From assembly GCA_963281255.1 (NCBI GenBank), contig OY725502.1, forward strand, positions 310,001-374,000: a stretch of 64,000 bases of DNA, given 5' to 3'. The stretch comes from Aphrocallistes beatrix (taxonomy: Eukaryota; Porifera; Hexactinellida; Sceptrulophora; Aphrocallistidae). Shown in pieces: positions 1 to 64,000 of the stretch. The notes beneath the pieces are model-generated. The model was not told the origin of the DNA and searched no databases. It saw only the letters and a list, made by a program, of their open reading frames with translations. A program made the position numbers and the translations under genes. Every line of letters starts with the position of its first letter. Within the stretch, counting starts at the first letter, position 1.

Positions 1-756
1 ACATGTATGAGAATATAACTAAATAATTATATAGAAATTATTGGATCCCATTCGAGATCTCTCAAAATTATTGAAGAACATGGAAAGTGACTGGATTTGA
101 TTGAACACAATCTTAAATTCGCCGTACAAAATTCGGATAATTGAAATGTAGCAAGAGAGGATAAGTTCAATAAAGATAACTAAGAAATGTATCGCTCAGA
201 AACCATACCTTAAATCACTATTTATACCTCCACTGAACTAAATTAAGATTATAATAAGGTTCCTCTAAGATTTCTTGACAGCTATCAACACAATACGAAT
301 CAGAATAGTTATCCATCAGATAAGAATTTCAATTGGCTAATCTCTGACACAAATTGGCCAATCAATTCAATCAACATTGATCTCATCATTATAGTACATA
401 TTTCAGAAGGAACTCTTTGTTCCGTCAGATATGAAAGAGATCTCAAATTTGTTTCATGTAACTGGAACACAAGTCATTGCATAGAGAGCATTCCAAATCC
501 ATTCAAGGTATCCAGAGGTTATAAACCAAAGCCGTACCCACCATACGGTTGAACCACTTTTTTAATCCGAATTTTGTTTCAACCAATCAATTCAAACCTG
601 GTGGCTACCTAAGTTGACTAATTCATTGAAAGATGATGAAGAATTATGAATTATACAAGTAATGAATTATTCAGGTCTGTAAACAGACCAATAGAATTCC
701 ACGATCCACTCACCGTGGGGGGTCTCACTTCAGGAGGGCCACCAGTGGAGGTGGTC

Positions 757-970
757 CAATGGGTTTATCTAGGATTTTCCAGTCCGACACTTTTTTGGAG
801 GTGATAGAGGTTATGTGGCACCTAAACAGAGGTGTATCTTGTAATTCCAGGGGTGATGACAACCCACCACCAAAATCGAATCTCACTGCAAGCACCTTGG
901 CTCCTCGGACGATTCAGGACTGGCACCTAAAAGATACCGACCGAGCACCTAGACACATCCCTGGTTCGTC
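757..970. repeat. Dispersed repeat A, copy 1
   Basis: About 210 bp, closely matching 10472-10680, with a shorter match at 33412-33510. Shared landmarks are CCAGTCCGACACTTTTTTGG, ACCACCAAAATCGAATCTCA and CACCTAGACACATCCCTGG. No terminal inverted repeat or poly-A tail is obvious, so it could be a SINE-like or short non-autonomous element. The 79-codon open frame across it is incidental. Confidence 0.75.
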
Positions 971-1075
971 CGGTTTCAACCTGACCACTTTTGACTAATT
1001 TAACCCCAAAAAAGACAATTTTTGATGGTCAAACTGGTTCCACTGACCACTTCAAACTTGGTACACACGCCCTTG
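970..1075. repeat. Dispersed repeat B, copy 1
   Basis: About 100 bp directly after repeat A. It is shared with 47553-47652: both carry GACCACTTTT, then TTAACCCCAAAAA or a near match, then a GGTTCAACCGG-like stretch ending in a 'cttcaaacttgg'-type motif. Class unknown. Confidence 0.55.
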
Positions 1076-1634
1076 TTCCGTGATAGCTAACCAGATATTA
1101 TTACATAACCAAACTAAGGTTATTTAAGGGGAACGTGCCCATTCAGAATTGACGTAATCGACCAGCTTATAATACAAAGTATACCAGTAGGGAACGCCAC
1201 ACAGCCAAATAAATCCTAGTCGTGCTGATGACTAGAATAATCGCTGACGTACGAACTAGAACTTAGATACTTTCAAGGATTTTGAGGAGTCAGGTTCCGG
1301 AATCAATCCTTACGTAAGTCTTCCATCATAATTTATCTACTGAAGTTTATTTACTGGAAATACTAGCAACCTTACCAGTATTAAAAAATAACTGATTGCA
1401 CTGAAAAGGCAATCTATTTTTAAAATAAACCAACCTAATATATTCGGACACAATTATGCATAATGTTACGAAGAATCACGTCTGCATTATTGAAATTAAT
1501 CGAAAGGACGTTCGTTTTGTTCGAAGAGAATAATATGATTATACTAGACATGCCTGCATCATACCACAGCAATCATGTTATTACACTCCATAAAGTATTC
1601 ATTACGAATCAATATATCTAAATCTTTCTCTTAA

Positions 1635-1644
1635 CTATAAATAG
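1635..1644 (+). promoter_or_regulatory. TATA-like box
   Basis: CTATAAATAG lies 36 bp before the ATG at 1680. The spacing implies a very short 5' leader, as for other single-exon genes in this window. Confidence 0.55.
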
Positions 1645-1679
1645 CTTTATAATTCTAAAATTAACCAAATAAATTCAAA

Positions 1680-2801
1680 ATGATTGCTTCTCTCAATGTA
1701 TTGAAAACTATTGTAACCTATTGGTTTATAATTATAGTCTTTCTAACACTCTGCTTAAACATAGCTTGGCTCATAAAATTGATAATAGTCTGTTCAAGGC
1801 AATATAAACAATACAAACAAAGTAAACAAGTAAACAAAAACACCGAATCCTACTCAGCAACGCGGCTATACAATCAGAAAACGCATCTAGTTAAGTACAT
1901 TCTACTCATCGCATGTTGTGCCGTGGAGGTATGCAGTTGGGTATTCGTTTCGCTCACTGCGGGTATTCAATATGGATTTGCTAGAGAAATTAATAAAACT
2001 GTGTTGGCAGAATTGGGTTTCAACAGTAGTTGTATCCCTAGTCGCTATATCTTAGAATTTGATCTTCACCCCGGCCTAATTCTAGTTAAGAACATAAACT
2101 ATCTTATTTTCTTCCTTCTCTTCATTTTACTCTCTTTCCTAGCTCGATTCATTGCCAAAAGATATCTAGTACATCCGTATAGAAACTCTATTTTCCACTA
2201 CGCAGCATGGTACATCTCACAGTGTGTTATTGTCTTCATAGTTTCAACCAAGTATACGGTCATATTTTCATTTGTGGTTATCCCAATACTGGGGTTGAGT
2301 AATTGGATTCTGTTACTGAGAGATAACCTACGACTCTCACGCGTACTCAAATCGGATCTGAGAGCAACAAGAATACATTCCTATCGGTCATACTTGCATC
2401 TAAGATACCAGTATAGATTCTATAGAACCTTCAGTGTAGTTATGCTGATATCAATGTTCCTTTTGATGTTCGCCGCTTCGATTCAACTTTTTTCAAACCT
2501 TTTAGAATTTGTCTTTCAAGAACCATGCGTATTGTCCCTCTTCTATTCCTCCAATACAAACATACACCTTCCGACATTCTTAACAATCGCATCTCATAAC
2601 ATAATGGATGTTATTGATGGAATTGGGTTGGTATCTACAATGCTTGGAGTTATACCATTAACAGTGCCATTATGGGCTATTACGCTTGTTCCCATTATAA
2701 TCAAGTTTATAAAGTTGTTGAAGGACAGAGAGGAGAATTATAGGTTCAACTATGATAAGCTACAGCCTTTGATGAGAAAGAGGAGAATAGTAATGTTATA
2801 G
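1680..2801 (+). CDS. Orphan multi-pass membrane protein, intronless
   Basis: A 373-residue open frame without introns. Hydrophobic segments lie at about residues 8-38, 70-95, 132-160, 171-190, 193-212, 250-275 and 310-345, giving roughly seven membrane spans. Short basic loops follow: residues 40-55 are rich in Gln/Lys/Tyr, and residues 215-245 are rich in Arg/Tyr. The C-terminus is short and ends in a basic cluster (RKRR). No GPCR signature such as DRY or NPxxY is visible and I do not recognise the family. A seven-span topology would fit a receptor or transporter, but that is inference only. The start follows a TATA-like box by 36 bp and has AAAATG context. The length, composition and promoter argue for a real gene. 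Confidence 0.75.
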   Translation: MIASLNVLKTIVTYWFIIIVFLTLCLNIAWLIKLIIVCSRQYKQYKQSKQVNKNTESYSATRLYNQKTHLVKYILLIACCAVEVCSWVFVSLTAGIQYGFAREINKTVLAELGFNSSCIPSRYILEFDLHPGLILVKNINYLIFFLLFILLSFLARFIAKRYLVHPYRNSIFHYAAWYISQCVIVFIVSTKYTVIFSFVVIPILGLSNWILLLRDNLRLSRVLKSDLRATRIHSYRSYLHLRYQYRFYRTFSVVMLISMFLLMFAASIQLFSNLLEFVFQEPCVLSLFYSSNTNIHLPTFLTIASHNIMDVIDGIGLVSTMLGVIPLTVPLWAITLVPIIIKFIKLLKDREENYRFNYDKLQPLMRKRRIVML

Positions 2802-2908
2802 AACTCTCATATTACCATTCACTTGTATCTACATATCATCCTTACTTGCCAATATATCCCATTAGTCACATTGTTGTTAAATTTATATTTTTGAACTGTA
2901 GGCTTTCA

Positions 2909-3078
2909 CAGTCAGGGTCGTTTATTGTGAACCACCAAGGGACAAAAAATCTGTTCATAATAGAGATACTTCATATTAAGCGAATTTTGATTCAATACAA
3001 ATCCTATCTAAAAAGCGAAATTGAGACCAGGAGGTTAGTTCATAATAAACGAATGTTCATATTAAGCGACCCTGACTG
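2909..3078. mobile_element. Pogo-type MITE, family P1 (CAGTCAGGGTCGCTTA), copy 1
   Basis: 170 bp with inverted ends: CAGTCAGGGTCG at the left and CGACCCTGACTG at the right, the latter followed by TA. Near-identical copies lie at 13595-13762, 13815-13984 and 52131-52317, with a cut fragment at 25567-25632. Inside are repeated phrases such as TTCATAATA and CGAATGTTCATATTAAG. CAGT... ends and TA targets are typical of pogo/Tigger-like elements. No coding capacity. Confidence 0.85.
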
Positions 3079-3097
3079 TATTAAGATTACAGTAGAT

Positions 3098-3168
3098 ATT
3101 GGATACAGTGATAGTGCTGGGGACAGGGAATTTCTGGTCAAATTATCACTATATCCAATATCGAGTGT
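3098..3168. repeat. Imperfect inverted repeat
   Basis: ATATTGGATACAGTGATA is mirrored by TATCACTATATCCAATAT about 35 bases later, just downstream of the P1 MITE. It could be a tiny fold-back element or a decayed MITE end. Confidence 0.45.
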
Positions 3169-3210
3169 ATTTTTAAAATAGTAGTAGTTTGGCTAATTTA
3201 TAAGTTTAAA

Positions 3211-3498
3211 TCAAGGGGTCTTAAACTTTTTGACCCCATGCCCCCCTTGGCCAATCTGTGATTTATCACGCCCCCTACGCGGCTACACCTACACTTTTTC
3301 AGACTACCAAACTCGGAGAGCACATCTATCTTCTAATATAATTAAAAATATCTATTTAAATCAAACAACTCTATCAATATGAAGGATGTAACCGTTTCTT
3401 TTCAACAAGTTTCTTCACATTTTCATCCGGTATTACGCCCCCTTACTATATCCTTTTGCCCCCCTGGGGGGGGGGGGGCGCCTAGTTTAAGAACCCCT
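3211..3498. mobile_element. hAT-type MITE with 8-bp target duplication
   Basis: Inverted ends AGGGGTCTTAAACT and AGTTTAAGAACCCCT are flanked on both sides by the direct repeat AGTTTAAA (3203-3210 and 3499-3506). An 8-bp duplication and a C/G-rich interior with a 14-G run fit a non-autonomous hAT element. No coding region. Confidence 0.8.
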
Positions 3499-3690
3499 AG
3501 TTTAAATGTATAGGATTGCATCCCTGGTCATTCCTTATTTAATAGTAAATATAATATATCCCAATAGTAGACTGCCATATATATATTTCATGAATTTTAT
3601 CATTAGGAAGTGGCGAGGTTAAAACAGTAATGCCATAGCGACATATTGAAAATTGAGTTATCATGTCTCTAGCTTTAAGTATAAAAGTGG

Positions 3691-4629
3691 TTATTTGGTG
3701 GAAACTGGATCAGTTATTTGTGATAAAACAGTTTCTATCTTATCGGAGGGAGCCAACTCTCCTGTAGCAGGTAAGCTCTTCAAAAGTTCCAATGCAGTGT
3801 CGATTCTCTCTAAATCTTTTCTCTTTGAAACCGATATGAACTGTTCGGATAGTTCATGTCTAGACAGGATGTCTTCTAAAGTGTCGTTTTTATTCTCATA
3901 AACTGGTGTGTCGAGTATCGATTCGGCAGAACACCCTAACACTTCCAACTTAGAATTTATCTCTTCCATTCGATCCACATCTTCCTCCGAAAACAAAGCT
4001 TGATTCTCAGGAAGGATATCTTTCTCTAGAATAGCTTCCAATCTCTCAATTTCAGATTCAGAGAGTGAGATCAATCCTCCATCGGACGACTTCTCGTCTA
4101 CTCCACCGCTGGCTTCCATTCCGACTAAGTTGAGTGGCCCCTGAGTGTTGATACGAGGGAGGTGTAGATTGGGTTTGGAGGACAGTTCTGTTTGGTGGAA
4201 TATTCCGCCCTCTAAATCGGTGCATTCCTCATCTAGCAGATCGTTGCCAGGCATTTGTAAAGCCAATTCTTCTGCCTCTTTGAGCTTACCCGCGTCTAGC
4301 AACGCTTTCACTGATCTGGAATGCCGTTTAAGTGCCTTATCTCGCATTGATAAGGCGCGCAGTTTAGAATCAAACTTGCTAATTTTAGTAACAGCCTTAG
4401 AATACTTGGTCGGCTCTAGAAGAGGTCCGATCTTCTCCATAATATCGGGATCTGATTGGATCTCAGCTAACTTCCGGTCAGCCTCAGCTATCAAGGCGTC
4501 TATGTCGATTGTATTAAAATCCTCGACTTGATTTTCTGATAAATCCTCGTTAGTAGGCGAAGGAGTTGATTGGTCAGATGATACGTCATCTTCTATAGAG
4601 TCCGATTTGTTAGTACTCGATGGCTCCAT
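3691..4629 (-). CDS. Acidic coiled-coil protein, possibly FSIP1-like
   Basis: 312 residues if translation starts at MEPSSTNKSDS. The frame is open 17 codons further upstream, but that extension is hydrophobic and unlike the rest, so I chose the internal Met. The first 40 residues are Ser/Asp/Glu-rich and disordered. Predicted helices follow at about residues 40-130, with heptad-like KFDSKLRALSMRDKALKR and LLDAGKLKEAEELALQM, and again at about 190-300, with repeated patterns such as IERLEAIL, RMEEINSKLEVL and LERIDTALELL. Repeated 'L..ID..L..L' helices recall fibrous sheath-interacting protein 1, but I hold that only weakly. No membrane segment or enzyme motif is seen. A TATA-like TTTATAAATA lies on the minus strand near 4795. 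Confidence 0.65.
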   Translation of the reverse strand: MEPSSTNKSDSIEDDVSSDQSTPSPTNEDLSENQVEDFNTIDIDALIAEADRKLAEIQSDPDIMEKIGPLLEPTKYSKAVTKISKFDSKLRALSMRDKALKRHSRSVKALLDAGKLKEAEELALQMPGNDLLDEECTDLEGGIFHQTELSSKPNLHLPRINTQGPLNLVGMEASGGVDEKSSDGGLISLSESEIERLEAILEKDILPENQALFSEEDVDRMEEINSKLEVLGCSAESILDTPVYENKNDTLEDILSRHELSEQFISVSKRKDLERIDTALELLKSLPATGELAPSDKIETVLSQITDPVSTK

Positions 4630-4877
4630 TCTAATTGATCGACAGTGGAGATAAACACAAACAATAATAAATGTTGACACTATCTATCTTTTGGATTAAC
4701 CTCTCAGATCCAGACTATAACTTCTTGACAATCCCATTTTTACTTAATATTATACATTACCCAAAATGAAATCGAAAAGGTAGGCCAACACTTATTTATA
4801 AACCACTGTCAGTAGCTCATTAGGAAAAGGCTGGACATTTTAGGATATAAATATTTTAATATTACCATGGGGTAATA

Positions 4878-5158
4878 CAGGGTTGCCGTGGGAATGAGAG
4901 TATGTGGGAATTCCCATGGAAAACCCATAGACTCCCATATGGGATGGGAATGGGAATGACTTTAAGCCTATGGGAATTCCCACATGTGGGATCTGTGGAG
5001 TTCTGTGAGATTTCCTGTGGGATTCTGTGGTATTTCCTGTGAGATTTCCTGTGGGGTTTTCTGTTATATTTCCTGTGGGATTCTATGGGAATTCTCACAG
5101 AAATCCTGTGGGAATGGGATGGGAGTGGGAATTGAAATTCCATTCCCACGGCAACCCT
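4878..5158. mobile_element. hAT-type MITE nested in an older repeat
   Basis: The ends form a perfect inverted repeat: CAGGGTTGCCGTGGGAAT on the left and ATTCCCACGGCAACCCT on the right. The direct repeat GGGTAATA lies on both sides (4870-4877 and 5159-5166). The interior is a decayed tandem of 'cctgtgggattctgtgg'-like units. The flanking DNA ends in GGTTCGACTGTA near 5235, which looks like the end of an older TA-targeted element into which this one jumped. Confidence 0.85.
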
Positions 5159-5779
5159 GGGTAATAGTATCTCTGAGATCTGCACAAATTCCTTCCGGAC
5201 GGTTCTACCCGGATAAGAGAGGTTCGACTGTATTTTATTGATGAGTGTTTACGAAATAATTAGTAAACAATAAATATAGTATTTAATATGTTTACTAACA
5301 AATAATGGAAAGAAGAAGAAATGAGAGAAGAAATGACATACAAAAATAAATTGGGGCGAAGAGTAATCTATGACATCTAGCATTCAGTGGACAGGTTAGG
5401 ATCCTGGAGGTAAGAAGGAGACTAGAGAAAGGGAGGCTTTAGTAAGAAATGAGATGTGTCATCAAAAGTTTAGTTCTAAAGCAATACGTGGTACATAAAT
5501 AGATGTGTTGTTAGTGTGTCACATGTATTTGAACACCATAATATCATAAAGCATAGCGCCTCACAATAACTTTCGGATTTTGGACTAGGGATGCGGTAGA
5601 AGATGGTTGAAAAAATGCATGAGCTGCTATACATCATAAAGAAACTTTTGATAATATTATTTATTTCAGTGAATAGATAATTTAGACTAAAAATAATGGC
5701 CTTTGTTTTAAAAATGACTATTTTCATTTTGTTAATAAATAAAGTTGACCGATTTAAAATATGAAATATGTATATATGT

Positions 5780-5935
5780 TACAGTTAAAACGTCAAATCA
5801 GTTATTATGTAAAATACCTGATTTCAGGCATTTTGCATAATAACGATAGCAAATGCCTGAATCTTCCAGGTATTATATATGATAACTGAAATTCCAGATA
5901 TTGTACATAATAACTGATTTGAAGTTTTAACTGTA
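5780..5935. mobile_element. Palindromic TA-flanked MITE
   Basis: Terminal inverted repeats of about 30 bp begin ACAGTTAAAACGTCAAATCA and end TGATTTGAAGTTTTAACTGT. Both halves carry variants of GTTATTATGTA and 'ATACCTG'. The length (about 155 bp), the symmetry and the lack of a coding frame fit a small MITE. Confidence 0.75.
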
Positions 5936-5968
5936 AATATTCATACAATAAAAGGTACAACTATCATT

Positions 5969-8900
5969 TTATAGCAACAACTTATAAACGGATCTGTTGT
6001 CGAATATCTGTAACAGACAAGTAGCAAGATTAACCACATACGTACCGTAGTAGGTAACTGGGGTGGTAGGAGGTGTGAAGATTTACTCACTTCAGCATTC
6101 GCACTGGAATCCATCATTCCTGGACTCCTACTCACATCTCCACCATCCATATCCTCTGTGGACACTCCCTCCTTAGGGAAGAGGAGAGTAGGCTTAGGAG
6201 GGATTATGGGTGGTTTGTTTTTGTGCTGAGGAGTCGGGCCAGAATATCTGAACGCGTCTTGTCTTCGAATGCCGCGATACTCAGAATTCGGTTTTAACCC
6301 TTGCTGATTCTAAATCCGTTCTCGTTATAAGTACAGTTTTAAATTCTCTAAGAAATCAGAGCTATTTAAACTATGGCGTGCATAACTGCTACGTTTCCAT
6401 AGAACTTGTTTATCATGAAAAACGAGATTATCTGGGTTGAAACCCAAACATTAATTCGTAGCTACGACGAGTCTAAGGAAAGAATGTGTAAGAAGCAAAC
6501 TTGGTTAAACTTTACAGAATTTATAGAACCACCTGCTCTGTGAGGATGATCGCTAGAGGTGTTAGCTGTCCCCCTGGGGGTACTCTCCTCTGAGTGCTGG
6601 GAGAGGACTGCAAATCAGCTGATTGGACTGTGGTATCAGCTGATTTGTTAGTTGGTTGTAAGATATCTGGTAGCCCCGAAAATACCGCGCTGTTTAAATT
6701 CTAAAAATAGAATGAATTAATCTATTTTGATGAAGATGAGTTATAAATAAACAATTTCTTACTTTAGCGACTTGGGAAGGAGAGAGGTGGTCATAGTTAC
6801 CGGAGTCAGTCTGAGAAATGTCATCGTCCTGACAAGTTGTCACAGCTGGAGGAGTGACAGGGGAGGAAGGTAGCAACGCAGGAATGTGTTGTGAACTAGA
6901 GATCCTTGGCTGGTTGTTTCCAGGCGTCACTGTTTGCAAGAAATAAATAAACAAATAAGATAAACGTTTCTTATTTGTTCTTTCGTTCGTTTGTTTATTT
7001 GTTTGTTTGTTTGTTTGTTTGTTTGTTTGTTTGTTTGTTTGGTTATTTGTTTGTTTGCTTGTTCGTCTGTTTGTTTTGGCTGTTTGTTTGGTTGTTTGGT
7101 TGTTTGGTTGTTCGTTCGTTCGTTCGTCTGTTTGTTTGTTCGTTTATTTGTTCGTTCGTTCGTTCGTCTGTTTGTTTGTTTGTTTGTTTGTTTGTTTGTT
7201 TGTTTATTTGTTTGTTTGTTTGTTTGTTTGCTTGTTTGTTTGTTTGTTTGTTTGTTTGCTTGTCTGTTTGTTTGTTGGATTACCTTTGAATGATGGCTGT
7301 GAAACGACTGGAGTATTACTCACGCTGAGTGGCAGTGGAGATGAGCTATCAATTATCCGATGTGGCACAGAAGGTACAATTTGTGTCGCAGCATTCTTAT
7401 TCAAGTCAGAAGTGTTTGTGTGAGTTGTTTGTTTGTTTGTTTGTGTTGTCTGAGTCTGCACAGGTTTCCTAGCACTCAACTTGTTATAAGGGTTAGGTTC
7501 ATTGTACTGGATGGGAGTAGTGGCGATGTGTTCCCACACCATTTGTTGGTTATAAACTTGGTGGGGATTTACTATTAACTGATTCGGGTATAACTGTTGC
7601 ATTGGATAGCTTATGTTGCTGGCCACCATGTAATTTGGAGGTGTTAAAACTTGATTATTCATATAAGCCATTGTGTTTGGGTGTTGGGATGGAACGAAGT
7701 GACCGGGTTGTGGCACAGGTGGTGAAGCGGGAGTGTGAAGTGGTTGGATGGGCTGTGGATGCTGCACGATGATTGGCTGAGGAGGATGTTTCGGAATGTG
7801 TTTGTGTCTTGGAGGTATAGGCCTATCGAGCTGCTGTATTGGTTGAGTGTCAGGGTTGTTCTGTGTGGATTGAGATGTGGCAGGAACTACGAGACAAGTG
7901 TTAAACCAAATATAATAACTAAGAATGTGTCAGAAGGTAAAAAGACATTTCGTCGCATGGACATTAGTTACTGGATAATGGGTAGCGTCCCTGGAATATT
8001 CGTCTGTTTCAAGGAAATTTCGTCTCATTAGATACTCAAATAAATGCCACTAATATGTAAGGAACGGAAGTTGAGGCTTTTAGAAAAAAAGGGTGAAAAT
8101 GAGGGCTTTTGATTGAGAAACAAGTGCGAAAGGTGCGAAAGGGGCATTCCAGGGGGCAAAAAATCCGCGTGACGAAATGCCAGGGACGAAATATCCGCCA
8201 TTCGTGTCAGAAACATAGGTTCGTAGTTTCAAATTCTCCTCAAAGCCTGGGAAAAGATGCTTATAGTCAGAACTGTTGATTATAATTGTGTTAAAATCTA
8301 AGCTCAACTTACCAGCTGTGTAATTCCTCTTCATATGACTGAACTGAGATTTCGTCTCATAGTCAATCCTCTGCTTACTCTCACTCCTGACTCGCGAGAT
8401 TTCTTCTTCCTCACTCAGGATGTTCTCTCTACTCCTGTGGAAGGGGCCCTTCAGCTTGGAGAGGGCTCTGTGGATGAAGCTAGGTGTAGGGGAGGTGGGG
8501 CGAGAACTGGCACGAGAGGAAGTGGCGTATTGAGAAGTGTCCTCTGTCCCCCTAGGGGTAGACCTCCCAGAGAGAATCCGGAATGCATTCCTACTGCGAG
8601 ATCGCTTCTTTCTAGGTTCGTTGGTGGGGGGTTTATCCTGGAACTTCTTAACCTACACAGTTACTGGATGATCTAGGAATTAGCTCAGGAATGGCGCCTT
8701 ATTATATTACTCTATTCAGGGATGGAGCAAGCTTATATTGTCAAATTGTTCTACTCGTTAATTTATACAACAACAACAGAGTAGTATTTAACATAATTTA
8801 GTATGGTTGGATGCCAGATCCTAGGATAATGCTATAACAGCCAATCAAAACGAAGTATGTACAGTTGAAGAACAATGGATAAGAATACGAAATTCGTTAA

Positions 8901-11900
8901 CAAAACTGTTACTAAAATAGCTCACTGAATCTATTTATAGTCTAGGTTACCTTGCGTGCCTCTGGGAATTCGTTCTGGGGGGTGACGGCTCTGGGGTTCT
9001 TAGCGGGGTTGTGCGGGAGGGGACTGCTCCTCTGCTTGATAGCTAGCGCCATCCTGTCCTCCATCACGGGGACCGCGTGCATGTGTGAGTGGACCGCTCT
9101 GTCGTCTGCCTCCGGGGAGGGGAAGTGGTAGAGGCGGGCTGGGTTAGACGCCTGAAGGCGAGATTCTAGAGAAAACATAAATAGCCTGAAATTAGTGCTA
9201 CGTTTTTGCTTTTAATTTCAGACAATTTGGTCATCTGGCATTCTCTTTAACTCTCAATGAATGTCAGATGATACAGAATCAAGGTATCACTGTTGACTCT
9301 GCTTAATTGGGCATAGGTGCCAACTGTCCCGCTTTTTCGGACATATCCTGAAAGTAATGTCCCGCGAAAACGTTCCAAAAGGTGGAATTGTCCCGCCAAA
9401 ATATCAGTTATGTCCCACTCTTTTCCTTGCAGAGGTTGGCATGTATGGAATAGTTCCATATAAGATAAAACTAAATTACATTGGTTAATTGGGACAAAAT
9501 GTCGAGTTCCGATCTACCTACCTATCTCAGCTGAACGGTCAGGAATCAGGTTCGGGGGAGAATTCACACCTAGGTTACCCTCGTTACGCGTAGGATCAGA
9601 GGAATGTTGTCCTGGTGTGCTACGCCTATTAAGGGTATCTTCATCATCAGCTACCTCGTAGTGAATCTCATCTTCATCTAGTGGACAACCAATCTTAAAT
9701 TTTGGTGATGTTTTGTACTAGCTATTTCCATCAGAATATATCCAACGTTATATTCTGAATTATGCCCACTCATTCTAATCCTCCGTCTATTCGGACCTCA
9801 AGAGGATATTGCAACCCTCTGTAAATAAGCTATCCCTCACTGTACTATACTAACGAATTGGATTAGGGATTTTGTTAGTTATGACATAATTGTAAACATC
9901 TAGTTATTGTTGTTTACCAGCTCTGTTTACTTCGCTAGAAACTCCTCTCTTAGCAAGCTGCGATTGACTGTTTCTTTCAATCGCTTTCTTAACACGGTTT
10001 ATGTCTGCGAATCGGGCTGAGCTTCTAAAATTAGAAACAAATATAATAATTTCACAACACAATTGCACCTAATAGAGTGAAAACAAAACTGATTGGCTAA
10101 TGCGATCAAGGGATTATCTAGGAGCGCGGACGCTCCTTTAGGCGTATTATTTTAAGCCCGAAAGTGTTCAGGAGCGTGAAAATTTTGAATTTTACCCAAT
10201 TCGCCCTCTATTATAATGAAATTTATCGATTTAAGCGTATGAAAATTTATGGGTTTGAGACTAGGAGCGTATATCTGGAGGGCTGTATAAGTTATCACCC
10301 TGAATGCGATGTATCGATTGAATATCTGTTTTTAATATGTAAATTTTTAACCAATGTTTTGGGAACGACCATTCTTTGCGAGAAATGCCGAGGGGTTTCG
10401 GTGTAAAATGGTTTCCAGGAAAACTCCGTGGAAAAAATTTCTTTTACCAATCTTTATTGAAACTGCCCTAAACATGGGTTTATATAGATTTCCAGTCCGA
10501 CACTTTTTTGGAGGTGATAGGGGTTATGTGGCACCCAAACAGAGGATTATCTTGTAATTCCAGGGATTGTAGCAACACACCACCAAAATCGAATCTCACT
10601 GCAAGCGCCTTGGTCCTCGGACGATACAGACTGGCACCTACCTATAAGTGCCAGGCGAACACCTAGACACATCCCTGGTCCAAACCAACCTTCCTCCGTG
10701 TACGTGGCAAGACTGAGGTAGGATGCCGGTGGCCTCTCTGAACACGGTCAGGATCTGGTCAGCCTGAGTGGTGTTGAAGCAGAAATAGCATCTGCCCGCT
10801 TCTGTCGATGAGGAAGTGTCAAGCACTAACATGTCGTCGTTAGCTCCGAAGCTTTTTATACTCTTCAGCGTCCAGTGATAGAGAACGGCAGGTAACTAAC
10901 CAATGAGAACTCATGCTTCAATAACAGGAAGCCATTGGATGGGACTTTCATTGAATAATTTAGGGTTGTATACCGAATCTACTCGAATAACAGCCAAGGC
11001 GATATGGTTAATTTTTATTATAATTTAGCTTCCTCTAAAGTAAATTCCCCTATTTCTCCCCAAGGGAAATTCCCCCCAGGTTGATTGAAAACATTTGTCC
11101 TCAAATAGCGGAATCTTCGATTAGTAAATACTTAAAGTCCGATTTTTTAGGAAATTACTAGCTAAATTTGTCATTAGAGTTGTTATTACCATTCACATCA
11201 TAATCCTAATTCCTAAAAATAGAAATTCGCCTATTATAAAGCGATTTGGGACAATTAGCATAGCTATTGTACCCTCGAAGAGTAGAGTGTCTAATTTCAG
11301 AATTCATAACAAAGCAAACATAGTTGAATGAAACAATTATTGTCCTTTGAAAGCTGATAAAACGTAACAATTAATAATAATAATAATGTATGCACAAGAT
11401 ATCCTGCTTTGTGTTATTTGAATGGAATAAAAGGGAAAATGAAAACAACACCCAAATATTTCGAAAATGATGAGCGAAAGTTATGAACGGGCGAAGAGGT
11501 TCAATTTTAAAGAAGAAGAGTTGTGGAAAATGAAAATGAAAGCTTTGGAAAGGGAAGAGGATGTGTCGAGGAAATCTCACATTTTCCATATTGAAAAGGT
11601 TCGAAATACGAAATGGAAATCTCTCCAGCAAATCAAAGCCTCAATGAACCACGCTTCTAAGATCCAAATAAGCGAAAAGATCTTTCAAAAGACGGATGAT
11701 AAAAATAAAAATAAAAACAACAACAACAACAACAACAACAATAATACTTCTGGAAGCAAGAAGAAGAAATCTTCCCAGAGTAAGAAGGCAGTCAGATTCC
11801 GATCTCAGAGTCCTTCCAACTCCGGCGACCGCAAAAGTAGGTTACAATCTCCTCCGAAGAAGAACCGACTAGCGGTGGAAGAAAAGAAAACCAAATTCGG

Positions 11901-14900
11901 ACACAAGAGTTTTCAGAAAAAAACTGAACCACCAATCATCGTCCTGCCTCGGATCATCGTTACCAATCCTTCAGGAAAGAATGTAGAATTTGGTATAAAA
12001 CCTAAACTCAAAGTGAAGTTTCGGACCGGACAGAATTTAGATTTCAGACGAATCAAATATGTCAAGAATCTGAAATTGGTCGGAGTAAGAGCGAGATCTG
12101 TGTAATCAGTCCGCTAGCTCTCCCTATATCTACCAATACAACTCAATGTATTCGATTTCACGTCTTAAACAGAAAGAATTTCCTCACTATATGATATTAC
12201 ATTCCATAAAAGCAATTCGTTGTTAGTAGAGTGCGGGATTCCCGCCTTTTTGGAATACGGTTCCAAATTAGTTTAGCATAACTTCCTACCATAAATATCA
12301 CCTAGTTCGAAACTAACTACGGTCGACTCTCGTTAGTATGTACGTATACCAGGGACGTTTGACGTAAAATCGCGTGCCACAATTTGGTGGCGGTGGTTAT
12401 CAAGTTACGATGAAACCGATTGAACCATAAAGCGATTTGAGTAAACTAAACAAAATCTCAGAATTCTACGCTACAAAACCATCCATGGTTATATAGTATA
12501 AAATCTAATTCAACTCACGCCTTTATTCTCCTGTGTGTATGTGACCACGATAGTCCGTCTCTTGGTGTTGAATCTGAGCACTCCTTGGCATTCCTGCTTC
12601 AGATCTTGTTGGCAAGGTATCGTCACACGAAACTTCCACTCTACAAATGCAATACAACGATATGAGAGATAGAATTATAACAGATTACACGGTGCAACTC
12701 ACTGAGTACTTAACCCATTTCCCGATTACTAGAATACTAGTTACAGTATTAATTTAGCGGTTATTAAGCAATCCATGGTACTAATTTTTGGTAACTGGCA
12801 TTGCCTAAGTATATAGAATATTATGGTACACCATATATATAATTCTATTTTGAGATCGCGTCTCTAACAAAAGTTCTAATTTTAGGCTTACTCTACAGAG
12901 ATCTTGGGTGAGGATTATTATTTAATATTAATAATACCGGGACTGACCTTCTCCAATAATCTGCTCGAACCGGCTTTGCCATTGAATGCGGTCCTGCTCG
13001 CTCACGGCAGAGAGAACGTGCGTGGAGCGTTTAGTGAAGAGGAGAACTAGGTAGACTCCGTCCTTACTCCCAACGGAGGCGGACTCCATGGCTAGGACGG
13101 AGGAGAGACTCATGTCTAGGATCACTCCGTGAGATGGGTTGGAGAGCCAGGACTGGAGGGAGAGTTTCGTGAGTGTTAGACTGTAGTTCTCTGAAGAATG
13201 TAGGATTAACACAGCTCATGTTCCCAATAAGGACAACCAATACGTCTTACATGCTGGAAGCTTCACAACCTTACACAACTAAATTTAATAAAGAATTCGG
13301 CTTATTCATATCGGGCAATCGGTCGAAACTGAAATATCCAGTCGTTTTAGTGACGTCATTATTTACAAATACTAAAATAGTACATAGTCACTGAGTTTGG
13401 AAATTTGAGATTTTCCGATGAAGTCTTCGGAATGCTTAGAGGAATGTTCGTAACATCCACACATGCAGGAGTGTAGACCAGCGGCGTTCCACCACTAATT
13501 CCAAAGAGATAGCGCTTTTTCCTTGACGGATCGGTAAACTATCTTTTTAATGTAAATTCTCTCTTTTCTTGAGTTTCCTTATTATTTCGCAATACAGTCA
13601 GGTTCGCTTAATATGAACATTCTTTTATTATGAACAAACTCCCTGGTCCCAATTCAACAGGATCCATAGGATTTGTATTAGGTTGAGTTCGCTTAATATG
13701 AAGTCTCCTATTATGAACAGACTTTTTGGTCCCAAGGTGTTCATAATAAGCGACCCTGACTGTATTATGTAGGAGAGGCGATCGCTAAATTATTTGACAA
13801 CATTTATAGATATACAGTCAGGGTCTCGTATTGTGAACCACCAGGAGACCAAAAAATCTGTTCATAATAGAGATACTTCATATTAAGCGAACTTGATTCA
13901 ATACAAATCCTATCTAAAAAATGAAATTGGGACCAGGAGGTTAGTTCATAATAAACGAATGTTCATATTAAGCGACCCTGACTGTATTCATGTCTTAACA
14001 ACATTTTAGCGTAAAATACCATTTACAGGCGCTCCTCACTTTAATTCAGAGCACTATGACATTGCCTACGTGTGAGCTACACAGAGTACGGTTGCTATGA
14101 AGAGAAATGGTAATGCGGACTTTTCGAAAAAGGAAATAGTTCGAATTGCAGATTTAGGAATTAGTTCGACTTTTTATCATTAGGATTAATGGTGTGTTTT
14201 TTTCGAACTATTTCCTTTTTTGGAAAGTCGAACTATTTCCGGTTTTTGTGCGAACTATTTCCACCATACCCAATGAATGAATGACCATCAATGTCCTCGA
14301 AAGTGAGGTACTCTTTTAAGGGATCAATTAAGTCTGAAACTTTCATCAATTTTTGAATTAGGCATAGCCCCCTAAGACAATGCCCGCCAACAGACTCTTA
14401 CCATGGATGAAAAGAAGGCGAAATACTTAATTACTCTTACAATCTATAGCAAATTACCATTGCTGGCTAATATCACTGCAGTTAGTCTGTACCACTAAAG
14501 AAGGAAGGAAGGAATACAGTAAATTATGAATGATAATAATGCCAGTACAGTACACCCTCACTAATCCGAACACGGAAACATATAATAATATTTTGAATCG
14601 AAGTTACAATATTCTAATAATACAAATTTATTATCGTTAAGCCCCTATTGAATTAGTGTTATTATTTAATCAGGACAAATTCACTAATCCAAACGATTTT
14701 TCAAATTGTTAGACGAAACTGTTCGGATACGCGGAGGGTGTACTCAGGGGAGGTCCCAAAGGGGGGGCATCAGGGGAATTTGCTCCGAGTTTGATTCTGC
14801 GGCCCGGATTTCATTCGATTACCTAAGCCAAAATCGTAGGAAGGCCCCCGGATTAGTTTTCTTTGGCCCCGCCTCGCCCCGGTTTGGAAAATTCCTGCGA

Positions 14901-15240
14901 CCCCCCTGGGTGTCCTGTATGTAAATCAGGACCGTACACCGGTCCGGTTGGTCCGGTTTCAAAAATAAGTAAAATAAATTGAAACGTCCTATAATGATTA
15001 TAGAAAATATCGATATTCAGCATCAATTCCATACCGAAATTAGGCGGGCCCCAAATAGAGTGTTTTGGAAGAGTCGCGGGCCATCAAATTTAGTCTCGTG
15101 GGCCCCAAATGGCCCGCGGGCCCCAGGTTGCCCACCGCTGGATTAGACAATGCTTAGTGTCATTCAGTCAGTGAGAGACTAACCTCTTGTTGAATCCAAT
15201 ATTTGAGAGTTCCTTGGCAGATAAGGCGCGGCTGTGACAT
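5969..15240 (-). CDS. DOK: DOK/IRS-type docking protein: PH + PTB + long Tyr/Pro-rich tail (14 exons)
   Basis: Exons, 5' to 3' on the minus strand: 15184-15240, 13373-13538, 13190-12948, 12640-12519, 10895-10690, 10024-9918, 9677-9522, 9165-8951, 8652-8313, 7886-7284, 6929-6763, 6700-6533, 6309-6046, 6007-5969. All junctions use GT/AG and the phases close to 950 codons plus stop. Residues 1-155 form a PH domain: QGTLKYW, KKRYLFGISG, VYLVLLFTKRSTHVLSA, then a C-terminal helix with DRIQWQSRFEQII. Residues 156-265 form an IRS-type PTB domain: EWKFRVTIP, LYHWTLKSIKSFGAND, CYFCFNTTQADQILTVF. The rest is disordered, Pro/Ser-rich, with likely SH2-docking tyrosines such as IHYEVAD, NYDHLSP and RLYHFPSP, and a basic patch KKRSRSR. 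Such proteins recruit SH2 partners to receptor tyrosine kinases at the membrane. The first two junctions are the least certain; DOK versus IRS is not resolved. Confidence 0.8.
6985..7277. repeat. (TTTG)n microsatellite in a DOK intron
   Basis: About 290 bp of TTTG units with interspersed TTCG and TTTA variants. It lies inside the 354-bp intron between exons 7886-7284 and 6929-6763. The overlapping FVCLFVCLF-like open frames are by-products of the repeat. Confidence 0.95.
7930..8220. repeat. Dispersed repeat C in a DOK intron
   Basis: Related in inverted sense to 16945-17150. Shared pieces include 'aaatttcgtctcattag', 'atgtaaggaacggaa', 'gggtgaaaatgagg' and 'tgattgagaaa', ending in 'ccagggacgaaa'. 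Class unknown; it may be a short non-autonomous element. Confidence 0.65.
9312..9447. mobile_element. Small TIR element with TGTCCCGC motifs
   Basis: Ends CATAGGTGCCAAC and GTTGGCATGTATG are inverted at about 10 of 13 positions. The interior repeats TGTCCCGC. It lies in a DOK intron. The target duplication is not clear, so the superfamily stays open; hAT-like is the best guess. Confidence 0.5.
10112..10310. repeat. Dispersed repeat D, copy 1
   Basis: Matches 56410-56605 over about 190 bp. Shared landmarks are TTTTAAGCCCGAAAGTGTT, AGGAGCGTGAAAAT, 'tattataatg' and 'gaaaatttatg.gtttgaga'. One copy is in a DOK intron and the other in an alpha2delta intron. Confidence 0.7.
10472..10680. repeat. 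Dispersed repeat A, copy 2
   Basis: Same element as 757-970, in the same orientation, here inside the DOK intron between exons 10895-10690 and 10024-9918. It ends only about 10 bp from the splice donor of the PTB exon. Confidence 0.75.
11424..11435 (+). promoter_or_regulatory. TATA-like box of the nested gene
   Basis: GGAATAAAAGGG lies about 32 bp before the ATG at 11467. It fits the compact-promoter pattern of other genes here. Confidence 0.4.
11467..12105 (+). CDS. Basic Asn-rich protein nested in a DOK intron
   Basis: 212 residues in one open frame, on the strand opposite the DOK-type gene and wholly inside its 1.6-kb intron 4 (10896-12518). Two Mets start the frame (MMSESYERAK). Residues 5-75 form a charged, likely helical region (EEELWKMKMKALEREEDVSR). 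Residues 80-93 are an almost pure Asn run encoded by AAC/AAT repeats. Then come a Ser/Lys-rich segment (SGSKKKKSSQSKKAVRFRSQ) and a basic C-terminus with PPIIVLPRIIVTNPSGK. It is likely nuclear or nucleic-acid binding from charge alone, but I recognise no domain. The Asn run will be length-variable. Confidence 0.6.
   Translation: MMSESYERAKRFNFKEEELWKMKMKALEREEDVSRKSHIFHIEKVRNTKWKSLQQIKASMNHASKIQISEKIFQKTDDKNKNKNNNNNNNNNNTSGSKKKKSSQSKKAVRFRSQSPSNSGDRKSRLQSPPKKNRLAVEEKKTKFGHKSFQKKTEPPIIVLPRIIVTNPSGKNVEFGIKPKLKVKFRTGQNLDFRRIKYVKNLKLVGVRARSV
13595..13762. mobile_element. P1 MITE, copy 2
   Basis: Ends CAGTCAGGTTCGCTTA and 'ataagcgaccctgactg', flanked by TA on both sides. It lies in intron 1 of the DOK-type gene, 52 bp from the next copy. 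Confidence 0.85.
13815..13984. mobile_element. P1 MITE, copy 3
   Basis: Flanked by TA and nearly identical to 2909-3078, including GTTCATAATA phrases and the ACCAGGAGG motif. Second of two adjacent copies in intron 1 of the DOK-type gene. Confidence 0.85.
14104..14272. repeat. Inverted-repeat element with CGAACTATTTCC motifs
   Basis: The 12-mer CGAACTATTTCC or its complement occurs four times within 140 bp, once inverted at the left and three times at the right. The outer ends 'aaatggtaatgcgg' and 'ccaccatac' pair weakly. Probably a decayed MITE in DOK intron 1. Confidence 0.4.
14548..14744. mobile_element. Pogo-type MITE, family P2 (CAGTACACCCTCRCTAATCC)
   Basis: Left end CAGTACACCCTCACTAATCC after TA; right end GAGGGTGTACT. 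Related copies lie at 20687-20955 and, as a fragment, at 43575-43656. It has no coding region and lies in DOK intron 1. It abuts a G-rich hAT-like fragment (14745-14925) that seems to have replaced its last bases. Confidence 0.75.
14930..15140 (-). mobile_element. hAT-type MITE (GGTGGGCAACCTGGGGCCC end)
   Basis: It reads inward from CAGCGGTGGGCAACCTGGGG at 15140 on the minus strand, followed by alternating GGGCCC / GGCCATTTGGGG blocks, a widespread hAT MITE pattern. Its AT-rich interior is shared with 63170-63360. It ends 43 bp from the first coding exon of the DOK-type gene. Confidence 0.7.
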
Positions 15241-15324
15241 ATGCAGAGAGCTAATAGATTATTTAATATGTATTTAGCGAGAAATAATCAGGTCAGAATC
15301 TAGCACGGTACCGGATATAACATA

Positions 15325-15607
15325 CTGTCCAACCCTCCCGATTTCGTCCCGCCGGGAGCTAAATAATCCCGATTTGACCTATTTTCTCCGTATTTGACCG
15401 ATATTCTACATTGTTAATTCAATATTTCCCTCAACTTTAAGACAATAACCAATAATTGATAAATATTTACTTAGAAATTCGAATATTTGCTATATAAAAA
15501 ATTGAACATCCAGTCTGCCATGAATAATATAACCCAAATTTTGGGTTCAAATTTTACGGTCTGGCCCACGTTAGAATCCCGATTTGAAGTAGCTACTAGG
15601 TCGGACA
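15325..15607. mobile_element. TIR element, CTGTCCAACCCTCCCGATTT end
   Basis: The left end CTGTCCAACCCTCCC and right end 'ctaggtcggacag' give a short inverted terminus (CTGTCC[A/G]ACC). The interior repeats 'cccgatttg'. It lies about 85-370 bp upstream of the DOK start, in its likely promoter region. hAT-like by appearance, with no clear target duplication. Confidence 0.5.
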
Positions 15608-15905
15608 GAATGCATGTATAATCGAACAGTAGTCGGACCTTGAATAATCGTCTGAAAGGTAAGCAATTGTTTCTCGTTACTTTTAGTTTCGAATGTTGAG
15701 TAACTAATCAAATGATATTTACTCCACAAATAGACTTATTTCACAACTACTATGTCTGCATAGAAATATTGAGGTTTATCAGTTTTGGCAAGTAGCAGAT
15801 ATAACACAAATTCTAAAAAAGAAGTGAATAAAAGAGCTCATCTTTACGATATGTATAATCATAGTTCCGTTGCGCAATATATCCATGGTTCCGGTTGACT
15901 AGACA

Positions 15906-16526
15906 TCAGTAGTTAGGCCTAGCAGTTCTCACAGCGGCTACAGAGAGCGCGTGATTTGATTGGCTCTCTTCCACAAACGCAACATCCAGGCGAATACTTG
16001 GATGGGTAGGATCCTCCGATTCGAAAAGTTGTACAAACCCCCCCGGGGCATAAACAAGGTCCAAGAGCGCCGATTCGAGCACTTCAGGGCGGACAGGGGC
16101 CGGTTCCTCTGTGGGTTCCCATCCGACTGGAGGCGAAGAAGGGGGACTGATTAAAAACTGTTTCTGGGGTTTGGGTACCCGTAGGTACCTATGTGTCCAG
16201 GGGGTAGTGACGAGTCTGAGTGATTCGACACGAATAGGCCCATGGGACATGAACTGTATATTATCCAGTTCCTCTCTCGCCAACTGAGCTTCTCCCGGTC
16301 TGTGGAACACGACACATACCTTAGAGATGGAAGAGAGGTAATGGAATGCTGTCCTGTCTCCGTATCGGTGGAACAAGGTTTCCAGTTGGTTACGCAGATG
16401 CTCGCTGCGGACAGAGAATATAGCCTGTGGGAGTCTGGAGACGAACAGACTCTCCTCGAACAGAAATCCCTCCGTCTCTGACTCCAAATAGTCCATCTCA
16501 GGGCAGAGATAGTCGTACCCACTCAT
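15906..16526 (-). CDS. RCAN: Calcipressin / regulator of calcineurin (RCAN)
   Basis: 206 residues in one exon. Residues 26-118 fit the RRM-like N-terminal domain (LFVSRLPQAIFS, SSISKVCVVFHRPGEAQLAR). Residues 124-136 carry FLISPPSSPPVGW, the near-invariant calcipressin signature that contacts calcineurin. Residues 176-182 (PSIRLDV) sit where vertebrate RCANs have their PxIxIT-like strand, and the tail TARPNY matches the TRRPEY end of the family. The Ser pair inside the signature is the usual phosphorylation site. Known role: a cytosolic feedback inhibitor (and sometimes facilitator) of the Ca2+/calmodulin phosphatase calcineurin. Vertebrate genes are multi-exon, so the single exon is notable. 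Confidence 0.95.
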   Translation of the reverse strand: MSGYDYLCPEMDYLESETEGFLFEESLFVSRLPQAIFSVRSEHLRNQLETLFHRYGDRTAFHYLSSISKVCVVFHRPGEAQLAREELDNIQFMSHGPIRVESLRLVTTPWTHRYLRVPKPQKQFLISPPSSPPVGWEPTEEPAPVRPEVLESALLDLVYAPGGFVQLFESEDPTHPSIRLDVAFVEESQSNHALSVAAVRTARPNY

Positions 16527-16691
16527 GCTATGCTATAAAGTACTGAGAGAATTCATTACGTGAACAAAATTCAGCGGGTGTGGGGGAGGTGAGTTCCTCC
16601 TTTCTCCAAGGGTCACTTTGGTACGGACGTTATGCAATGTAAGCTAATTACTTGTTTACCATCCCAATCCATCTCAATTTCTGAGGTATTG

Positions 16692-17296
16692 AAAAGTCGA
16701 GAGAGCATGCTCGTTAAGTCCAGAGAGCATGCTCCTTACATTTATACCTTCTTTATATTCAAAAAAGGTACAAGTATTTACTGATTTGAATCTACTACAT
16801 GCGCCCTAGATACTATACTTCCCATACGGAGTATCACCTATAAAAATCCTGATGTAAAATTGGTTTAAATTATTTCGAGTTTCATATATGTAATAACTTC
16901 CTACTATTATAAGTAGGTATGATGCTGGTAACCAATGGAGGAATGGCGGAACTTTCGTCCCCTGAAATGCCCTTTTCGCACCTATTGATTTCTCAATCAA
17001 AATGCCTCATTTTCACCTTTTTTTCAAACATATTCCACTCCAAAAGCCTCAATTTCCGTTCCTTACATATTAGTGCCCGTTTATTTTAGTCTCTAATGAG
17101 ACAAAAATTCCGGGACGAAAATTCCAGGGACGAAAGTTCTGCTTACCCCAATGGAGTATATAACGAGCATGCTCTCTCGACCTAACGAACATGCTCTCTC
17201 GACCTAACGAGCATGCTCTCTCGACCTAACGAGCATGCTCTCTCGACTTAACGAGCATGCTCTCTCGACTTAACGAGCATGCTCTCTCGACTTTTT
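16692..17296. mobile_element. Element with inverted 22-bp subterminal repeats
   Basis: The left side has two copies of AGAGAGCATGCTCSTTA (from about 16694). The right side has six head-to-tail 22-bp units AACGAGCATGCTCTCTCGAC in the opposite orientation (17158-17296). Between them lies a copy of repeat C (16945-17150). The unit contains the palindrome GAGCATGCTC. Multiple subterminal repeats in inverted orientation suggest transposase-binding arrays of a non-autonomous element. Confidence 0.6.
17158..17296. repeat. 22-bp tandem repeat, six units
   Basis: The unit is ACGAGCATGCTCTCTCGACY, with TTA or CTA as spacer. Copies differ at one or two positions. It forms the right subterminal array of the element at 16692-17296. 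Confidence 0.9.
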
Positions 17297-17739
17297 ATTA
17301 TAAGCAATTTCTAGTCTATTACTACAGGACTAGCACCCCCTTATTTTAATGGATAAAACCGGTTTTCCAATCCCTTTAATGGACTAAACAGTACAGAGAG
17401 AAAAATATTTTCAGAACGTTACAGCATAACTAGTTTATCTGATTCTATTAAGGTTGGTGTTTCCTATGGGACACTTGTTTTTTAGGTGTTTCCCATGGGA
17501 CACTTGTTTTTTACTAAAAATGTGCCCAAATTGCTTTTTTATCATTTTTAGATCCTTATAGGGGTTCTAAACAATAATTCCGATTTTTATAACTCCAGCC
17601 CCAATATTTCGCCACTTTGAGCCACTTGTATCACCTGGTGTCGCTTTAAAAACGACACATTTTAAATGCGAAATGTCACACAGCTATACCTTCTTTTAGC
17701 AGTACCAGATCATCTTTTTAATAATTTTGCACTCACTCT

Positions 17740-18735
17740 GATCATGCTGGTCATACCAACCAACGTTTGGCTGGTTTAAATCAAATGTTCCGAATCCAAC
17801 GAGTCGTTACATTGGCTCCAGAAATCTGATAATATAGGCAATATTGTGTGTGGAGACACCAGAATCAGTGATGGCCATTCGTCTATTCATGCAATCATGT
17901 TTGAAGAGTTTTCGTGGACATCCTCCCTTCGGGAGGTCCGCAAATATTCTTATAAAGTACTCTTATACAGAGCTATCGCATGGTGTATAGCAGTTTTCGA
18001 CTGTTTAGTGAGAGATGTTATAGCTCTTTCGCTCCTTCCATTTTGAAAATGAGTAATAATTTGTGCCTCAATATTGGAGTAAGATTCGATTCTACTCCAC
18101 GAAGATTTTATGAGTTAGTTATATATATTTGTAAGAAACAATTTTAGCGTGATTACATGATATTATGACTTGGTAAAACGAAAATTAGTACAACAGAACG
18201 TCTGTTATCTGAAATCCAGTTATCCAAAGTTCCAAACCCTCTCAGTTCAGCATCAATGATACTTAATCGAACATTTCCTGCCATAGATGTTAGGTTTAAG
18301 CCATTCTTTGATAGAGGAGATCCCCTAAGAGACGACTGAGGCAAACACAAAATGTTCCACAGGGCACAAGCAAGTAAATATCGTTTGTTAAGTTATTGGT
18401 AATGCTCTTTACTTATATAGTCTATATATATGGTATAAAACTAAGTTTGTTAACTGGGTTATTTGATATTGAGAGATAATTTAGAATTCATTAGAATATT
18501 GAAATATCCATTAACATTGATATGTTACAATATCTTGTGATCAGCAACTTCTTAGAATTTGAATGAATGGTTATGTCTATCTCTGAATTAACTGGAAGCA
18601 TGACTTGTCCCCTAAGCAGTTTAGAGCTGAGTTAATATTGTGTCAGAGCAGGTGGACATTCCAAAGAATAATTAAAGCTATATTATTAGAATAATGATCC
18701 GAAAGCAGAAGCAATCAGAGTTTCACGTTCACTTT
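17740..18735. repeat. 1-kb repeat R, copy 1 (no insertion)
   Basis: Its left 200 bp and right 550 bp match 46240-47480 in inverted orientation at high identity. Landmarks are ATGGCCATTCGT, CAAACACAAAATGTTCCACA and GCAGGTGGACATTCC. A segment of about 230 bp (17950-18180) is absent from the other copy, while that copy carries a Tc1/mariner insertion missing here. Class unknown. Confidence 0.75.
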
Positions 18736-18971
18736 ATTACTATATTGTAGAAGAATTGATTGTTAATAAGTAGGTGATTTTTAGAGGGGTAAAAAACGAA
18801 AAATTAGATAATAAAAACATTCAGAAGTGCCCTTAAACGGCCACTGAAAATCACCAAATGTCACAAATATGACTTATTGCGCAATCACATAGTAACTAAT
18901 CTTCAACATGGATATGCATACTTTGACACCATCCTTACAATTAAAACTCGATCAATCTATATATACATATA

Positions 18972-19463
18972 CAAGCGAGCTTCGCTTGCTTGCGCTGCGC
19001 GGCTGGCGGACACTTTGTGTCCGCCAGAGGCTCCCTTTGGTCGTCTGGGGTCACATTGGTTATGTATAATGGAGATACCATCTCTAAATACGTCTGTCCT
19101 ACTGTTATAATCTATATCGCACGAAAAAGCACCAAATTTATCAATTTTTAAAATTTTGATGAGTAATGATGACGTCATAACAAAGTGATGAGTCATCATT
19201 TTTTGATAGTTGTATGCGCACAATATGTGAGGTATGTTAGTATACAGATTATATTAATTTTTCAGCCTTCTATAATGACTGAGTTATGCTCGAATAACCG
19301 TATTGCTTACCTTTTAAAGATGTGACAATGATGTCATAATTCCATGATGAGTCGACATTTTGCTCTGAGCTCAGACTTACTGGAGCCATAACCAAAATAC
19401 TCCCACATGCCAAAAATCAGCTTTCTACCACCGGTCGTTTCTTCAATCAATTCATTACAGAGA
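18972..19463 (-). mobile_element. Hx1a repeat (reverse), preceded by the E segment
   Basis: Reading minus, it starts CTGTAATGAATTGATTGAAG, runs through the CRE and AP-1 containing body, and ends in the GC-rich tail with hairpin GGCGGACACAAAGTGTCCGCC-type arms and CAAGCGAAGC. An E segment (TCCTTACAATTAAAACTCGA) stands at 18929 in the plus orientation, so body and E point in opposite directions here, unlike copies at 27.3, 37.0 and 44.4 kb. Confidence 0.75.
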
Positions 19464-19513
19464 TATATATACCCTTACTTAAAACTCGATTAATGTAGTA
19501 TATTTATTTATTC

Positions 19514-19618
19514 ACAAGCGCGCTTCGCTTGCTTGCGCTACGCGGCTTGCGGACACTTTGTGTCCATCTGAGGCGCACTAAAAATGACCATATTTTTAAA
19601 ATTTTGATACGTAATGAT
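19514..19618 (-). mobile_element. Hx1a 3' end, cut off by the numt
   Basis: The GC-rich terminus begins at 19514 and about 100 bp of body follow before the sequence changes abruptly to mitochondrial DNA at about 19619. An E segment stands just before it at about 19467. The body is not resumed on the far side, so either the numt replaced it or it was already truncated. Confidence 0.65.
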
Positions 19619-19620
19619 AA

Positions 19621-19688
19621 CAAAAAATAATTTAATATTAAAATCTTGTTTTTACAACACAATACATAAAGGAACATCCTTTTTTTTG
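19621..19688 (+). pseudogene. trnV: Numt: mitochondrial tRNA-Val (UAC)
   Basis: Folds by eye: acceptor CAAAAAA with TTTTTTG; D-arm TTTA/TAAA; anticodon loop TTTACAA with UAC; T-arm AAGG/CCTT. The AT-rich, short-arm form is typical of animal mitochondrial tRNA. It is part of a nuclear copy and is not expected to function. Confidence 0.7.
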
Positions 19689-19691
19689 GAT

Positions 19692-19759
19692 GGGATTTTA
19701 GTTTAACGAAAACATTAATATTGCTAATTAATAATATAAGCTCAAAACTTATAATTTCC
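19692..19759 (+). pseudogene. trnA: Numt: mitochondrial tRNA-Ala (UGC)
   Basis: Acceptor GGGATTT pairs with AATTTCC with one mismatch and one G-U; D-arm GTTT/AAAC; anticodon stem TTAAT/ATTAA with loop ATTGCTA (UGC); T-arm ATAAG/CTTAT. It lies between the tRNA-Val copy and atp6, as expected for a continuous mitochondrial fragment. Confidence 0.75.
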
Positions 19760-19791
19760 AAAAGCTACTTTTATCCTATTCTTCATAACAA

Positions 19792-20433
19792 ATGAATAAC
19801 TCCTATTTTAACTAGTTTAACATATCAAAACTATTTTACATAAAACTCAGGGAAACCATATTCAGCTTTAGAAACCTTTCTCTCGTATTAATATTAACAA
19901 TACTAATCATAATCTTAATAGAAAAAAGAATTAAAATAATAATAAGGCGAACCACTACCATATACAAAATAATATTTACAATGGCACACACTCTAACTAA
20001 AGATCATCTAAACCTAAAAATAAAAACACTTCTACCTTTTATTTTTAACTTACTTATTCTCCCAACAACAATAAACTTAACAGGACTACTACCGTACGCT
20101 TTAACCACTACTTCTCACATAATAGTAACCTTTAGCCTCTCTTTCACAATCTTAATAAGAAGAACAATAAAAAGAATACAAAATTTTAAAAGAAATTTTA
20201 TAAGAATATTAACACCACAAAGTGCTCCCCTCATATTTGCACCCTTCTTAGTCATAATAGAAACAGCAAGCTATCTAACACGAGCAATTTTTCTAGGAGT
20301 ACGTCTAGCAGCTAATATTTCTGTAGGACACCTCTTATTAACCATACTTTTAAGATTTTCTTTCAACATATTACTCTCTAAATTTTTTATCCACCATTTA
20401 CTTATCAGACAGAATCAAAATTCACTAAATTAA
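19792..20433 (+). pseudogene. atp6: Numt: mitochondrial ATP synthase subunit 6
   Basis: Starts MNNSYFN, the usual atp6 opening, and runs in one frame to TAA at 20431, about 213 residues. Codon 8 is TAG (19813-19815) where related proteins have Gln. Many AGA codons fall where ATP6 proteins have Ser, so the source mitochondrion reads AGR as Ser. The core TPQSAPLIFAPFLVIIETAS and GVRLAANISVGHLL is poriferan/cnidarian-like rather than bilaterian. In its mitochondrion the protein is the proton-channel 'a' subunit of ATP synthase. Here it is a nuclear copy flanked by nuclear repeats. Confidence 0.9.
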
Positions 20434-20588
20434 ATGAATAAATACCATCCATATCACTTAGCAGAGCAAAGACCATGACCAATAATAGGAAGAATAAGAG
20501 CATTCTCAATAACAACAGGAAGAGTTCTATACTTCCATTTCTCATATAAACCTCTTCTAATACTAGGGTTTTGCTTTATCTATGATTA
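20434..20588 (+). pseudogene. cox3: Numt: 5' fragment of mitochondrial cox3
   Basis: ATG abuts the atp6 stop with no gap. With TGA = Trp and AGA = Ser it reads MNKYHPYHLAEQSPWP, the conserved COX3 opening, then about 35 more residues. Homology then stops, either by truncation or a frameshift near 20588. The contiguous order trnV-trnA-atp6-cox3 supports a single DNA-level transfer. Confidence 0.85.
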
Positions 20589-20686
20589 ACACCCCATATT
20601 CTCAAAGCACCTATTCCCTCAATTTAAGATTCTAATCTCTTATGGTTTGGCCAGGAGAAAATCATCGAGAAAAGATATAACATAAC

Positions 20687-20955
20687 ACGGTACACCCTCG
20701 CTAATCCGAACAGCTCTGTACCAATGATCGAAAAAATCGTTCCGATTAGTGAAATATCACTAATTCAATGGGGTATTAACTATAATAAATTTTTATTGTT
20801 AGAATATTAAGGATAATATTTTGTTATGATTGCTTCTTTAATGAGGTTTCTCAATCTTATTGAAAGATATACGTAATATTATATACGTTGATAAGATTAT
20901 ATTTTGGGTGTTCGGATTGTAAGAATGAAGTGTTCGGATTAGCGAGGGTGTACTG
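20687..20955. mobile_element. P2 MITE, copy 2
   Basis: Left GGTACACCCTCGCTAATCCG; right CGGATTAGCGAGGGTGTACTG followed by TA. Longer than the copy at 14548, with an extra AT-rich centre and a second internal GTGTTCGGATT phrase. It sits about 100 bp downstream of the numt. Confidence 0.8.
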
Positions 20956-21076
20956 TAGTATATTATAGCCACTCATTTCAGAAGTTGACCACTATAGTAC
21001 ATAGTATGCTACAAACTTGGCCACCCACATTGCCGAATGCCATCTTGCCGAAATGTGCATGCGTACTAAACCTACT

Positions 21077-22518
21077 CACGGGTGTAAATGTGTTACGAAA
21101 TTTTTGGAAAAATTGCCATTGCAAACGGTGCATATTTTCATTATATAGGGTATTTCTACTAACAGAATCCCCATTCTTTTCGATTCCCTGAGATCAAAAA
21201 AAAATTTTGATGCAATTTTAAGTACCTGGGGTGGTTAATTTCTGTACAATTTTCGATATCTGATTTCTCATCATCTACTCATTTTAGATGTAATTAAAGT
21301 GTTAAATATGTATAGAAGCCATGTATAAACTGTCTATGAATAGTGAATTTATTCAATATAATGGTTTGATTTCACGAAATCTTTTATTTTTGACCAAAAT
21401 CGCCGTTCCGCGTATTATTGTACATATATTTCTAGCAATTTAGTTTATAACTAGATGGTTTTTATTGGTCACATCTTTAATAAATACCATTTATGTTTAG
21501 AAATTGATAGATCTTTTCTGTGCCCAAAATTCTGATGCAAATAGAAAATAGAATGTTTATACCTTTTCACTAATATAATTATCATCACAGCTCCTCCTTG
21601 AATCATTTTGATTCAAATAAAATAATGAAAACATACAACAAGTATGACATGTAATATTTGTATAGTATAATCTCATAGATAAGGCTTTCAGGAATGACTT
21701 CAACTATGTATTAAACAAAAAGATTTAATATAGTCATGGGAATCAACCGCAAACCAAAATGAATGCATCACTTAATTTTATTAAAGAAAATTATGTTTCG
21801 ATTGATAAAGATCATTTCTCCATCGACTGTGTATTACTTACCATGAAATTAGTTAAAGATGGTAAAATACTATTTATTCTTGTCAGAAATTACAAAGGTT
21901 ACGTATATTTTCGTAAAAATTAAATTGTTCATAAATATAACCGCAAAATGATACTAGAATATTTAATTCCAATAATAGCAGTAATTCAGTTAACAACTAT
22001 TTAAACATTAAAAGGGAAACTAAGAAAAATATACAATTTAGCATATATAACATTTGAAAATAACAATATACGGACATTATATATATTTATTTCTAAACAA
22101 ACTCCCATATAATACGAGTAAACAATGATTTCCGCCATTTTAGAGTGAAGTAAATTTTTGTGAATAATGTCAGGGGATAGTGGATGCGGAACGGCGATTT
22201 TGGTCAAAAATAAAAGATTTCGTGAATCAAACCATTATATTGAGTAAATTCACTATTCATAGACAATTTATGCATGCCTTCTATACATATTTAACATTTT
22301 AATTACAACTAAAATGAATAGATGATGAGAAATCAGATATCGAAAATTGTACAGAAATTAACCACCCCAGGTACTTAAATTGCATCAAAAAATTTTTTTG
22401 ATGTCAGGGAATCGAAAAGAATGTGGATTCTGTTAGTAGAAATACCCTATATAATGAAAATATGCACCGTTTGCAATGGCAATTTTTTCAAAAATTTCGT
22501 AACACATTTACACCCGTG
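21077..22518. mobile_element. 1.44-kb element with about 345-bp terminal inverted repeats
   Basis: The left arm (21077 to about 21425) and right arm (about 22175 to 22518) are inverted copies of high identity. Both begin CACGGGTGTAAATGTGTTAC and run through GGCATTGC-type and ACCCCAGGTACTTAA stretches to AAATCGCCGTTCCGC. The 750-bp centre has no long frame. The flanks share TACT (21073-21076 and 22519-22522), a possible 4-bp target duplication. A non-autonomous long-TIR transposon is likely; the superfamily is unknown. Confidence 0.8.
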
Positions 22519-22599
22519 TACTATGTACTAATTTTACTATGCTGACTTTAATGCTGAAAATATAGTGTAATAGTTTTGGTGCAGTTCCTAGCATATGAG

Positions 22600-22690
22600 A
22601 TGCCTTAGTATGTCATGATCGGCGTGCGGCGTCCGTCTGTTCGCTCCTGGAAATTCTATTGGACCAAATTGCACTAAACTTGAACCTTAC
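22600..22690. repeat. Dispersed repeat E2 fragment
   Basis: The phrases 'tgtcatgatcggcgtgcggcgtccgtctg' (in pieces) and 'gctcctggaaattctattgg' are shared with 26935-27030 and 33985-34125, in one orientation or the other. Degenerate; class unknown. Confidence 0.45.
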
Positions 22691-22836
22691 AGTCGACTCC
22701 GCTTTATAGTGTCCCATTATAGGGCTCTACGGGGGAGCAGAGGGAGCCATGGCCTAATAAATAAAAGTATAATCGATATTTCAATGTCTATTCCTTATAT
22801 GAAGGAAATTTGAAGCTGTGTGCAGATTTTGAAAGT

Positions 22837-22845
22837 TATATAAAG
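22837..22845 (+). promoter_or_regulatory. TATA box of the glycosyltransferase-like gene
   Basis: TATATAAAG stands 54 bp before the ATG at 22899. The duplicated locus on the other strand keeps TATATAAAG at the matching place, while the leader around it has diverged. Confidence 0.6.
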
Positions 22846-22898
22846 GGTGCTGGAGTTGTAGTGCGGAAAAATTCATTTATTGGTTTAATTAATACAAA

Positions 22899-23972
22899 AT
22901 GACAAATATCTGCTTATGCAAAATCAGGAATATCCTCATCGCTTTGACAATAATACCTCTTGTATTTTTGATTGTGTGGGTATTTCGACATGATGACAAA
23001 CAAGTCACAATTACTTTTGATCCTAAAGACGTTGCACCTAATAAGCTATTTGTTTATCTTGTGCAGACCGAACAATGTATTCCAGAAAAGTTAATGAGTA
23101 ATGAATCTTTCGGCAATCCTGATGAATGCATGTGTGATGTGATAGTTTTGAGTTTTAAAGAAAACTGTTTGGATTCAGCCCCGAGTCATGTGGAACACAT
23201 CTATTCAAAGACAGCAACCAGTTTGAACGCAGGTAGGAACACTCTGTACAAAGTAGCACGATCAAGAAATATTAACTATCTCTATTATATTCTCTTGGAT
23301 GATGATGTCCAAATATCTTATAATGAGAAGTATGCACCTCCTGAAATGAAATCGATTCCACCATTGCGCTCTTTCGAACATTTCCTCTTTAACCATGAGC
23401 CAGCAGTTGGAGTGCTAAATTACAGAGATCACCACAGCTCTGATGATACGATCCAATCCTATCAAAGGATATGTTCTCCACATATCAAATCGAGTGAACC
23501 TCTACCTCCCAATCGCACAGTCATTGGGAATAAACTGCCGTTATACCTCACAGTTGTCCATTTCGATGCGATGCTTAATGCATTCCATCGAGACGCAGCG
23601 CCAGTTTTTCTTCCTTATACAACACTTTACGATTCGGTAGATTGGACAATGAGTCAGAGACACCAGATTATTAAAGTGGAATTGATATTCCGTGGACATG
23701 CCGTGATGTTCACTCCAGTAGATCTACTTAACCCTGTGCATAGAGATTATCCCAGATATGGGAAAGAAGTAGTGGAGGACTGGAAAAAATTAATTATAGA
23801 AGTTGTTCAAGACATTCCTAACAAGTTTACTGATGAAAAAAGGATTCAAGAATTCTACGATAACCCTCTCTCTTATTGCGAAGATATAACCCACACTTAC
23901 TGCTTCACCCACCCTCCTAAACACCCTATCAGGAAGTATTCTTATTTCTTCCAAAACTGGTCCTTAAATTAG
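22899..23972 (+). CDS. Type II membrane glycosyltransferase-like protein (intact copy)
   Basis: 357 residues, one exon. A short basic N-terminus is followed by one membrane span (about 11-29), giving a Golgi-type signal anchor. The luminal domain has NTP-sugar transferase features: KLFVYLVQTEQC near residue 50, DVIVLSF at 80-86, SLNAGRNTLYKVARS at 108-122, then YYILLDDDVQIS with an acidic triplet at 134-136 that would bind the metal-nucleotide. NES, NRT and NWS are potential glycosylation sites. The C-terminal part has many Cys/His (CEDITHTYCFTHPPKH). The exact GT family is not recognised. A near-identical but frameshifted copy lies at 50200-51274 on the other strand, with shared 3' flank, so the locus duplicated recently. 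Confidence 0.75.
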   Translation: MTNICLCKIRNILIALTIIPLVFLIVWVFRHDDKQVTITFDPKDVAPNKLFVYLVQTEQCIPEKLMSNESFGNPDECMCDVIVLSFKENCLDSAPSHVEHIYSKTATSLNAGRNTLYKVARSRNINYLYYILLDDDVQISYNEKYAPPEMKSIPPLRSFEHFLFNHEPAVGVLNYRDHHSSDDTIQSYQRICSPHIKSSEPLPPNRTVIGNKLPLYLTVVHFDAMLNAFHRDAAPVFLPYTTLYDSVDWTMSQRHQIIKVELIFRGHAVMFTPVDLLNPVHRDYPRYGKEVVEDWKKLIIEVVQDIPNKFTDEKRIQEFYDNPLSYCEDITHTYCFTHPPKHPIRKYSYFFQNWSLN

Positions 23973-24129
23973 AATAAGCTTAGCTACTCTTGTTTGTTTG
24001 TAGACTAATTGTGTTTTGAAATAGGCTAAATAGGCTAGCTTGCGTTATATTATTACACTCTTTTACTCAAGAGATAAGCGTGATAAAAAAACTACTGTAA
24101 ATGCTATATTCTTGTGTATGTATGTAGTA

Positions 24130-24539
24130 CAGTGGAAACCGGTTATAAGAACATCGTTGGGAGTCGAAAAAATGTTCTTATAACCGATATGTTCTTATAA
24201 CAGTATTTCGGTTATAAGAACATGTTCTTATAACCGAAATAAGAGGTCAGATATGTCGGTTATAAGAACATATTTTGCTCCTTTTATTGTTTATAAGAAC
24301 ATCGGTTATAAGAACATGTCAGAAATTACAAAATTGGTTGTGTATGAATGAAAAAATGAGCACTTGACACCTAATAGTTCTAGAAATTATTGATAGAATG
24401 TTCTTATAACCGATATTATATGTTCTTATAACCGGTTCTGTTTAAATAGTAATGAATAGAAAAGAATCCGTTCCCAAATAAATGGTTCTTATAACCGACA
24501 TGTTCTTATAACCGGTGTTCTTATAACCGATATCCACTG
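24130..24539. mobile_element. Pogo-type MITE, family P3 (CAGTGGAAACCGGTTATAAG)
   Basis: 410 bp, ends CAGTGGAAACCGG and ATATCCACTG, flanked by TA on both sides. The interior is many copies of GGTTATAAGAACAT and its complement. It sits about 160 bp downstream of the glycosyltransferase-like gene. The duplicate locus (about 50.04 kb) has the empty site with a single TA, which proves the target duplication and a post-duplication insertion. Confidence 0.95.
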
Positions 24540-24884
24540 TACATTCAATATGAAGTTTTTTGATTATCGTTCAGTATAGTGGCAAACTTCTGAAACCCTG
24601 CTCCGATTCTTGATACAATTCTCTTTGGAATTGTTTAGAATTGGTGATATTAACTAATTAGAGATATTATATGCTAATAAAAAGTCTAGTAGGAATCAAT
24701 ATAAAAATAGAAATCAGACAATCCGTTCAAAAGTTATAACCAAAAGATTACGCAATATGGACAAAATTTCCCCATCTAGCGGTCCGTTAATTTTAAAACA
24801 ATAAATGTTAGAGGTTAGCTTTAGTGATTAAAAACTGCTGAAACAGCAGTTTTTTATACCTTGATAATGCTATATCTACGCTAA

Positions 24885-25040
24885 AACCTATGAATTATAA
24901 GATAGCCCTTGCCAAAAGCAAAAATCGCCGAAATTAGAGGGAATCTTTTTGAAAAGTTCTTTTGAGAAATTTCAAAAAGATTCCCCCTAGTTTCGGCGAT
25001 TTTTTGCTTTTGGCAAGGGCTATCTTATAATCCATAGGTT
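24885..25040. repeat. Near-perfect 155-bp hairpin
   Basis: Arms of about 68 bases (AACCTATGAATTATAAGATA ... GAATCTTTTTGAAA) are mirrored with only a few mismatches around a loop of roughly 15 bases. No TA or longer target duplication is clear. It could be a hairpin MITE; if transcribed it would form a long double-stranded stem. Confidence 0.75.
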
Positions 25041-25348
25041 TCCCGTCTAGTTTCATTAATACTTACCTGTGTGCCAAATTTCGTTTCTAGCACCTCTCAG
25101 TAGCTCAATCAATTCGCACAAACAAAAAACCCCATTGCCTTTTGATATATTTATAATTTTGATATTTAAAATAGTTATTGTAGTATATTGCTAATTGCAA
25201 TAGATGTGATGCATAATTCCGAATTTGTTTGGTAGTATGCGGTGAGTAAGTTGATCATTTGAGTTTAGATAAAAAATATAGGATGGGAAGAATAACTGTC
25301 ATACCTGCCAAATTATCATTGTCTATTCCTTGGACACATAACTAATAA

Positions 25349-25520
25349 CAAGCACGCTTCGCTTGCTTGCGCAGCGCGGCTTGCGGACACTATGTGTCCG
25401 CAGAGTCGCCCTCCTGATTCCTGGAGTTGCCCAATATAGCATATTGTGGGAATTTGTTTACTTTGTATAAATATTGTAAACAAAACTTAACAAATAATTT
25501 CTAATTTAGACCTGTTGCAT
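25349..25520 (-). mobile_element. Hx1b repeat, copy 1 (reverse)
   Basis: Starts with the shared GC-rich Hx1 terminus (CAAGCACGCTTCGCTTGCTT, then GGACACTATGTGTCC), but its body (GCAGAGTCGCCCT, TGGAGTTGCCCAATATAGCA, TTTGTAAACAAA-type) matches 43879-44000 and not Hx1a. Confidence 0.65.
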
Positions 25521-25566
25521 GATATTTTGAGATTCCTATATTAAGTAACTATGGATTATTTACGTA

Positions 25567-25632
25567 CAGTCAGGGTCGCTTATTATGAACCCGCTTAATA
25601 TGAACATTCGTTTATTATGAACTAACCTCCTT
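25567..25632. mobile_element. P1 MITE, 5' fragment
   Basis: CAGTCAGGGTCGCTTATTAT to 'aactaacctcc', then joined abruptly to Hx1a tail sequence. The rest of the MITE is missing. Confidence 0.75.
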
Positions 25633-25724
25633 TAATCAATGGTTACCACAGGTGTCCAAAGGGCGCCTCCGGCGGACACAAAGTGTCCGCCAGCCGCGCA
25701 GCGCAAGCAAGCGAAGCGCGCTTG
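25633..25724 (+). mobile_element. Hx1a 3'-end fragment
   Basis: About 90 bp: 'atggttaccacaggtg', GGCGCCTCCGGCGGACACAA, then the terminal CAAGCGAAGCGCGCTTG. It is followed at once by the TA and terminus of the long-TIR element at 25731. Confidence 0.75.
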
Positions 25725-25730
25725 TATATA

Positions 25731-26496
25731 CTTAGGGCATTCAAAAGGTTCTCATCCCAAATCTGTATCTCAAATGATAGTGAAAATAGGATATTTTCTA
25801 TTTGTCTATTGTATTCCTTAGGGGATCAGCTTCCAATTTGTATATTGGTTTATTTTACAAGGACAATTGTTGTGGTTCCTACATTATATTTTTGTACATC
25901 GGTTTAAGGTAGTCCCTTTGAACGTGATTTTTCGGGTTCCCTTTGATATATTTCAGTTCTGAGCAAATTTAGATTAAAACTGATCCCTCCATCGAATTCT
26001 ACGCATCAACTAACATATAGGTTGAATTTTCTGAAGTATTATAGTTTGAGGCTGAGGGAATACTATGTTTTGAAGTGGTTTACTACCATTTTTGTCCCAC
26101 TTTTTGAGTGGCGAAAATTGACAAAAAATCCACTAAAAGTAGCATGATATTTTTTCAACACGAGCAATACTATTGAACACCTCCCGTTTACTTTTTCACA
26201 TTGGTTCTTAATTATTTAACCTTTTAATGACCTTATTCTACGATTTTCACAACTTTTATTCTCCAAATTTAGTTTTAAGTCATTTTCAATGGGGAGATTC
26301 CAACTTTTCGACACTACCCTAAACCGATGCACAAAAAATCTAATGTAGGAACCACAATAATTGTCCTTTTAAAATAAACCAATATATAAATTGGAAGCTG
26401 ATCCCCTAAGGAATACAATGGACAAATCGGAAATATCCTATTTTCACTATCATTTGAGATACAGATATGAGATGAGAACTTTTTGAATGCCCTAAG
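25731..26496. mobile_element. 766-bp element with about 185-bp inverted ends
   Basis: Ends CTTAGGGCATTCAAAA and TTTTTGAATGCCCTAAG are flanked by TA (25729-25730 and 26497-26498). The arms share 'ctcaaatgatagtgaaaata', 'ggggatcagcttccaatt' and 'ggttcctacatta' and run to 'ccgatg'. A one-arm relic lies at 45415-45545. A TA target suggests the Tc1/mariner group, but there is no transposase. Confidence 0.8.
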
Positions 26497-26549
26497 TATA
26501 TAAAAATAAACATTAATCGAGTTAGTAAGGGTGTCTATGAAATGTTTTT

Positions 26550-26650
26550 TCATTTATATGAAATAGAATCGTATGAATCGCATTATAAAAGCCTGATATG
26601 TGATTGGTTCTCGCTTGAACCAATGATTTTCAATCACAAATAGTCCCTTC
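26550..26650. repeat. Dispersed repeat F
   Basis: 'atatgaaatagaatcgtatg' to 'tttcaatcacaaatagtccc' recurs at 38815-38935 in the same sense, and at 32570-32690 and 51560-51625 in the other sense. Class unknown. Confidence 0.6.
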
Positions 26651-27268
26651 AGCAGAGTTATGTTTTGTAAACATTTTTTTCAGGTCAGCCAATTAAATTT
26701 CAAGTTTAGGGACTAATTTTGATTTATTTACGAGCATTGAGTAAGGTCTAACTCTATTAGTCAATAAAATCAGGGCCAACTGCGAAATTAAATCACTACA
26801 ATTTCATGGGCCAGCAGAGCTTTATTTTATAGATATTTTTTGATTCCAGCCAACAAATTTCAAGTTTATGAGTTTTAACTTGTTTACGTGCTATAATCTT
26901 CACCATATAAAGAATACGTATAAGGCCCAAATTTGGCGGAATTTGCTCCAATATCATTTCCTGGAGCGAGCAAACATTAGAACAGACGTCCTACACCGAT
27001 CATGACATAAATAATATCATATGCCAGGAGCGGCAACAATAATTATAGAATAGACATAAATGTTGATGCCATCACTAAATTGTGCAAACTACTATCCACA
27101 GTCTCAAGAGCCCAAAAATTGCACCTGGGAATTCAGGACATTCGAATACCCAAAATTCTTCATTTGCTTTAAAATATATGGTTTCATATAAAAGAAAATT
27201 ATTATCCCTCCCGGTGACATATTTGTACATTCCTGTGTATTATGGTAGCCTTGCCCACCCTATAAATA

Positions 27269-27807
27269 TCCTTACTATTAAAACTCGATTAATGTTTGTG
27301 ATATATCTATATCTGTAACGAACTGATTGAAGAAACTGCTGGACGCAGAAAGCAGATTTTTGGCATGTGGGAGTCTTTTAGCTATGGCTCCACTATGTTC
27401 TGAGCTCGGGAGCAAAATGTCGACTCATCATGGAATTATGACGTCATCGTCACATTTTTTAAAAGTTAAGCAATACAGTTATTCTTGATAACTCAGCCAT
27501 TATAGGAGATAGAAGGCTGAAGTTTTAATAAAATCTGTATACTAAAATACCTCACATATGATGCAACTATCATCAAAAATGATGACTCATCACTCTGTTA
27601 TGACGTCATCATTACGCATCAAAATTTTTAAAATTGACAAATTTGGTGATTTATCCAGTGATATCGATTTTAACAGTAAGATAGACGTATTTAGAGATGT
27701 TATCTACCTTAAAATTAACCAATGGTGAACCCAGGCGACCGAAGGGAACCTCCAGCGGACACTAAGTGTCCGCCAGCCGCACAGCGCAAGCAATCGAAGG
27801 GCGTTTG
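27269..27807 (+). mobile_element. Hx1a repeat, full copy (E then body, same orientation)
   Basis: Begins TCCTTACTATTAAAACTCGA after an A, has a short TA-rich spacer, then CTGTAACGAACTGATTGAAG. It carries TGACGTCA twice and TGACTCA once, then the GC-rich hairpin tail (mutated to GAAGGGCGTTTG) followed by T. Confidence 0.8.
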
Positions 27808-27963
27808 TAGATATTAGTTTCAATAACATAATAAAGCAACTTACACAAATAGAAATACTAAATAGGAAATACAGTACTAATTCCACATCAAATCCGTATC
27901 ACGTTAGATTAATCAATTTTAGATACGTAACTACAAATCCAAGTTAGAGTTCTAGATAACTGC

Positions 27964-30900
27964 TTAAATTAGATCTTTCGAAATAGCAGATAAGATTTCT
28001 GGATCCCATTTATGCTTTACATCAGTTATCCTCGAATAGTGTTTTTGCTGAGATGCAAAACACCTCTCATCCCAAGCCCATGTGTGATCCTCAAATTCAT
28101 ACAAGGATTGCTGAACGGCATTTACATCAAATTTTGTACACATTTCAGGCGTATTATTGAAACCATAAGAGTAGCAATAGCCTTCTAACATCAAACTGTT
28201 CCTAGTTTTCAGGGATTGCTCATTATGTAGAGTTGGATCGAACTCTGGTTCAAGTTTCATCTTAAAACCATAGACATACTTATAATGAACAGATAGTTTC
28301 GGAGAAGGTACTCTCATTTCATCGGTAACATCAGGAAAGTCAGTTATTTCATCTGGACCATCAGCACCTATCTCTGTGTTTTTTTCCATATGCCACACAT
28401 ATTCATCTCTATGGAAATACCAGATAAATGTGACTATTATATTAAATTGTGAAATAGGGCCTGAAGATGCAATAGATTGAAATACATCATTAAAGGGTTT
28501 TTCATGAGCTTTTTCAATATAATCCCTCACAGCAGCTAAATGCTTAACCTTAACAATTACAGGGAAGTAGTTCATCGCTCTTACCATTTGCTTTTTCTTC
28601 AAAAAATTATAGGTATTTATCTTAGTATCACTCCAAAAGCCATTTCTTGCTGCACCAAAATATCCCCAAATGATAGGCTTATCGTCTTCAAACAATAAAT
28701 CATCATAAATTAAAGTGATAAAGAGTGTATCTGTGTCTGTAAAGCCGACATATTCCCCAGTCGAATACAGATCAGCCCAAAACATACTCCACTGCATCCT
28801 GTTGTGGCCATTCGATTCGTAGTAAGAATTAGTCTCTTCAAAGTATACAGCCGGATATGGATACACCTTTTCTTTCTCTTTACCAAATTCATGGTCCTTT
28901 TCTTTTTCATCATCTAGAATCATCATCAGATTAAGTGGGCTGACTTCATGATGCCAAAAAAATCTTAAACTCCAGTCAAATACCAGATGATAAAAATCTT
29001 TCAGTGCGGAATTATCAGCTGACATTCTCAAATATAGCTCTAACTTTCCTCGGTTAGCAATATCAGATTTACTCTTAATGTAAGTTATTTGGCAACCATC
29101 TTTTTGACGCTGAAAATATTCATCATTTTTTTCAGGGGTAATTTTTGGAAACTTGTAACCAGCCATTTCGAGATCTCCTATCCACTTTCGAATAGAATAA
29201 ACTTCTTCTTCTTCCCAAAACCAGATCTTATAGAATTCTATTGCTAGCTCTTCCATTCTCTCTTTCAGTGAATCTGATTCACTCTTCCATTCATGAAGAA
29301 AGGTGATTAGATTATCAGGAACAGACACATGGAGTTCTTCATTTGGAATCAGTGTTGACTCTGTATCCAAAAGATATTCCATCAACGGTTTTGAGACAGC
29401 TATATTTGTTCCGGTATCCCACATCAATCTTTGCGTATAATATGCTCTCATAGCGTCTGTTAGCTTATCCTTAGTAGTGAATGGGAGGTGAAGACCAAAG
29501 AATGAAGAGTAGTGGTGTAGAGTAGAATGACTATCATAGGGCATTGGTGTTCCTATGCAAGCGAAATAATTACAAAATGTCACTCGATAGACTGTTAGTA
29601 CAGCAATATTAAGTAACTCACAGGTCACAGAATGTGATATTTGAAATATACACAATGAATACCATAAAGTAATCATGTAGATTTGGTTTGATTAACATCT
29701 AATACGTAGTATCCTTACTATTAAAATCGATTAATGTTTATACATGTACAAGCGCGCTTCTGAAATTTCTAATAATAAAAAAGGTTACAATGACGTCATA
29801 ATATATGTGTATATATATATATATATTAATCGAGTTTTAATTGTAACGATTTGTTTCCACATTCGTTTGGAAGTTTTTTATTATTTTAATTAATTAAACA
29901 ACCCTAATGTATATTATTTCTATATATACAGTCGACTCCGCTTAATAGGGTCACATCGGTCAGAGGATATTTTGACCCGATTAAGCGGAGAACCTATTAA
30001 CCGAAAATATTTTGTATTAGCTTCTATGTGTGATAGCTATTCCGGTCCTGCCAAAAGTGGCCCGATTAAGCGGTTGACCCGATTAAACAGTGGCCCTATT
30101 AAGCGGAGTCGACTGTATATACAGGTATATATGTTTAACGAATTGATCAAAGAAACTGCCAGGCGGTACAGAAAGCTGATTTTTGGCATCTGAGACTCTT
30201 TTGGCTATGGCTCCACTAAGTTCTGGCCTAAAATGAAATTGTCGACTCATCATGGAATTATGACGCCATTGTCACCTTTTTTAGAATTAGAACTTATCAA
30301 AAAATGATGACTCATCACCCTGTTATGACGTTATCATTACTCATCAAAAATTTAAAAATCGACAGACGTATTTAGGGAGATGCTATCTACCTTATAATTC
30401 ATCATTGTCGGCCTAAACGCCCGAAGGCCACCTTTGTCGGACACAAAGTGTCTGCCAGTCGTGCAGGGCAAGCAAGCGAAGGGCGCTTATTACTATTAAT
30501 TGCATTGTAGACATTTTTTCTATGCCAACCAATCAGGCTTCAAGTTTTGGGATTAATTATGGTTTATTTTAATGCAATGAGTTTGGCATAATTCCTTGGT
30601 CACAAAAGTCGCAGGCCATAGCCTACTACATATAAGGCCTCACAGTAACTTGCGGATTTTGGACTAGGGATGCGGTAGAAGATGGTTGAACTAATACATG
30701 AGCTGCTTTAAATCATGAATCATACACAATAGAGCTTCGGAATGTATTACGTACCAGCATATATAAATATGGTATCAAAGTACCCACAGCCTTTATTAAC
30801 ATTTAGATTAGTCATCATATGATTACGCAACAGGTCATTCTAAGGACAATTTTAGCGATTTTCGAAGCTGTTTTAACCCTATTTCTAAATGGTATTAAGG

Positions 30901-33900
30901 TGTGATTTTTGTGTAGGACCAAGATTAGTACGAGTTGATTTAAAAATTTAGAATTTTTCAATGGGATGTTGTTACATTCCTGCGTTACTATGGTAAAGCA
31001 TTTTGGGCAGTTTGGGCCATTTCGTGCAAACTGTAGTAACTAGATCTTCAAATTTGATCGTGTTTGATAGGCAATGGACTACTTACTATTAGGTGATAAT
31101 ACAACCTGAACGTCTAAATTCAACGGATTTTGAGTTATGGGTTGATTTTAAGAATGTGACCAAAACACTAAATTGTCGCATAACTCTATAGTCTGTTGAT
31201 TTAGAAGTTTAAACGGTATTATTACCTAATAGGAAGTAGCCAATTGCCTATCAAATACGATCAGATTTTAAGACCTAGTTCTTACAGTTTGCAGGATATG
31301 GCTCAAACTGATCAAAATGCTTTACCATAGCAACGTAGGAATGTAACAACATTCCATTCAAAATTCAAAATTTTTCTAATCAACTTGCACTAATCTTAGT
31401 TCTACATAAAAATTCTACCTTAACAACATTTAGAAGTAGGCTTAAAACAGCTTAGAAAATTGCCAAAATCGTGCTTAAAATTACCTGTTGCGCAATGATA
31501 TGATGACTAATCGAAATTTTGACAACGGATATATGTACTTTGATGTCATGTTTATACTATATGCTGCTAATACATTCTTAATGCCTATCCTACATGATTA
31601 ACGATTTTAGGCTAATCGTGTATTAATACATTCGGCTATTACCGCATCCTTGGTTATTTACTGTGAGGCATTATTAGAGTAGGCTATGCCACAGCCTTTA
31701 TTAAAATTTAGATTCATCATATTATTGCGCAATAGGTTATATTTGTGCAAAATTTATTGATTTTCAGAGGCCGTTTAAGGGCAATTCGAAGTGTTTTATT
31801 ATAAAATATTCCTTCCGCCTAGAACTGAGCTATGAATGAGCTAGTGCTTGGATTTTTTCATGGAATATTGCTACATTCCAGTGCTGCTATGGAAACGTAT
31901 TTGGTCAGTTAGGGTCATATCTTGAAAGCTGCAAGAGCTAGGCATTCAAATTCCATTTGATAGCCAATAAACTACTTCTTATTAAGTGATAATATATTCA
32001 TAATTTTTACGTCTAAATTCAATGGTTAAGTTATTAGACAATTTGTCATATTGGTCATATTTGGTAATTTGTCGAATACTATCTCGTAAACCATTGAAAG
32101 ACCCATGGACTTTTAGTAGTCCCACGATTCGATTCATACTAGAATGAACATTTTAGGTTTAAGGCATTACTTTTTATCTTTATCGAAATGCCCTGTTCGA
32201 GGTACAGTGTTTTTGAGGTACATTACTACACAAATTCTATAGAAAAATAATAGAAAATAAGTTAATTTAAAAAATCGATCCTAAAATTCAACCATATAGC
32301 AAATATCTTATATATTAACACTCTAGGATATTTTGTTTGTTTGTTTGTTTGTTTGTTTGTTTGTTTGTTTGTCCGAATTGATTGAAGAATTGGCAAGTCG
32401 TAGAGATACGAAAATTGGCATATACTAGGTGTCAAATGATGAATCTAGGATTAAGTTCGAAGATCTAAGCGAAATGTTCACACCTCGCCGAGATAGTGAC
32501 AAAATGTGCTGACCAATCAAATTAAATTATTTTATAATGCAAATACATTGGAATAAAATAGTAGTGACTTATGCATACAATCAAAGAACTATTTGTGATT
32601 GAAATTCATTGGTTTATGTGAGAACCAATCAATTATCAGCCTTTTATAATGCCATTCACACGATTCTATTTCATATAAATGATTGAATACTGCTATTTTG
32701 AGTATAATTTGATTGTTAACAACAATTAAAGTGTATTATATGCTACGATCAATCAATTCGATCATAAAATAACTTTTAACGACATGGACTGAAATTGATT
32801 ATTTAAGTATAATAATCTTTAGCAATGTGAACTTTGTGTATTCAAATTGAGCTTACATTCAGGATTAGTTGACTTAATACGAAGTAAATTATATTTATCA
32901 CGAAACAAAATTTCTGCTACAGTTCTGATTTAATAAATGTAACCGTAGACAAATGACAATCCAGCGTACATAGTATAAAACAAGAAAGCGACGTATTGTT
33001 TCTATAATATCCCCAAGCGCCCACTGGGTAAATCTGCGGACTCGCAGTGTCCGCAAGCCGCGCAGCTCAAGCAAGTGAAGCGCGCTTGTGTTTATTAATA
33101 TGATTTCAATTGATAGTATGTACTAAATATTCGCATCCATCAAACATATTCTCTCATTTTACTCAATTTTTATCAAAGTTCTATGCGAAATATACTAAAT
33201 ATCGAAATTTGCCACTTTAAAATAGGAGTAACTTGGAGGTCATTCTACTACAATGCTAACAATAGAAATTGTATTCGTGAATTAGCTTTGAGCCTTTGAC
33301 AATTAGGTAATCGATAGTGCTCAATTCATTGTAAAGGTCAGATTATATGCAGTCATTAATTCCGAATATGAAGCAAGATAGAAGCAAATGTCCACAAATC
33401 ACTGTACTCCAGACCATGGGTTTGTCTAGCACCTTGCTCCTCGGACGATACCAGACTGGCACCTATAAGTGCCGACCGAGCACCTAGATAAACCCCTACT
33501 CCAGACATGATACTTTTGAAGAAGGATCAAGTCTTACTATCTCTCGTACCATAAAATGGTAATCCTCCATGCATTATTTGAATCGGGAGAATATGAAGAA
33601 TTTATATGAAGTGTCGAAAATATTTTGACTACTCGATAAGTTACAATTATGGACAGAGTTACGAACTTATTGAACGCCCAAAGTGATTAGGTTTATTTCA
33701 TACTATCCAAGTATATTAAATTCTGCTGTTAAACTAAAACATACAATATTCTTCGGTGATAAAATTTGTTACATTTTGAGGCAAGGTGTGAAAATATGGA
33801 TAATTCTTATATTAAGCTAGAGAGTGATTCTAACTTGCTTATGTGACCCATTGAGTTAGGTATAATCCCTATTAATCAATAAAATCAAAGCCAACCGTAA

Positions 33901-36900
33901 TGTTAAATCCTGGATTCTGATTAGCTAATATAGGACAGATTTTTCACAATTTGAACCCAGGTTCAATTCCCCACCATATGCGGAATATACTAGTATGCTC
34001 CAAGTTTGGTGCAATTCGGTCAAATAGAATTTCCAGGGACGAGCAGACGGACGTATGCACGGAAGGACGTTCGACACCGATCATGGCATATGGCATCTCC
34101 TATGCTAGGAGCTGCACTAAAAATGTCAATCGACAGACTGATAATGCAGCTCCATTAAGTAACTCGTGAGGCATTTGCATAATATACAGCCTTAATTGTT
34201 TCTTAAACAATATTATTTACGTCAACAAATCAGATTTCAAGTTTAAGGAGTTATTTTGATTCATTTATATTCATTGATTAGGTCTGTTGCGTGATATCTT
34301 GAGATCCTAGTATTAAGTAACCATGGATGGTTTAGTACCGTGATATCTTGAGATCATAATATTTTGAGATATCGTAGCATTCTGAGATTTTGTTTGACTT
34401 AAATGACCTTGTGGTTCAATCGGTTTCATCGTGGCACCAGATTGTGGCACATGACAAAATTTGATGGCACGCGGCAGAATTTAGTGGCACGCTACACAAT
34501 TTACTATGGTAGAACCCCATATGGACCATGGATCAATTATATTTTAATTTATGGTCCATATGGGGTTCTACCATAATAATCAAAATATTATGATCTCAAA
34601 ATTTTTTCACTTTAGGTGGTCAAATATCAATGTACAGCAATTCTTATCAAATCTCATACGGGATTTGAATTTCCTTCCTGTAACCTGATTACCACTTTGT
34701 GCTTCGCGCCAATTCATCACAAGCGTTAAACCGGATTTCAAGATACAATGTATGGCATTCTATTGAAAAATAATTCTGTACGGATTTTAGATGCCTATTA
34801 AATAGTAGCATACTCAAGTTTTCACCTCAATCGAATCTAAATGGAAACTCGAAGCTAATGTTGGAGTATCCGTCTCAAATAAAGGAATTGTCATGGAAAT
34901 CTCTAAAACATAAGGTTATTAGACAACCGCAAGTTACTCACTTAATCTACTAGTGATGTTGTTATTGTATCGTATTTAGTGAACCTAACATTTAGTTTGT
35001 ATTTCTGTGTTCAATAGTGAAACATAATCTTGTCCTTCTTGATTTACTCACAACGCTAACAGAATAATTGTTACACACGGAATAATTGAATTGAAGAAAG
35101 AAGTATCTTAGTAGATATCATTGGAATTGAGAAAATAAACTCATATAATTGAGGGCTAAAGTTCACAAATCTGGGGGGCTAGGCCCAAATAGCTCCCCCG
35201 TAGATCAATTCGTAAAATTTTCAGGGGGTGCCATGGCCCCCCTGGACCCCCCCCTGTATCCGCCCCTTCATTCCAAACCGTTTTTGATTATCATTTCTAG
35301 TTTTTGAAATACAGTGTCTCAAAGTCTGTTTTTTTTCGTTTGTCGCTAGCACATCTTAATGGTAGAAATCCGCCCACTCCAAAAGTTTTTTAGGACATAC
35401 CATGGAAACAAATGCTTCCAAAATCGAATCATAGATAGTCTATCATATTTGCAACCTCGTAGGACCAAAAGAAAGGTAAAATGACAAAAACTGTCAATTT
35501 TATTGGTGTCTGAAAAAAAGTGCCAAAAAAGGCGAAAAACGCCTGGTTTTTTTTGGCAAATCAGGAATAAAATCACCAAGTTATAAGATATCGAAAATAA
35601 AGTGGTCATACGTTCATCGTCTAATGATATGGAACAACTCTTGAAATTTTCAAACCTCTATCACAAACCAATTTTGACTTAAAATTTTGTAAAGACGGTC
35701 AATTTTGAAATTTTAAAGTCCCGAGATATAGAGATTTTATGTTTAGATGTTAAGAACAATGTAAAATGAGTTATTAAAAATGAACAAAATCATTCACAGG
35801 CATTTATCCGCATTTATACTGATGATTTAGGTATAAATCCCCTATATGGACCCGAGATCGTGTCTCCAGCCCTTCTAGAAGTCATTTTAGCCCAGGATTC
35901 AAATTAATTCTTCCGACTCAAATTACAAACCCCCAGCATGGGAGGCTAGTCCTAATCTAAAGAAGTCTATAATATGACCATATATGGAGGTGTGAAAACC
36001 GCAAAAATCAACAACTAGAAGCATTTAGGATAAGTCGATATGCTCAATTGATCCTTTATATATGACTTCCTATTCAATAATAATATATTTCCCATGTCTA
36101 ATTAGCGCTAACCAATTCCAAGTTATCAACATTATTACCATATATGGAAAGGTGTGAAAACCGCAAAAATCAAGAACCACAGATATTTTAAGTATTCCAA
36201 TGTGACCAATGAATTCACCATATGCGACTTCCTATTCAACAATAATATATTTCTCACCGAAATAACGACTAGTTATAGTGATACGCAATAGACTCAAGTT
36301 ACAGGACCCGAGTATGAGACCCTCCAGTCCTTAGTTAAAGGAGTCTATGATAACAGTACATATAGGCGCTAACACCACGTCATTTTTAATATATGTATTT
36401 GTCTAAGTTGACTAATTCACGAATTAATGAATAATTCGAATAATTCATAATTCATAAAGCCTGAGAAGAATTATTCAAATTGAAAGTCTTTTGCAAGAAA
36501 ATGTCATAAGTTATATGAATGAACTTATTCATGAATTCATGAATTGGTCAACTAAGCGAAGAATAATTCATGCTTGAATTATGAATTAATCGAATAATTC
36601 ATATTATTTGCCATTTTTTAATGAATTAGCCAACTTAGGTATTTGTTAGTCAAATTATAAATTAATTTAGGGAAGGGAGCTCGTACGCATGCCAGTCCTA
36701 GGCCCGTGTTTTGCTCTCGCCGGCCCTGCCTGTTCCACTTTATGTCACTATTCGCCATCATATATAATGGCCGTGACTAGAGACAAGTAGCATCGGTATC
36801 AAAGGTAGATTTTTCAAACTTGGGAGTTAGCAATAGCGTTGAGTCCCCTAATTATTCATGAATAGAATGTATAGATTACTAATTCAAAATTAAAATAGAG

Positions 36901-38071
36901 TATTTCTTAAAGTTTGAGTACATATTTCTTTATGAATAGCCCCACTTTAGTATTATTCGTATACAAATTTTCATGGTGGTTGAATACTTTTGTCCTAGTA
37001 CAATATCCTTACTATTAAAACTCGATTAATGTGTATATATGTATGTATGTAGTTATATATATATATCTGTAACGAATTGATTGAAGAAACTGCCAGTCAT
37101 AGAAAGCTAATTTTTGGCATGTGGGAGTCTTTTGGCTATGGCTCCAGTAAGTTCTGAGCTCAGAGCAAAATGTCGACTCATCATGGAATTATGACGTCAT
37201 TGTCACATTTTTAAAAGTTAAGCAACAGAGTTATTCGAGCATAACTCAGCCATTATAGGAGATAGAAGGCTGAAAATTTAATAGAAACTGTATACCAACA
37301 TACCTCACATATGATGCAATTATCATCAAAAAATGATGACTCATCACTTTGTTATGACGTCATCATTACTCATCAAAATTTTAAAATCGACAAATTTGGT
37401 GATTTTTTGTGCGATATTGTTTATAACAGTAGGACAGACGTATTTAGAGATGTTATCTCACATATAATTAATCAATGGTGACCACAGGCGCCCGCAGGGC
37501 GCCTCCGGCGGACACAAAGTGTCCGCCAGCCGCGCAGCGCAAGCAAGCGAAGCGCGCTTGTATATATCTATATCTGTAACGACTTGATTGAAGAAACTGC
37601 AAGGTGTAGAAAGCTGATTTTTGGCATGTGTGAGTCTTCTGGCTATGGCTCCACTAAGTTCTGAGCTCAGACGAAAATGTCGACTCATCATGGAATTATG
37701 ACGTCATAGTCACGTTTTTCATAATTAGAAATTTCAGTTTTTCGACCATAACTCAGCCATTTTAAGTAATAGAAGGCTGAAATTTTAATAGAATGTGTAT
37801 ATTTATATACTTCACATATGATTCAACTATCATCAAAAGATGATGACTCATCACTCTGTTATGACGTTATCATTACGCATCAAAAATTTTAAAAATTGAC
37901 AAATTTGGTGATTTATTTGTGCGATATCGATTATAACAGTAGGACCGACGTATTTAGAGATGTCATCTCCCTTATAAATAATCAATGTGACCCCAGGCGC
38001 CCAAGGGCGCCTCCAGCGGACAAAAAGTGTCCGCCAAACGTACAGCGCAAGCAAGCGAAGCGCGCTTGTAT

Positions 38072-38109
<38 letters not shown>

Positions 38110-39962
38110 GAATTCGCATATTAGCAACTCGAGTTTTGCTCATAAAATGGTTGCTAAAACGCGAAGTTGCTAATAAGGGAACAGAAATAACACAAAATCT
38201 TCACCTGGGACCTGAAGATTGGTTGCTAATAGAGCAATATTGCTAATAAGCGAATTCCACTGTATATATATCAGGGTGCTTCAAAAATTCGTCAGTTTTT
38301 AGATGCACACTCTTCACCTTGATCACCAAGTATTCACCATAAAATTTTCAAGCAAATTGGAGATGATTTAGTGGTCACGCAAAGTAGGCTCCCCCGCGTG
38401 CAGATTTATAATGGGATATGTCCTGGTTGGGGCTTAAAGTTGTAGAAGGCGTACTTCTGATAAATCCGTCAAGATGTTCATATCCAATGAAAAACTGAAA
38501 TGTTATTTTGTGGGGACCAAAATACTACACTAATGTACACAACGATTATTATGAAAGTATTAATTGTGGGTCAATATATCATACAACTAATTGTATGTAT
38601 TGAATAATCATTTAGTAAAAATCCTGTGATTTCGTAATGTATGAATTGACTACTGTAATGATAATTATTTAGTTTGGATCAATATCCACGACCATTACGT
38701 ATATGCATTGAATATTGTAATGCGGATGACAGAAGCAATTCCAGGCCACAACGTTAGCAACAATTACAGCGTTTACATGTTATGATGAATCAATTTGATC
38801 ATAAAACCATGTACGTATATGAAATAGAATCGTATGAATCGCATTATAAAAGTCTGATAATTGATGGTTCTCACATGAATCAATGATTTTCAATCACAAA
38901 TAGTCCCTTGGATTGTATGAATTGATAATGTAAATCACTACTGTTTAGATCCCAATGTATTTATATTATAAAATAATCGAATTTAATTGGTCAGCACAAT
39001 TTGTTATGTATCTCGGCGAGGTGTGTTTCTTGTAAAATAAACAAACAAAAAAACAATGAGTTTTAATATATAAAATAATAAATTTAAGAAAATTTTGTAT
39101 TAAACGCATACAGTATGTATTAATATTGATATAACTAACCTCCTTCCATTACCAAAGGTAATTTGTCAAATTTCTGCTCAGTATATCTTTCGGGAGTGCC
39201 ATCATGTTTAGTCATAAACTGCATAACACCAATTTCTCTTCGATTTACCATGCAAACCTCGAAACGGAAATTGTGGAGATCCCACACATATCGGTCAGGT
39301 AGTTCTTCCTGCTGCAACAACTCCCCATGATCAGAATAATAATACTTGGAAGGATCAAATAAGTTGTTTGAACCATTGACAAGTAAAAACTCCTCCAGCG
39401 ACTCCGTATAAGGAATTTCCTCTTCTGTTAGACGGTAGTCTTCGTGTGCATCAAAAATAAGCTTAGCTCCATGACGGATAGCATAGATGTATCCGATATT
39501 TTTTAAATTTGTTAAGGAGTGAAAAGTGATGTTTTGTACAGAACTATAACCTGGGTCGGATTCAACTAACTCTTTTATTTCTTTTGTTGCCAAAACTACG
39601 ATTTTTTCACTGTCAATTGTAAAAAGATCTCTATTCTGATCAGTATCTAAGAGTATGACACAGCACCATTTTGAACCTTGTGCTTCAGAAAGTGACGTTA
39701 AATAATTTACAACGGTCTCTGGCTTACGAGTTGCTACGATTACGACCCAATTTTCACAAGAATTAACTTCTTCCACTTCAATTGGTGAAAAGTGATGGAT
39801 ATCATTTTTAAAAATCATTTTATCTTCAAAAACTCGTTGATGATTTCTGGCTACTGCGAAATTGACCTCTGAATAGTAGTGATGAAATAATAAAATTGCG
39901 ACAATGCATGATGTAAGCAAAATAAAAATGCGAATTTTGGATTGAAAGAACTTCATCGACAT
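27964..39962 (-). CDS. STELLO/DUF288 glycosyltransferase-like protein, two exons with a 9.6-kb intron
   Basis: Exon 1 is 39962-39140 and exon 2 is 29552-27964. The donor GAAGGAG|GTTAGT and acceptor CATAG|GAACACC join in phase to give PLVMEG-GTPMPYDSHSTLHHY, a stretch continuous in DUF288 proteins. 803 residues in total. The N-terminus has a signal anchor (residues 11-27). CENWVVIVATRKP (69-81) and KNIGYIYAIRHGAK (154-167) are hallmarks of the DUF288/STELLO first half. Then come WDTG and, near residue 545, FTDTDTLF, a DxD-type acidic motif. In plants STELLO proteins act in the Golgi on cellulose synthase assembly; the animal role is unknown. The intron (29553-39139) is packed with repeats but shows no other exon. 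A 44-bp minisatellite lies about 350 bp upstream of the start. Confidence 0.85.
29708..29852. mobile_element. Hx1 relic: two E segments face to face
   Basis: TCCTTACTATTAAAATCGAT (plus) is followed by the first 13 bases of a reversed Hx1 tail, a deletion, a short body piece with TGACGTCA, a TA run, then the E segment reversed (ATTAATCGAGTTTTAATTGT). It shows E at both ends of one unit. Confidence 0.6.
29929..30115. mobile_element. Pogo-type MITE, family P4 (CAGTCGACTCCGCTTAATAG)
   Basis: 187 bp with ends CAGTCGACTCCGCTTAATAG and its complement, flanked by TA, inserted in the TA-rich stretch just before an Hx1a body. A miniature derivative lies at 62425-62464 and degenerate relatives at 22693-22740 and 53990-54140. 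Confidence 0.85.
30128..30488 (+). mobile_element. Hx1a repeat, internally shortened
   Basis: Starts 'tttaacgaattgatcaaaga', lacks part of the middle, keeps TGACTCA-like 'atgactcatcacc', and ends in a decayed tail (GAAGGGCGCTTA, then T). Confidence 0.7.
30614..31690. mobile_element. Fold-back element, about 1.08 kb
   Basis: The two halves are inverted copies almost to the centre. Outer ends are GGCCATAGCCTACT and AGTAGGCTATGCC, next CTCACAGTAAC / TTACTGTGAGG, then GATGCGGTAGAAG-type, CGCAACAGGT / CCTGTTGCGCA, and inner TTTACCATAG blocks meeting near 31170. Half-copies lie at 5555-5680, 31690-32060, 43383-43563 and 45890-45965, and a small version at 45615-45895. No coding region. Confidence 0.8.
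31690..32060. mobile_element. Half of a fold-back element, abutting the previous one
   Basis: CACAGCCTTTATTAAAATTT, GCGCAATAGGTTA, 'gatagccaataaactacttcttatta' (in pieces) and 'gtctaaattcaatgg' follow the left arm of 30614-31690 in order and stop near the position of its centre. Confidence 0.6.
32330..32372. repeat. (TTTG)n microsatellite
   Basis: About ten TTTG units, immediately before a 200-bp stretch beginning TCCGAATTGATTGAAGAATT that loosely recalls the start of the Hx1a body. Confidence 0.9.
32690..33088 (+). mobile_element. Hx1c repeat, copy 1
   Basis: A body of about 310 bp (GACATGGACTGAAATTG, 'cattcaggattagttgactt', CTGCTACAGTTCTGATTT) ends with CCCCAAGCGCCCACTGGGTA and the shared Hx1 terminus (CGCAGTGTCCGCAAGCCGCG ... 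GCGCGCTTG). Its second copy is 52375-52766. A segment of about 60 bp (32719-32777) is inverted between the two copies. Confidence 0.75.
33412..33510. repeat. Dispersed repeat A, short copy 3
   Basis: 'agcaccttgctcctcggacg' through 'gaccgagcacctaga' matches the second half of 757-970. Confidence 0.65.
33985..34125. repeat. Dispersed repeat E2, best copy
   Basis: 'tttggtgcaattcggtcaaa', 'gaatttccagggacgagcag' and 'accgatcatggcatatggca' recur, degenerate, at 26935-27030 and in reverse at 22600-22690. Confidence 0.5.
34506..34574. repeat. Perfect 24-bp inverted repeat with 21-base loop
   Basis: ATGGTAGAACCCCATATGGA (first 20 of 24) is followed by an AT-rich loop and its exact complement. It lies in the STELLO intron within a run of 'gtggcac' repeats (34410-34500). 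It could be a very short MITE or a strong RNA hairpin. Confidence 0.8.
35160..35270 (-). mobile_element. hAT-like G-rich end
   Basis: On the minus strand it reads AGGGGCGGATACAGGGGGGG, then GTCCAGGGGGGCCATGG. This is a common terminal pattern of invertebrate hAT MITEs. Only one end is clear. Confidence 0.45.
35960..36300. repeat. Degenerate tandem duplication, about 175-bp unit
   Basis: 'accatatatgga(aa)ggtgtg' + AAAACCGCAAAAATCAA occurs at about 35977 and 36138. Each is followed by a 'gacttcctattcaa.aataatatatttc' phrase (36063 and 36229). Confidence 0.6.
37006..37560 (+). mobile_element. Hx1a repeat, best full copy
   Basis: E segment TCCTTACTATTAAAACTCGA after A, then a TA-rich spacer and the body with TGACGTCA (37195 and 37361) and TGACTCA (37338). 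It has a perfect 9-bp stem GGCGGACAC/GTGTCCGCC and ends GCGAAGCGCGCTTG followed by T. Confidence 0.85.
37561..38068 (+). mobile_element. Hx1a repeat, tandem second body without E
   Basis: Follows the previous copy directly: TATATATCTATATCTGTAAC links tail to body. It carries the same motifs with one CRE mutated (TGACGTTA). A head-to-tail array without a second E segment suggests tail-to-body read-through or rolling-circle-like duplication. Confidence 0.75.
38105..38262. mobile_element. Pogo-type MITE, family P5 (GAATTCGCTTATTAGCAAC)
   Basis: Right end TTGCTAATAAGCGAATTCCACTG in two parts, then TA. Left end GGGGAATTCGCATATTAGCA, with its first bases merged into a (TA)n run next to the Hx1a tail. 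The interior repeats GTTGCTAATA. Confidence 0.75.
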
Positions 39963-40315
39963 TTTACGGGTTCAATCCTATCTAGAGCCTATAATATCTC
40001 TTTACTGTAAATTCTATTCAATATAATATATAGTATTTAAACGTTTTTACCGCTGTATGATCATTGTCTAAGCCTATGCATATGAATATACATCTTACAT
40101 TGCACTCGCTGTAATGAAGAATATGGGTTTTCAAGTTGCCAATAATGAAGGAATAGTTTAATTATACACACTGAAGACTGAACCAAACAAAACTACTGAG
40201 CATTATCTCTCAAATTAGTAATTGCCACCTTAAATTAAGTTCTAGTTTTGTAAATAATTTGTCCTTGAGCTACTGCTATCTTTAACCCGCCAAGATCTCT
40301 CATCAAAATTCCTAC
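39963..40315. other. Upstream region of the STELLO gene
   Basis: AT-rich. On the minus strand no clean TATA box is seen within 60 bp of the ATG. No coding potential was noted before the minisatellite. Confidence 0.4.
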
Positions 40316-40738
40316 GTCATAGTCCAAGTGGGGTCCAAATGGACCCCAGGGATTTTCAATGACATCATAGTCGCAGTGGGGTACAAATGGACCCCAGGGA
40401 TTTTCAATGACATCATAGTCGCAGTGGGGTACAAATGGACCCCAGTGAATATGACGTCCTAGTCGCAGTGGGGTACAAATTGACCCCAGTGAATATGACG
40501 TCCTAGTCGCAGTGGGGTACAAATGAACCCCAGTGAATATGACGTCCTAGTCGCAGTGGGGTACAAATTGACCCCAGTGAATATGACGTCCTAGTCGCAG
40601 TGGGGTACACATGGACCCCAGTGAATATGACGTCCTAGTCGCAGTGGGGTACAAATGGACCCCAGTAATATGACGCCCTAGTCGCAGTGGGGTACACATG
40701 GACCCCAGTAAATATAACGTCCTAGTCGCAGTGGGGTA
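40316..40738. repeat. 44-bp minisatellite, about ten units
   Basis: The unit is roughly GTCCTAGTCGCAGTGGGGTA + CAAATGGACCCCAGTGAATA + TGAC. Each unit holds an internal GGGGT...ACCCC hairpin. The first two units are a longer variant with GGGATTTTCAATGACATCAT. The repeat stands 350 bp upstream of the STELLO start. Confidence 0.95.
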
Positions 40739-41243
40739 TTGGTGGGTTAATTAAATAATAATTCTGACAAATATTGAGGTAATCGTCTGTTACGTTGAGG
40801 GCGCCTGTTTTGATTCTCAGTTTGCCTTCGAAGGTGTTGTGTCCGCAGTGGTCTCAGATTTCAGAGTTGAGGTAATTAATTTCGAGAGGCTATCAATGTC
40901 TACACCTAGTTGTGTATTGAGTTAATATCAGCATCTCTTTGTAGGATATATTCGGAGAGGTCGTTATGGGATGGCTCCACTGTATATACTTGTATATAGT
41001 TACAACCGAGCTTCGGGCACTTATGTAGCACGGATAGGACGCTTCATGTCCATAGAATTGCCCTGTAAGTGCCTGGTGATATAAGAGAATCAATGACGAC
41101 AAACCCTGATCTGTTAGATACATATCTAGCTGAACATTGCTGAAGAAAAAAAAGGTCCTAACATTTTCAAAGCCATTATTGCTGAGATCAGATCACAATA
41201 CCCTGTTGTTTACTCTGACTGTTAACACACTAGAACTATTGAA

Positions 41244-41425
41244 AAATTGACAAATTTGGTGATTTTTTGTGCGATATTGATTATAACAGTAGAACAGACG
41301 TATTTAGAGATGTTATCTCTCCCATACTTTGTAATTAATTAATGTGACCCAGGCGCCCGAAGGGTGCCTCCGGAGGACACAAAGTGTCCGCCAGCCGCGC
41401 AACGCAGGCAAGCGAAGCGCGCTTG
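41244..41425 (+). mobile_element. Hx1a 3' fragment
   Basis: Begins in the body at 'aaattgacaaatttggtgat' and ends in the normal tail GCGAAGCGCGCTTG then T. Confidence 0.8.
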
Positions 41426-41435
41426 TATATGTTGC

Positions 41436-41483
41436 AGGCCAAACGCGTTAAGCCTGGAAAACTAGGCTAAACGCGTTTGGCCT
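41436..41483. repeat. Inverted repeat AGGCCAAACGCGTT
   Basis: AGGCCAAACGCGTTAAGCCT and AGGCTAAACGCGTTTGGCCT pair around an 8-base loop. A third, partial AGGCCAGATGCGTTT follows. CpG-rich (ACGCGT) compared with its surroundings. Confidence 0.7.
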
Positions 41484-42140
41484 AGGCCAGATGCGTTTTC
41501 ATTATTTTCTAAAACCCATGGGTGTATTTCTAATTAAATAATTGAAGTTGTAATATATGTATATTATACTACGATTAGTAATCATAGGAATATTTTACAA
41601 ACCTATACATATTTCTCATAATTAGACTGTATTTAGCTGTACTCGATTTTATAAAGATTCGTAACTCTGCCCATTTGTTTGGTATCTCGTCATATCAAGC
41701 TCTAAAATACCTAGACTAAATATAGATTTCCTATCGCTCCATTAACTGAATGGAATTTAAATAATAAGATTTCTCAAACGAACGAATACCAGAAAGTAGG
41801 TGCATCCTTTTGTCTAATCCTCTCTCTAAACAACAAATAGTTGATATCAATAGTTAGAGATGTGCTATGATGTGTTGCTCACGTAATGCAAGAAGTTGTT
41901 TGTCAAACTATTATTCGATCGTCTTGTTATGACAGTGTTAAGTGTTTTGTGACATTTTGAGTTACAGGTTTTGTGCGAACGTCTGCATTTGCATCTGTTT
42001 GAATTGCATCCTGATGTGCAATTGCATTGTAGCTTGTTCATACCAAAGGAAGAATGGTTCAAATTGGTTTGAGGTATAGAGATGATCAAGTATCCCGATA
42101 GCAGTTCCGATTTGGTACATATCTTCTAGCCTTTGCATTA

Positions 42141-42705
42141 CGAGGGTCACTCAATATGTTTTGAGCCTGGAGTAGTTGCTTCCATTTGATTGTGTTGAAA
42201 ATTCCTAGGATTATTCATCTACCTATTATTATCTTTGGCTTTGAGTTTGATTTCAAACGGACAAGTTTCTAAAATATTATGCCACATATAATGGAGTGTC
42301 CTTGTGGACTCCGACACATTTGCAAGCCATTTCCTATGGAATTTTATTTATTCTCTTTATGGAAAAATGATTGTTGGGAACAAACTTTTGATAATTCAAT
42401 ATTATCAATGATGCGATATATTCACAATCCCAGGGGATTCTATGATTATCATATTTAAATTTCGTTTGCAAAACAGAAATAAATGTTCAAAGATATCCCA
42501 ATTCAACACTTGTGGTTGTGTTTTCATCGATGCTAATACAAAATATCTTAGACAATTTCTTCATCACAATATTTTAGAAACTTGTCCGATTGAAATCAAA
42601 CTCAAAGCCAAAGATAATAATAGGTAGATGAATAATCCTAGGAATTTTCAACACAATCAAATGGAAGCAACTACTCCAGGCTCAAAACTTGTCGAGTGAC
42701 CCTCG
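42141..42705. mobile_element. Mariner-type MITE (CGAGGGTCACTC ends) inside the integrase relic
   Basis: Inverted arms of about 145 bp: CGAGGGTCACTCAATATGTT on the left and 'acttgtcgagtgaccctcg' on the right, flanked by TA. The interior is AT-rich with no transposase. Ends of the type [T]ACGAGGGTCA are widespread in mariner-like elements. Confidence 0.8.
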
Positions 42706-43382
42706 TATAACTCCCGGATATTTTGGGGATCGAATGGTGATCTTCTATCAACCTGAGGGATAGGGATAAGAACATTTTGCCCAACACCAACCAACTTAAT
42801 CTTTTTGCTGGACTGGTTTATCGCTCGTTGGATCTGTTTTTCTTGTCCCCTATTAGCTGCTAACCTCCCTCGCCGAACACCATCAGCCCTATAGTCCAGC
42901 CAACACGAGATGCACCATACACCACAACCATAGCCTTCCATGTCATCAACAGTCTGTCTACAAATTGTATGGATTGCCCTGTGACAACCTAGACACCTGT
43001 GAGCACCCGTGCATTCCCCTTCACAAACTATACATCGCAAACCACCTATCTCTAAATGGTGCGATTATGTTGGAATGTACGAGTATGAAGGACGTGGAGA
43101 AGATGGATCACTGGATTTTGACCTGGAGATAGTTGGAGACTTTCTGCCGGAGAACTGCATCGAGGTACAAGAATTGATGATCTTGCATCAATTGGAGCTG
43201 AGAGAAAAGGTAGGGAATTGCAATGCTCTGTTAAGACATTACTATCGTCATTATGCATAATCTCCCTGGTATAGGAATCTTCCAATCCAAAATCTGAAAA
43301 GACCTCTGGACTCTCAACATTAGGAGAAGGAATAGACAGATCAGTAAGACTCCCCACAGGTGTGATGTTGGTCAATCCGATA

Positions 43383-43563
43383 TCAGGGTAACGGATATGG
43401 GTACTTTGACACCATATTTATATATGCTGGTAATACATTCCTAAGCTCTATTGTGCTTTGTTAATGATTTAAGGCAGCAAGTGTATTAGTTCAACCATCT
43501 TCTACCGCATCCCTAGTCCCAAATTCGCAAGTTACTCTGAGGCCTTATTATAGGAGGCTATGA
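43383..43563. mobile_element. Half of a fold-back element
   Basis: 'acggatatgggtactttgac', 'tattagttcaaccatcttct', 'accgcatccctagtcc', 'aggccttattataggaggct' follow the right half of 30614-31690. Confidence 0.65.
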
Positions 43564-43574
43564 TTAGTGTTATT

Positions 43575-43656
43575 TCACTAATCGGAACAAATTCACTAAT
43601 CCGAAAGATTTTTTCCAACATTGGAACAGAGCTGTACGGATTAGCGAGGGTGTATT
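43575..43656. mobile_element. P2 MITE fragment
   Basis: 'cactaatccgaaagattttt' and GGATTAGCGAGGGTGTATTG then TA. Only the right end is complete. Confidence 0.65.
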
Positions 43657-43878
43657 GTATTTAAATTCCATTCAGTAAATAGGAGCGGTAGGAAATCTAT
43701 ATTTAGCCTAGATATTTTAGAGTTTGATATGACGAGATACCAAACAAATGGGCAGAGTTACGAATCTTTATAAAATCGAGTACAGCTAGAAGTATATTGA
43801 ATCAATAACGAATTTAAAGGTTTGTAAAATATGGTTTGTAAAATATTCATATGATTACTAATCGTAGTATAATATACA

Positions 43879-44000
43879 CAAGCGCGCTTCGCTTGCTTTC
43901 GCTGCGCGGCTTGTGCACACTTTGTGTCCGCAGAGTCGCCCTGCGGGCGCCTGGAATTACTCAATCTAAACTATTTTGGGAATATATATATTGTAAACAA
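43879..44000 (-). mobile_element. Hx1b repeat, copy 2 (reverse)
   Basis: Starts with the common tail (CAAGCGCGCTTCGCTTGCTT), continues GTCCGCAGAGTCGCCCTGCG, and shares 'tattgtaaacaaa' with 25349-25520. Confidence 0.7.
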
Positions 44001-44024
44001 AGGTCAACGAATAATTTCTCGTAT

Positions 44025-44240
44025 GGATCCGAAAATATGATATTCGGAATCTACACTCCTGAGAACCCCATATCAACCGTTGAAAGCAAGTTTCTAGGAT
44101 ATTTTTGAGATTTGTTTACTATATGTATCTATTGAAAACAAAAGTAAACAAATTAATTATCAAATTTACCCGAAAATATGATATTCTAAATCTACACCCC
44201 TGAAAACCATGTTACCCGTTGGAAGCTAGTTTCTAGCAAA
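44025..44240. repeat. 140-bp tandem duplication
   Basis: CCGAAAATATGATATTC + 'ctacac.cctgaraacc' + 'ccgttgraagc.agtttctag' occurs at 44030 and 44170. Confidence 0.7.
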
Positions 44241-44368
44241 AATTTCAAAATTCGTCAAGAGGTGTGAAAATATATATATAAAGGTGTGAAAATATGCACA
44301 TAATCTTTTTTATTGCTATACGTTATGATACATTTAAAATATCAAACAAAGGTTGTGGCTTTGAAGTA

Positions 44369-44933
44369 TCCTTACTATTAAAACTCGATTGTTATTTGTG
44401 TATATATATATATATATATATATCTCTCTGTAACGAATTGATTGAAGAAACTGCCGGGCTCAGAAAGCTGATTTTTGGCATGTGGGAGTCTTTTGGCTAT
44501 GGCTCCAGTAAGTTCTGAGTTCAGAGCAAAATGTCGACTCATCATGGAATTATGACGTCATTGTCACATTTTTAAAAGTTAAGCAACACAGTTATTCGAG
44601 CATAACTCAGCCATTACAGGAGATAGAAGGCTGAAATTTTAATAGAATCTGTGTACTAACATACCTCACATATGATGCAACTATTATCAAAAAATGATGA
44701 CTCATCACTTTGTTATGACGTCATCATTACGCATCAAAAATTTTTAAATTCACAAATTTTGTGATTTTTCGAGTGATATCGATTAGCACAGTAGGACAGA
44801 CATATTTAGAGATGTTATCTCCCTTATAATTAACCAATGTGACTCCAGGCGACCGAAGGGAGCCTCCGGCGGACACAAAGTGTCCGCCAGCCGCGCAGCG
44901 CAAGCAAGCGCGAAGCGCGCTTGTTAATAACAA
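44369..44933 (+). mobile_element. Hx1a repeat, full copy
   Basis: TCCTTACTATTAAAACTCGA after A; a pure (TA)n spacer; the complete body with two TGACGTCA and one TGACTCA; an intact tail hairpin. Its tail has an extra CG (AAGCGCGAAGCGCGCTTG). Confidence 0.85.
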
Positions 44934-45047
44934 AGACGACATATTGTAGTGCCGTACAATGATTTCCATTGCGATAGTGCAGTCATATACACTGCCTGAA
45001 CAAAAGTATTCGTACGCTCCATAATTCCCCATACAAATAGTTATAAT

Positions 45048-45415
45048 ACTGATTTATTTAGCGAGTCAAGGTATTTAATTGGAACGAGATACGCTTAATT
45101 TAACTTCAAATTCGAATTCTCCATATTCGAATTACTCACTTATTAATCTTTCAACTTGTTTACACTCCCACAGGGTTAAAAAATTTCAAACTGTGCCACC
45201 TCATACCACCAATGCCATCATATGCAATGGTGATCACTCGTGACATGTGGCATAGAAAGCAAACGCTGAAAATACTTAATCTTGAAGAAGAGTAATTAAG
45301 TTGAAAACTTATAAAGTGTGTAATTTGAATGTGGAGAATTCGAATTTGAAGTCAAAATACGTGTATCTCTTACCAATTAAATACTTCGACACCCTAAATA
45401 AATAAATCACGGTTG
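45048..45415. mobile_element. Long-TIR element, about 365 bp
   Basis: Arms of about 115 bp: 'gatttatttagcg.gtcaagg' with its complement 'cacc.taaataaataaatc', and an inner ATTCGAATTCTCCA / GGAGAATTCGAATTTGAAGT. The centre holds 'atgccatcatatgcaatgg', which recurs in degenerate form near 36760. Non-coding. Confidence 0.7.
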
Positions 45416-45614
45416 AAGGCAGTATCCTAAACTGATATACTTAAATCGGATGCAGGAACCACAATAATTGTCCTATCACAGTAATTCTGTATGCAAATCG
45501 AAAGCTGATCCCCTGAGCTATACAATGGACAAATCGAAAATAGGATGATTCTACTAACTTATGACTACAGATAACGGCTCAGTACTAATGAAATGACCTA
45601 ACTATTTAGGACAA

Positions 45615-45895
45615 ATTTAGTGATTTTCAGATGCCGTTTAAGGGCACTTCTAAGTGTTTTTATCATAATTTTTTCGCATAGAACTGAGCTGTGAATGGGT
45701 TGATGCGGAAAAATTGACATTTTTTCACTGCTATAGCAACGCTGGAATGTAGCAACATTCCATGAATAAATTTCAAATCTTTTGCATCAACCCATTCACA
45801 GCTCAGTTCTATTTGAAAAAAATTATAATAAAAACACTTAGAAGTGCCCTTAAACCGGATCTGAAAATCACTAAGTCCTAAATATAACTAAGCTT
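45615..45895. mobile_element. Small fold-back element
   Basis: TTTAGTGATTTTCAGATGCC + GTTTAAGGGCACTTCTAAGT are mirrored at the right end. The inner AGAACTGAGCTGTGAATGGG is mirrored by 'cccattcacagctcagttct'. A short relative of 30614-31690. Confidence 0.75.
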
Positions 45896-46525
45896 TATTC
45901 AGCGTCGTTAATGATTTTAGGTAGATCATGTATTAGTTCAACCATCTTCGACCGCATCCCTGGTCTAGACACAGTCCAGTCAGCAGATTCTAAAGATAAA
46001 AATGAATAACGCAAGACTGGTGTTGCAAAATGTTACGTAATGTTAGATCCAACGATCTAATTTAAAGTTACATTTCAGTGCACTTATGGAGGTTCTACTC
46101 TACTGCATTCTACAATTAAGTTTCAATAATACAGATTTTTACACTTCTAAAAATAACCTACATATTATCATTCAATTCTTTTACAATAAAGTAATAAAGT
46201 AAACGTGAAACTCATAGTTTCTGCTTTCAAATCATTTTTCTAATAATATAGCTTTAATTATTCATTGGAATGTCCACCTGCTCTGACACAATATTAACTC
46301 AGCTCTAAACTGCTTAGGGGACAAGTCATGCTTCCAGTTAATTCAGAGATAGACATAACCATTCATTCAAATTCTAAGAAGTTGATGATCACAAGATATT
46401 GTAACATATCAATGTTAATGGATATTTCAATATTCTAATGGATTCTGAATCTCACAATATCAAATAACCCAGTAAACTTAAAAAACTTCAATAGTTTTAT
46501 ACCAAATACTTGTATATAAAATATA

Positions 46526-47119
46526 CAGGGTGTCCCATAATTATTGTCGTATGAATATTTTAAACTTCTGTTTATAGTATTCCTGGTTCGCTTTCTATAT
46601 ACTTTCAGTAACTTATTTGTAGTATACAGAAGAGGTATTGGAGAAAGCCTATAGTACTGCGGTGAGTCGTTCTAGGAATACAGGGGATACTTTGACCAGG
46701 AAGTTATTACCAGACATGTCTCAAACAATTTTCATGCACGACGGTGCTCCTGCACACACCGCAAATCGGACACAGGAATGGTGCAGGAACAACATGTCTG
46801 GTTTCTGGGCCAAAGGAATATGGCATGGCAACTCGCGGGATTTAAATCCGATAGAAAATCTGTGGAGTATTTTGCAGGAGAAGCTGAATGAGATGAAGTC
46901 CTCAACGAATCTCCAACAGTTATCGGCGAATCTCAAAATTGCCTGGGCTAATATCAACCCCTCGATCCTGGAGAATTTAGTGGCTGGGATGCCAGCTCAT
47001 ATTGCTAAATGCATACAATTGAATGGAGGATATATTGGTAAATAATGGTTAAGATCTGATACATTTAACCTATAATAAGACAACATAGAAACATACGACA
47101 ATAATTATGGGACACCCTG
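46526..47119 (+). mobile_element. Internally deleted Tc1/mariner element
   Basis: 594 bp with terminal inverted repeats CAGGGTGTCCCATAATTATT and AATAATTATGGGACACCCTG, flanked by TA. An open frame (46638-47045) keeps the C-terminal third of a DDE transposase: FMHDGAPAH with the second catalytic Asp, then SRDLNPIENLWSIL with the third acidic residue. The N-terminal DNA-binding half is gone, so it is non-autonomous. The empty site is seen in repeat R copy 1 near 18416. Confidence 0.9.
46638..47045 (+). pseudogene. Tc1/mariner transposase C-terminal fragment
   Basis: 135 codons. DGAPAHTANRTQEW and DLNPIENLW are diagnostic for Tc1-like transposases and lie about 35 residues apart as in DD34E enzymes. 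The helix-turn-helix region and the first catalytic Asp are missing. The apparent first 30 residues do not resemble a transposase start. Confidence 0.85.
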
Positions 47120-47552
47120 TAAGTGGAGAGTATTAGGTACCAATAACTTAACAAACGATATTTACTTGCTTGTGCCCTGTGGAACATTTTGTGTTTGCTT
47201 CAGTCGCCTCTTAGGGGATCTCCTCTATCAAAGAATCCCTTTAACCTACGTCTATAGCAGGAAATGTTTGAGTAAGTATCATTGATGTTGAACTGAGAGG
47301 GTTTTTGGATAACTGACGTTCTACCCGAAGGATGCCCACGCAAACACTGCAAACATGATTGCATGATTATACGAATGGCCATCACTGATTCTAGCGTCTC
47401 CACATACACAATATTGTCAATACTATCAGATTTCTGAAGCCAATATAACGACTCGCACGATTCGGAACATTTGATTTGAAGGCTTACAGACCACCAAAGA
47501 AACCGCGACTCTGAAGTTTGCGAAGCTTCACAGGGCCGTAGCCACCGGTACG

Positions 47553-47652
47553 GTTACCCAGACCACTTTTCACCAACTTAACTCCCAAAAATACAATTTT
47601 GTGCGGTCGGACTGGTTCAACCGGACAACTTCACACCTGGTGTCTACGGCCT
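47553..47652. repeat. Dispersed repeat B, copy 2
   Basis: Matches 970-1075: CAGACCACTTTTCACCAACT, 'aattttgtgcggtcggactg', 'caacttcacacctggtgtct'. Confidence 0.55.
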
Positions 47653-47664
47653 TGCTACACCAAA

Positions 47665-47795
47665 GTTGGAGCTGATAAATGGGCAAGGCTATCGTGGTCA
47701 GACGAGTGTTCTTTCCAGTATTTTGGAGAATGCAAGAATTACATTCGAAGACCAGTATTGCAGCGTTTTAACCCGTCACTTTGGCACCATGTCAA
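47665..47795 (+). pseudogene. Second Tc1-type transposase fragment
   Basis: WARLSWSDECSFQYFG and YIRRPVLQRFNP resemble the part of Tc1 transposases around the first catalytic Asp (V.FSDES.F). About 40 codons remain. It runs by chance in frame into the Helitron relic that follows. Confidence 0.6.
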
Positions 47796-47799
47796 AGTG

Positions 47800-48861
47800 A
47801 TGAAATTGACCATAAATATGCGTCTTCGAATGGATTCATGTCAGGATCATGAAGAGGTGAGTAACTTCTCTGACCTTTTATTGAGGGTCGGAGAAGGCAC
47901 TGAGCCTCATGATGAGAATAACATGATTCATTTAGATCACAAATATGTATTACGTGGTGAGTCTATTGCAGACTTAGCCACTGCTATATATGGTAACATT
48001 AAAGAACACTTTAATGATCGTGATTACGTCACGCCACGTATTATGATGTCTCCTAAAAATGAGACAACTGAAAAGATAAATAAATACGTGATTGACCAAC
48101 TTCCTGGTGAAGCAAAGGTATTGCTGAGTGCAGACTCAGTAGATACCAGTCAGGCAGCTATGTATCCTACTGAATACCTTAATTCTATTACGCCTACTAG
48201 CTTGCCTCCACACCGCCTCTACCTTAAGGAGTATGCGTCAATTATACTCTTGCGCAGTCTCGACCCCACGAATGGGATGTGTAATGGCACGCGATTGCTA
48301 ATTAGAGCATTTTTAAACAATGTTATACGTAGATGCTGAAATTGCCACAGGTATCCATAGTGGCAAACGAGTGTTCATTCCTCGCATTATAATGACTCCT
48401 TCTGAAACAGATTTTCCGTTTGTTCTCAGACGGAAACAGTTTCCCATTCGCCCTGCCTATTGTATAACAATTAACAAAGGGCAGGGCAGAGTCTAGAATA
48501 TGTTGGTATATTTCTACCATCTCCTGATGCTATATTCAGTCATGGGCAATTGTACGTTGCCCTGAGTCGAGTTAAGAACAATAAGGGCTTGAAAGTCATG
48601 GTTTGCGGAGCAAACTATTCCACTTCGGGTGGCGTTTGGATTAGGAATGTGGTCTACCGTGAGGTATTCCAAAACCATAATATCAATCCATCCCTTAATG
48701 ATACCATGGATCTTTCTCAAATGGATATATCATTGAGTGAAATTTCATTTTCTACTGCAGACTTTAGGAGTCGTTCTGAGGATGACAGGGATCCAGCTCC
48801 CAGTCAACCCTCAATTCCTATTAGAGCAGCAGTATCTCTAACAGGTACTGTCAAAAGATGA
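47800..48861 (+). pseudogene. Helitron helicase (PIF1-like) C-terminal remnant
   Basis: Fragments in more than one frame: KLTINMRLRM, LLRVGEGTEPHDE, IYGNI, NETTEKINKYVIDQLPGE, LLSADSV, YPTEYLNSI, LPPHRLYLK, LLRSLDPTNGMCNGTRLL, then ITINKGQG, FSHGQLYVALSRVKN and GLKVMV. These follow the order of motifs in the RepHel helicase of Helitrons (motifs IV-VI). The Rep nuclease part is absent and the frame breaks near 48318 and 48490. It could be the remains of the autonomous relative of Hx1, but no shared end was found. Confidence 0.8.
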
Positions 48862-49690
48862 GATATCTTGCTCAGATGTTTTCTACGACTTTCTCTCAAT
48901 TAATTTATTTGATTGTGAGTTTTATTATTTTGTAGAATAATTATATGTTACAAACATTTAAAACTAAGTTTATAATACTAATTAAGCAGAAACCTTTGCC
49001 AGTAAATGTAATTGCTCAGGTTCTCAGATATTGAATTATAATTTGCCATATAATGCACAATTCCTATTATTGGAAAACAATTTGATTTTATATCTTCTTT
49101 TAGCTCATTGAATAACGAACGGACAGCTCACACAAGAGATAGGATAGCATACAACAAACGAGCCCGAGGACAGATGAAATGTATTAAAATCGATGAAATG
49201 AAGTACATGTACGAGTAATAGCTTAAATAACAGGATTATCCACACTGCAGAAATAATTGCAAACTTCTATTACGTCAGAATCATCAAAGGTTTAAGAATA
49301 ATTATTTAAAGATTGTCTCCCAGAATGTCTGAATGCATTATAGTAGCACATATCTATTTGTTTCAAGATTATTGTATTATATTATTCAATAAATACATTT
49401 ATTTGAGTGGTGTTAATAATTAAACGACTTTGGAATGGCCCAATTTACTTTACATTAAGGATTATTCTAGAATCTAGATAAATATATTAAAGGTATAATG
49501 CAACATTTATAATGACATATGTAATGTTATTAGAAAGAGATAAACTCATTAGGAATGTCAATACGGAATAAGAATATTATATATACAGTAATACTTTAAA
49601 TAGAGACAGAATATATATAGGCACATAGCGGGGATTATATTAATAAACTTAAATAATAGAAACCCAACTGACCAAAACACGTCTCCATAG
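48862..49690. other. AT-rich intergenic DNA, nothing recognised
   Basis: No coding exon, inverted repeat or known repeat was identified here. Confidence 0.4.
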
Positions 49691-49704
49691 CAACACTGGA
49701 ATTT

Positions 49705-49985
49705 TTGAAGCAAGGTGTGAAAATATGAGTAATCGTTACCACATGTAGAAATATACACGATATAAAGCCTGTCTGTAACCTGTTTCGGGATTAACCTATG
49801 GACGAAAGCCGTCGATCGCACATGTCACTAGAGCATCTCGTAAGATATTAACTGCACTAAAAACCGAAGGTAAGAAAAACCCGGTGACAGAAAAAAACGG
49901 TTTCGACGGTCTACTTGTAGACCACTGAGTCACCACTTAAGGTGGTTACTCCGATAAATCCGTTATAGAGGAAAATATTGGGGGC
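49705..49985. other. GC-richer stretch with several short perfect hairpins
   Basis: Contains GGTCTACTTGTAGACC, CCACTTAAGGTGG and 'acggtttcgacggt' close together, with runs such as CCTGTTTCGGGATTAACC. It begins at the recurring motif GCAAGGTGTGAAAATATGA (also at 33782 and, in part, 44281). Neither a tRNA nor an rRNA by eye; it may be a structured RNA or a MITE interior. Confidence 0.35.
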
Positions 49986-50199
49986 AGGGTTCTCAGAAGT
50001 TTGCCACTATACTAAACGATACTCAAAAAACTTCATATTGAATGTACTACATACATACACAAGTATATAGCATTTACAGTAGTTTTTATCATGCTTATCT
50101 CTTGCGTAGAAGCGTGTAATAATATAAAGCAAGCTAGCCTATTTAGCCTATTTCAAAACACAATTAGTCTACAAACAAACAAGAGTAGCTAAGCTTATT

Positions 50200-51274
50200 C
50201 TAATTTAAGGTCCAGTTTTGGAAGAAATGAGAATACTTCCTGATAGGGTGTTTAGGAGGGTGAGTGAAGCAGTAAGTGCGGGATAATTTTTCGCAGTAAG
50301 AGAGAGGGTTATCGAAGAATTCTTGAATAACTTTCTCGTTAGTAAACGAGTCAGGAATGTCTTGAACAACTTCTGTAATTAACCTCCTCCACGTATCCTC
50401 CTTTACCAAAGTATCTTTTGGATATGACCTATGCACAGTGTTTAGTAGATCTACTGGAGTGAACATCACTGCATGTCCACGGAATATCAATTCCACTTTA
50501 ACAATCTGGTGTCTCTGACTAATTGTCCAATCTAGCGAATCGTAAAATGTTGTATAAGGAAGAAGCTGGCGCTGCGTCTCGATGGTATGCATTAAGCATC
50601 GCATCAAAATGGACAACTGTGAGGTATAACGGCAGTTTATTCCCAATGACTGTGCGATTGGGAGGTAGAGGTTCACTCGATTTGATATGTGGAGAACATA
50701 TCCTTTGATAGGATTGGATGGTTGCATCAGCGTTGTGGTGAGTTCTGTAATTTAGCACTCCAACTGCTGGCTCATGGTTAAAGAGGAAATGTTCGAAAGA
50801 GCGCAATGGTGGAATCGATTTCATTTCAGGAGGTGCATACTTCTCATTATAAGATATTTGGACATCATCATCCAAGAGAATATAATAGAGATAGTTAATA
50901 TTTCTTGATCGTGCTACTTTGTACAGAGTGTTCCTACCTGCGTTCAAACTGGTTGCTGTCTTTGAATAGATGTGTTCCATATGACTCGGGACTGAATCCA
51001 AACACTTTTCTTTAAAACTCAAAACTATCACATCACACATGCATTCATCAGGACTGCCGAAAGATTCATTTCTCTTTAATTTTTCTGGAATACATTGTTC
51101 GGTCTGCACAAGATAAACAAATAGCTTATTAGGTGCAACGTCTTTGGGCACAAAAGTTATTCTGATTTCTTCGACGTCATCATATCGAACTATCCACACT
51201 AGCAACAATACGAGATTCATTATTGCTAAAGCGATAAGGATTTTCCCGATTTCCTGTAAGCTGAGACATTTCAT
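50200..51274 (-). pseudogene. Glycosyltransferase-like gene, frameshifted duplicate
   Basis: About 90% like the intact gene at 22899-23972, in inverted orientation 27 kb away. The N-terminal anchor has diverged most (MKCLSLQEIGKILIALAIM). The DDD motif and the C-terminal half are kept. Near 50565 it lacks two bases compared with the intact copy (AGCTTCTTCC against AGTTTTTCTTCC), so the frame shifts in the middle of the luminal domain. It is otherwise well preserved, so the shift is recent, allelic, or a sequencing error. The promoter TATATAAAG is retained. Confidence 0.85.
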
Positions 51275-51623
51275 TTTGGACCAATTCGATAAAAAAAACC
51301 AATAAACAGAGTAGAAGTGTTGATATAAAACTTCTCACTCTTTATATAAGGACTGTTTACTGAGGTTTTAACTCGCATGATGGAATGCAATAACATGATG
51401 CTTACGGATTTTCTAAGTTATCTCCAAGTCACGAGATACTCACTTGCCTGGTCAACTATTTGATAGTTCCGATTACAAATGATTGTGCAACTGGGGAAAA
51501 ATCCGTGACAGGAAATGACATAAGTACGTAACAAGATATTTTAGCAGTCAAAACGCGTTTCGACTAGTCCAATCAATTATCAGACTTTTATGATGCGATT
51601 CACACGATTCTATTTCATATAAA

Positions 51624-52359
51624 CAAGCGCGCTTCGCTCTTGCGCTGCGCGGCTGGCGGACACTTTGTGTCCGCCGGAGGCTCCCTTCGGTCGCCTGGGG
51701 TCACATTGGTTAATTATACGGGAGATAACATCTCTAAATACGTCGGTCCTACTGTTATAATCTATATCGCACGAAAAATCACCAAATTTATCAATTTTTA
51801 AAATTTTGATGCGTAATGATGACGTCATAACAAAGTGATGAGTCATCATTTGTTGATGATAGTTGCATTATATGTGAGGTATGTTAGTATACAGATTCTA
51901 TTAAAATTTCAGCCTTCTATCTCCTATAATGGCTGAGTTATGCTCGAATAACTGTATTGCTTAACTTTTAAAAATGTGACAATGACGTCATAATTCCATG
52001 ATGAGTCGACATTTTGCTCTGAGCTCAGAACTTACTGGAGCCATAGCCAAAAGACTCCCACATGCCAAAAATTAGCTTTCTATGACCGGCAGTTTCTTCA
52101 ATCAATTCGTTACAGATAGATAGATATATACAGTCAGGGGGTCGCTTATTATGAACCCGCTTAATATGAACATTCGTTTATTATGAACTAACCTCTTGGT
52201 CCCAATTTCATTTTTTAGATAGGATTTGTATTGAATCAAGTTCGCTTAATATGAAGTATCTCTATTATGAACTGATTTTTTGGTCCCCTGGTGGTTCACA
52301 ATAAGCGACCCTGACTGTATATACACACATACACATTAATCGAGTTTTAATAGTAAGGA
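51624..52359 (-). mobile_element. Hx1a repeat (reverse) split by a P1 MITE
   Basis: Tail at 51624, full body with two TGACGTCA and one TGACTCA, then a TA-rich spacer holding the MITE at 52131-52317, then the reversed E segment (TCGAGTTTTAATAGTAAGGA). Body and E are co-oriented, as in the plus copies. Confidence 0.85.
52131..52317. mobile_element. P1 MITE, copy 4, nested in Hx1a
   Basis: CAGTCAGGGGGTCGCTTATT to GCGACCCTGACTG, flanked by TA. It sits exactly in the TA-rich spacer of the Hx1a copy. Confidence 0.9.
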
Positions 52360-52374
52360 TAATTGAATCCAGTT

Positions 52375-52766
52375 ATTTTGAGTCTACAATTTGATTGTTA
52401 AAAGTTATTTTATGATCGAATTGATTGATCATAGCATACAACACACTTTAATTGTTATTAACGACATGGACTGAAATTGGTTGATTAATCAAGTAGGGGT
52501 ATAATAATCTTTAGTAATGTGAACTTTGTGGATTCAAATTGACCTTACATTCAGGATTAGTTGACTTAATAAGAAGTAAATTCTATTTATCACGAACCTA
52601 AATTTTCTGCTACAGTTCTGATTTCATTAATGTAACTGCAATTCAACATTAGTAGAAAATAAGAAAGTAGGTATTGTTTCTCTAATATCCCCAAGCGCCC
52701 ACTGGGTAACTCTGCGGACACGCAGTGTCCTCAAGCCGCGCAGCGCAAGCAAGCGAAGCCCGCTTG
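52375..52766 (+). mobile_element. Hx1c repeat, copy 2
   Basis: Matches 32690-33088 except that 52400-52459 is inverted relative to it. Ends in CCCCAAGCGCCCACTGGGTA and the common tail. Confidence 0.75.
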
Positions 52767-52881
52767 TATTCATTATAATTACACCAGATTGCACAATGGA
52801 TCTGTAGATAGATACTTGTATTTTCTCAAAAAATATAAAACTTGCACAAATATTAATGATTCAAACTAATTTCAAAACAAT

Positions 52882-53959
52882 TTACAATGACAGAAACACG
52901 AGTAGAGTGATGGTGAGAGAACCAATCAGATTTGATATTGAAGTGTGCCTACTCGCAGAGTTAACAGTAGAGTTAAAATAAATAAGAGAGGAGCAGTTGT
53001 AACTGGAAGAAAGTTGGATTTGACTGAAAAGAGCAGCACACTGTGTACCCCCTGTCAGGTCCTCTGTTGGGCCGGACTTACCAATCGGACACTTTGAGGT
53101 GTCCGATTGGTAATTCACTTGTCTCGTCCAATCATTCAGCACGAGGAGATAGGCATTAGTCCCGTTGATTGCTGATAGGTAGTAGTCTCCATACTGACAG
53201 CCGTTGTTCTTTAGGATGGTGCCTAGGTACAAATGACAATAATGCTACCAAACAAATACTAAAAAAAAGTGATATTTCATTTTAAAGTAGGTAAACCATT
53301 TGTTATGGCTAGTTGTATTTATGAATACTCTTAGTGATTAGTAATGAGATTGAAAATCGTTTATCTCTTCCAAATGCGACTGTTTTCCAACCGATACGGC
53401 GCTGAAAATTTTTGAGCACGAGAAAAATAAGCGCCGGGGCGCTTATTCAGGGAAAGACGGTACTTTCACAGAATAATTACCAGCGATAACTTCAGAATTC
53501 ACACTCTTCAGCATAGTTTGGTTGACGTAGAAGTTCCTAACACTCTGCACACAGCTGTACACGTCTTCAAACGGTGGAAAACTTCCCGTCTCAAGGAACA
53601 CACTCATATTGACCTCCATAGTCCTCACGAAGTAGGGCGAGTAGCGACAGCTGCTCTGAAAGTCGAAACTCACTTCTTCCACTAAGAATCCTTTGTTATC
53701 AACAAGATCTCGGACGATCTCCGGATGGAGCGAACCTATATTGAATAGAAATGTCTATACTACCTTGCTTATGCAATTTTGGCTAGATTAGTACAGTGGT
53801 TTCCAACCTGGGGTCTATGGACCCCTTAGTGGTCCACATAAGATATCAGGGGATCCATAGGATTCGAAATTTTGTATTACGGTTAATAGGAGGGGTCCAC
53901 AGAATATAGGAAAATTTCTATAGGGGGTCCACAGCCTAAAAAGGTTGAAAACCGCTGGA

Positions 53960-53997
<38 letters not shown>

Positions 53998-56900
53998 CTT
54001 AAACGAAACACTTTGGTCCCCGATATTTTGTCCCGATTAACCGATGAAATTTAGTATTAGCTTCTATGTATGGAAGCCATTCCATACATAGAGACTTGTC
54101 CCGATTAACCAGTGTCCCGTCAAGCAGAGTTGGCTATATTAGTACCATCCAAGGATATTATAACTCACTATACTAGTTATTAAGTTAAAAACTAGATTTT
54201 CAGTTACGATCCAGTCACATTACCAAGTGAGAGTCTTTCATAAGCACTTGTGTTAAATGAAGATACGTTCAGAATTTCATCAGCTAAGATCAAGAATGTT
54301 TGCGAGTCGAAAAGATAGAAGCAGTTATTCGTGCAAGAGTAATTATCCAACTTGAAGTCTCTCCGGATTGTAGAGGAGAATTCATCATAGGTGTAGTCGA
54401 ATGCAGTCACCCCCGCAATACCGGTAGAATTGCGACTTTTGTAAACAACTTTTGAGAAGGTGACAGTCTTGCCTAAATATAGACATTTAATTCAAATCCA
54501 ATTAACTAGATGACTACGATATTGAAAAGTGATACTTTTCTTAGCTTTGAATGAGAATGTATGTCGTCGATTGGTGATAATTGCTGTAGCATAATAGTTA
54601 ACACTATTTTACAATTGTTTGGTTAAGATGTAGCAAGACTGCAATATTTACTCATTCATATAAATGACTATCCAATAATCACATATCTAATAGCCTCGAG
54701 TGTAACTAACCAGCGCCCCCTGCATCCAAGTAGACATAGGATAGTGCGAGTCTGTCCCTCTCCGCTACAGCCCTCCGGTACCATGGACGCACTGTCGGAT
54801 TGTAATTTGTTCCGAGCTCCAATCCTGGAAAAATCCTAAACACCCCGTTCTCTAGTCCGATATACCGCCACACTATCCCACTTTCGTTGTTCAGCCTCCA
54901 CTTGTCGCCTCGCGGAGAAGTCAAGAGAACTGTCTGAAGAATTCTGTCAATAAAATAGTTCTCATTTTCGCAACCTTCAAACTCTTTAGTTCTATTCGTA
55001 TCCATAAAGTTCCTGAAATAGTCATACACAATAAGTGGACCAGGGATTTGGTTAACTTCGAACTTAGTAGGGTCGCATGTTGAGATGGGAGCGAGCACAA
55101 CAAGGGATTGATTGGTTGAAACGTTGAATGGGGAAGTCGTTGGACAGAATTTGGGAAGTTCCAAACCAAAAGTGGATAATATTTGATCTGGATATTGTGA
55201 GAAAATGTTGTAGTAGGGTAGCACGTACGTTTCGTTGGGAGGAAGTTGTTGTAGAACCAATTGTTTAAGAAACGAATCATCTAAGTTTAACCCGAGAATG
55301 AATGGAGAAGCGTCTATACGTGCGTAGAAGTAATTCGAGTTCCCAAGAGTCCATTCCACTCCGTCTTGATAGTCTCCTCGCAGCGTCAGTCTGGGAATAT
55401 TCGGTACACGGAACGTGTCAGTATTAGTCGTGGCGAGAACTCTTGCTTCTATGTTAATACTCACTGGATTCTCGGCGCATATCGATATGTTGGAGTTGTT
55501 GGGACACGTTTCAAGGGACGATAGAGGTGGATGGATTGGATTAGGAATGAATCGGGCGATTGGATCGATGCGAGGATGGAAAAGTGCCTAGAAAAGCGAA
55601 AATCCTTATAAGTACTCAAACAACAGTCATTTTAATATCCTAAACCCAATCTATCGAAGAAGAGTTTAATTTAAAGATATGGGCATGCCTAATTTCCGGG
55701 ACGGTACGGGATCCCGTCTCGGAAATTAGGCATTTTAACCCGTCCCGTCCCGGAAATTAGCCATGCCCAAAGGTATTAATACCCTCATGGGGGGTATTTA
55801 AAGGAAACTACTATTCGAGAATATCGGCATATTAGTGTAGTCTTACGTAGAGAGCTCTCAAAACATAATTTAATTGGGTGTCTAATGCAGTGGGAATTTA
55901 GGTGTTCATGCTGTACCTCTCCGAATTGGTTTACAATGAATGCGTAGCTACTCTCACTCCTCGCACGAGAGAGCACACTCTGCACATCTTCCAGCGAGTA
56001 ATCCACCCCTACCACCCCCACCATCTCACCACTGCACCAGCTGTGAACAGGGGACACAGCCGTCAAGATCAGCTGGCCATCTCGCCCCCCATATGGGTTC
56101 AGAAACTTGAGTTCAGAAGTGTTTCTGCTGATTTCTTTTAGGTAGGCAGATATCTGAGAATAAATTCCAAACTCCCCTGTGATCACCAGGCTGGAACCTC
56201 CGTGTCTGGAGGAGAGCTTGAGGGGCAACGAAGTCGCTACATTCAAACAAAAAATAATATTAAACTAACAGTAAAGCATATAACACTGAGATTCAACCTT
56301 GACAGAATGCATTGTTTTCACATAGCAACGTATGATGTGGTACAGAATGCAACGTACTGCTGGGACTCCTCTGGGCCATAGCAACGGCAGCGGTGCATAG
56401 GTATGGCCCAATAATTATCTAGGCGCGAGAGACGCTCCTCTAAAGTTGATTTTAAGCCCGAAAGTGTTTAGGAGCGTGAAAATCCAGAATATTACCCAAT
56501 TTACCCTATATTATAATGCTATTTATAGATTTAGGCGTGTGAAAATTTATGAGTTTGAGACTAGAGTTATCTCGGAGGGTTGTATAATACCCTGAGTATG
56601 GCATCTTAATATGGTGATTAGTGCATGAAATCAGTTATTCTAAAACACAGTCAGATTGTTCGTTTGGATAATTTTGAAGTCAGAGTACTAAGTTCTAACT
56701 TGAAATATTCGAAACCACTATAATTCCAGTACAATTGAAGATGTTCAGGAGAATTCAAATTTGAAAGATGTGACACGAATGCCTACCTTGATCAGTGATT
56801 GCGAATCCAAATATCCTGACTACGCCATTGCCCCCATACTCCCAAGTAGCGAGGTTTTCAACATGTTCCAACACTTCGGATTGGTTGTACCTACACCTCG

Positions 56901-57074
56901 GCGGAGGTACGAACAGCGCTCCTTCCTCTGTCCCGAAGTAGGCCGCGGCCCGGCAGAAAACCGGATCCGAATCCTGGCCATCCGTTATGAATAGAATGAG
57001 GGGGTTTCCACAGGAACGGGGGTTCGTTGAGAATAATTTGAATGCGAGCGTGAAGGCGTCTCTGTGGTCACTGC
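52882..57074 (-). CDS. CACNA2D: Voltage-gated calcium channel alpha2delta-like subunit, C-terminal six exons
   Basis: Exons 57074-56787, 56236-55917, 55587-54711, 54472-54224, 53735-53481 and 53222-52882; phases close at every join. The first encodes the second half of a VWA domain (FTLAFKLFSTNP, LILFITDGQDSD). The next two hold Cache-type sensor domains: LTAVSPVHSWCSGEMVGVVG, SYAFIVNQFGE joined to ALFHPRIDP, and VFRIFPGLELGTN...RPWYRRAVAE. A delta-like Cys/Asn-rich part follows (GCQYGDYYLSAINGTNAYLL). It ends in a hydrophobic tail (ISNLIGSLTITLLVFLSL) fit for a GPI signal. Many NxS/T sites mark it as extracellular. Alpha2delta proteins bring Cav channels to the surface; CACHD1 is the alternative. 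No exon for the signal peptide or MIDAS (DxSxS) is visible up to 64 kb, so the 5' end is either beyond the window or lost. Confidence 0.8.
53794..53957. mobile_element. hAT-type MITE in an alpha2delta intron
   Basis: CAGTGGTTTCCAACCTGGGG to 'ggttgaaaaccgctg', flanked by GATTAGTA / GATTAATA, an 8-bp target duplication with one difference. A classic Charlie-like hAT MITE pattern. Confidence 0.85.
53985..54140. mobile_element. Decayed P4-like MITE after a (TA)n run
   Basis: 'ccgcttaaacgaaacacttt', CCCGATTAACC and 'gtcaagcagagttggcta' recall the P4 family (29929-30115). It is placed in the alpha2delta intron directly after 28 bp of TA repeats. Confidence 0.5.
55681..55768. repeat. Inverted repeat GGGCATGCCTAATTTCCGGGACG
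   Basis: GGGCATGCCTAATTTCCGGG and CCCGGAAATTAGCCATGCCC face each other with an internal CCCGTC-rich centre, in an intron of the alpha2delta gene. A likely MITE end pair. Confidence 0.65.
56410..56605. repeat. Dispersed repeat D, copy 2
   Basis: Same element as 10112-10310, in an alpha2delta intron. Confidence 0.7.
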
Positions 57075-57813
57075 CTAATGGAGGATACGTTAAATAGGAA
57101 CAGGAGCGAAACTAATTCGGATTATTTGGACAGATACTTAAATCTTAGGATGGTTAAGTAAATTAAATTAACTCCGGTCGACATAGAGAGTTGATCCTAT
57201 CAACGATTAAGATTGACTATTAGTGCTAATCTCATTCTCGTCAAAACAAACATTGGAAATATTTAAAATCTTAGGTGGACAGGTTCAACTACATTATGGA
57301 AGCGCGATGCATTCATAAAACTATCATTAAGTCTAGACTCTAGACAATGACAAAATAATAATGAAAATTCTATTTTTGTCCTCAATTATATTCATTCAAA
57401 AATCCTCAATATTAAGTTTCTACGGAATGGCATACGATTCTACTTTATTTCAAAATTGCTGCAATAGCCATGTACGTAATTACAAAACAGCTTACAAAGT
57501 AATGAAACAGAGCAGTGTAATGTAAAGTCATCAAATAGCTAAGAAATAACAATAATGAGAAGTATTAATATTACATAAATATCCAAAAGCAATTATTCCA
57601 TGGAAGTAATCAGTGTAAATTAAGCTTTTGTAGGTAGACAAAAATAGTGATATCTTTGTAGGGGCTTTTCGGAACAAATTTACCTCTTGTAGTATTCCAG
57701 TAACATAAATTCTACAAATGATATTATATAACATTGTATTAAAGGGACAAACTTCTAATATTACATGATTGCAATAAAAGGAATAAGCCTAGTTCTTTTG
57801 AAAACACTTTGAA
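57075..57813. other. Stretch between alpha2delta exons and the NHL gene
   Basis: No exon for the missing VWA N-terminus was found here on the minus strand. CAATAAAAGGAA (57773-57784) is a TATA-like candidate for the NHL gene at 57814. Otherwise AT-rich without recognised features. Confidence 0.45.
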
Positions 57814-59010
57814 ATGAGTGGAGAAAGTGAGTTATATAGTCCACTCCAGGATCACGATATAATCACGGCGATGAATTCCATTCCGAATCAAGAAAATGGG
57901 ATTGAAAATCTGAATGTAAGCCAACTCAACCTTCCAAAACGAGAGAACCAACACATTCCTTTACAAGACACGGGTTTTGACTATTCGAATGAGCTCGAAT
58001 TCAGCTTAATTCAGTCGGAGCCTGAAGACATTGATTGGGTGTTTGTTCCTCACGGAGAGCCAAACGATTCCGGATTCGTTCAGACACCTTACCAAAAGCA
58101 AAGATCTCAATCTTCATCTCTTGACAAAACACTCTCATTTGTTTTCACTAAACAAACACTCGATTATGAGAAGAGGAAATTAGAAAGTCGTTATTTTCCT
58201 TCCGGAACAGGCAAAGCAGAGCTCTCCAACCCTCGTGGCATCGTATATGAGATAGAAACAGACCGCATTTTCATAGCGGACACAGGGAATAACAGAATTC
58301 AGGTACATTCCATCACGTCAACTGTATCCGCTCCCACCTTGATGGAGCGAACAAGATCTCTCTCGTCAATGTTCATCCCAGAACCGAAAATGAACAAACC
58401 GTGGGGCATCTGTACTGCGAACGGATACCTGTATGTTACACAGTACGGCGCACATTGCGTCGATGTCTACACGAATAATAGAAACTTCGTTTCTCGATTC
58501 GGTTCAAAAGGATATGGAAATGTGAATTTTAGCAATCCAACTGGAATATGTGCGGATAGAGGTGGAATCTACGTTTGCGACTCAAATAACAATCGAGTTC
58601 AAGTCTTGAAACAATACGGAAAAGATCTCAAATATATAAAGAACTTCGGAATATGGAAGTTAAAAAGTCCACGAGATATTAAAATCCATAAGTCCGAAAT
58701 ATTCGTTCTGGACTCAGGCAAGCAGTGCATGCATGTTTTCACGATTAACCTAGATTACTTACGAAGTTTCATTTCAAATGGAGAAAGACGGGAAGCAGAC
58801 AATCCACAGTTCTTCGATCTAGATGACAAGGGCAACATACTGCTATCGGATTGGCTGAATCACTCCATCAAGGTGTTTGACCCTGAAGGGATTAAAATAG
58901 CTGTCATCGCATCGTCGCCGACTATTTGGAGCCCGCTGGGGATCGCGATCAGAATGGAAGACGTGTTTGTAGTGGACGCGAATAAGGAAGGACATCTTAG
59001 TGTGTTCTGA
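57814..59010 (+). CDS. NHL-repeat beta-propeller protein
   Basis: 398 residues, one exon. Residues 1-120 are acidic, Ser/Gln-rich and disordered. From about residue 130 come NHL repeats: LSNPRGIVYE...RIFIADTGNNRIQV; NKPWGICTANGYLYVTQ; FSNPTGICADRGGIYVCDSNNNRVQV; LKSPRDIKIHKSEIFVLDSG; then two weaker blades with ILLSDWLNHSIKVF and SPLGIAIRMEDVFVVDAN. That makes a six-blade propeller. There is no RING, B-box or coiled coil, so it is not a full TRIM-NHL protein. Propellers of this kind bind protein or RNA; the partner is unknown. It is divergently placed relative to the alpha2delta exons, and may even lie inside that gene's first intron. Confidence 0.85.
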   Translation: MSGESELYSPLQDHDIITAMNSIPNQENGIENLNVSQLNLPKRENQHIPLQDTGFDYSNELEFSLIQSEPEDIDWVFVPHGEPNDSGFVQTPYQKQRSQSSSLDKTLSFVFTKQTLDYEKRKLESRYFPSGTGKAELSNPRGIVYEIETDRIFIADTGNNRIQVHSITSTVSAPTLMERTRSLSSMFIPEPKMNKPWGICTANGYLYVTQYGAHCVDVYTNNRNFVSRFGSKGYGNVNFSNPTGICADRGGIYVCDSNNNRVQVLKQYGKDLKYIKNFGIWKLKSPRDIKIHKSEIFVLDSGKQCMHVFTINLDYLRSFISNGERREADNPQFFDLDDKGNILLSDWLNHSIKVFDPEGIKIAVIASSPTIWSPLGIAIRMEDVFVVDANKEGHLSVF

Positions 59011-60356
59011 TTTGTAATTATTATGTAACTACGTGCAAGCTAAATTAGTATACGACCAGTTTATGACTGATATAAGCCACAATTATCAATAATATGATTT
59101 GTACAAAATGTATTCACACATTAACAATTGCTTTTGCTAGCTCATTTCCGGTTAAGACATTTCGAGGGGAGCCACAGGGTCAATACTATAAATAGAATTG
59201 GTCAATACTATAAATAGAATTGACCCCATGGCATTGGTTGGTTTTAATTAATTTTTCTTCCACTGTACTCCACTGTAATTAGAAACTATGTTGTTGATTG
59301 GCCCATTGAGTGACAGGATTGCACTTTTACTCTAGACAGTCCCAAACTTGGGAAATGTCCATTTTTTCCCAATGCCATGTTTCCAGACTAAATTATATTG
59401 CTGTCCAGTCTTTTTCCCCAAAAACAACATAAAATTTCCATATACTAAATTATAAATAATAAAATTGAAAGTATCTGACTTTGATTTCATATCTGCTATG
59501 ACCTCAATGCTAAGACTAATATTTCCAAATTATTCCCTGAATGGATAGTGATAGGGTTTATCACTTGATATATCAATTGAGGTTAGGGCGTACACGAAAC
59601 GAATAATGTGTAATACTATACGAACCAACAACTTTATTCTAATTCTTCTAAAAATTTAATCATTTAATCTGGCATTAAGTTCATAATCTATTCAACACAC
59701 AAATATGGATTCTTTGTAAAATATTTTGATTTTATTCAAATTTTCACAAAAATGTAATTAGAATGCTAGATTATTATGATGATCTAAGATTGTGCCATAT
59801 TGATAATCAATAAGAGAAGAATAGTATGATACTTTTAAGGGGGATATCGCTCACAAAGATTTTCATAGTTTTCGGGACTAGAATATATTTTACAAATCAT
59901 ATCTTATTTATATTTGTACGTGCTGAACATAATGATGATATGCGGCACTTGTCCTATTAATGTGAAGGTCGAAAGACTTCCTTGTAATTTTATACAACAA
60001 AAATACCCGATGCTGATTGGTCAAATCTAAATGTGGCATTTTTTGGGTGAAAATGTTGGAATATCGCTTCAAAACCTAAAAATGGCACTCAACACATAAA
60101 ATACCCCCCTGTACACTCAGAGTTCTAAACTCTACCAGTTGTTCTGGAAAAAACACATGCAACAATTGAGTTTTAGTTATATAGATTCGTCGTAGAGTAG
60201 TCGAGTTATTAACAATTTCGTAAGGGGTAACTAATAACTGAAGTTTTGAAAATCCTGCAACATTTTAGATCAAAGATTATCACACAACTGATTCATCATT
60301 ATAAAATCATAGACATGGAATCGAAACTAAAACATAATCCAGTAGAGGAAACATAT
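59011..60356. other. Shared 3' region of two convergent NHL genes
   Basis: No coding region. A 24-bp direct duplication (GGTCAATACTATAAATAGAA, 59177-59223) holds two TATA-like motifs. The rest is AT-rich without recognised repeats. Confidence 0.45.
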
Positions 60357-61907
60357 TTATGAGAAAATCTGCAAAACGGGGAAATCTCCTCCGTTCACTG
60401 ACACAAATCCTCCACCTGGCATTAGCGCAATACCCATTGGACACCGCAGACACCCCAAACCATACCCCTCCCCACCCAAATAGGTGTAGAGAACTCCACT
60501 CTTCGTAAAAACGCTGATAACGCTATTCTCATAATCACTAATGAGAATGTGCCCATCGCCGTCTATAGTGAGGAACCTCGGACAATTCACATCCTTACCT
60601 GGGCCGTTGTTCAAGAGCTTACTTAGGAGCGCACCATCCTTGCTGAACTCCAAGAGGCAAGGAGACAGACTGTTAAGAACGTAAATTTGGCTCGTCTTGG
60701 CATGGACATCATGTGGCCATGATAACAGCCCTTCGCCGAAACTGAAAGAAAACTTGTATCTTTTCCCGTCATAGGTGAAAACTTGCATCCTACAATTCCC
60801 GGAATCACAGACATAAACTGTGTGACTCGAGTCGACACTGATTCCTTCTGGAAACATGAATTCTCCTTCTTCTACGCCTTTCTTCCCGAATTGCTCAATA
60901 AAGCTTCTTTTTTCGGAACTGTAAGCTCTAACACAATGTCCATGGTTCTGAGTAACGAATACCCGTGAGCACTCGATATCGATCCCCCAAGGACCATCCA
61001 TTTTCGAGCGAGAAAACTTTCCGTCCCCAAATATGGACGAAGGGTAGAGCGAGTTGAAGAAAACCTGTACCCTATTGTTCTTAAAATCACAAACATAAAG
61101 TTGATGCGATGTGAAATCTACTGCGATGCCATGGCCATCCATTATTTGACCTATTTTCTCTCCTTTCTCAACCCCATAGACAATGACATCCATATTCTTG
61201 TAAGAGACTGAAGTGATTGGAATAGAAATCATCTTCACTTGTCCCTTCTTGGCGGGCATAGAACCATGCTTTGTTTTCTCAACAGAAAGACTCCGTTTTA
61301 ATACCAGCTCTTTCTTCTCTTCAACACCTCGGCGTCGCGAATTGGAGAATTTATAATCGCGACAGGTTTCTGCGGCTGCGTCTCTGGCAATTTTCGAGAA
61401 TTCGAGAGACTCATCAAGATCAGAGGCACCCGTACCCGTTTCATCCGAAGATTTGTCGCTTTTATTATTATCACTTGAACTCATTGAGCGGTATTTTGAC
61501 GAAGCGGAATGTTTATCTGGTGAAGCGAGAAGAGAAACTTCTTCTATTTCTATATTAGCTAGGGAACCGACAGCTTCTTCAAGGTGAAGAACAAATTCAA
61601 GCTTAACTTGCTTTGTTCTATGAGCTAATGTCAAATCACTCATGGCTCTATCAACAGAAGATTTCACTGCACCCTCAATAGCCTTAGTTTGTAACGTACA
61701 AGTTTCAGAGCGAAGTTTCTCAAGTTTTTCCATGTCGTGTTGCATTTTGTTACAATCTCGATTGTACGCATCTTCATATTGGTCTAGAATACCGATTAAT
61801 TCATCAGCACGAGAATCTAACAATGAATGGAGCTGTGATACCTTTTTCCTAATGAAATCCTTCGCAGTGCTAATCTGTGCTGAAAACCTTTTCCGTGATA
61901 TATCCAT
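60357..61907 (-). CDS. Coiled-coil NHL-repeat protein (TRIM-NHL-like without RING/B-box)
   Basis: 516 residues, one exon. Residues 1-115 form a coiled coil like the BBC region of TRIM proteins (IRKKVSQLHSLLDSRADELI, DMEKLEKLRSETCTL). Residues 125-200 are a Ser/Asp/Lys-rich linker (SSDNNKSDKSSDETGTG). From about 245, NHL blades follow: GIAVDFTSHQLYVCDFKNNR; GPWGIDIECSRVFVTQNHGH; FPEGISVDSSHTVYVCDSGN; SWPHDVHAKTSQIYVLNS; CPRFLTIDGDGHILISDYEN; RCPMGIALMPGGG. The lack of RING and B-box suggests no ubiquitin-ligase activity of its own. It is paralogous in layout to the neighbour at 57814-59010 and convergent with it. Confidence 0.9.
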   Translation of the reverse strand: MDISRKRFSAQISTAKDFIRKKVSQLHSLLDSRADELIGILDQYEDAYNRDCNKMQHDMEKLEKLRSETCTLQTKAIEGAVKSSVDRAMSDLTLAHRTKQVKLEFVLHLEEAVGSLANIEIEEVSLLASPDKHSASSKYRSMSSSDNNKSDKSSDETGTGASDLDESLEFSKIARDAAAETCRDYKFSNSRRRGVEEKKELVLKRSLSVEKTKHGSMPAKKGQVKMISIPITSVSYKNMDVIVYGVEKGEKIGQIMDGHGIAVDFTSHQLYVCDFKNNRVQVFFNSLYPSSIFGDGKFSRSKMDGPWGIDIECSRVFVTQNHGHCVRAYSSEKRSFIEQFGKKGVEEGEFMFPEGISVDSSHTVYVCDSGNCRMQVFTYDGKRYKFSFSFGEGLLSWPHDVHAKTSQIYVLNSLSPCLLEFSKDGALLSKLLNNGPGKDVNCPRFLTIDGDGHILISDYENSVISVFTKSGVLYTYLGGEGYGLGCLRCPMGIALMPGGGFVSVNGGDFPVLQIFS

Positions 61908-61937
61908 ACTTGCAATATACTGTAATGCATAGTTGGG

Positions 61938-61946
61938 CTTATATAG
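61938..61946 (-). promoter_or_regulatory. TATA box of the coiled-coil NHL gene
   Basis: On the minus strand TATATAAGC stands about 32 bp before the ATG at 61907. Transcription would start only a few bases from the start codon. Confidence 0.55.
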
Positions 61947-62424
61947 AGTTCAATGAAGAGAAATTAATTACCTAAATTCAACCTACGGTGTAATCTAATC
62001 TAGCCCATGTATCATGTTAGAAATACGATGCAATCAATTCCATGGTGAGCATAGTATGTATGTAAGGACAATTAAAAAATACGGATATTTAAATAAAAAT
62101 GACGTGAAGTGCTTCATAATACAAACAAAAGTTACTAGAGAGTAAGCAAATAGCTGCTAATATAATGTAGTGTTGATTATCTGCAGATAAATGCATGCAA
62201 ATCAACAACACAGGTCACATCTGCAGATGAGCAGTAAGTTATCAAATAACATCAAAAGTTGCGAGTGAAGTGTTTCGATGACTGTTCTATTAGTAATCTC
62301 CTTTTATCGACAGTTCCGCCCTCGCCATTCGCGGTAAATTCAAGTTTTTCCCTTCGCAGATAAATCCCTCGGGTATTTTATTTCAGAATATTTCGCTCAG
62401 CTAGTGCAACTAGTTGTGTTAGTA

Positions 62425-62464
62425 TTACATTCGACTCCGCTTAATAGGGTCACGGAGTCGACTA
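62425..62464. mobile_element. Miniature P4 derivative
   Basis: TTCGACTCCGCTTAATAGGG + TCACGGAGTCGACTATA: only the two ends of a P4 MITE are left, joined back to back. Confidence 0.65.
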
Positions 62465-62803
62465 TATGATACCACATGTATTATTAAACTAAAATTTTAT
62501 TGACCGTAGTACATTTATCTATCCGTTTACGGAGGGGGCTTGAGCCCCTTCCGAGTTCGGCGCCTATGTATATAGCTAGTACCCAACAGTTGGCTAAAAA
62601 TGGGAACAACAAAAAACATTGTTATTATATCACATTTACTGTGGTTACTCACAGCAATCTAACCCTAACTCATTGTTATCACCAATTACCATTGTAGGCA
62701 TCAATATTAACAATAGAGCTGTTCCAACTATAATAAAGGACCACAATGGAAAATTGTATGAATAACAAAACACAAAATAATTTCGGTTCATCGAGCTTAC
62801 TGA

Positions 62804-63779
62804 ATGGGAGATCACTATATCCAATCTTACAAGGGATTTAGCCGTCATCTTCACAGTGGGAGATGCTGTCCCATCAAGAGAACATCTCGCAGTAACAGAC
62901 AGTACGATAGACCCAGGAGTGAGGTGGTGTGGGTGGACAAGAGATACAATCCTCTGGATCTCCGTCCTAACACCCCTAAACCTATCTCCCCTCTCAGCAT
63001 CCAGTCGACACCTTTGGATCTAGTTCCCGACGAGTGGGTGAAACCCCGACTCCCATCCTCGAGGGAAGTGAGCAGAAGTTCGGCGGAGAAGAGAGAACTC
63101 TGCTCGCAACCCGCCACCAGGTTTATAAATAGAATTTATAATAATCCAACCAAGAATATGTCCTGTTGATACAGTTGTGGGCAACCTGGGGCCCCCGGGC
63201 CATTTGGGGCCCACGAGACTAAATTTGATAGCCCACGTGTTAGTGATTGTAATACAAAATAGGCCTAATTTTGGTGTGAAATTGATGCTGAATATCAATA
63301 TATTTTCTATAATCATTATATAATGATTCGATTTATTTTACTTATTTTTGCATTTATAAGTATAATTTTAGTTGCAACATTGCTTCCATATACTTGTAGG
63401 TTTCTAATGTCAGTTCTTGCTCCGGTCATGGTGATGTGACCTAACAAGAACTGACAGATTTGTGTCCCACTTAAGGATTAAGGTTGTCCGCTACTGTGTT
63501 TAATAACAGCTGATTAATTAGTGTTCTATTTTTAGAGACGAGTCTTGGTCCACTCTCCGTGAGATGACCCCTTCTATCGGCCGGCCCTTCAAACACCGGC
63601 CTCCTTCTTGGGGAATTTCTGGAGACGTTCCACCGGAAATGGTTCCTGACCCTCACACGAGATTTCCTCGAGTGAACAGCTCCATGTCTCGACACCGAGT
63701 TGATGAGCAGTTCTGTTACCACAATATCCCACACATAGGCTTATACGCTGTGAAGTCATTCAGAGGGAACGCTTTCTAA
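62804..63779 (+). CDS. Basic Pro/Arg-rich protein of unknown function, two exons
   Basis: Exon 1 62804-63120, exon 2 63536-63779. The donor CACCAG|GTTTAT and acceptor TTTTTAG|AGACGAG join in phase 2 to give QPATR-DESWSTLREMTP. 186 residues. The first part is basic with YNPLDLRP and WVKPRLPSSR; the second has PFKHRPPSW, DPHTRFPRV and an end DEQFCYHNIPHIGLYAVKSF. Short Pro/Arg/Trp motifs spread over a small disordered basic protein resemble ciliary microtubule-inner proteins, but I cannot name a family. The start follows no clear TATA box, and an upstream exon is possible. The intron contains a hAT MITE. Confidence 0.6.
63170..63360 (+). mobile_element. hAT-type MITE, 5' part, in the intron of the basic protein gene
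   Basis: CAGTTGTGGGCAACCTGGGG, then GGGCCATTTGGGGCCCACGA and the AT-rich interior shared with 14930-15140 as far as 'acttatttttgcatt'. The far terminus is missing. Confidence 0.75.
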
Positions 63780-64000
63780 CCTCCAATATTATCTCAAATA
63801 TTATTTTATCCTATTTATTATTGTTATTGACAGAATCGTTCTAATTTTATTAGAGTCAAATATATCAGAGAATCTGTTCCTTTGGAAATATATTGGAACT
63901 AAATTTAAGTTGGGTTAAATTTGGAACTCCAAGAAAACAACAACAACAGAAGTGCTATTTTGCATTTAGAGTTTCTTAAAATTTCGGAGAATAATATCTA
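63780..64000. other. AT-rich end of window, nothing recognised
   Basis: No coding or repeat feature seen. Confidence 0.4.

Follow-up and report, generated by a model that had tools for sequence, protein, structure and literature searches.

Short repeats with unlike bodies and a common CTTG tail as probable non-autonomous partners of a RepHel-OTU Helitron in Aphrocallistes beatrix

Three kinds of short repeat in the genome of the hexactinellid sponge Aphrocallistes beatrix, here called E, Hx1a/b and Hx1c, are very probably non-autonomous Helitrons, mobilised, to judge from their sequences, by an autonomous RepHel-OTU Helitron of the same genome. The repeats have left and right ends that can be located, insert at A/T (the slash marks the joint) and share their 3' end with a coding parent, and empty sites are present; we infer that the RepHel-OTU protein mobilises E. 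The window analysed is a stretch of 64,000 nt (contig OY725502.1 of assembly GCA_963281255.1, positions 310,001 to 374,000), for which an initial annotation had proposed that repeats with different bodies end alike, in the manner of Helitrons. A RepHel coding partner with the same ends and the empty sites at A/T bear out this reading. Helitron1 elements begin with 5' TC, end in CTRR, carry one hairpin some 10-12 nt upstream of the 3' end and insert between A and T without duplication.

The common end is genuine, given that the tail core occurs exactly 3,696 times in the 100.5-Mb genome and 0 times in the reversed control. Within the window, GCGCAGCGCAAGCAAGCGAA has 13 matches at three or fewer mismatches and none in any of 100 shuffles, and a looser scan gives 14 tails. 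Among 127 recounted tails, the carriers include body E (102), the Hx1a/b cluster (9) and the Hx1c cluster (6), E being the commonest. The initial annotation had cited E for its left end only; the A before that end holds (3,479 of 3,657 exact E heads genome-wide), but E also has the same tail. The CTTG terminus read in the window closes 111 of the 127 tails (CTAG closes two), in place of the CTRR of Helitron1. The T after the tail recurs as well, directly 3' of 124 of the 127 recounted tails and next to 3,421 of the 3,476 exact tail cores examined genome-wide.

E, Hx1a, Hx1c and the autonomous element all begin with the 5' TC of Helitron1. The left end is TCCTTAC in E and TCTTATA in the other three, with TCTGATA at one of four autonomous copies. 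Hx1a and Hx1c have their left end in common, as seen in five of six Hx1a and three of five Hx1c copies scanned; it was not found at the window copies at 25349, 43879 and 52766. The difference between the Hx1a and Hx1c bodies is confined to the middle, and Hx1a and Hx1b are one body, Hx1c being another. Of the different bodies first described, it is the unlike middles that stand. The first 353 nt of the complete Hx1c copy in the window are 92.7% identical to the 5' end of the autonomous element. E and the autonomous element have only the last ~120 nt in common at BLAST level, and their left ends are alike in motif only.

The autonomous partner with the same tail that the initial annotation had sought codes for RepHel and is a Helitron; it is neither an RT element nor a DDE element. 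Its copy at C7:513922-523431 is 9,510 bp long and has one open RepHel ORF of 1,922 aa, with HAH at 716, YLYKY at 851 and Walker A at 1211. Pfam matches on the ORF include Helitron_like_N (2.6e-59), PIF1 (1.1e-78) and OTU (PF02338, residues 1776-1872, 8.6e-07). The Rep matches that of Helraiser (7lcc_A) at E 6.5e-102 over 276 aa, with HUH and both tyrosines aligned. As in other RepHel proteins, an HUH Rep with two tyrosines is joined to a PIF1-type helicase, and the Helraiser match is the single result that would place this RepHel in Helitron1. The left end of the autonomous element is the Hx1c head, preceded by A in all four copies. On the right the element finishes in an E-type tail that stops at the same base in three of three copies with different flanks, with T next. 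The helicase relic near 47.8 kb had been taken for a Helitron relic, correctly, and belongs to this same family (Table 1). A second RepHel lineage in the genome, L035, is 62.6% identical to the autonomous element, and E may depend on that lineage instead.

The autonomous element has a decayed inner tail, followed by ~120 nt of E-type tail that form its present real end. Such a gain of an E-type tail beside an older one would fit a mobile 3' module that passes among unrelated repeats through gene conversion or recombination, instead of spreading by whole-element transposition. We consider this very improbable, given that a tail follows 385-1,479 nt downstream of 86 of the 110 E-type heads examined and that left and right ends together obey A/T. 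It is wrong for copies with whole-element empty sites, and individual tail swaps may still have arisen in this way.

The joined flanks of the autonomous C4 copy match uninterrupted sites, with 12 of 16 rows spanning the join and the best covering 95 nt at 96%. Within the window, the E copy at 44369-44923 has an ungapped empty site in L028 (89%), and the copy at 51624-52359 has ungapped empty sites in L096, L081, L025 and L013. Window positions 32641-32717 are also an empty site for the latter copy, with a single gap that lies clear of the join. Insertion at A/T without duplication is therefore seen in empty sites for one autonomous copy and two E copies of the window, as in Helitron1, and the informative sites agree with the initial annotation that no target duplication is made. 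A further comparison of joined flanks gave 528 matches, of which most of those listed are E in TA microsatellites of E, which cannot fix the exact site, and the empty-site evidence from it is limited to the two E copies of the window.

Table 1. Repeats and relics of the Helitron family in the window
Feature	Positions	Strand	Remarks
Tail	18972..19090	-	E-type tail; tail scan, comparison with autonomous element
Tail	19515..19579	-	Unassigned body; tail scan, clustering
Hx1a, 3' part	25349..25505	-	Tail at 25349; ~155 nt align with Hx1a/b cluster
Tail of interrupted copy	25632..25724	+	E-type tail; upstream stretch in Hx1a/b cluster in one clustering, alone in another
E, complete	27269..27807	+	Head TCCTTACTATTAAAACTCGATTA after A; tail before T
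Tail, diverged	30369..30489	+	E-type tail; tail scan, comparison with autonomous element
Hx1c, complete	32306..33088	+	Head TCTTATATATTAACACTCTAGGAT after A; tail before T
E, complete	37006..37560	+	Last 120 nt 93% identical to autonomous 3' end
E, 3' end of further copy	37951..38068	+	Tail scan, comparison with autonomous element
Tail	41301..41425	+	E-type tail; tail scan, comparison with autonomous element
Hx1b, 3' part	43879..44368	-	Body as in Hx1a; tail at 43879; split by E copy 44369-44923
E, complete	44369..44923	+	In Hx1b copy at A/T without target duplication
Helicase-region relic	47776..48854	+	Autonomous positions 4497-5581; frame broken; 96.1% nucleotide identity over 1,089 nt
E, both ends	51624..52359	-	In Hx1c copy at A/T without target duplication; by eye contains another inserted repeat
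Hx1c, 3' part	52360..52766	+	Split by E copy 51624-52359, with a 5' Hx1c fragment directly left of 51624, on the other side; tail at 52766

Inverted repeats linking the two ends do not rise above chance. The longest match is 6 nt in the autonomous element, reached by 28% of shuffles, and 5 nt in E, reached by 68%. Numerous, short and palindromic at their ends, the repeats could be taken for MITEs or fold-back elements that depend on a DDE transposase, with the hairpins as remnants of inverted repeats. This reading is already contradicted by ends that no inverted repeat links, by the informative empty sites and by a coding partner with the same ends that is a RepHel, and we give it next to no credence.

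The 3' end has three palindromes. The GTGTCC hairpin, initially placed at the very end, stops 33 nt short of the terminus and hence is not terminal; in the lowest-energy folds a further palindrome lies nearer, stopping 2 to 4 nt short. The single hairpin of Helitron1, some 10-12 nt from the 3' end, did not appear in folds of the tails. In counts on 102 tails and five added by hand, a set biased to better-preserved tails, the hairpins are conserved. Covariation, assessed on 98 distinct tails, would add modest support for their structure, with 23 both-side changes at paired cells against a shuffle mean of 10.6 and a maximum of 19 in 300. Paired cells, at 2,214 of 2,528, stay within the range of shuffles (mean 2,198, maximum 2,217), and no both-side change falls in the terminal palindrome; on these grounds covariation was rejected as proof of the hairpins.

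Among known systems, Helraiser/Helibat1, a bat Helitron1, resembles the present family in a RepHel with HUH and two tyrosines, 5' TC, A-T insertion without duplication and a palindromic 3' end. Excerpts of its description (PMC4778049) give a CTAG end and, 11 nt from it, a single palindrome of 19 bp, whereas in the present family the end is CTTG, the palindromes number three and the ORF includes an OTU domain. The same excerpts mention CTTG at Helraiser ends arising de novo, 'also seen with maize Helitrons'. HELPO2 of Pleurotus ostreatus, in the portions of PMC4289320 that describe it, shares AT insertion, a RepHel and a CTTG 3' end; it is fungal and is described with a subterminal hairpin, and the likeness is drawn from its description. 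Those portions also have HelSearch output grouped into families by a common 30-bp 3' end. For maize, part of PMC2267711 reports one CTAG/TC junction between a pair of unlike Helitrons, compared with 88 exact head-to-tail CTTG/TC junctions in this genome, where roughly 0.7 would be expected. CTTG rather than CTRR and palindromes placed unlike those of the textbook Helitron1 count against our reading. Because CTTG ends (excerpts of PMC4289320 and PMC4778049) and adjacent Helitrons are already published, this is a new Helitron family of a known kind, and the suggestion of an undescribed variant is weakly supported. Further traits of the family are the three palindromes of its 3' end, the decayed inner tail of its autonomous element and its head-to-tail junctions.

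The OTU domain of the autonomous protein raises the possibility of a Helentron/HINE origin (Helitron2 clade), in which the short repeats would be DINE-1-like and moved by a Helentron or proto-Helentron. Such a domain is described for Helentrons in passages of PMC4067079 and PMC9741609, and microsatellites near the 5' end together with a palindrome at the 3' end are reminiscent of DINE-1-like elements (PMC4067079, in part). We regard this origin as unlikely. The relevant passages of PMC4067079 describe Helentrons and HINEs with T/T insertion, inverted repeats in subterminal position and an endonuclease at the C-terminus, whereas insertion here is at A/T, asymmetric inverted repeats between the ends do not exceed shuffles, and no endonuclease family, such as a C-terminal AP endonuclease, is among the six Pfam families matched by the whole ORF at E <=0.001. 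A Phytophthora proto-Helentron in the same passages has A/T insertion and a CTAG end.

If the non-autonomous Helitrons move as suggested by work on Helraiser, the Rep, an HUH nuclease with two tyrosines, would nick the left end at A/TC and the helicase would peel off one strand. The palindromic 3' end would signal termination, with Rep cutting after CTTG and before T, and the strand or a circle would enter its target at an AT dinucleotide and leave no duplication. Whatever body has a usable left end on one side and a palindromic tail on the other could then move, which would be why one tail is found on many bodies. Bypass of a tail could, on the same model, account for the inner and outer tails of the autonomous element.

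The base before the head is A in 76, G in 32 and C in 2 of the 110 E-type heads examined, a sample partly selected for junctions, and 30 of the 32 heads preceded by G are head-to-tail junctions. Rolling-circle concatemers of one element were rejected as the source of junctions on unit comparison and tail types, in tests drawn from 30 of the 88. Where both units of a junction measure 450-700 nt (15 cases), median identity is 92.0% between units of the same junction versus 91.8% across junctions (100 sampled pairs), and a looser unit rule gives 91.5% versus 91.3%. Alone, this argument is weak, given that a burst from one master would look alike. Tail types are stronger evidence: where the upstream unit has an extra-CG tail (8 junctions), the downstream tail is standard in six and both have the extra CG in two.

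We tentatively suggest that the left boundary of a resident Helitron, A/TC, may be a preferred landing site. Rep would recognise its own nick site and drop the next Helitron there, and unlike elements would stack head to tail, with fresh tails beside old. With bypass of the terminator, 3' ends would become interchangeable within the family, and the autonomous element, decayed inside and E-type outside, would be a product of this cycle.

A Helitron origin explains why dissimilar repeats share an ending and links thousands of short repeats with a coding parent. The autonomous copies, which closely resemble one another, and the many stacks form a natural record on which to test how Helitrons terminate, run past their ends and swap 3' ends. 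The family also suggests that searches demanding CTRR and one spaced hairpin would miss others of this kind.

The GC-rich 3' end (tail) that the initial annotation had seen on otherwise different repeats was borne out against shuffles of the window and against a reversed control in the genome (100.5 Mb in 28 contigs, the window being positions 310001-374000 of contig C16 and judged eukaryotic from its content). Its 20-nt core has 13 matches with at most 3 mismatches in the window versus 0 in 100 shuffles, and 3,696 exact copies genome-wide versus 0 for the reversed control. Sampling was not random: the 127 distinct tails studied come from the window and the Rep loci, from 30 junction loci and from the initial 30 places along contig C1. 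Setting aside the final ~105 nt, clustering on what lies upstream put 102 on body E, 9 in the Hx1a/b cluster, 6 on Hx1c and 2 on the autonomous (protein-coding) element, and left 8 singletons, one of them the tail of a third autonomous copy. One Hx1a/b member, the window tail at 25724 with its E-type end, may be wrongly placed.

CTTG forms the last four bases in 111 of 127 tails, and the next base is T in 124 of 127 (genome-wide, in 3,421 of 3,476 exact cores). At one locus (L011) a diverged tail on another body, GCGGACAGTCTGC ... AAGCGCAAACAAGCGAGATCGCTTG followed by T, may, judging from its sequence, represent another tail family that also ends in CTTG. The left ends (heads) of E, TCCTTACTATTAAAACTCGATT, are preceded by A in 3,479 of 3,657 exact occurrences; at another locus (L024) several of them, TCCTTACTATTAAAACTCGATTATTGTA... 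and ...GATGATTGTATATA..., each after A, stand in a row ahead of one E body as a small array of left ends. Hx1a and Hx1c copies start with TCTTATATATTAA.A..C.AGGAT or close to it (5/6 and 3/5 scanned, respectively), followed by a T/TTTG-rich stretch and then CGAATTGATTGAAGAATTGG. The autonomous left end has the same start, with 345 nt matching the window at 92.7%. Hx1a, Hx1c and the autonomous element thus have the left end as well as the tail in common and differ in the middle, and E has its tail in common with the autonomous family and a left end alike at the motif level.

An autonomous RepHel element with the same tail was looked for and found. Among 106 matches to PF14214 (the Helitron Rep family) across the genome is a complete copy on contig C7, with an E-type end, whose Rep aligns with that of Helraiser (E 6.5e-102), including the HUH motif and both tyrosines. 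A precedes the left end in 4/4 autonomous copies (C7, C4 and two on C2), and the right ends on C7, C2 and C4 stop at the same final base, GCGCACTTG, with T next and differing flanks (3/3). Compared across the Rep locus, the C7 copy matches one on C2 at 98.5% identity and one on C11 at 97.0%, which suggests that the family was active fairly recently. A second open RepHel lineage (loci L035, L092 and L104) encodes a protein 62.6% identical to the first, with a C-terminus OTU-like by eye; immediately before its ORF, and oriented like it, is an E-like 3' part whose tail has decayed, and ~77-nt tandem repeats follow the ORF.

Insertion between A and T without target duplication held for two E copies of the window that have ungapped empty sites (table). 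The autonomous copy on C4 lies in a repeat resembling a Tc1/mariner transposase gene (translation judged by eye); with its flanks joined, 12 of 16 matches cross the join in uninterrupted sites (best 95 nt, 96%). With a RepHel parent, common ends and such empty sites, the reading of these repeats as Helitrons was right.

Coordinates of features (plain numbers, window) and palindromes of the E-type terminus
Feature	Coordinates	Detail
E copy splitting Hx1c copy	51624-52359	ungapped empty sites, A then T, no duplication
E copy splitting Hx1b copy	44369-44923	ungapped empty site, A then T, no duplication
Match to autonomous left end	32306-32658	
Helicase relic	47776-48854	96.1% identity to autonomous element
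Decayed DDE transposon relic (by eye)	46526-47120	inverted ends (GGTGTCCCATAATTATTGTCGTATG); transposase-like frame 46623-47045 (by eye); beside Helitron relic
Glycosyltransferase-like genes (by eye)	22893-23972, 39135-39971, 50200-51334	inverted repeat common to two of them: 22990-23607 and 50563-51180, 618 nt, 96%
Inverted-repeat element	25722-26505	arms 172 nt, 94%; start coincides with end of E-type tail (25724)
Tandem array	40314-40753	units 44-48 nt
Frame resembling mitochondrial ATP synthase subunit a (by eye)	19816-20433	possible nuclear copy of mitochondrial DNA
Complete autonomous copy	C7:513922-523431	9,510 bp, pieced from adjoining stretches; single ORF, 1,922 aa, element positions 441-6209; Helitron_like_N, PIF1, Pif1 2B, OTU
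Second RepHel lineage	C2:3994281-4001300	partly read
Array of E heads	L024:761-1001	
Diverged tail	L011, ending at 2653 (+)	
Palindrome 1		GGCGCCC-GAA-GGGCGCC
Palindrome 2		GGCGGACAC-AAA-GTGTCCGCC
Palindrome 3		GC-rich; stops 2 nt (E) or 4 nt (Hx1a, Hx1c) before terminus

Units are also stacked, the tail of one abutting the head of the next with no base between (GCGCGCTTG directly followed by TCCTTACTATTAAAACTCGAT), at 88 exact junctions genome-wide. An even spread of insertions over AT dinucleotides would put about 0.7 of them on a resident head, a figure that is rough because it assumes ~10.4 million AT sites (from the window AT frequency) and 3,731 insertions. At 30 junction loci, A lies left of the upstream head in 25/25 scorable cases and T right of the downstream tail in 25/26. 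Units that share a junction resemble each other no more than they resemble units elsewhere, and often bear unlike subfamily marks. Of the 30 junctions, 26 could be classified and 4 could not; one such mark, the extra-CG tail, is on the upstream unit in 8 of the 26, versus 310 of 3,731 exact genome tails (Fisher p 0.0009). A simple account, already offered as one of two possibilities for a maize Helitron pair (PMC2267711), is that a Helitron inserts normally between the A and T that mark the left boundary of a resident; the upstream unit would then be the newcomer. Tandem Helitron arrays are mentioned for plants and bats (PMC5876387, PMC4067079), and a limited literature search for counts in other genomes met no comparable junction number in print. 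An Hx1c head also directly follows the tail of the C7 autonomous copy (locus L096), a stack of unlike family members.

In its lowest-energy fold the E-type terminus forms three palindromes, the first of which is weak in the Hx1c example; an alternative fold of the last stretch, CAAGCG-AAGCG-CGCTTG, reaches the very end. Pairing is kept in 87.6% of the cells; covariation is modest. A limited literature search on doubled Helitron hairpins found no description of such a triple 3' end, a thin basis for calling it new.

By its ends and predicted protein the family is Helitron1-like, with three departures: it ends in CTTG, its 3' end has three palindromes, and its protein has a fused OTU domain but no endonuclease. 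An OTU domain has been described for Helentrons (PMC4067079, PMC9741609), and the autonomous family may alternatively be a proto-Helentron. What was suggested to be an undescribed variant is better described as a new family, with unusual termini, of a known kind; CTTG Helitron ends were already published (PMC4289320, PMC4778049).

The Helitron1-like autonomous element carries a decayed inner tail (AGGCGCCC..GGACAAGCAGTGTCTG..AAGCCGCGAAGCACAAGCAAACGAACCGTGC) followed immediately by an E-type end of ~120 nt. Both tails are complete in the C7 and C4 copies, and the C2 stretch starts within the inner one; this structure indicates that the outer, E-type tail is the end in use. The E segment could have reached the autonomous 3' end by insertion and deletion, or by template switching. 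By analogy, the arrangement would fit terminator bypass as demonstrated for Helraiser (PMC4778049).
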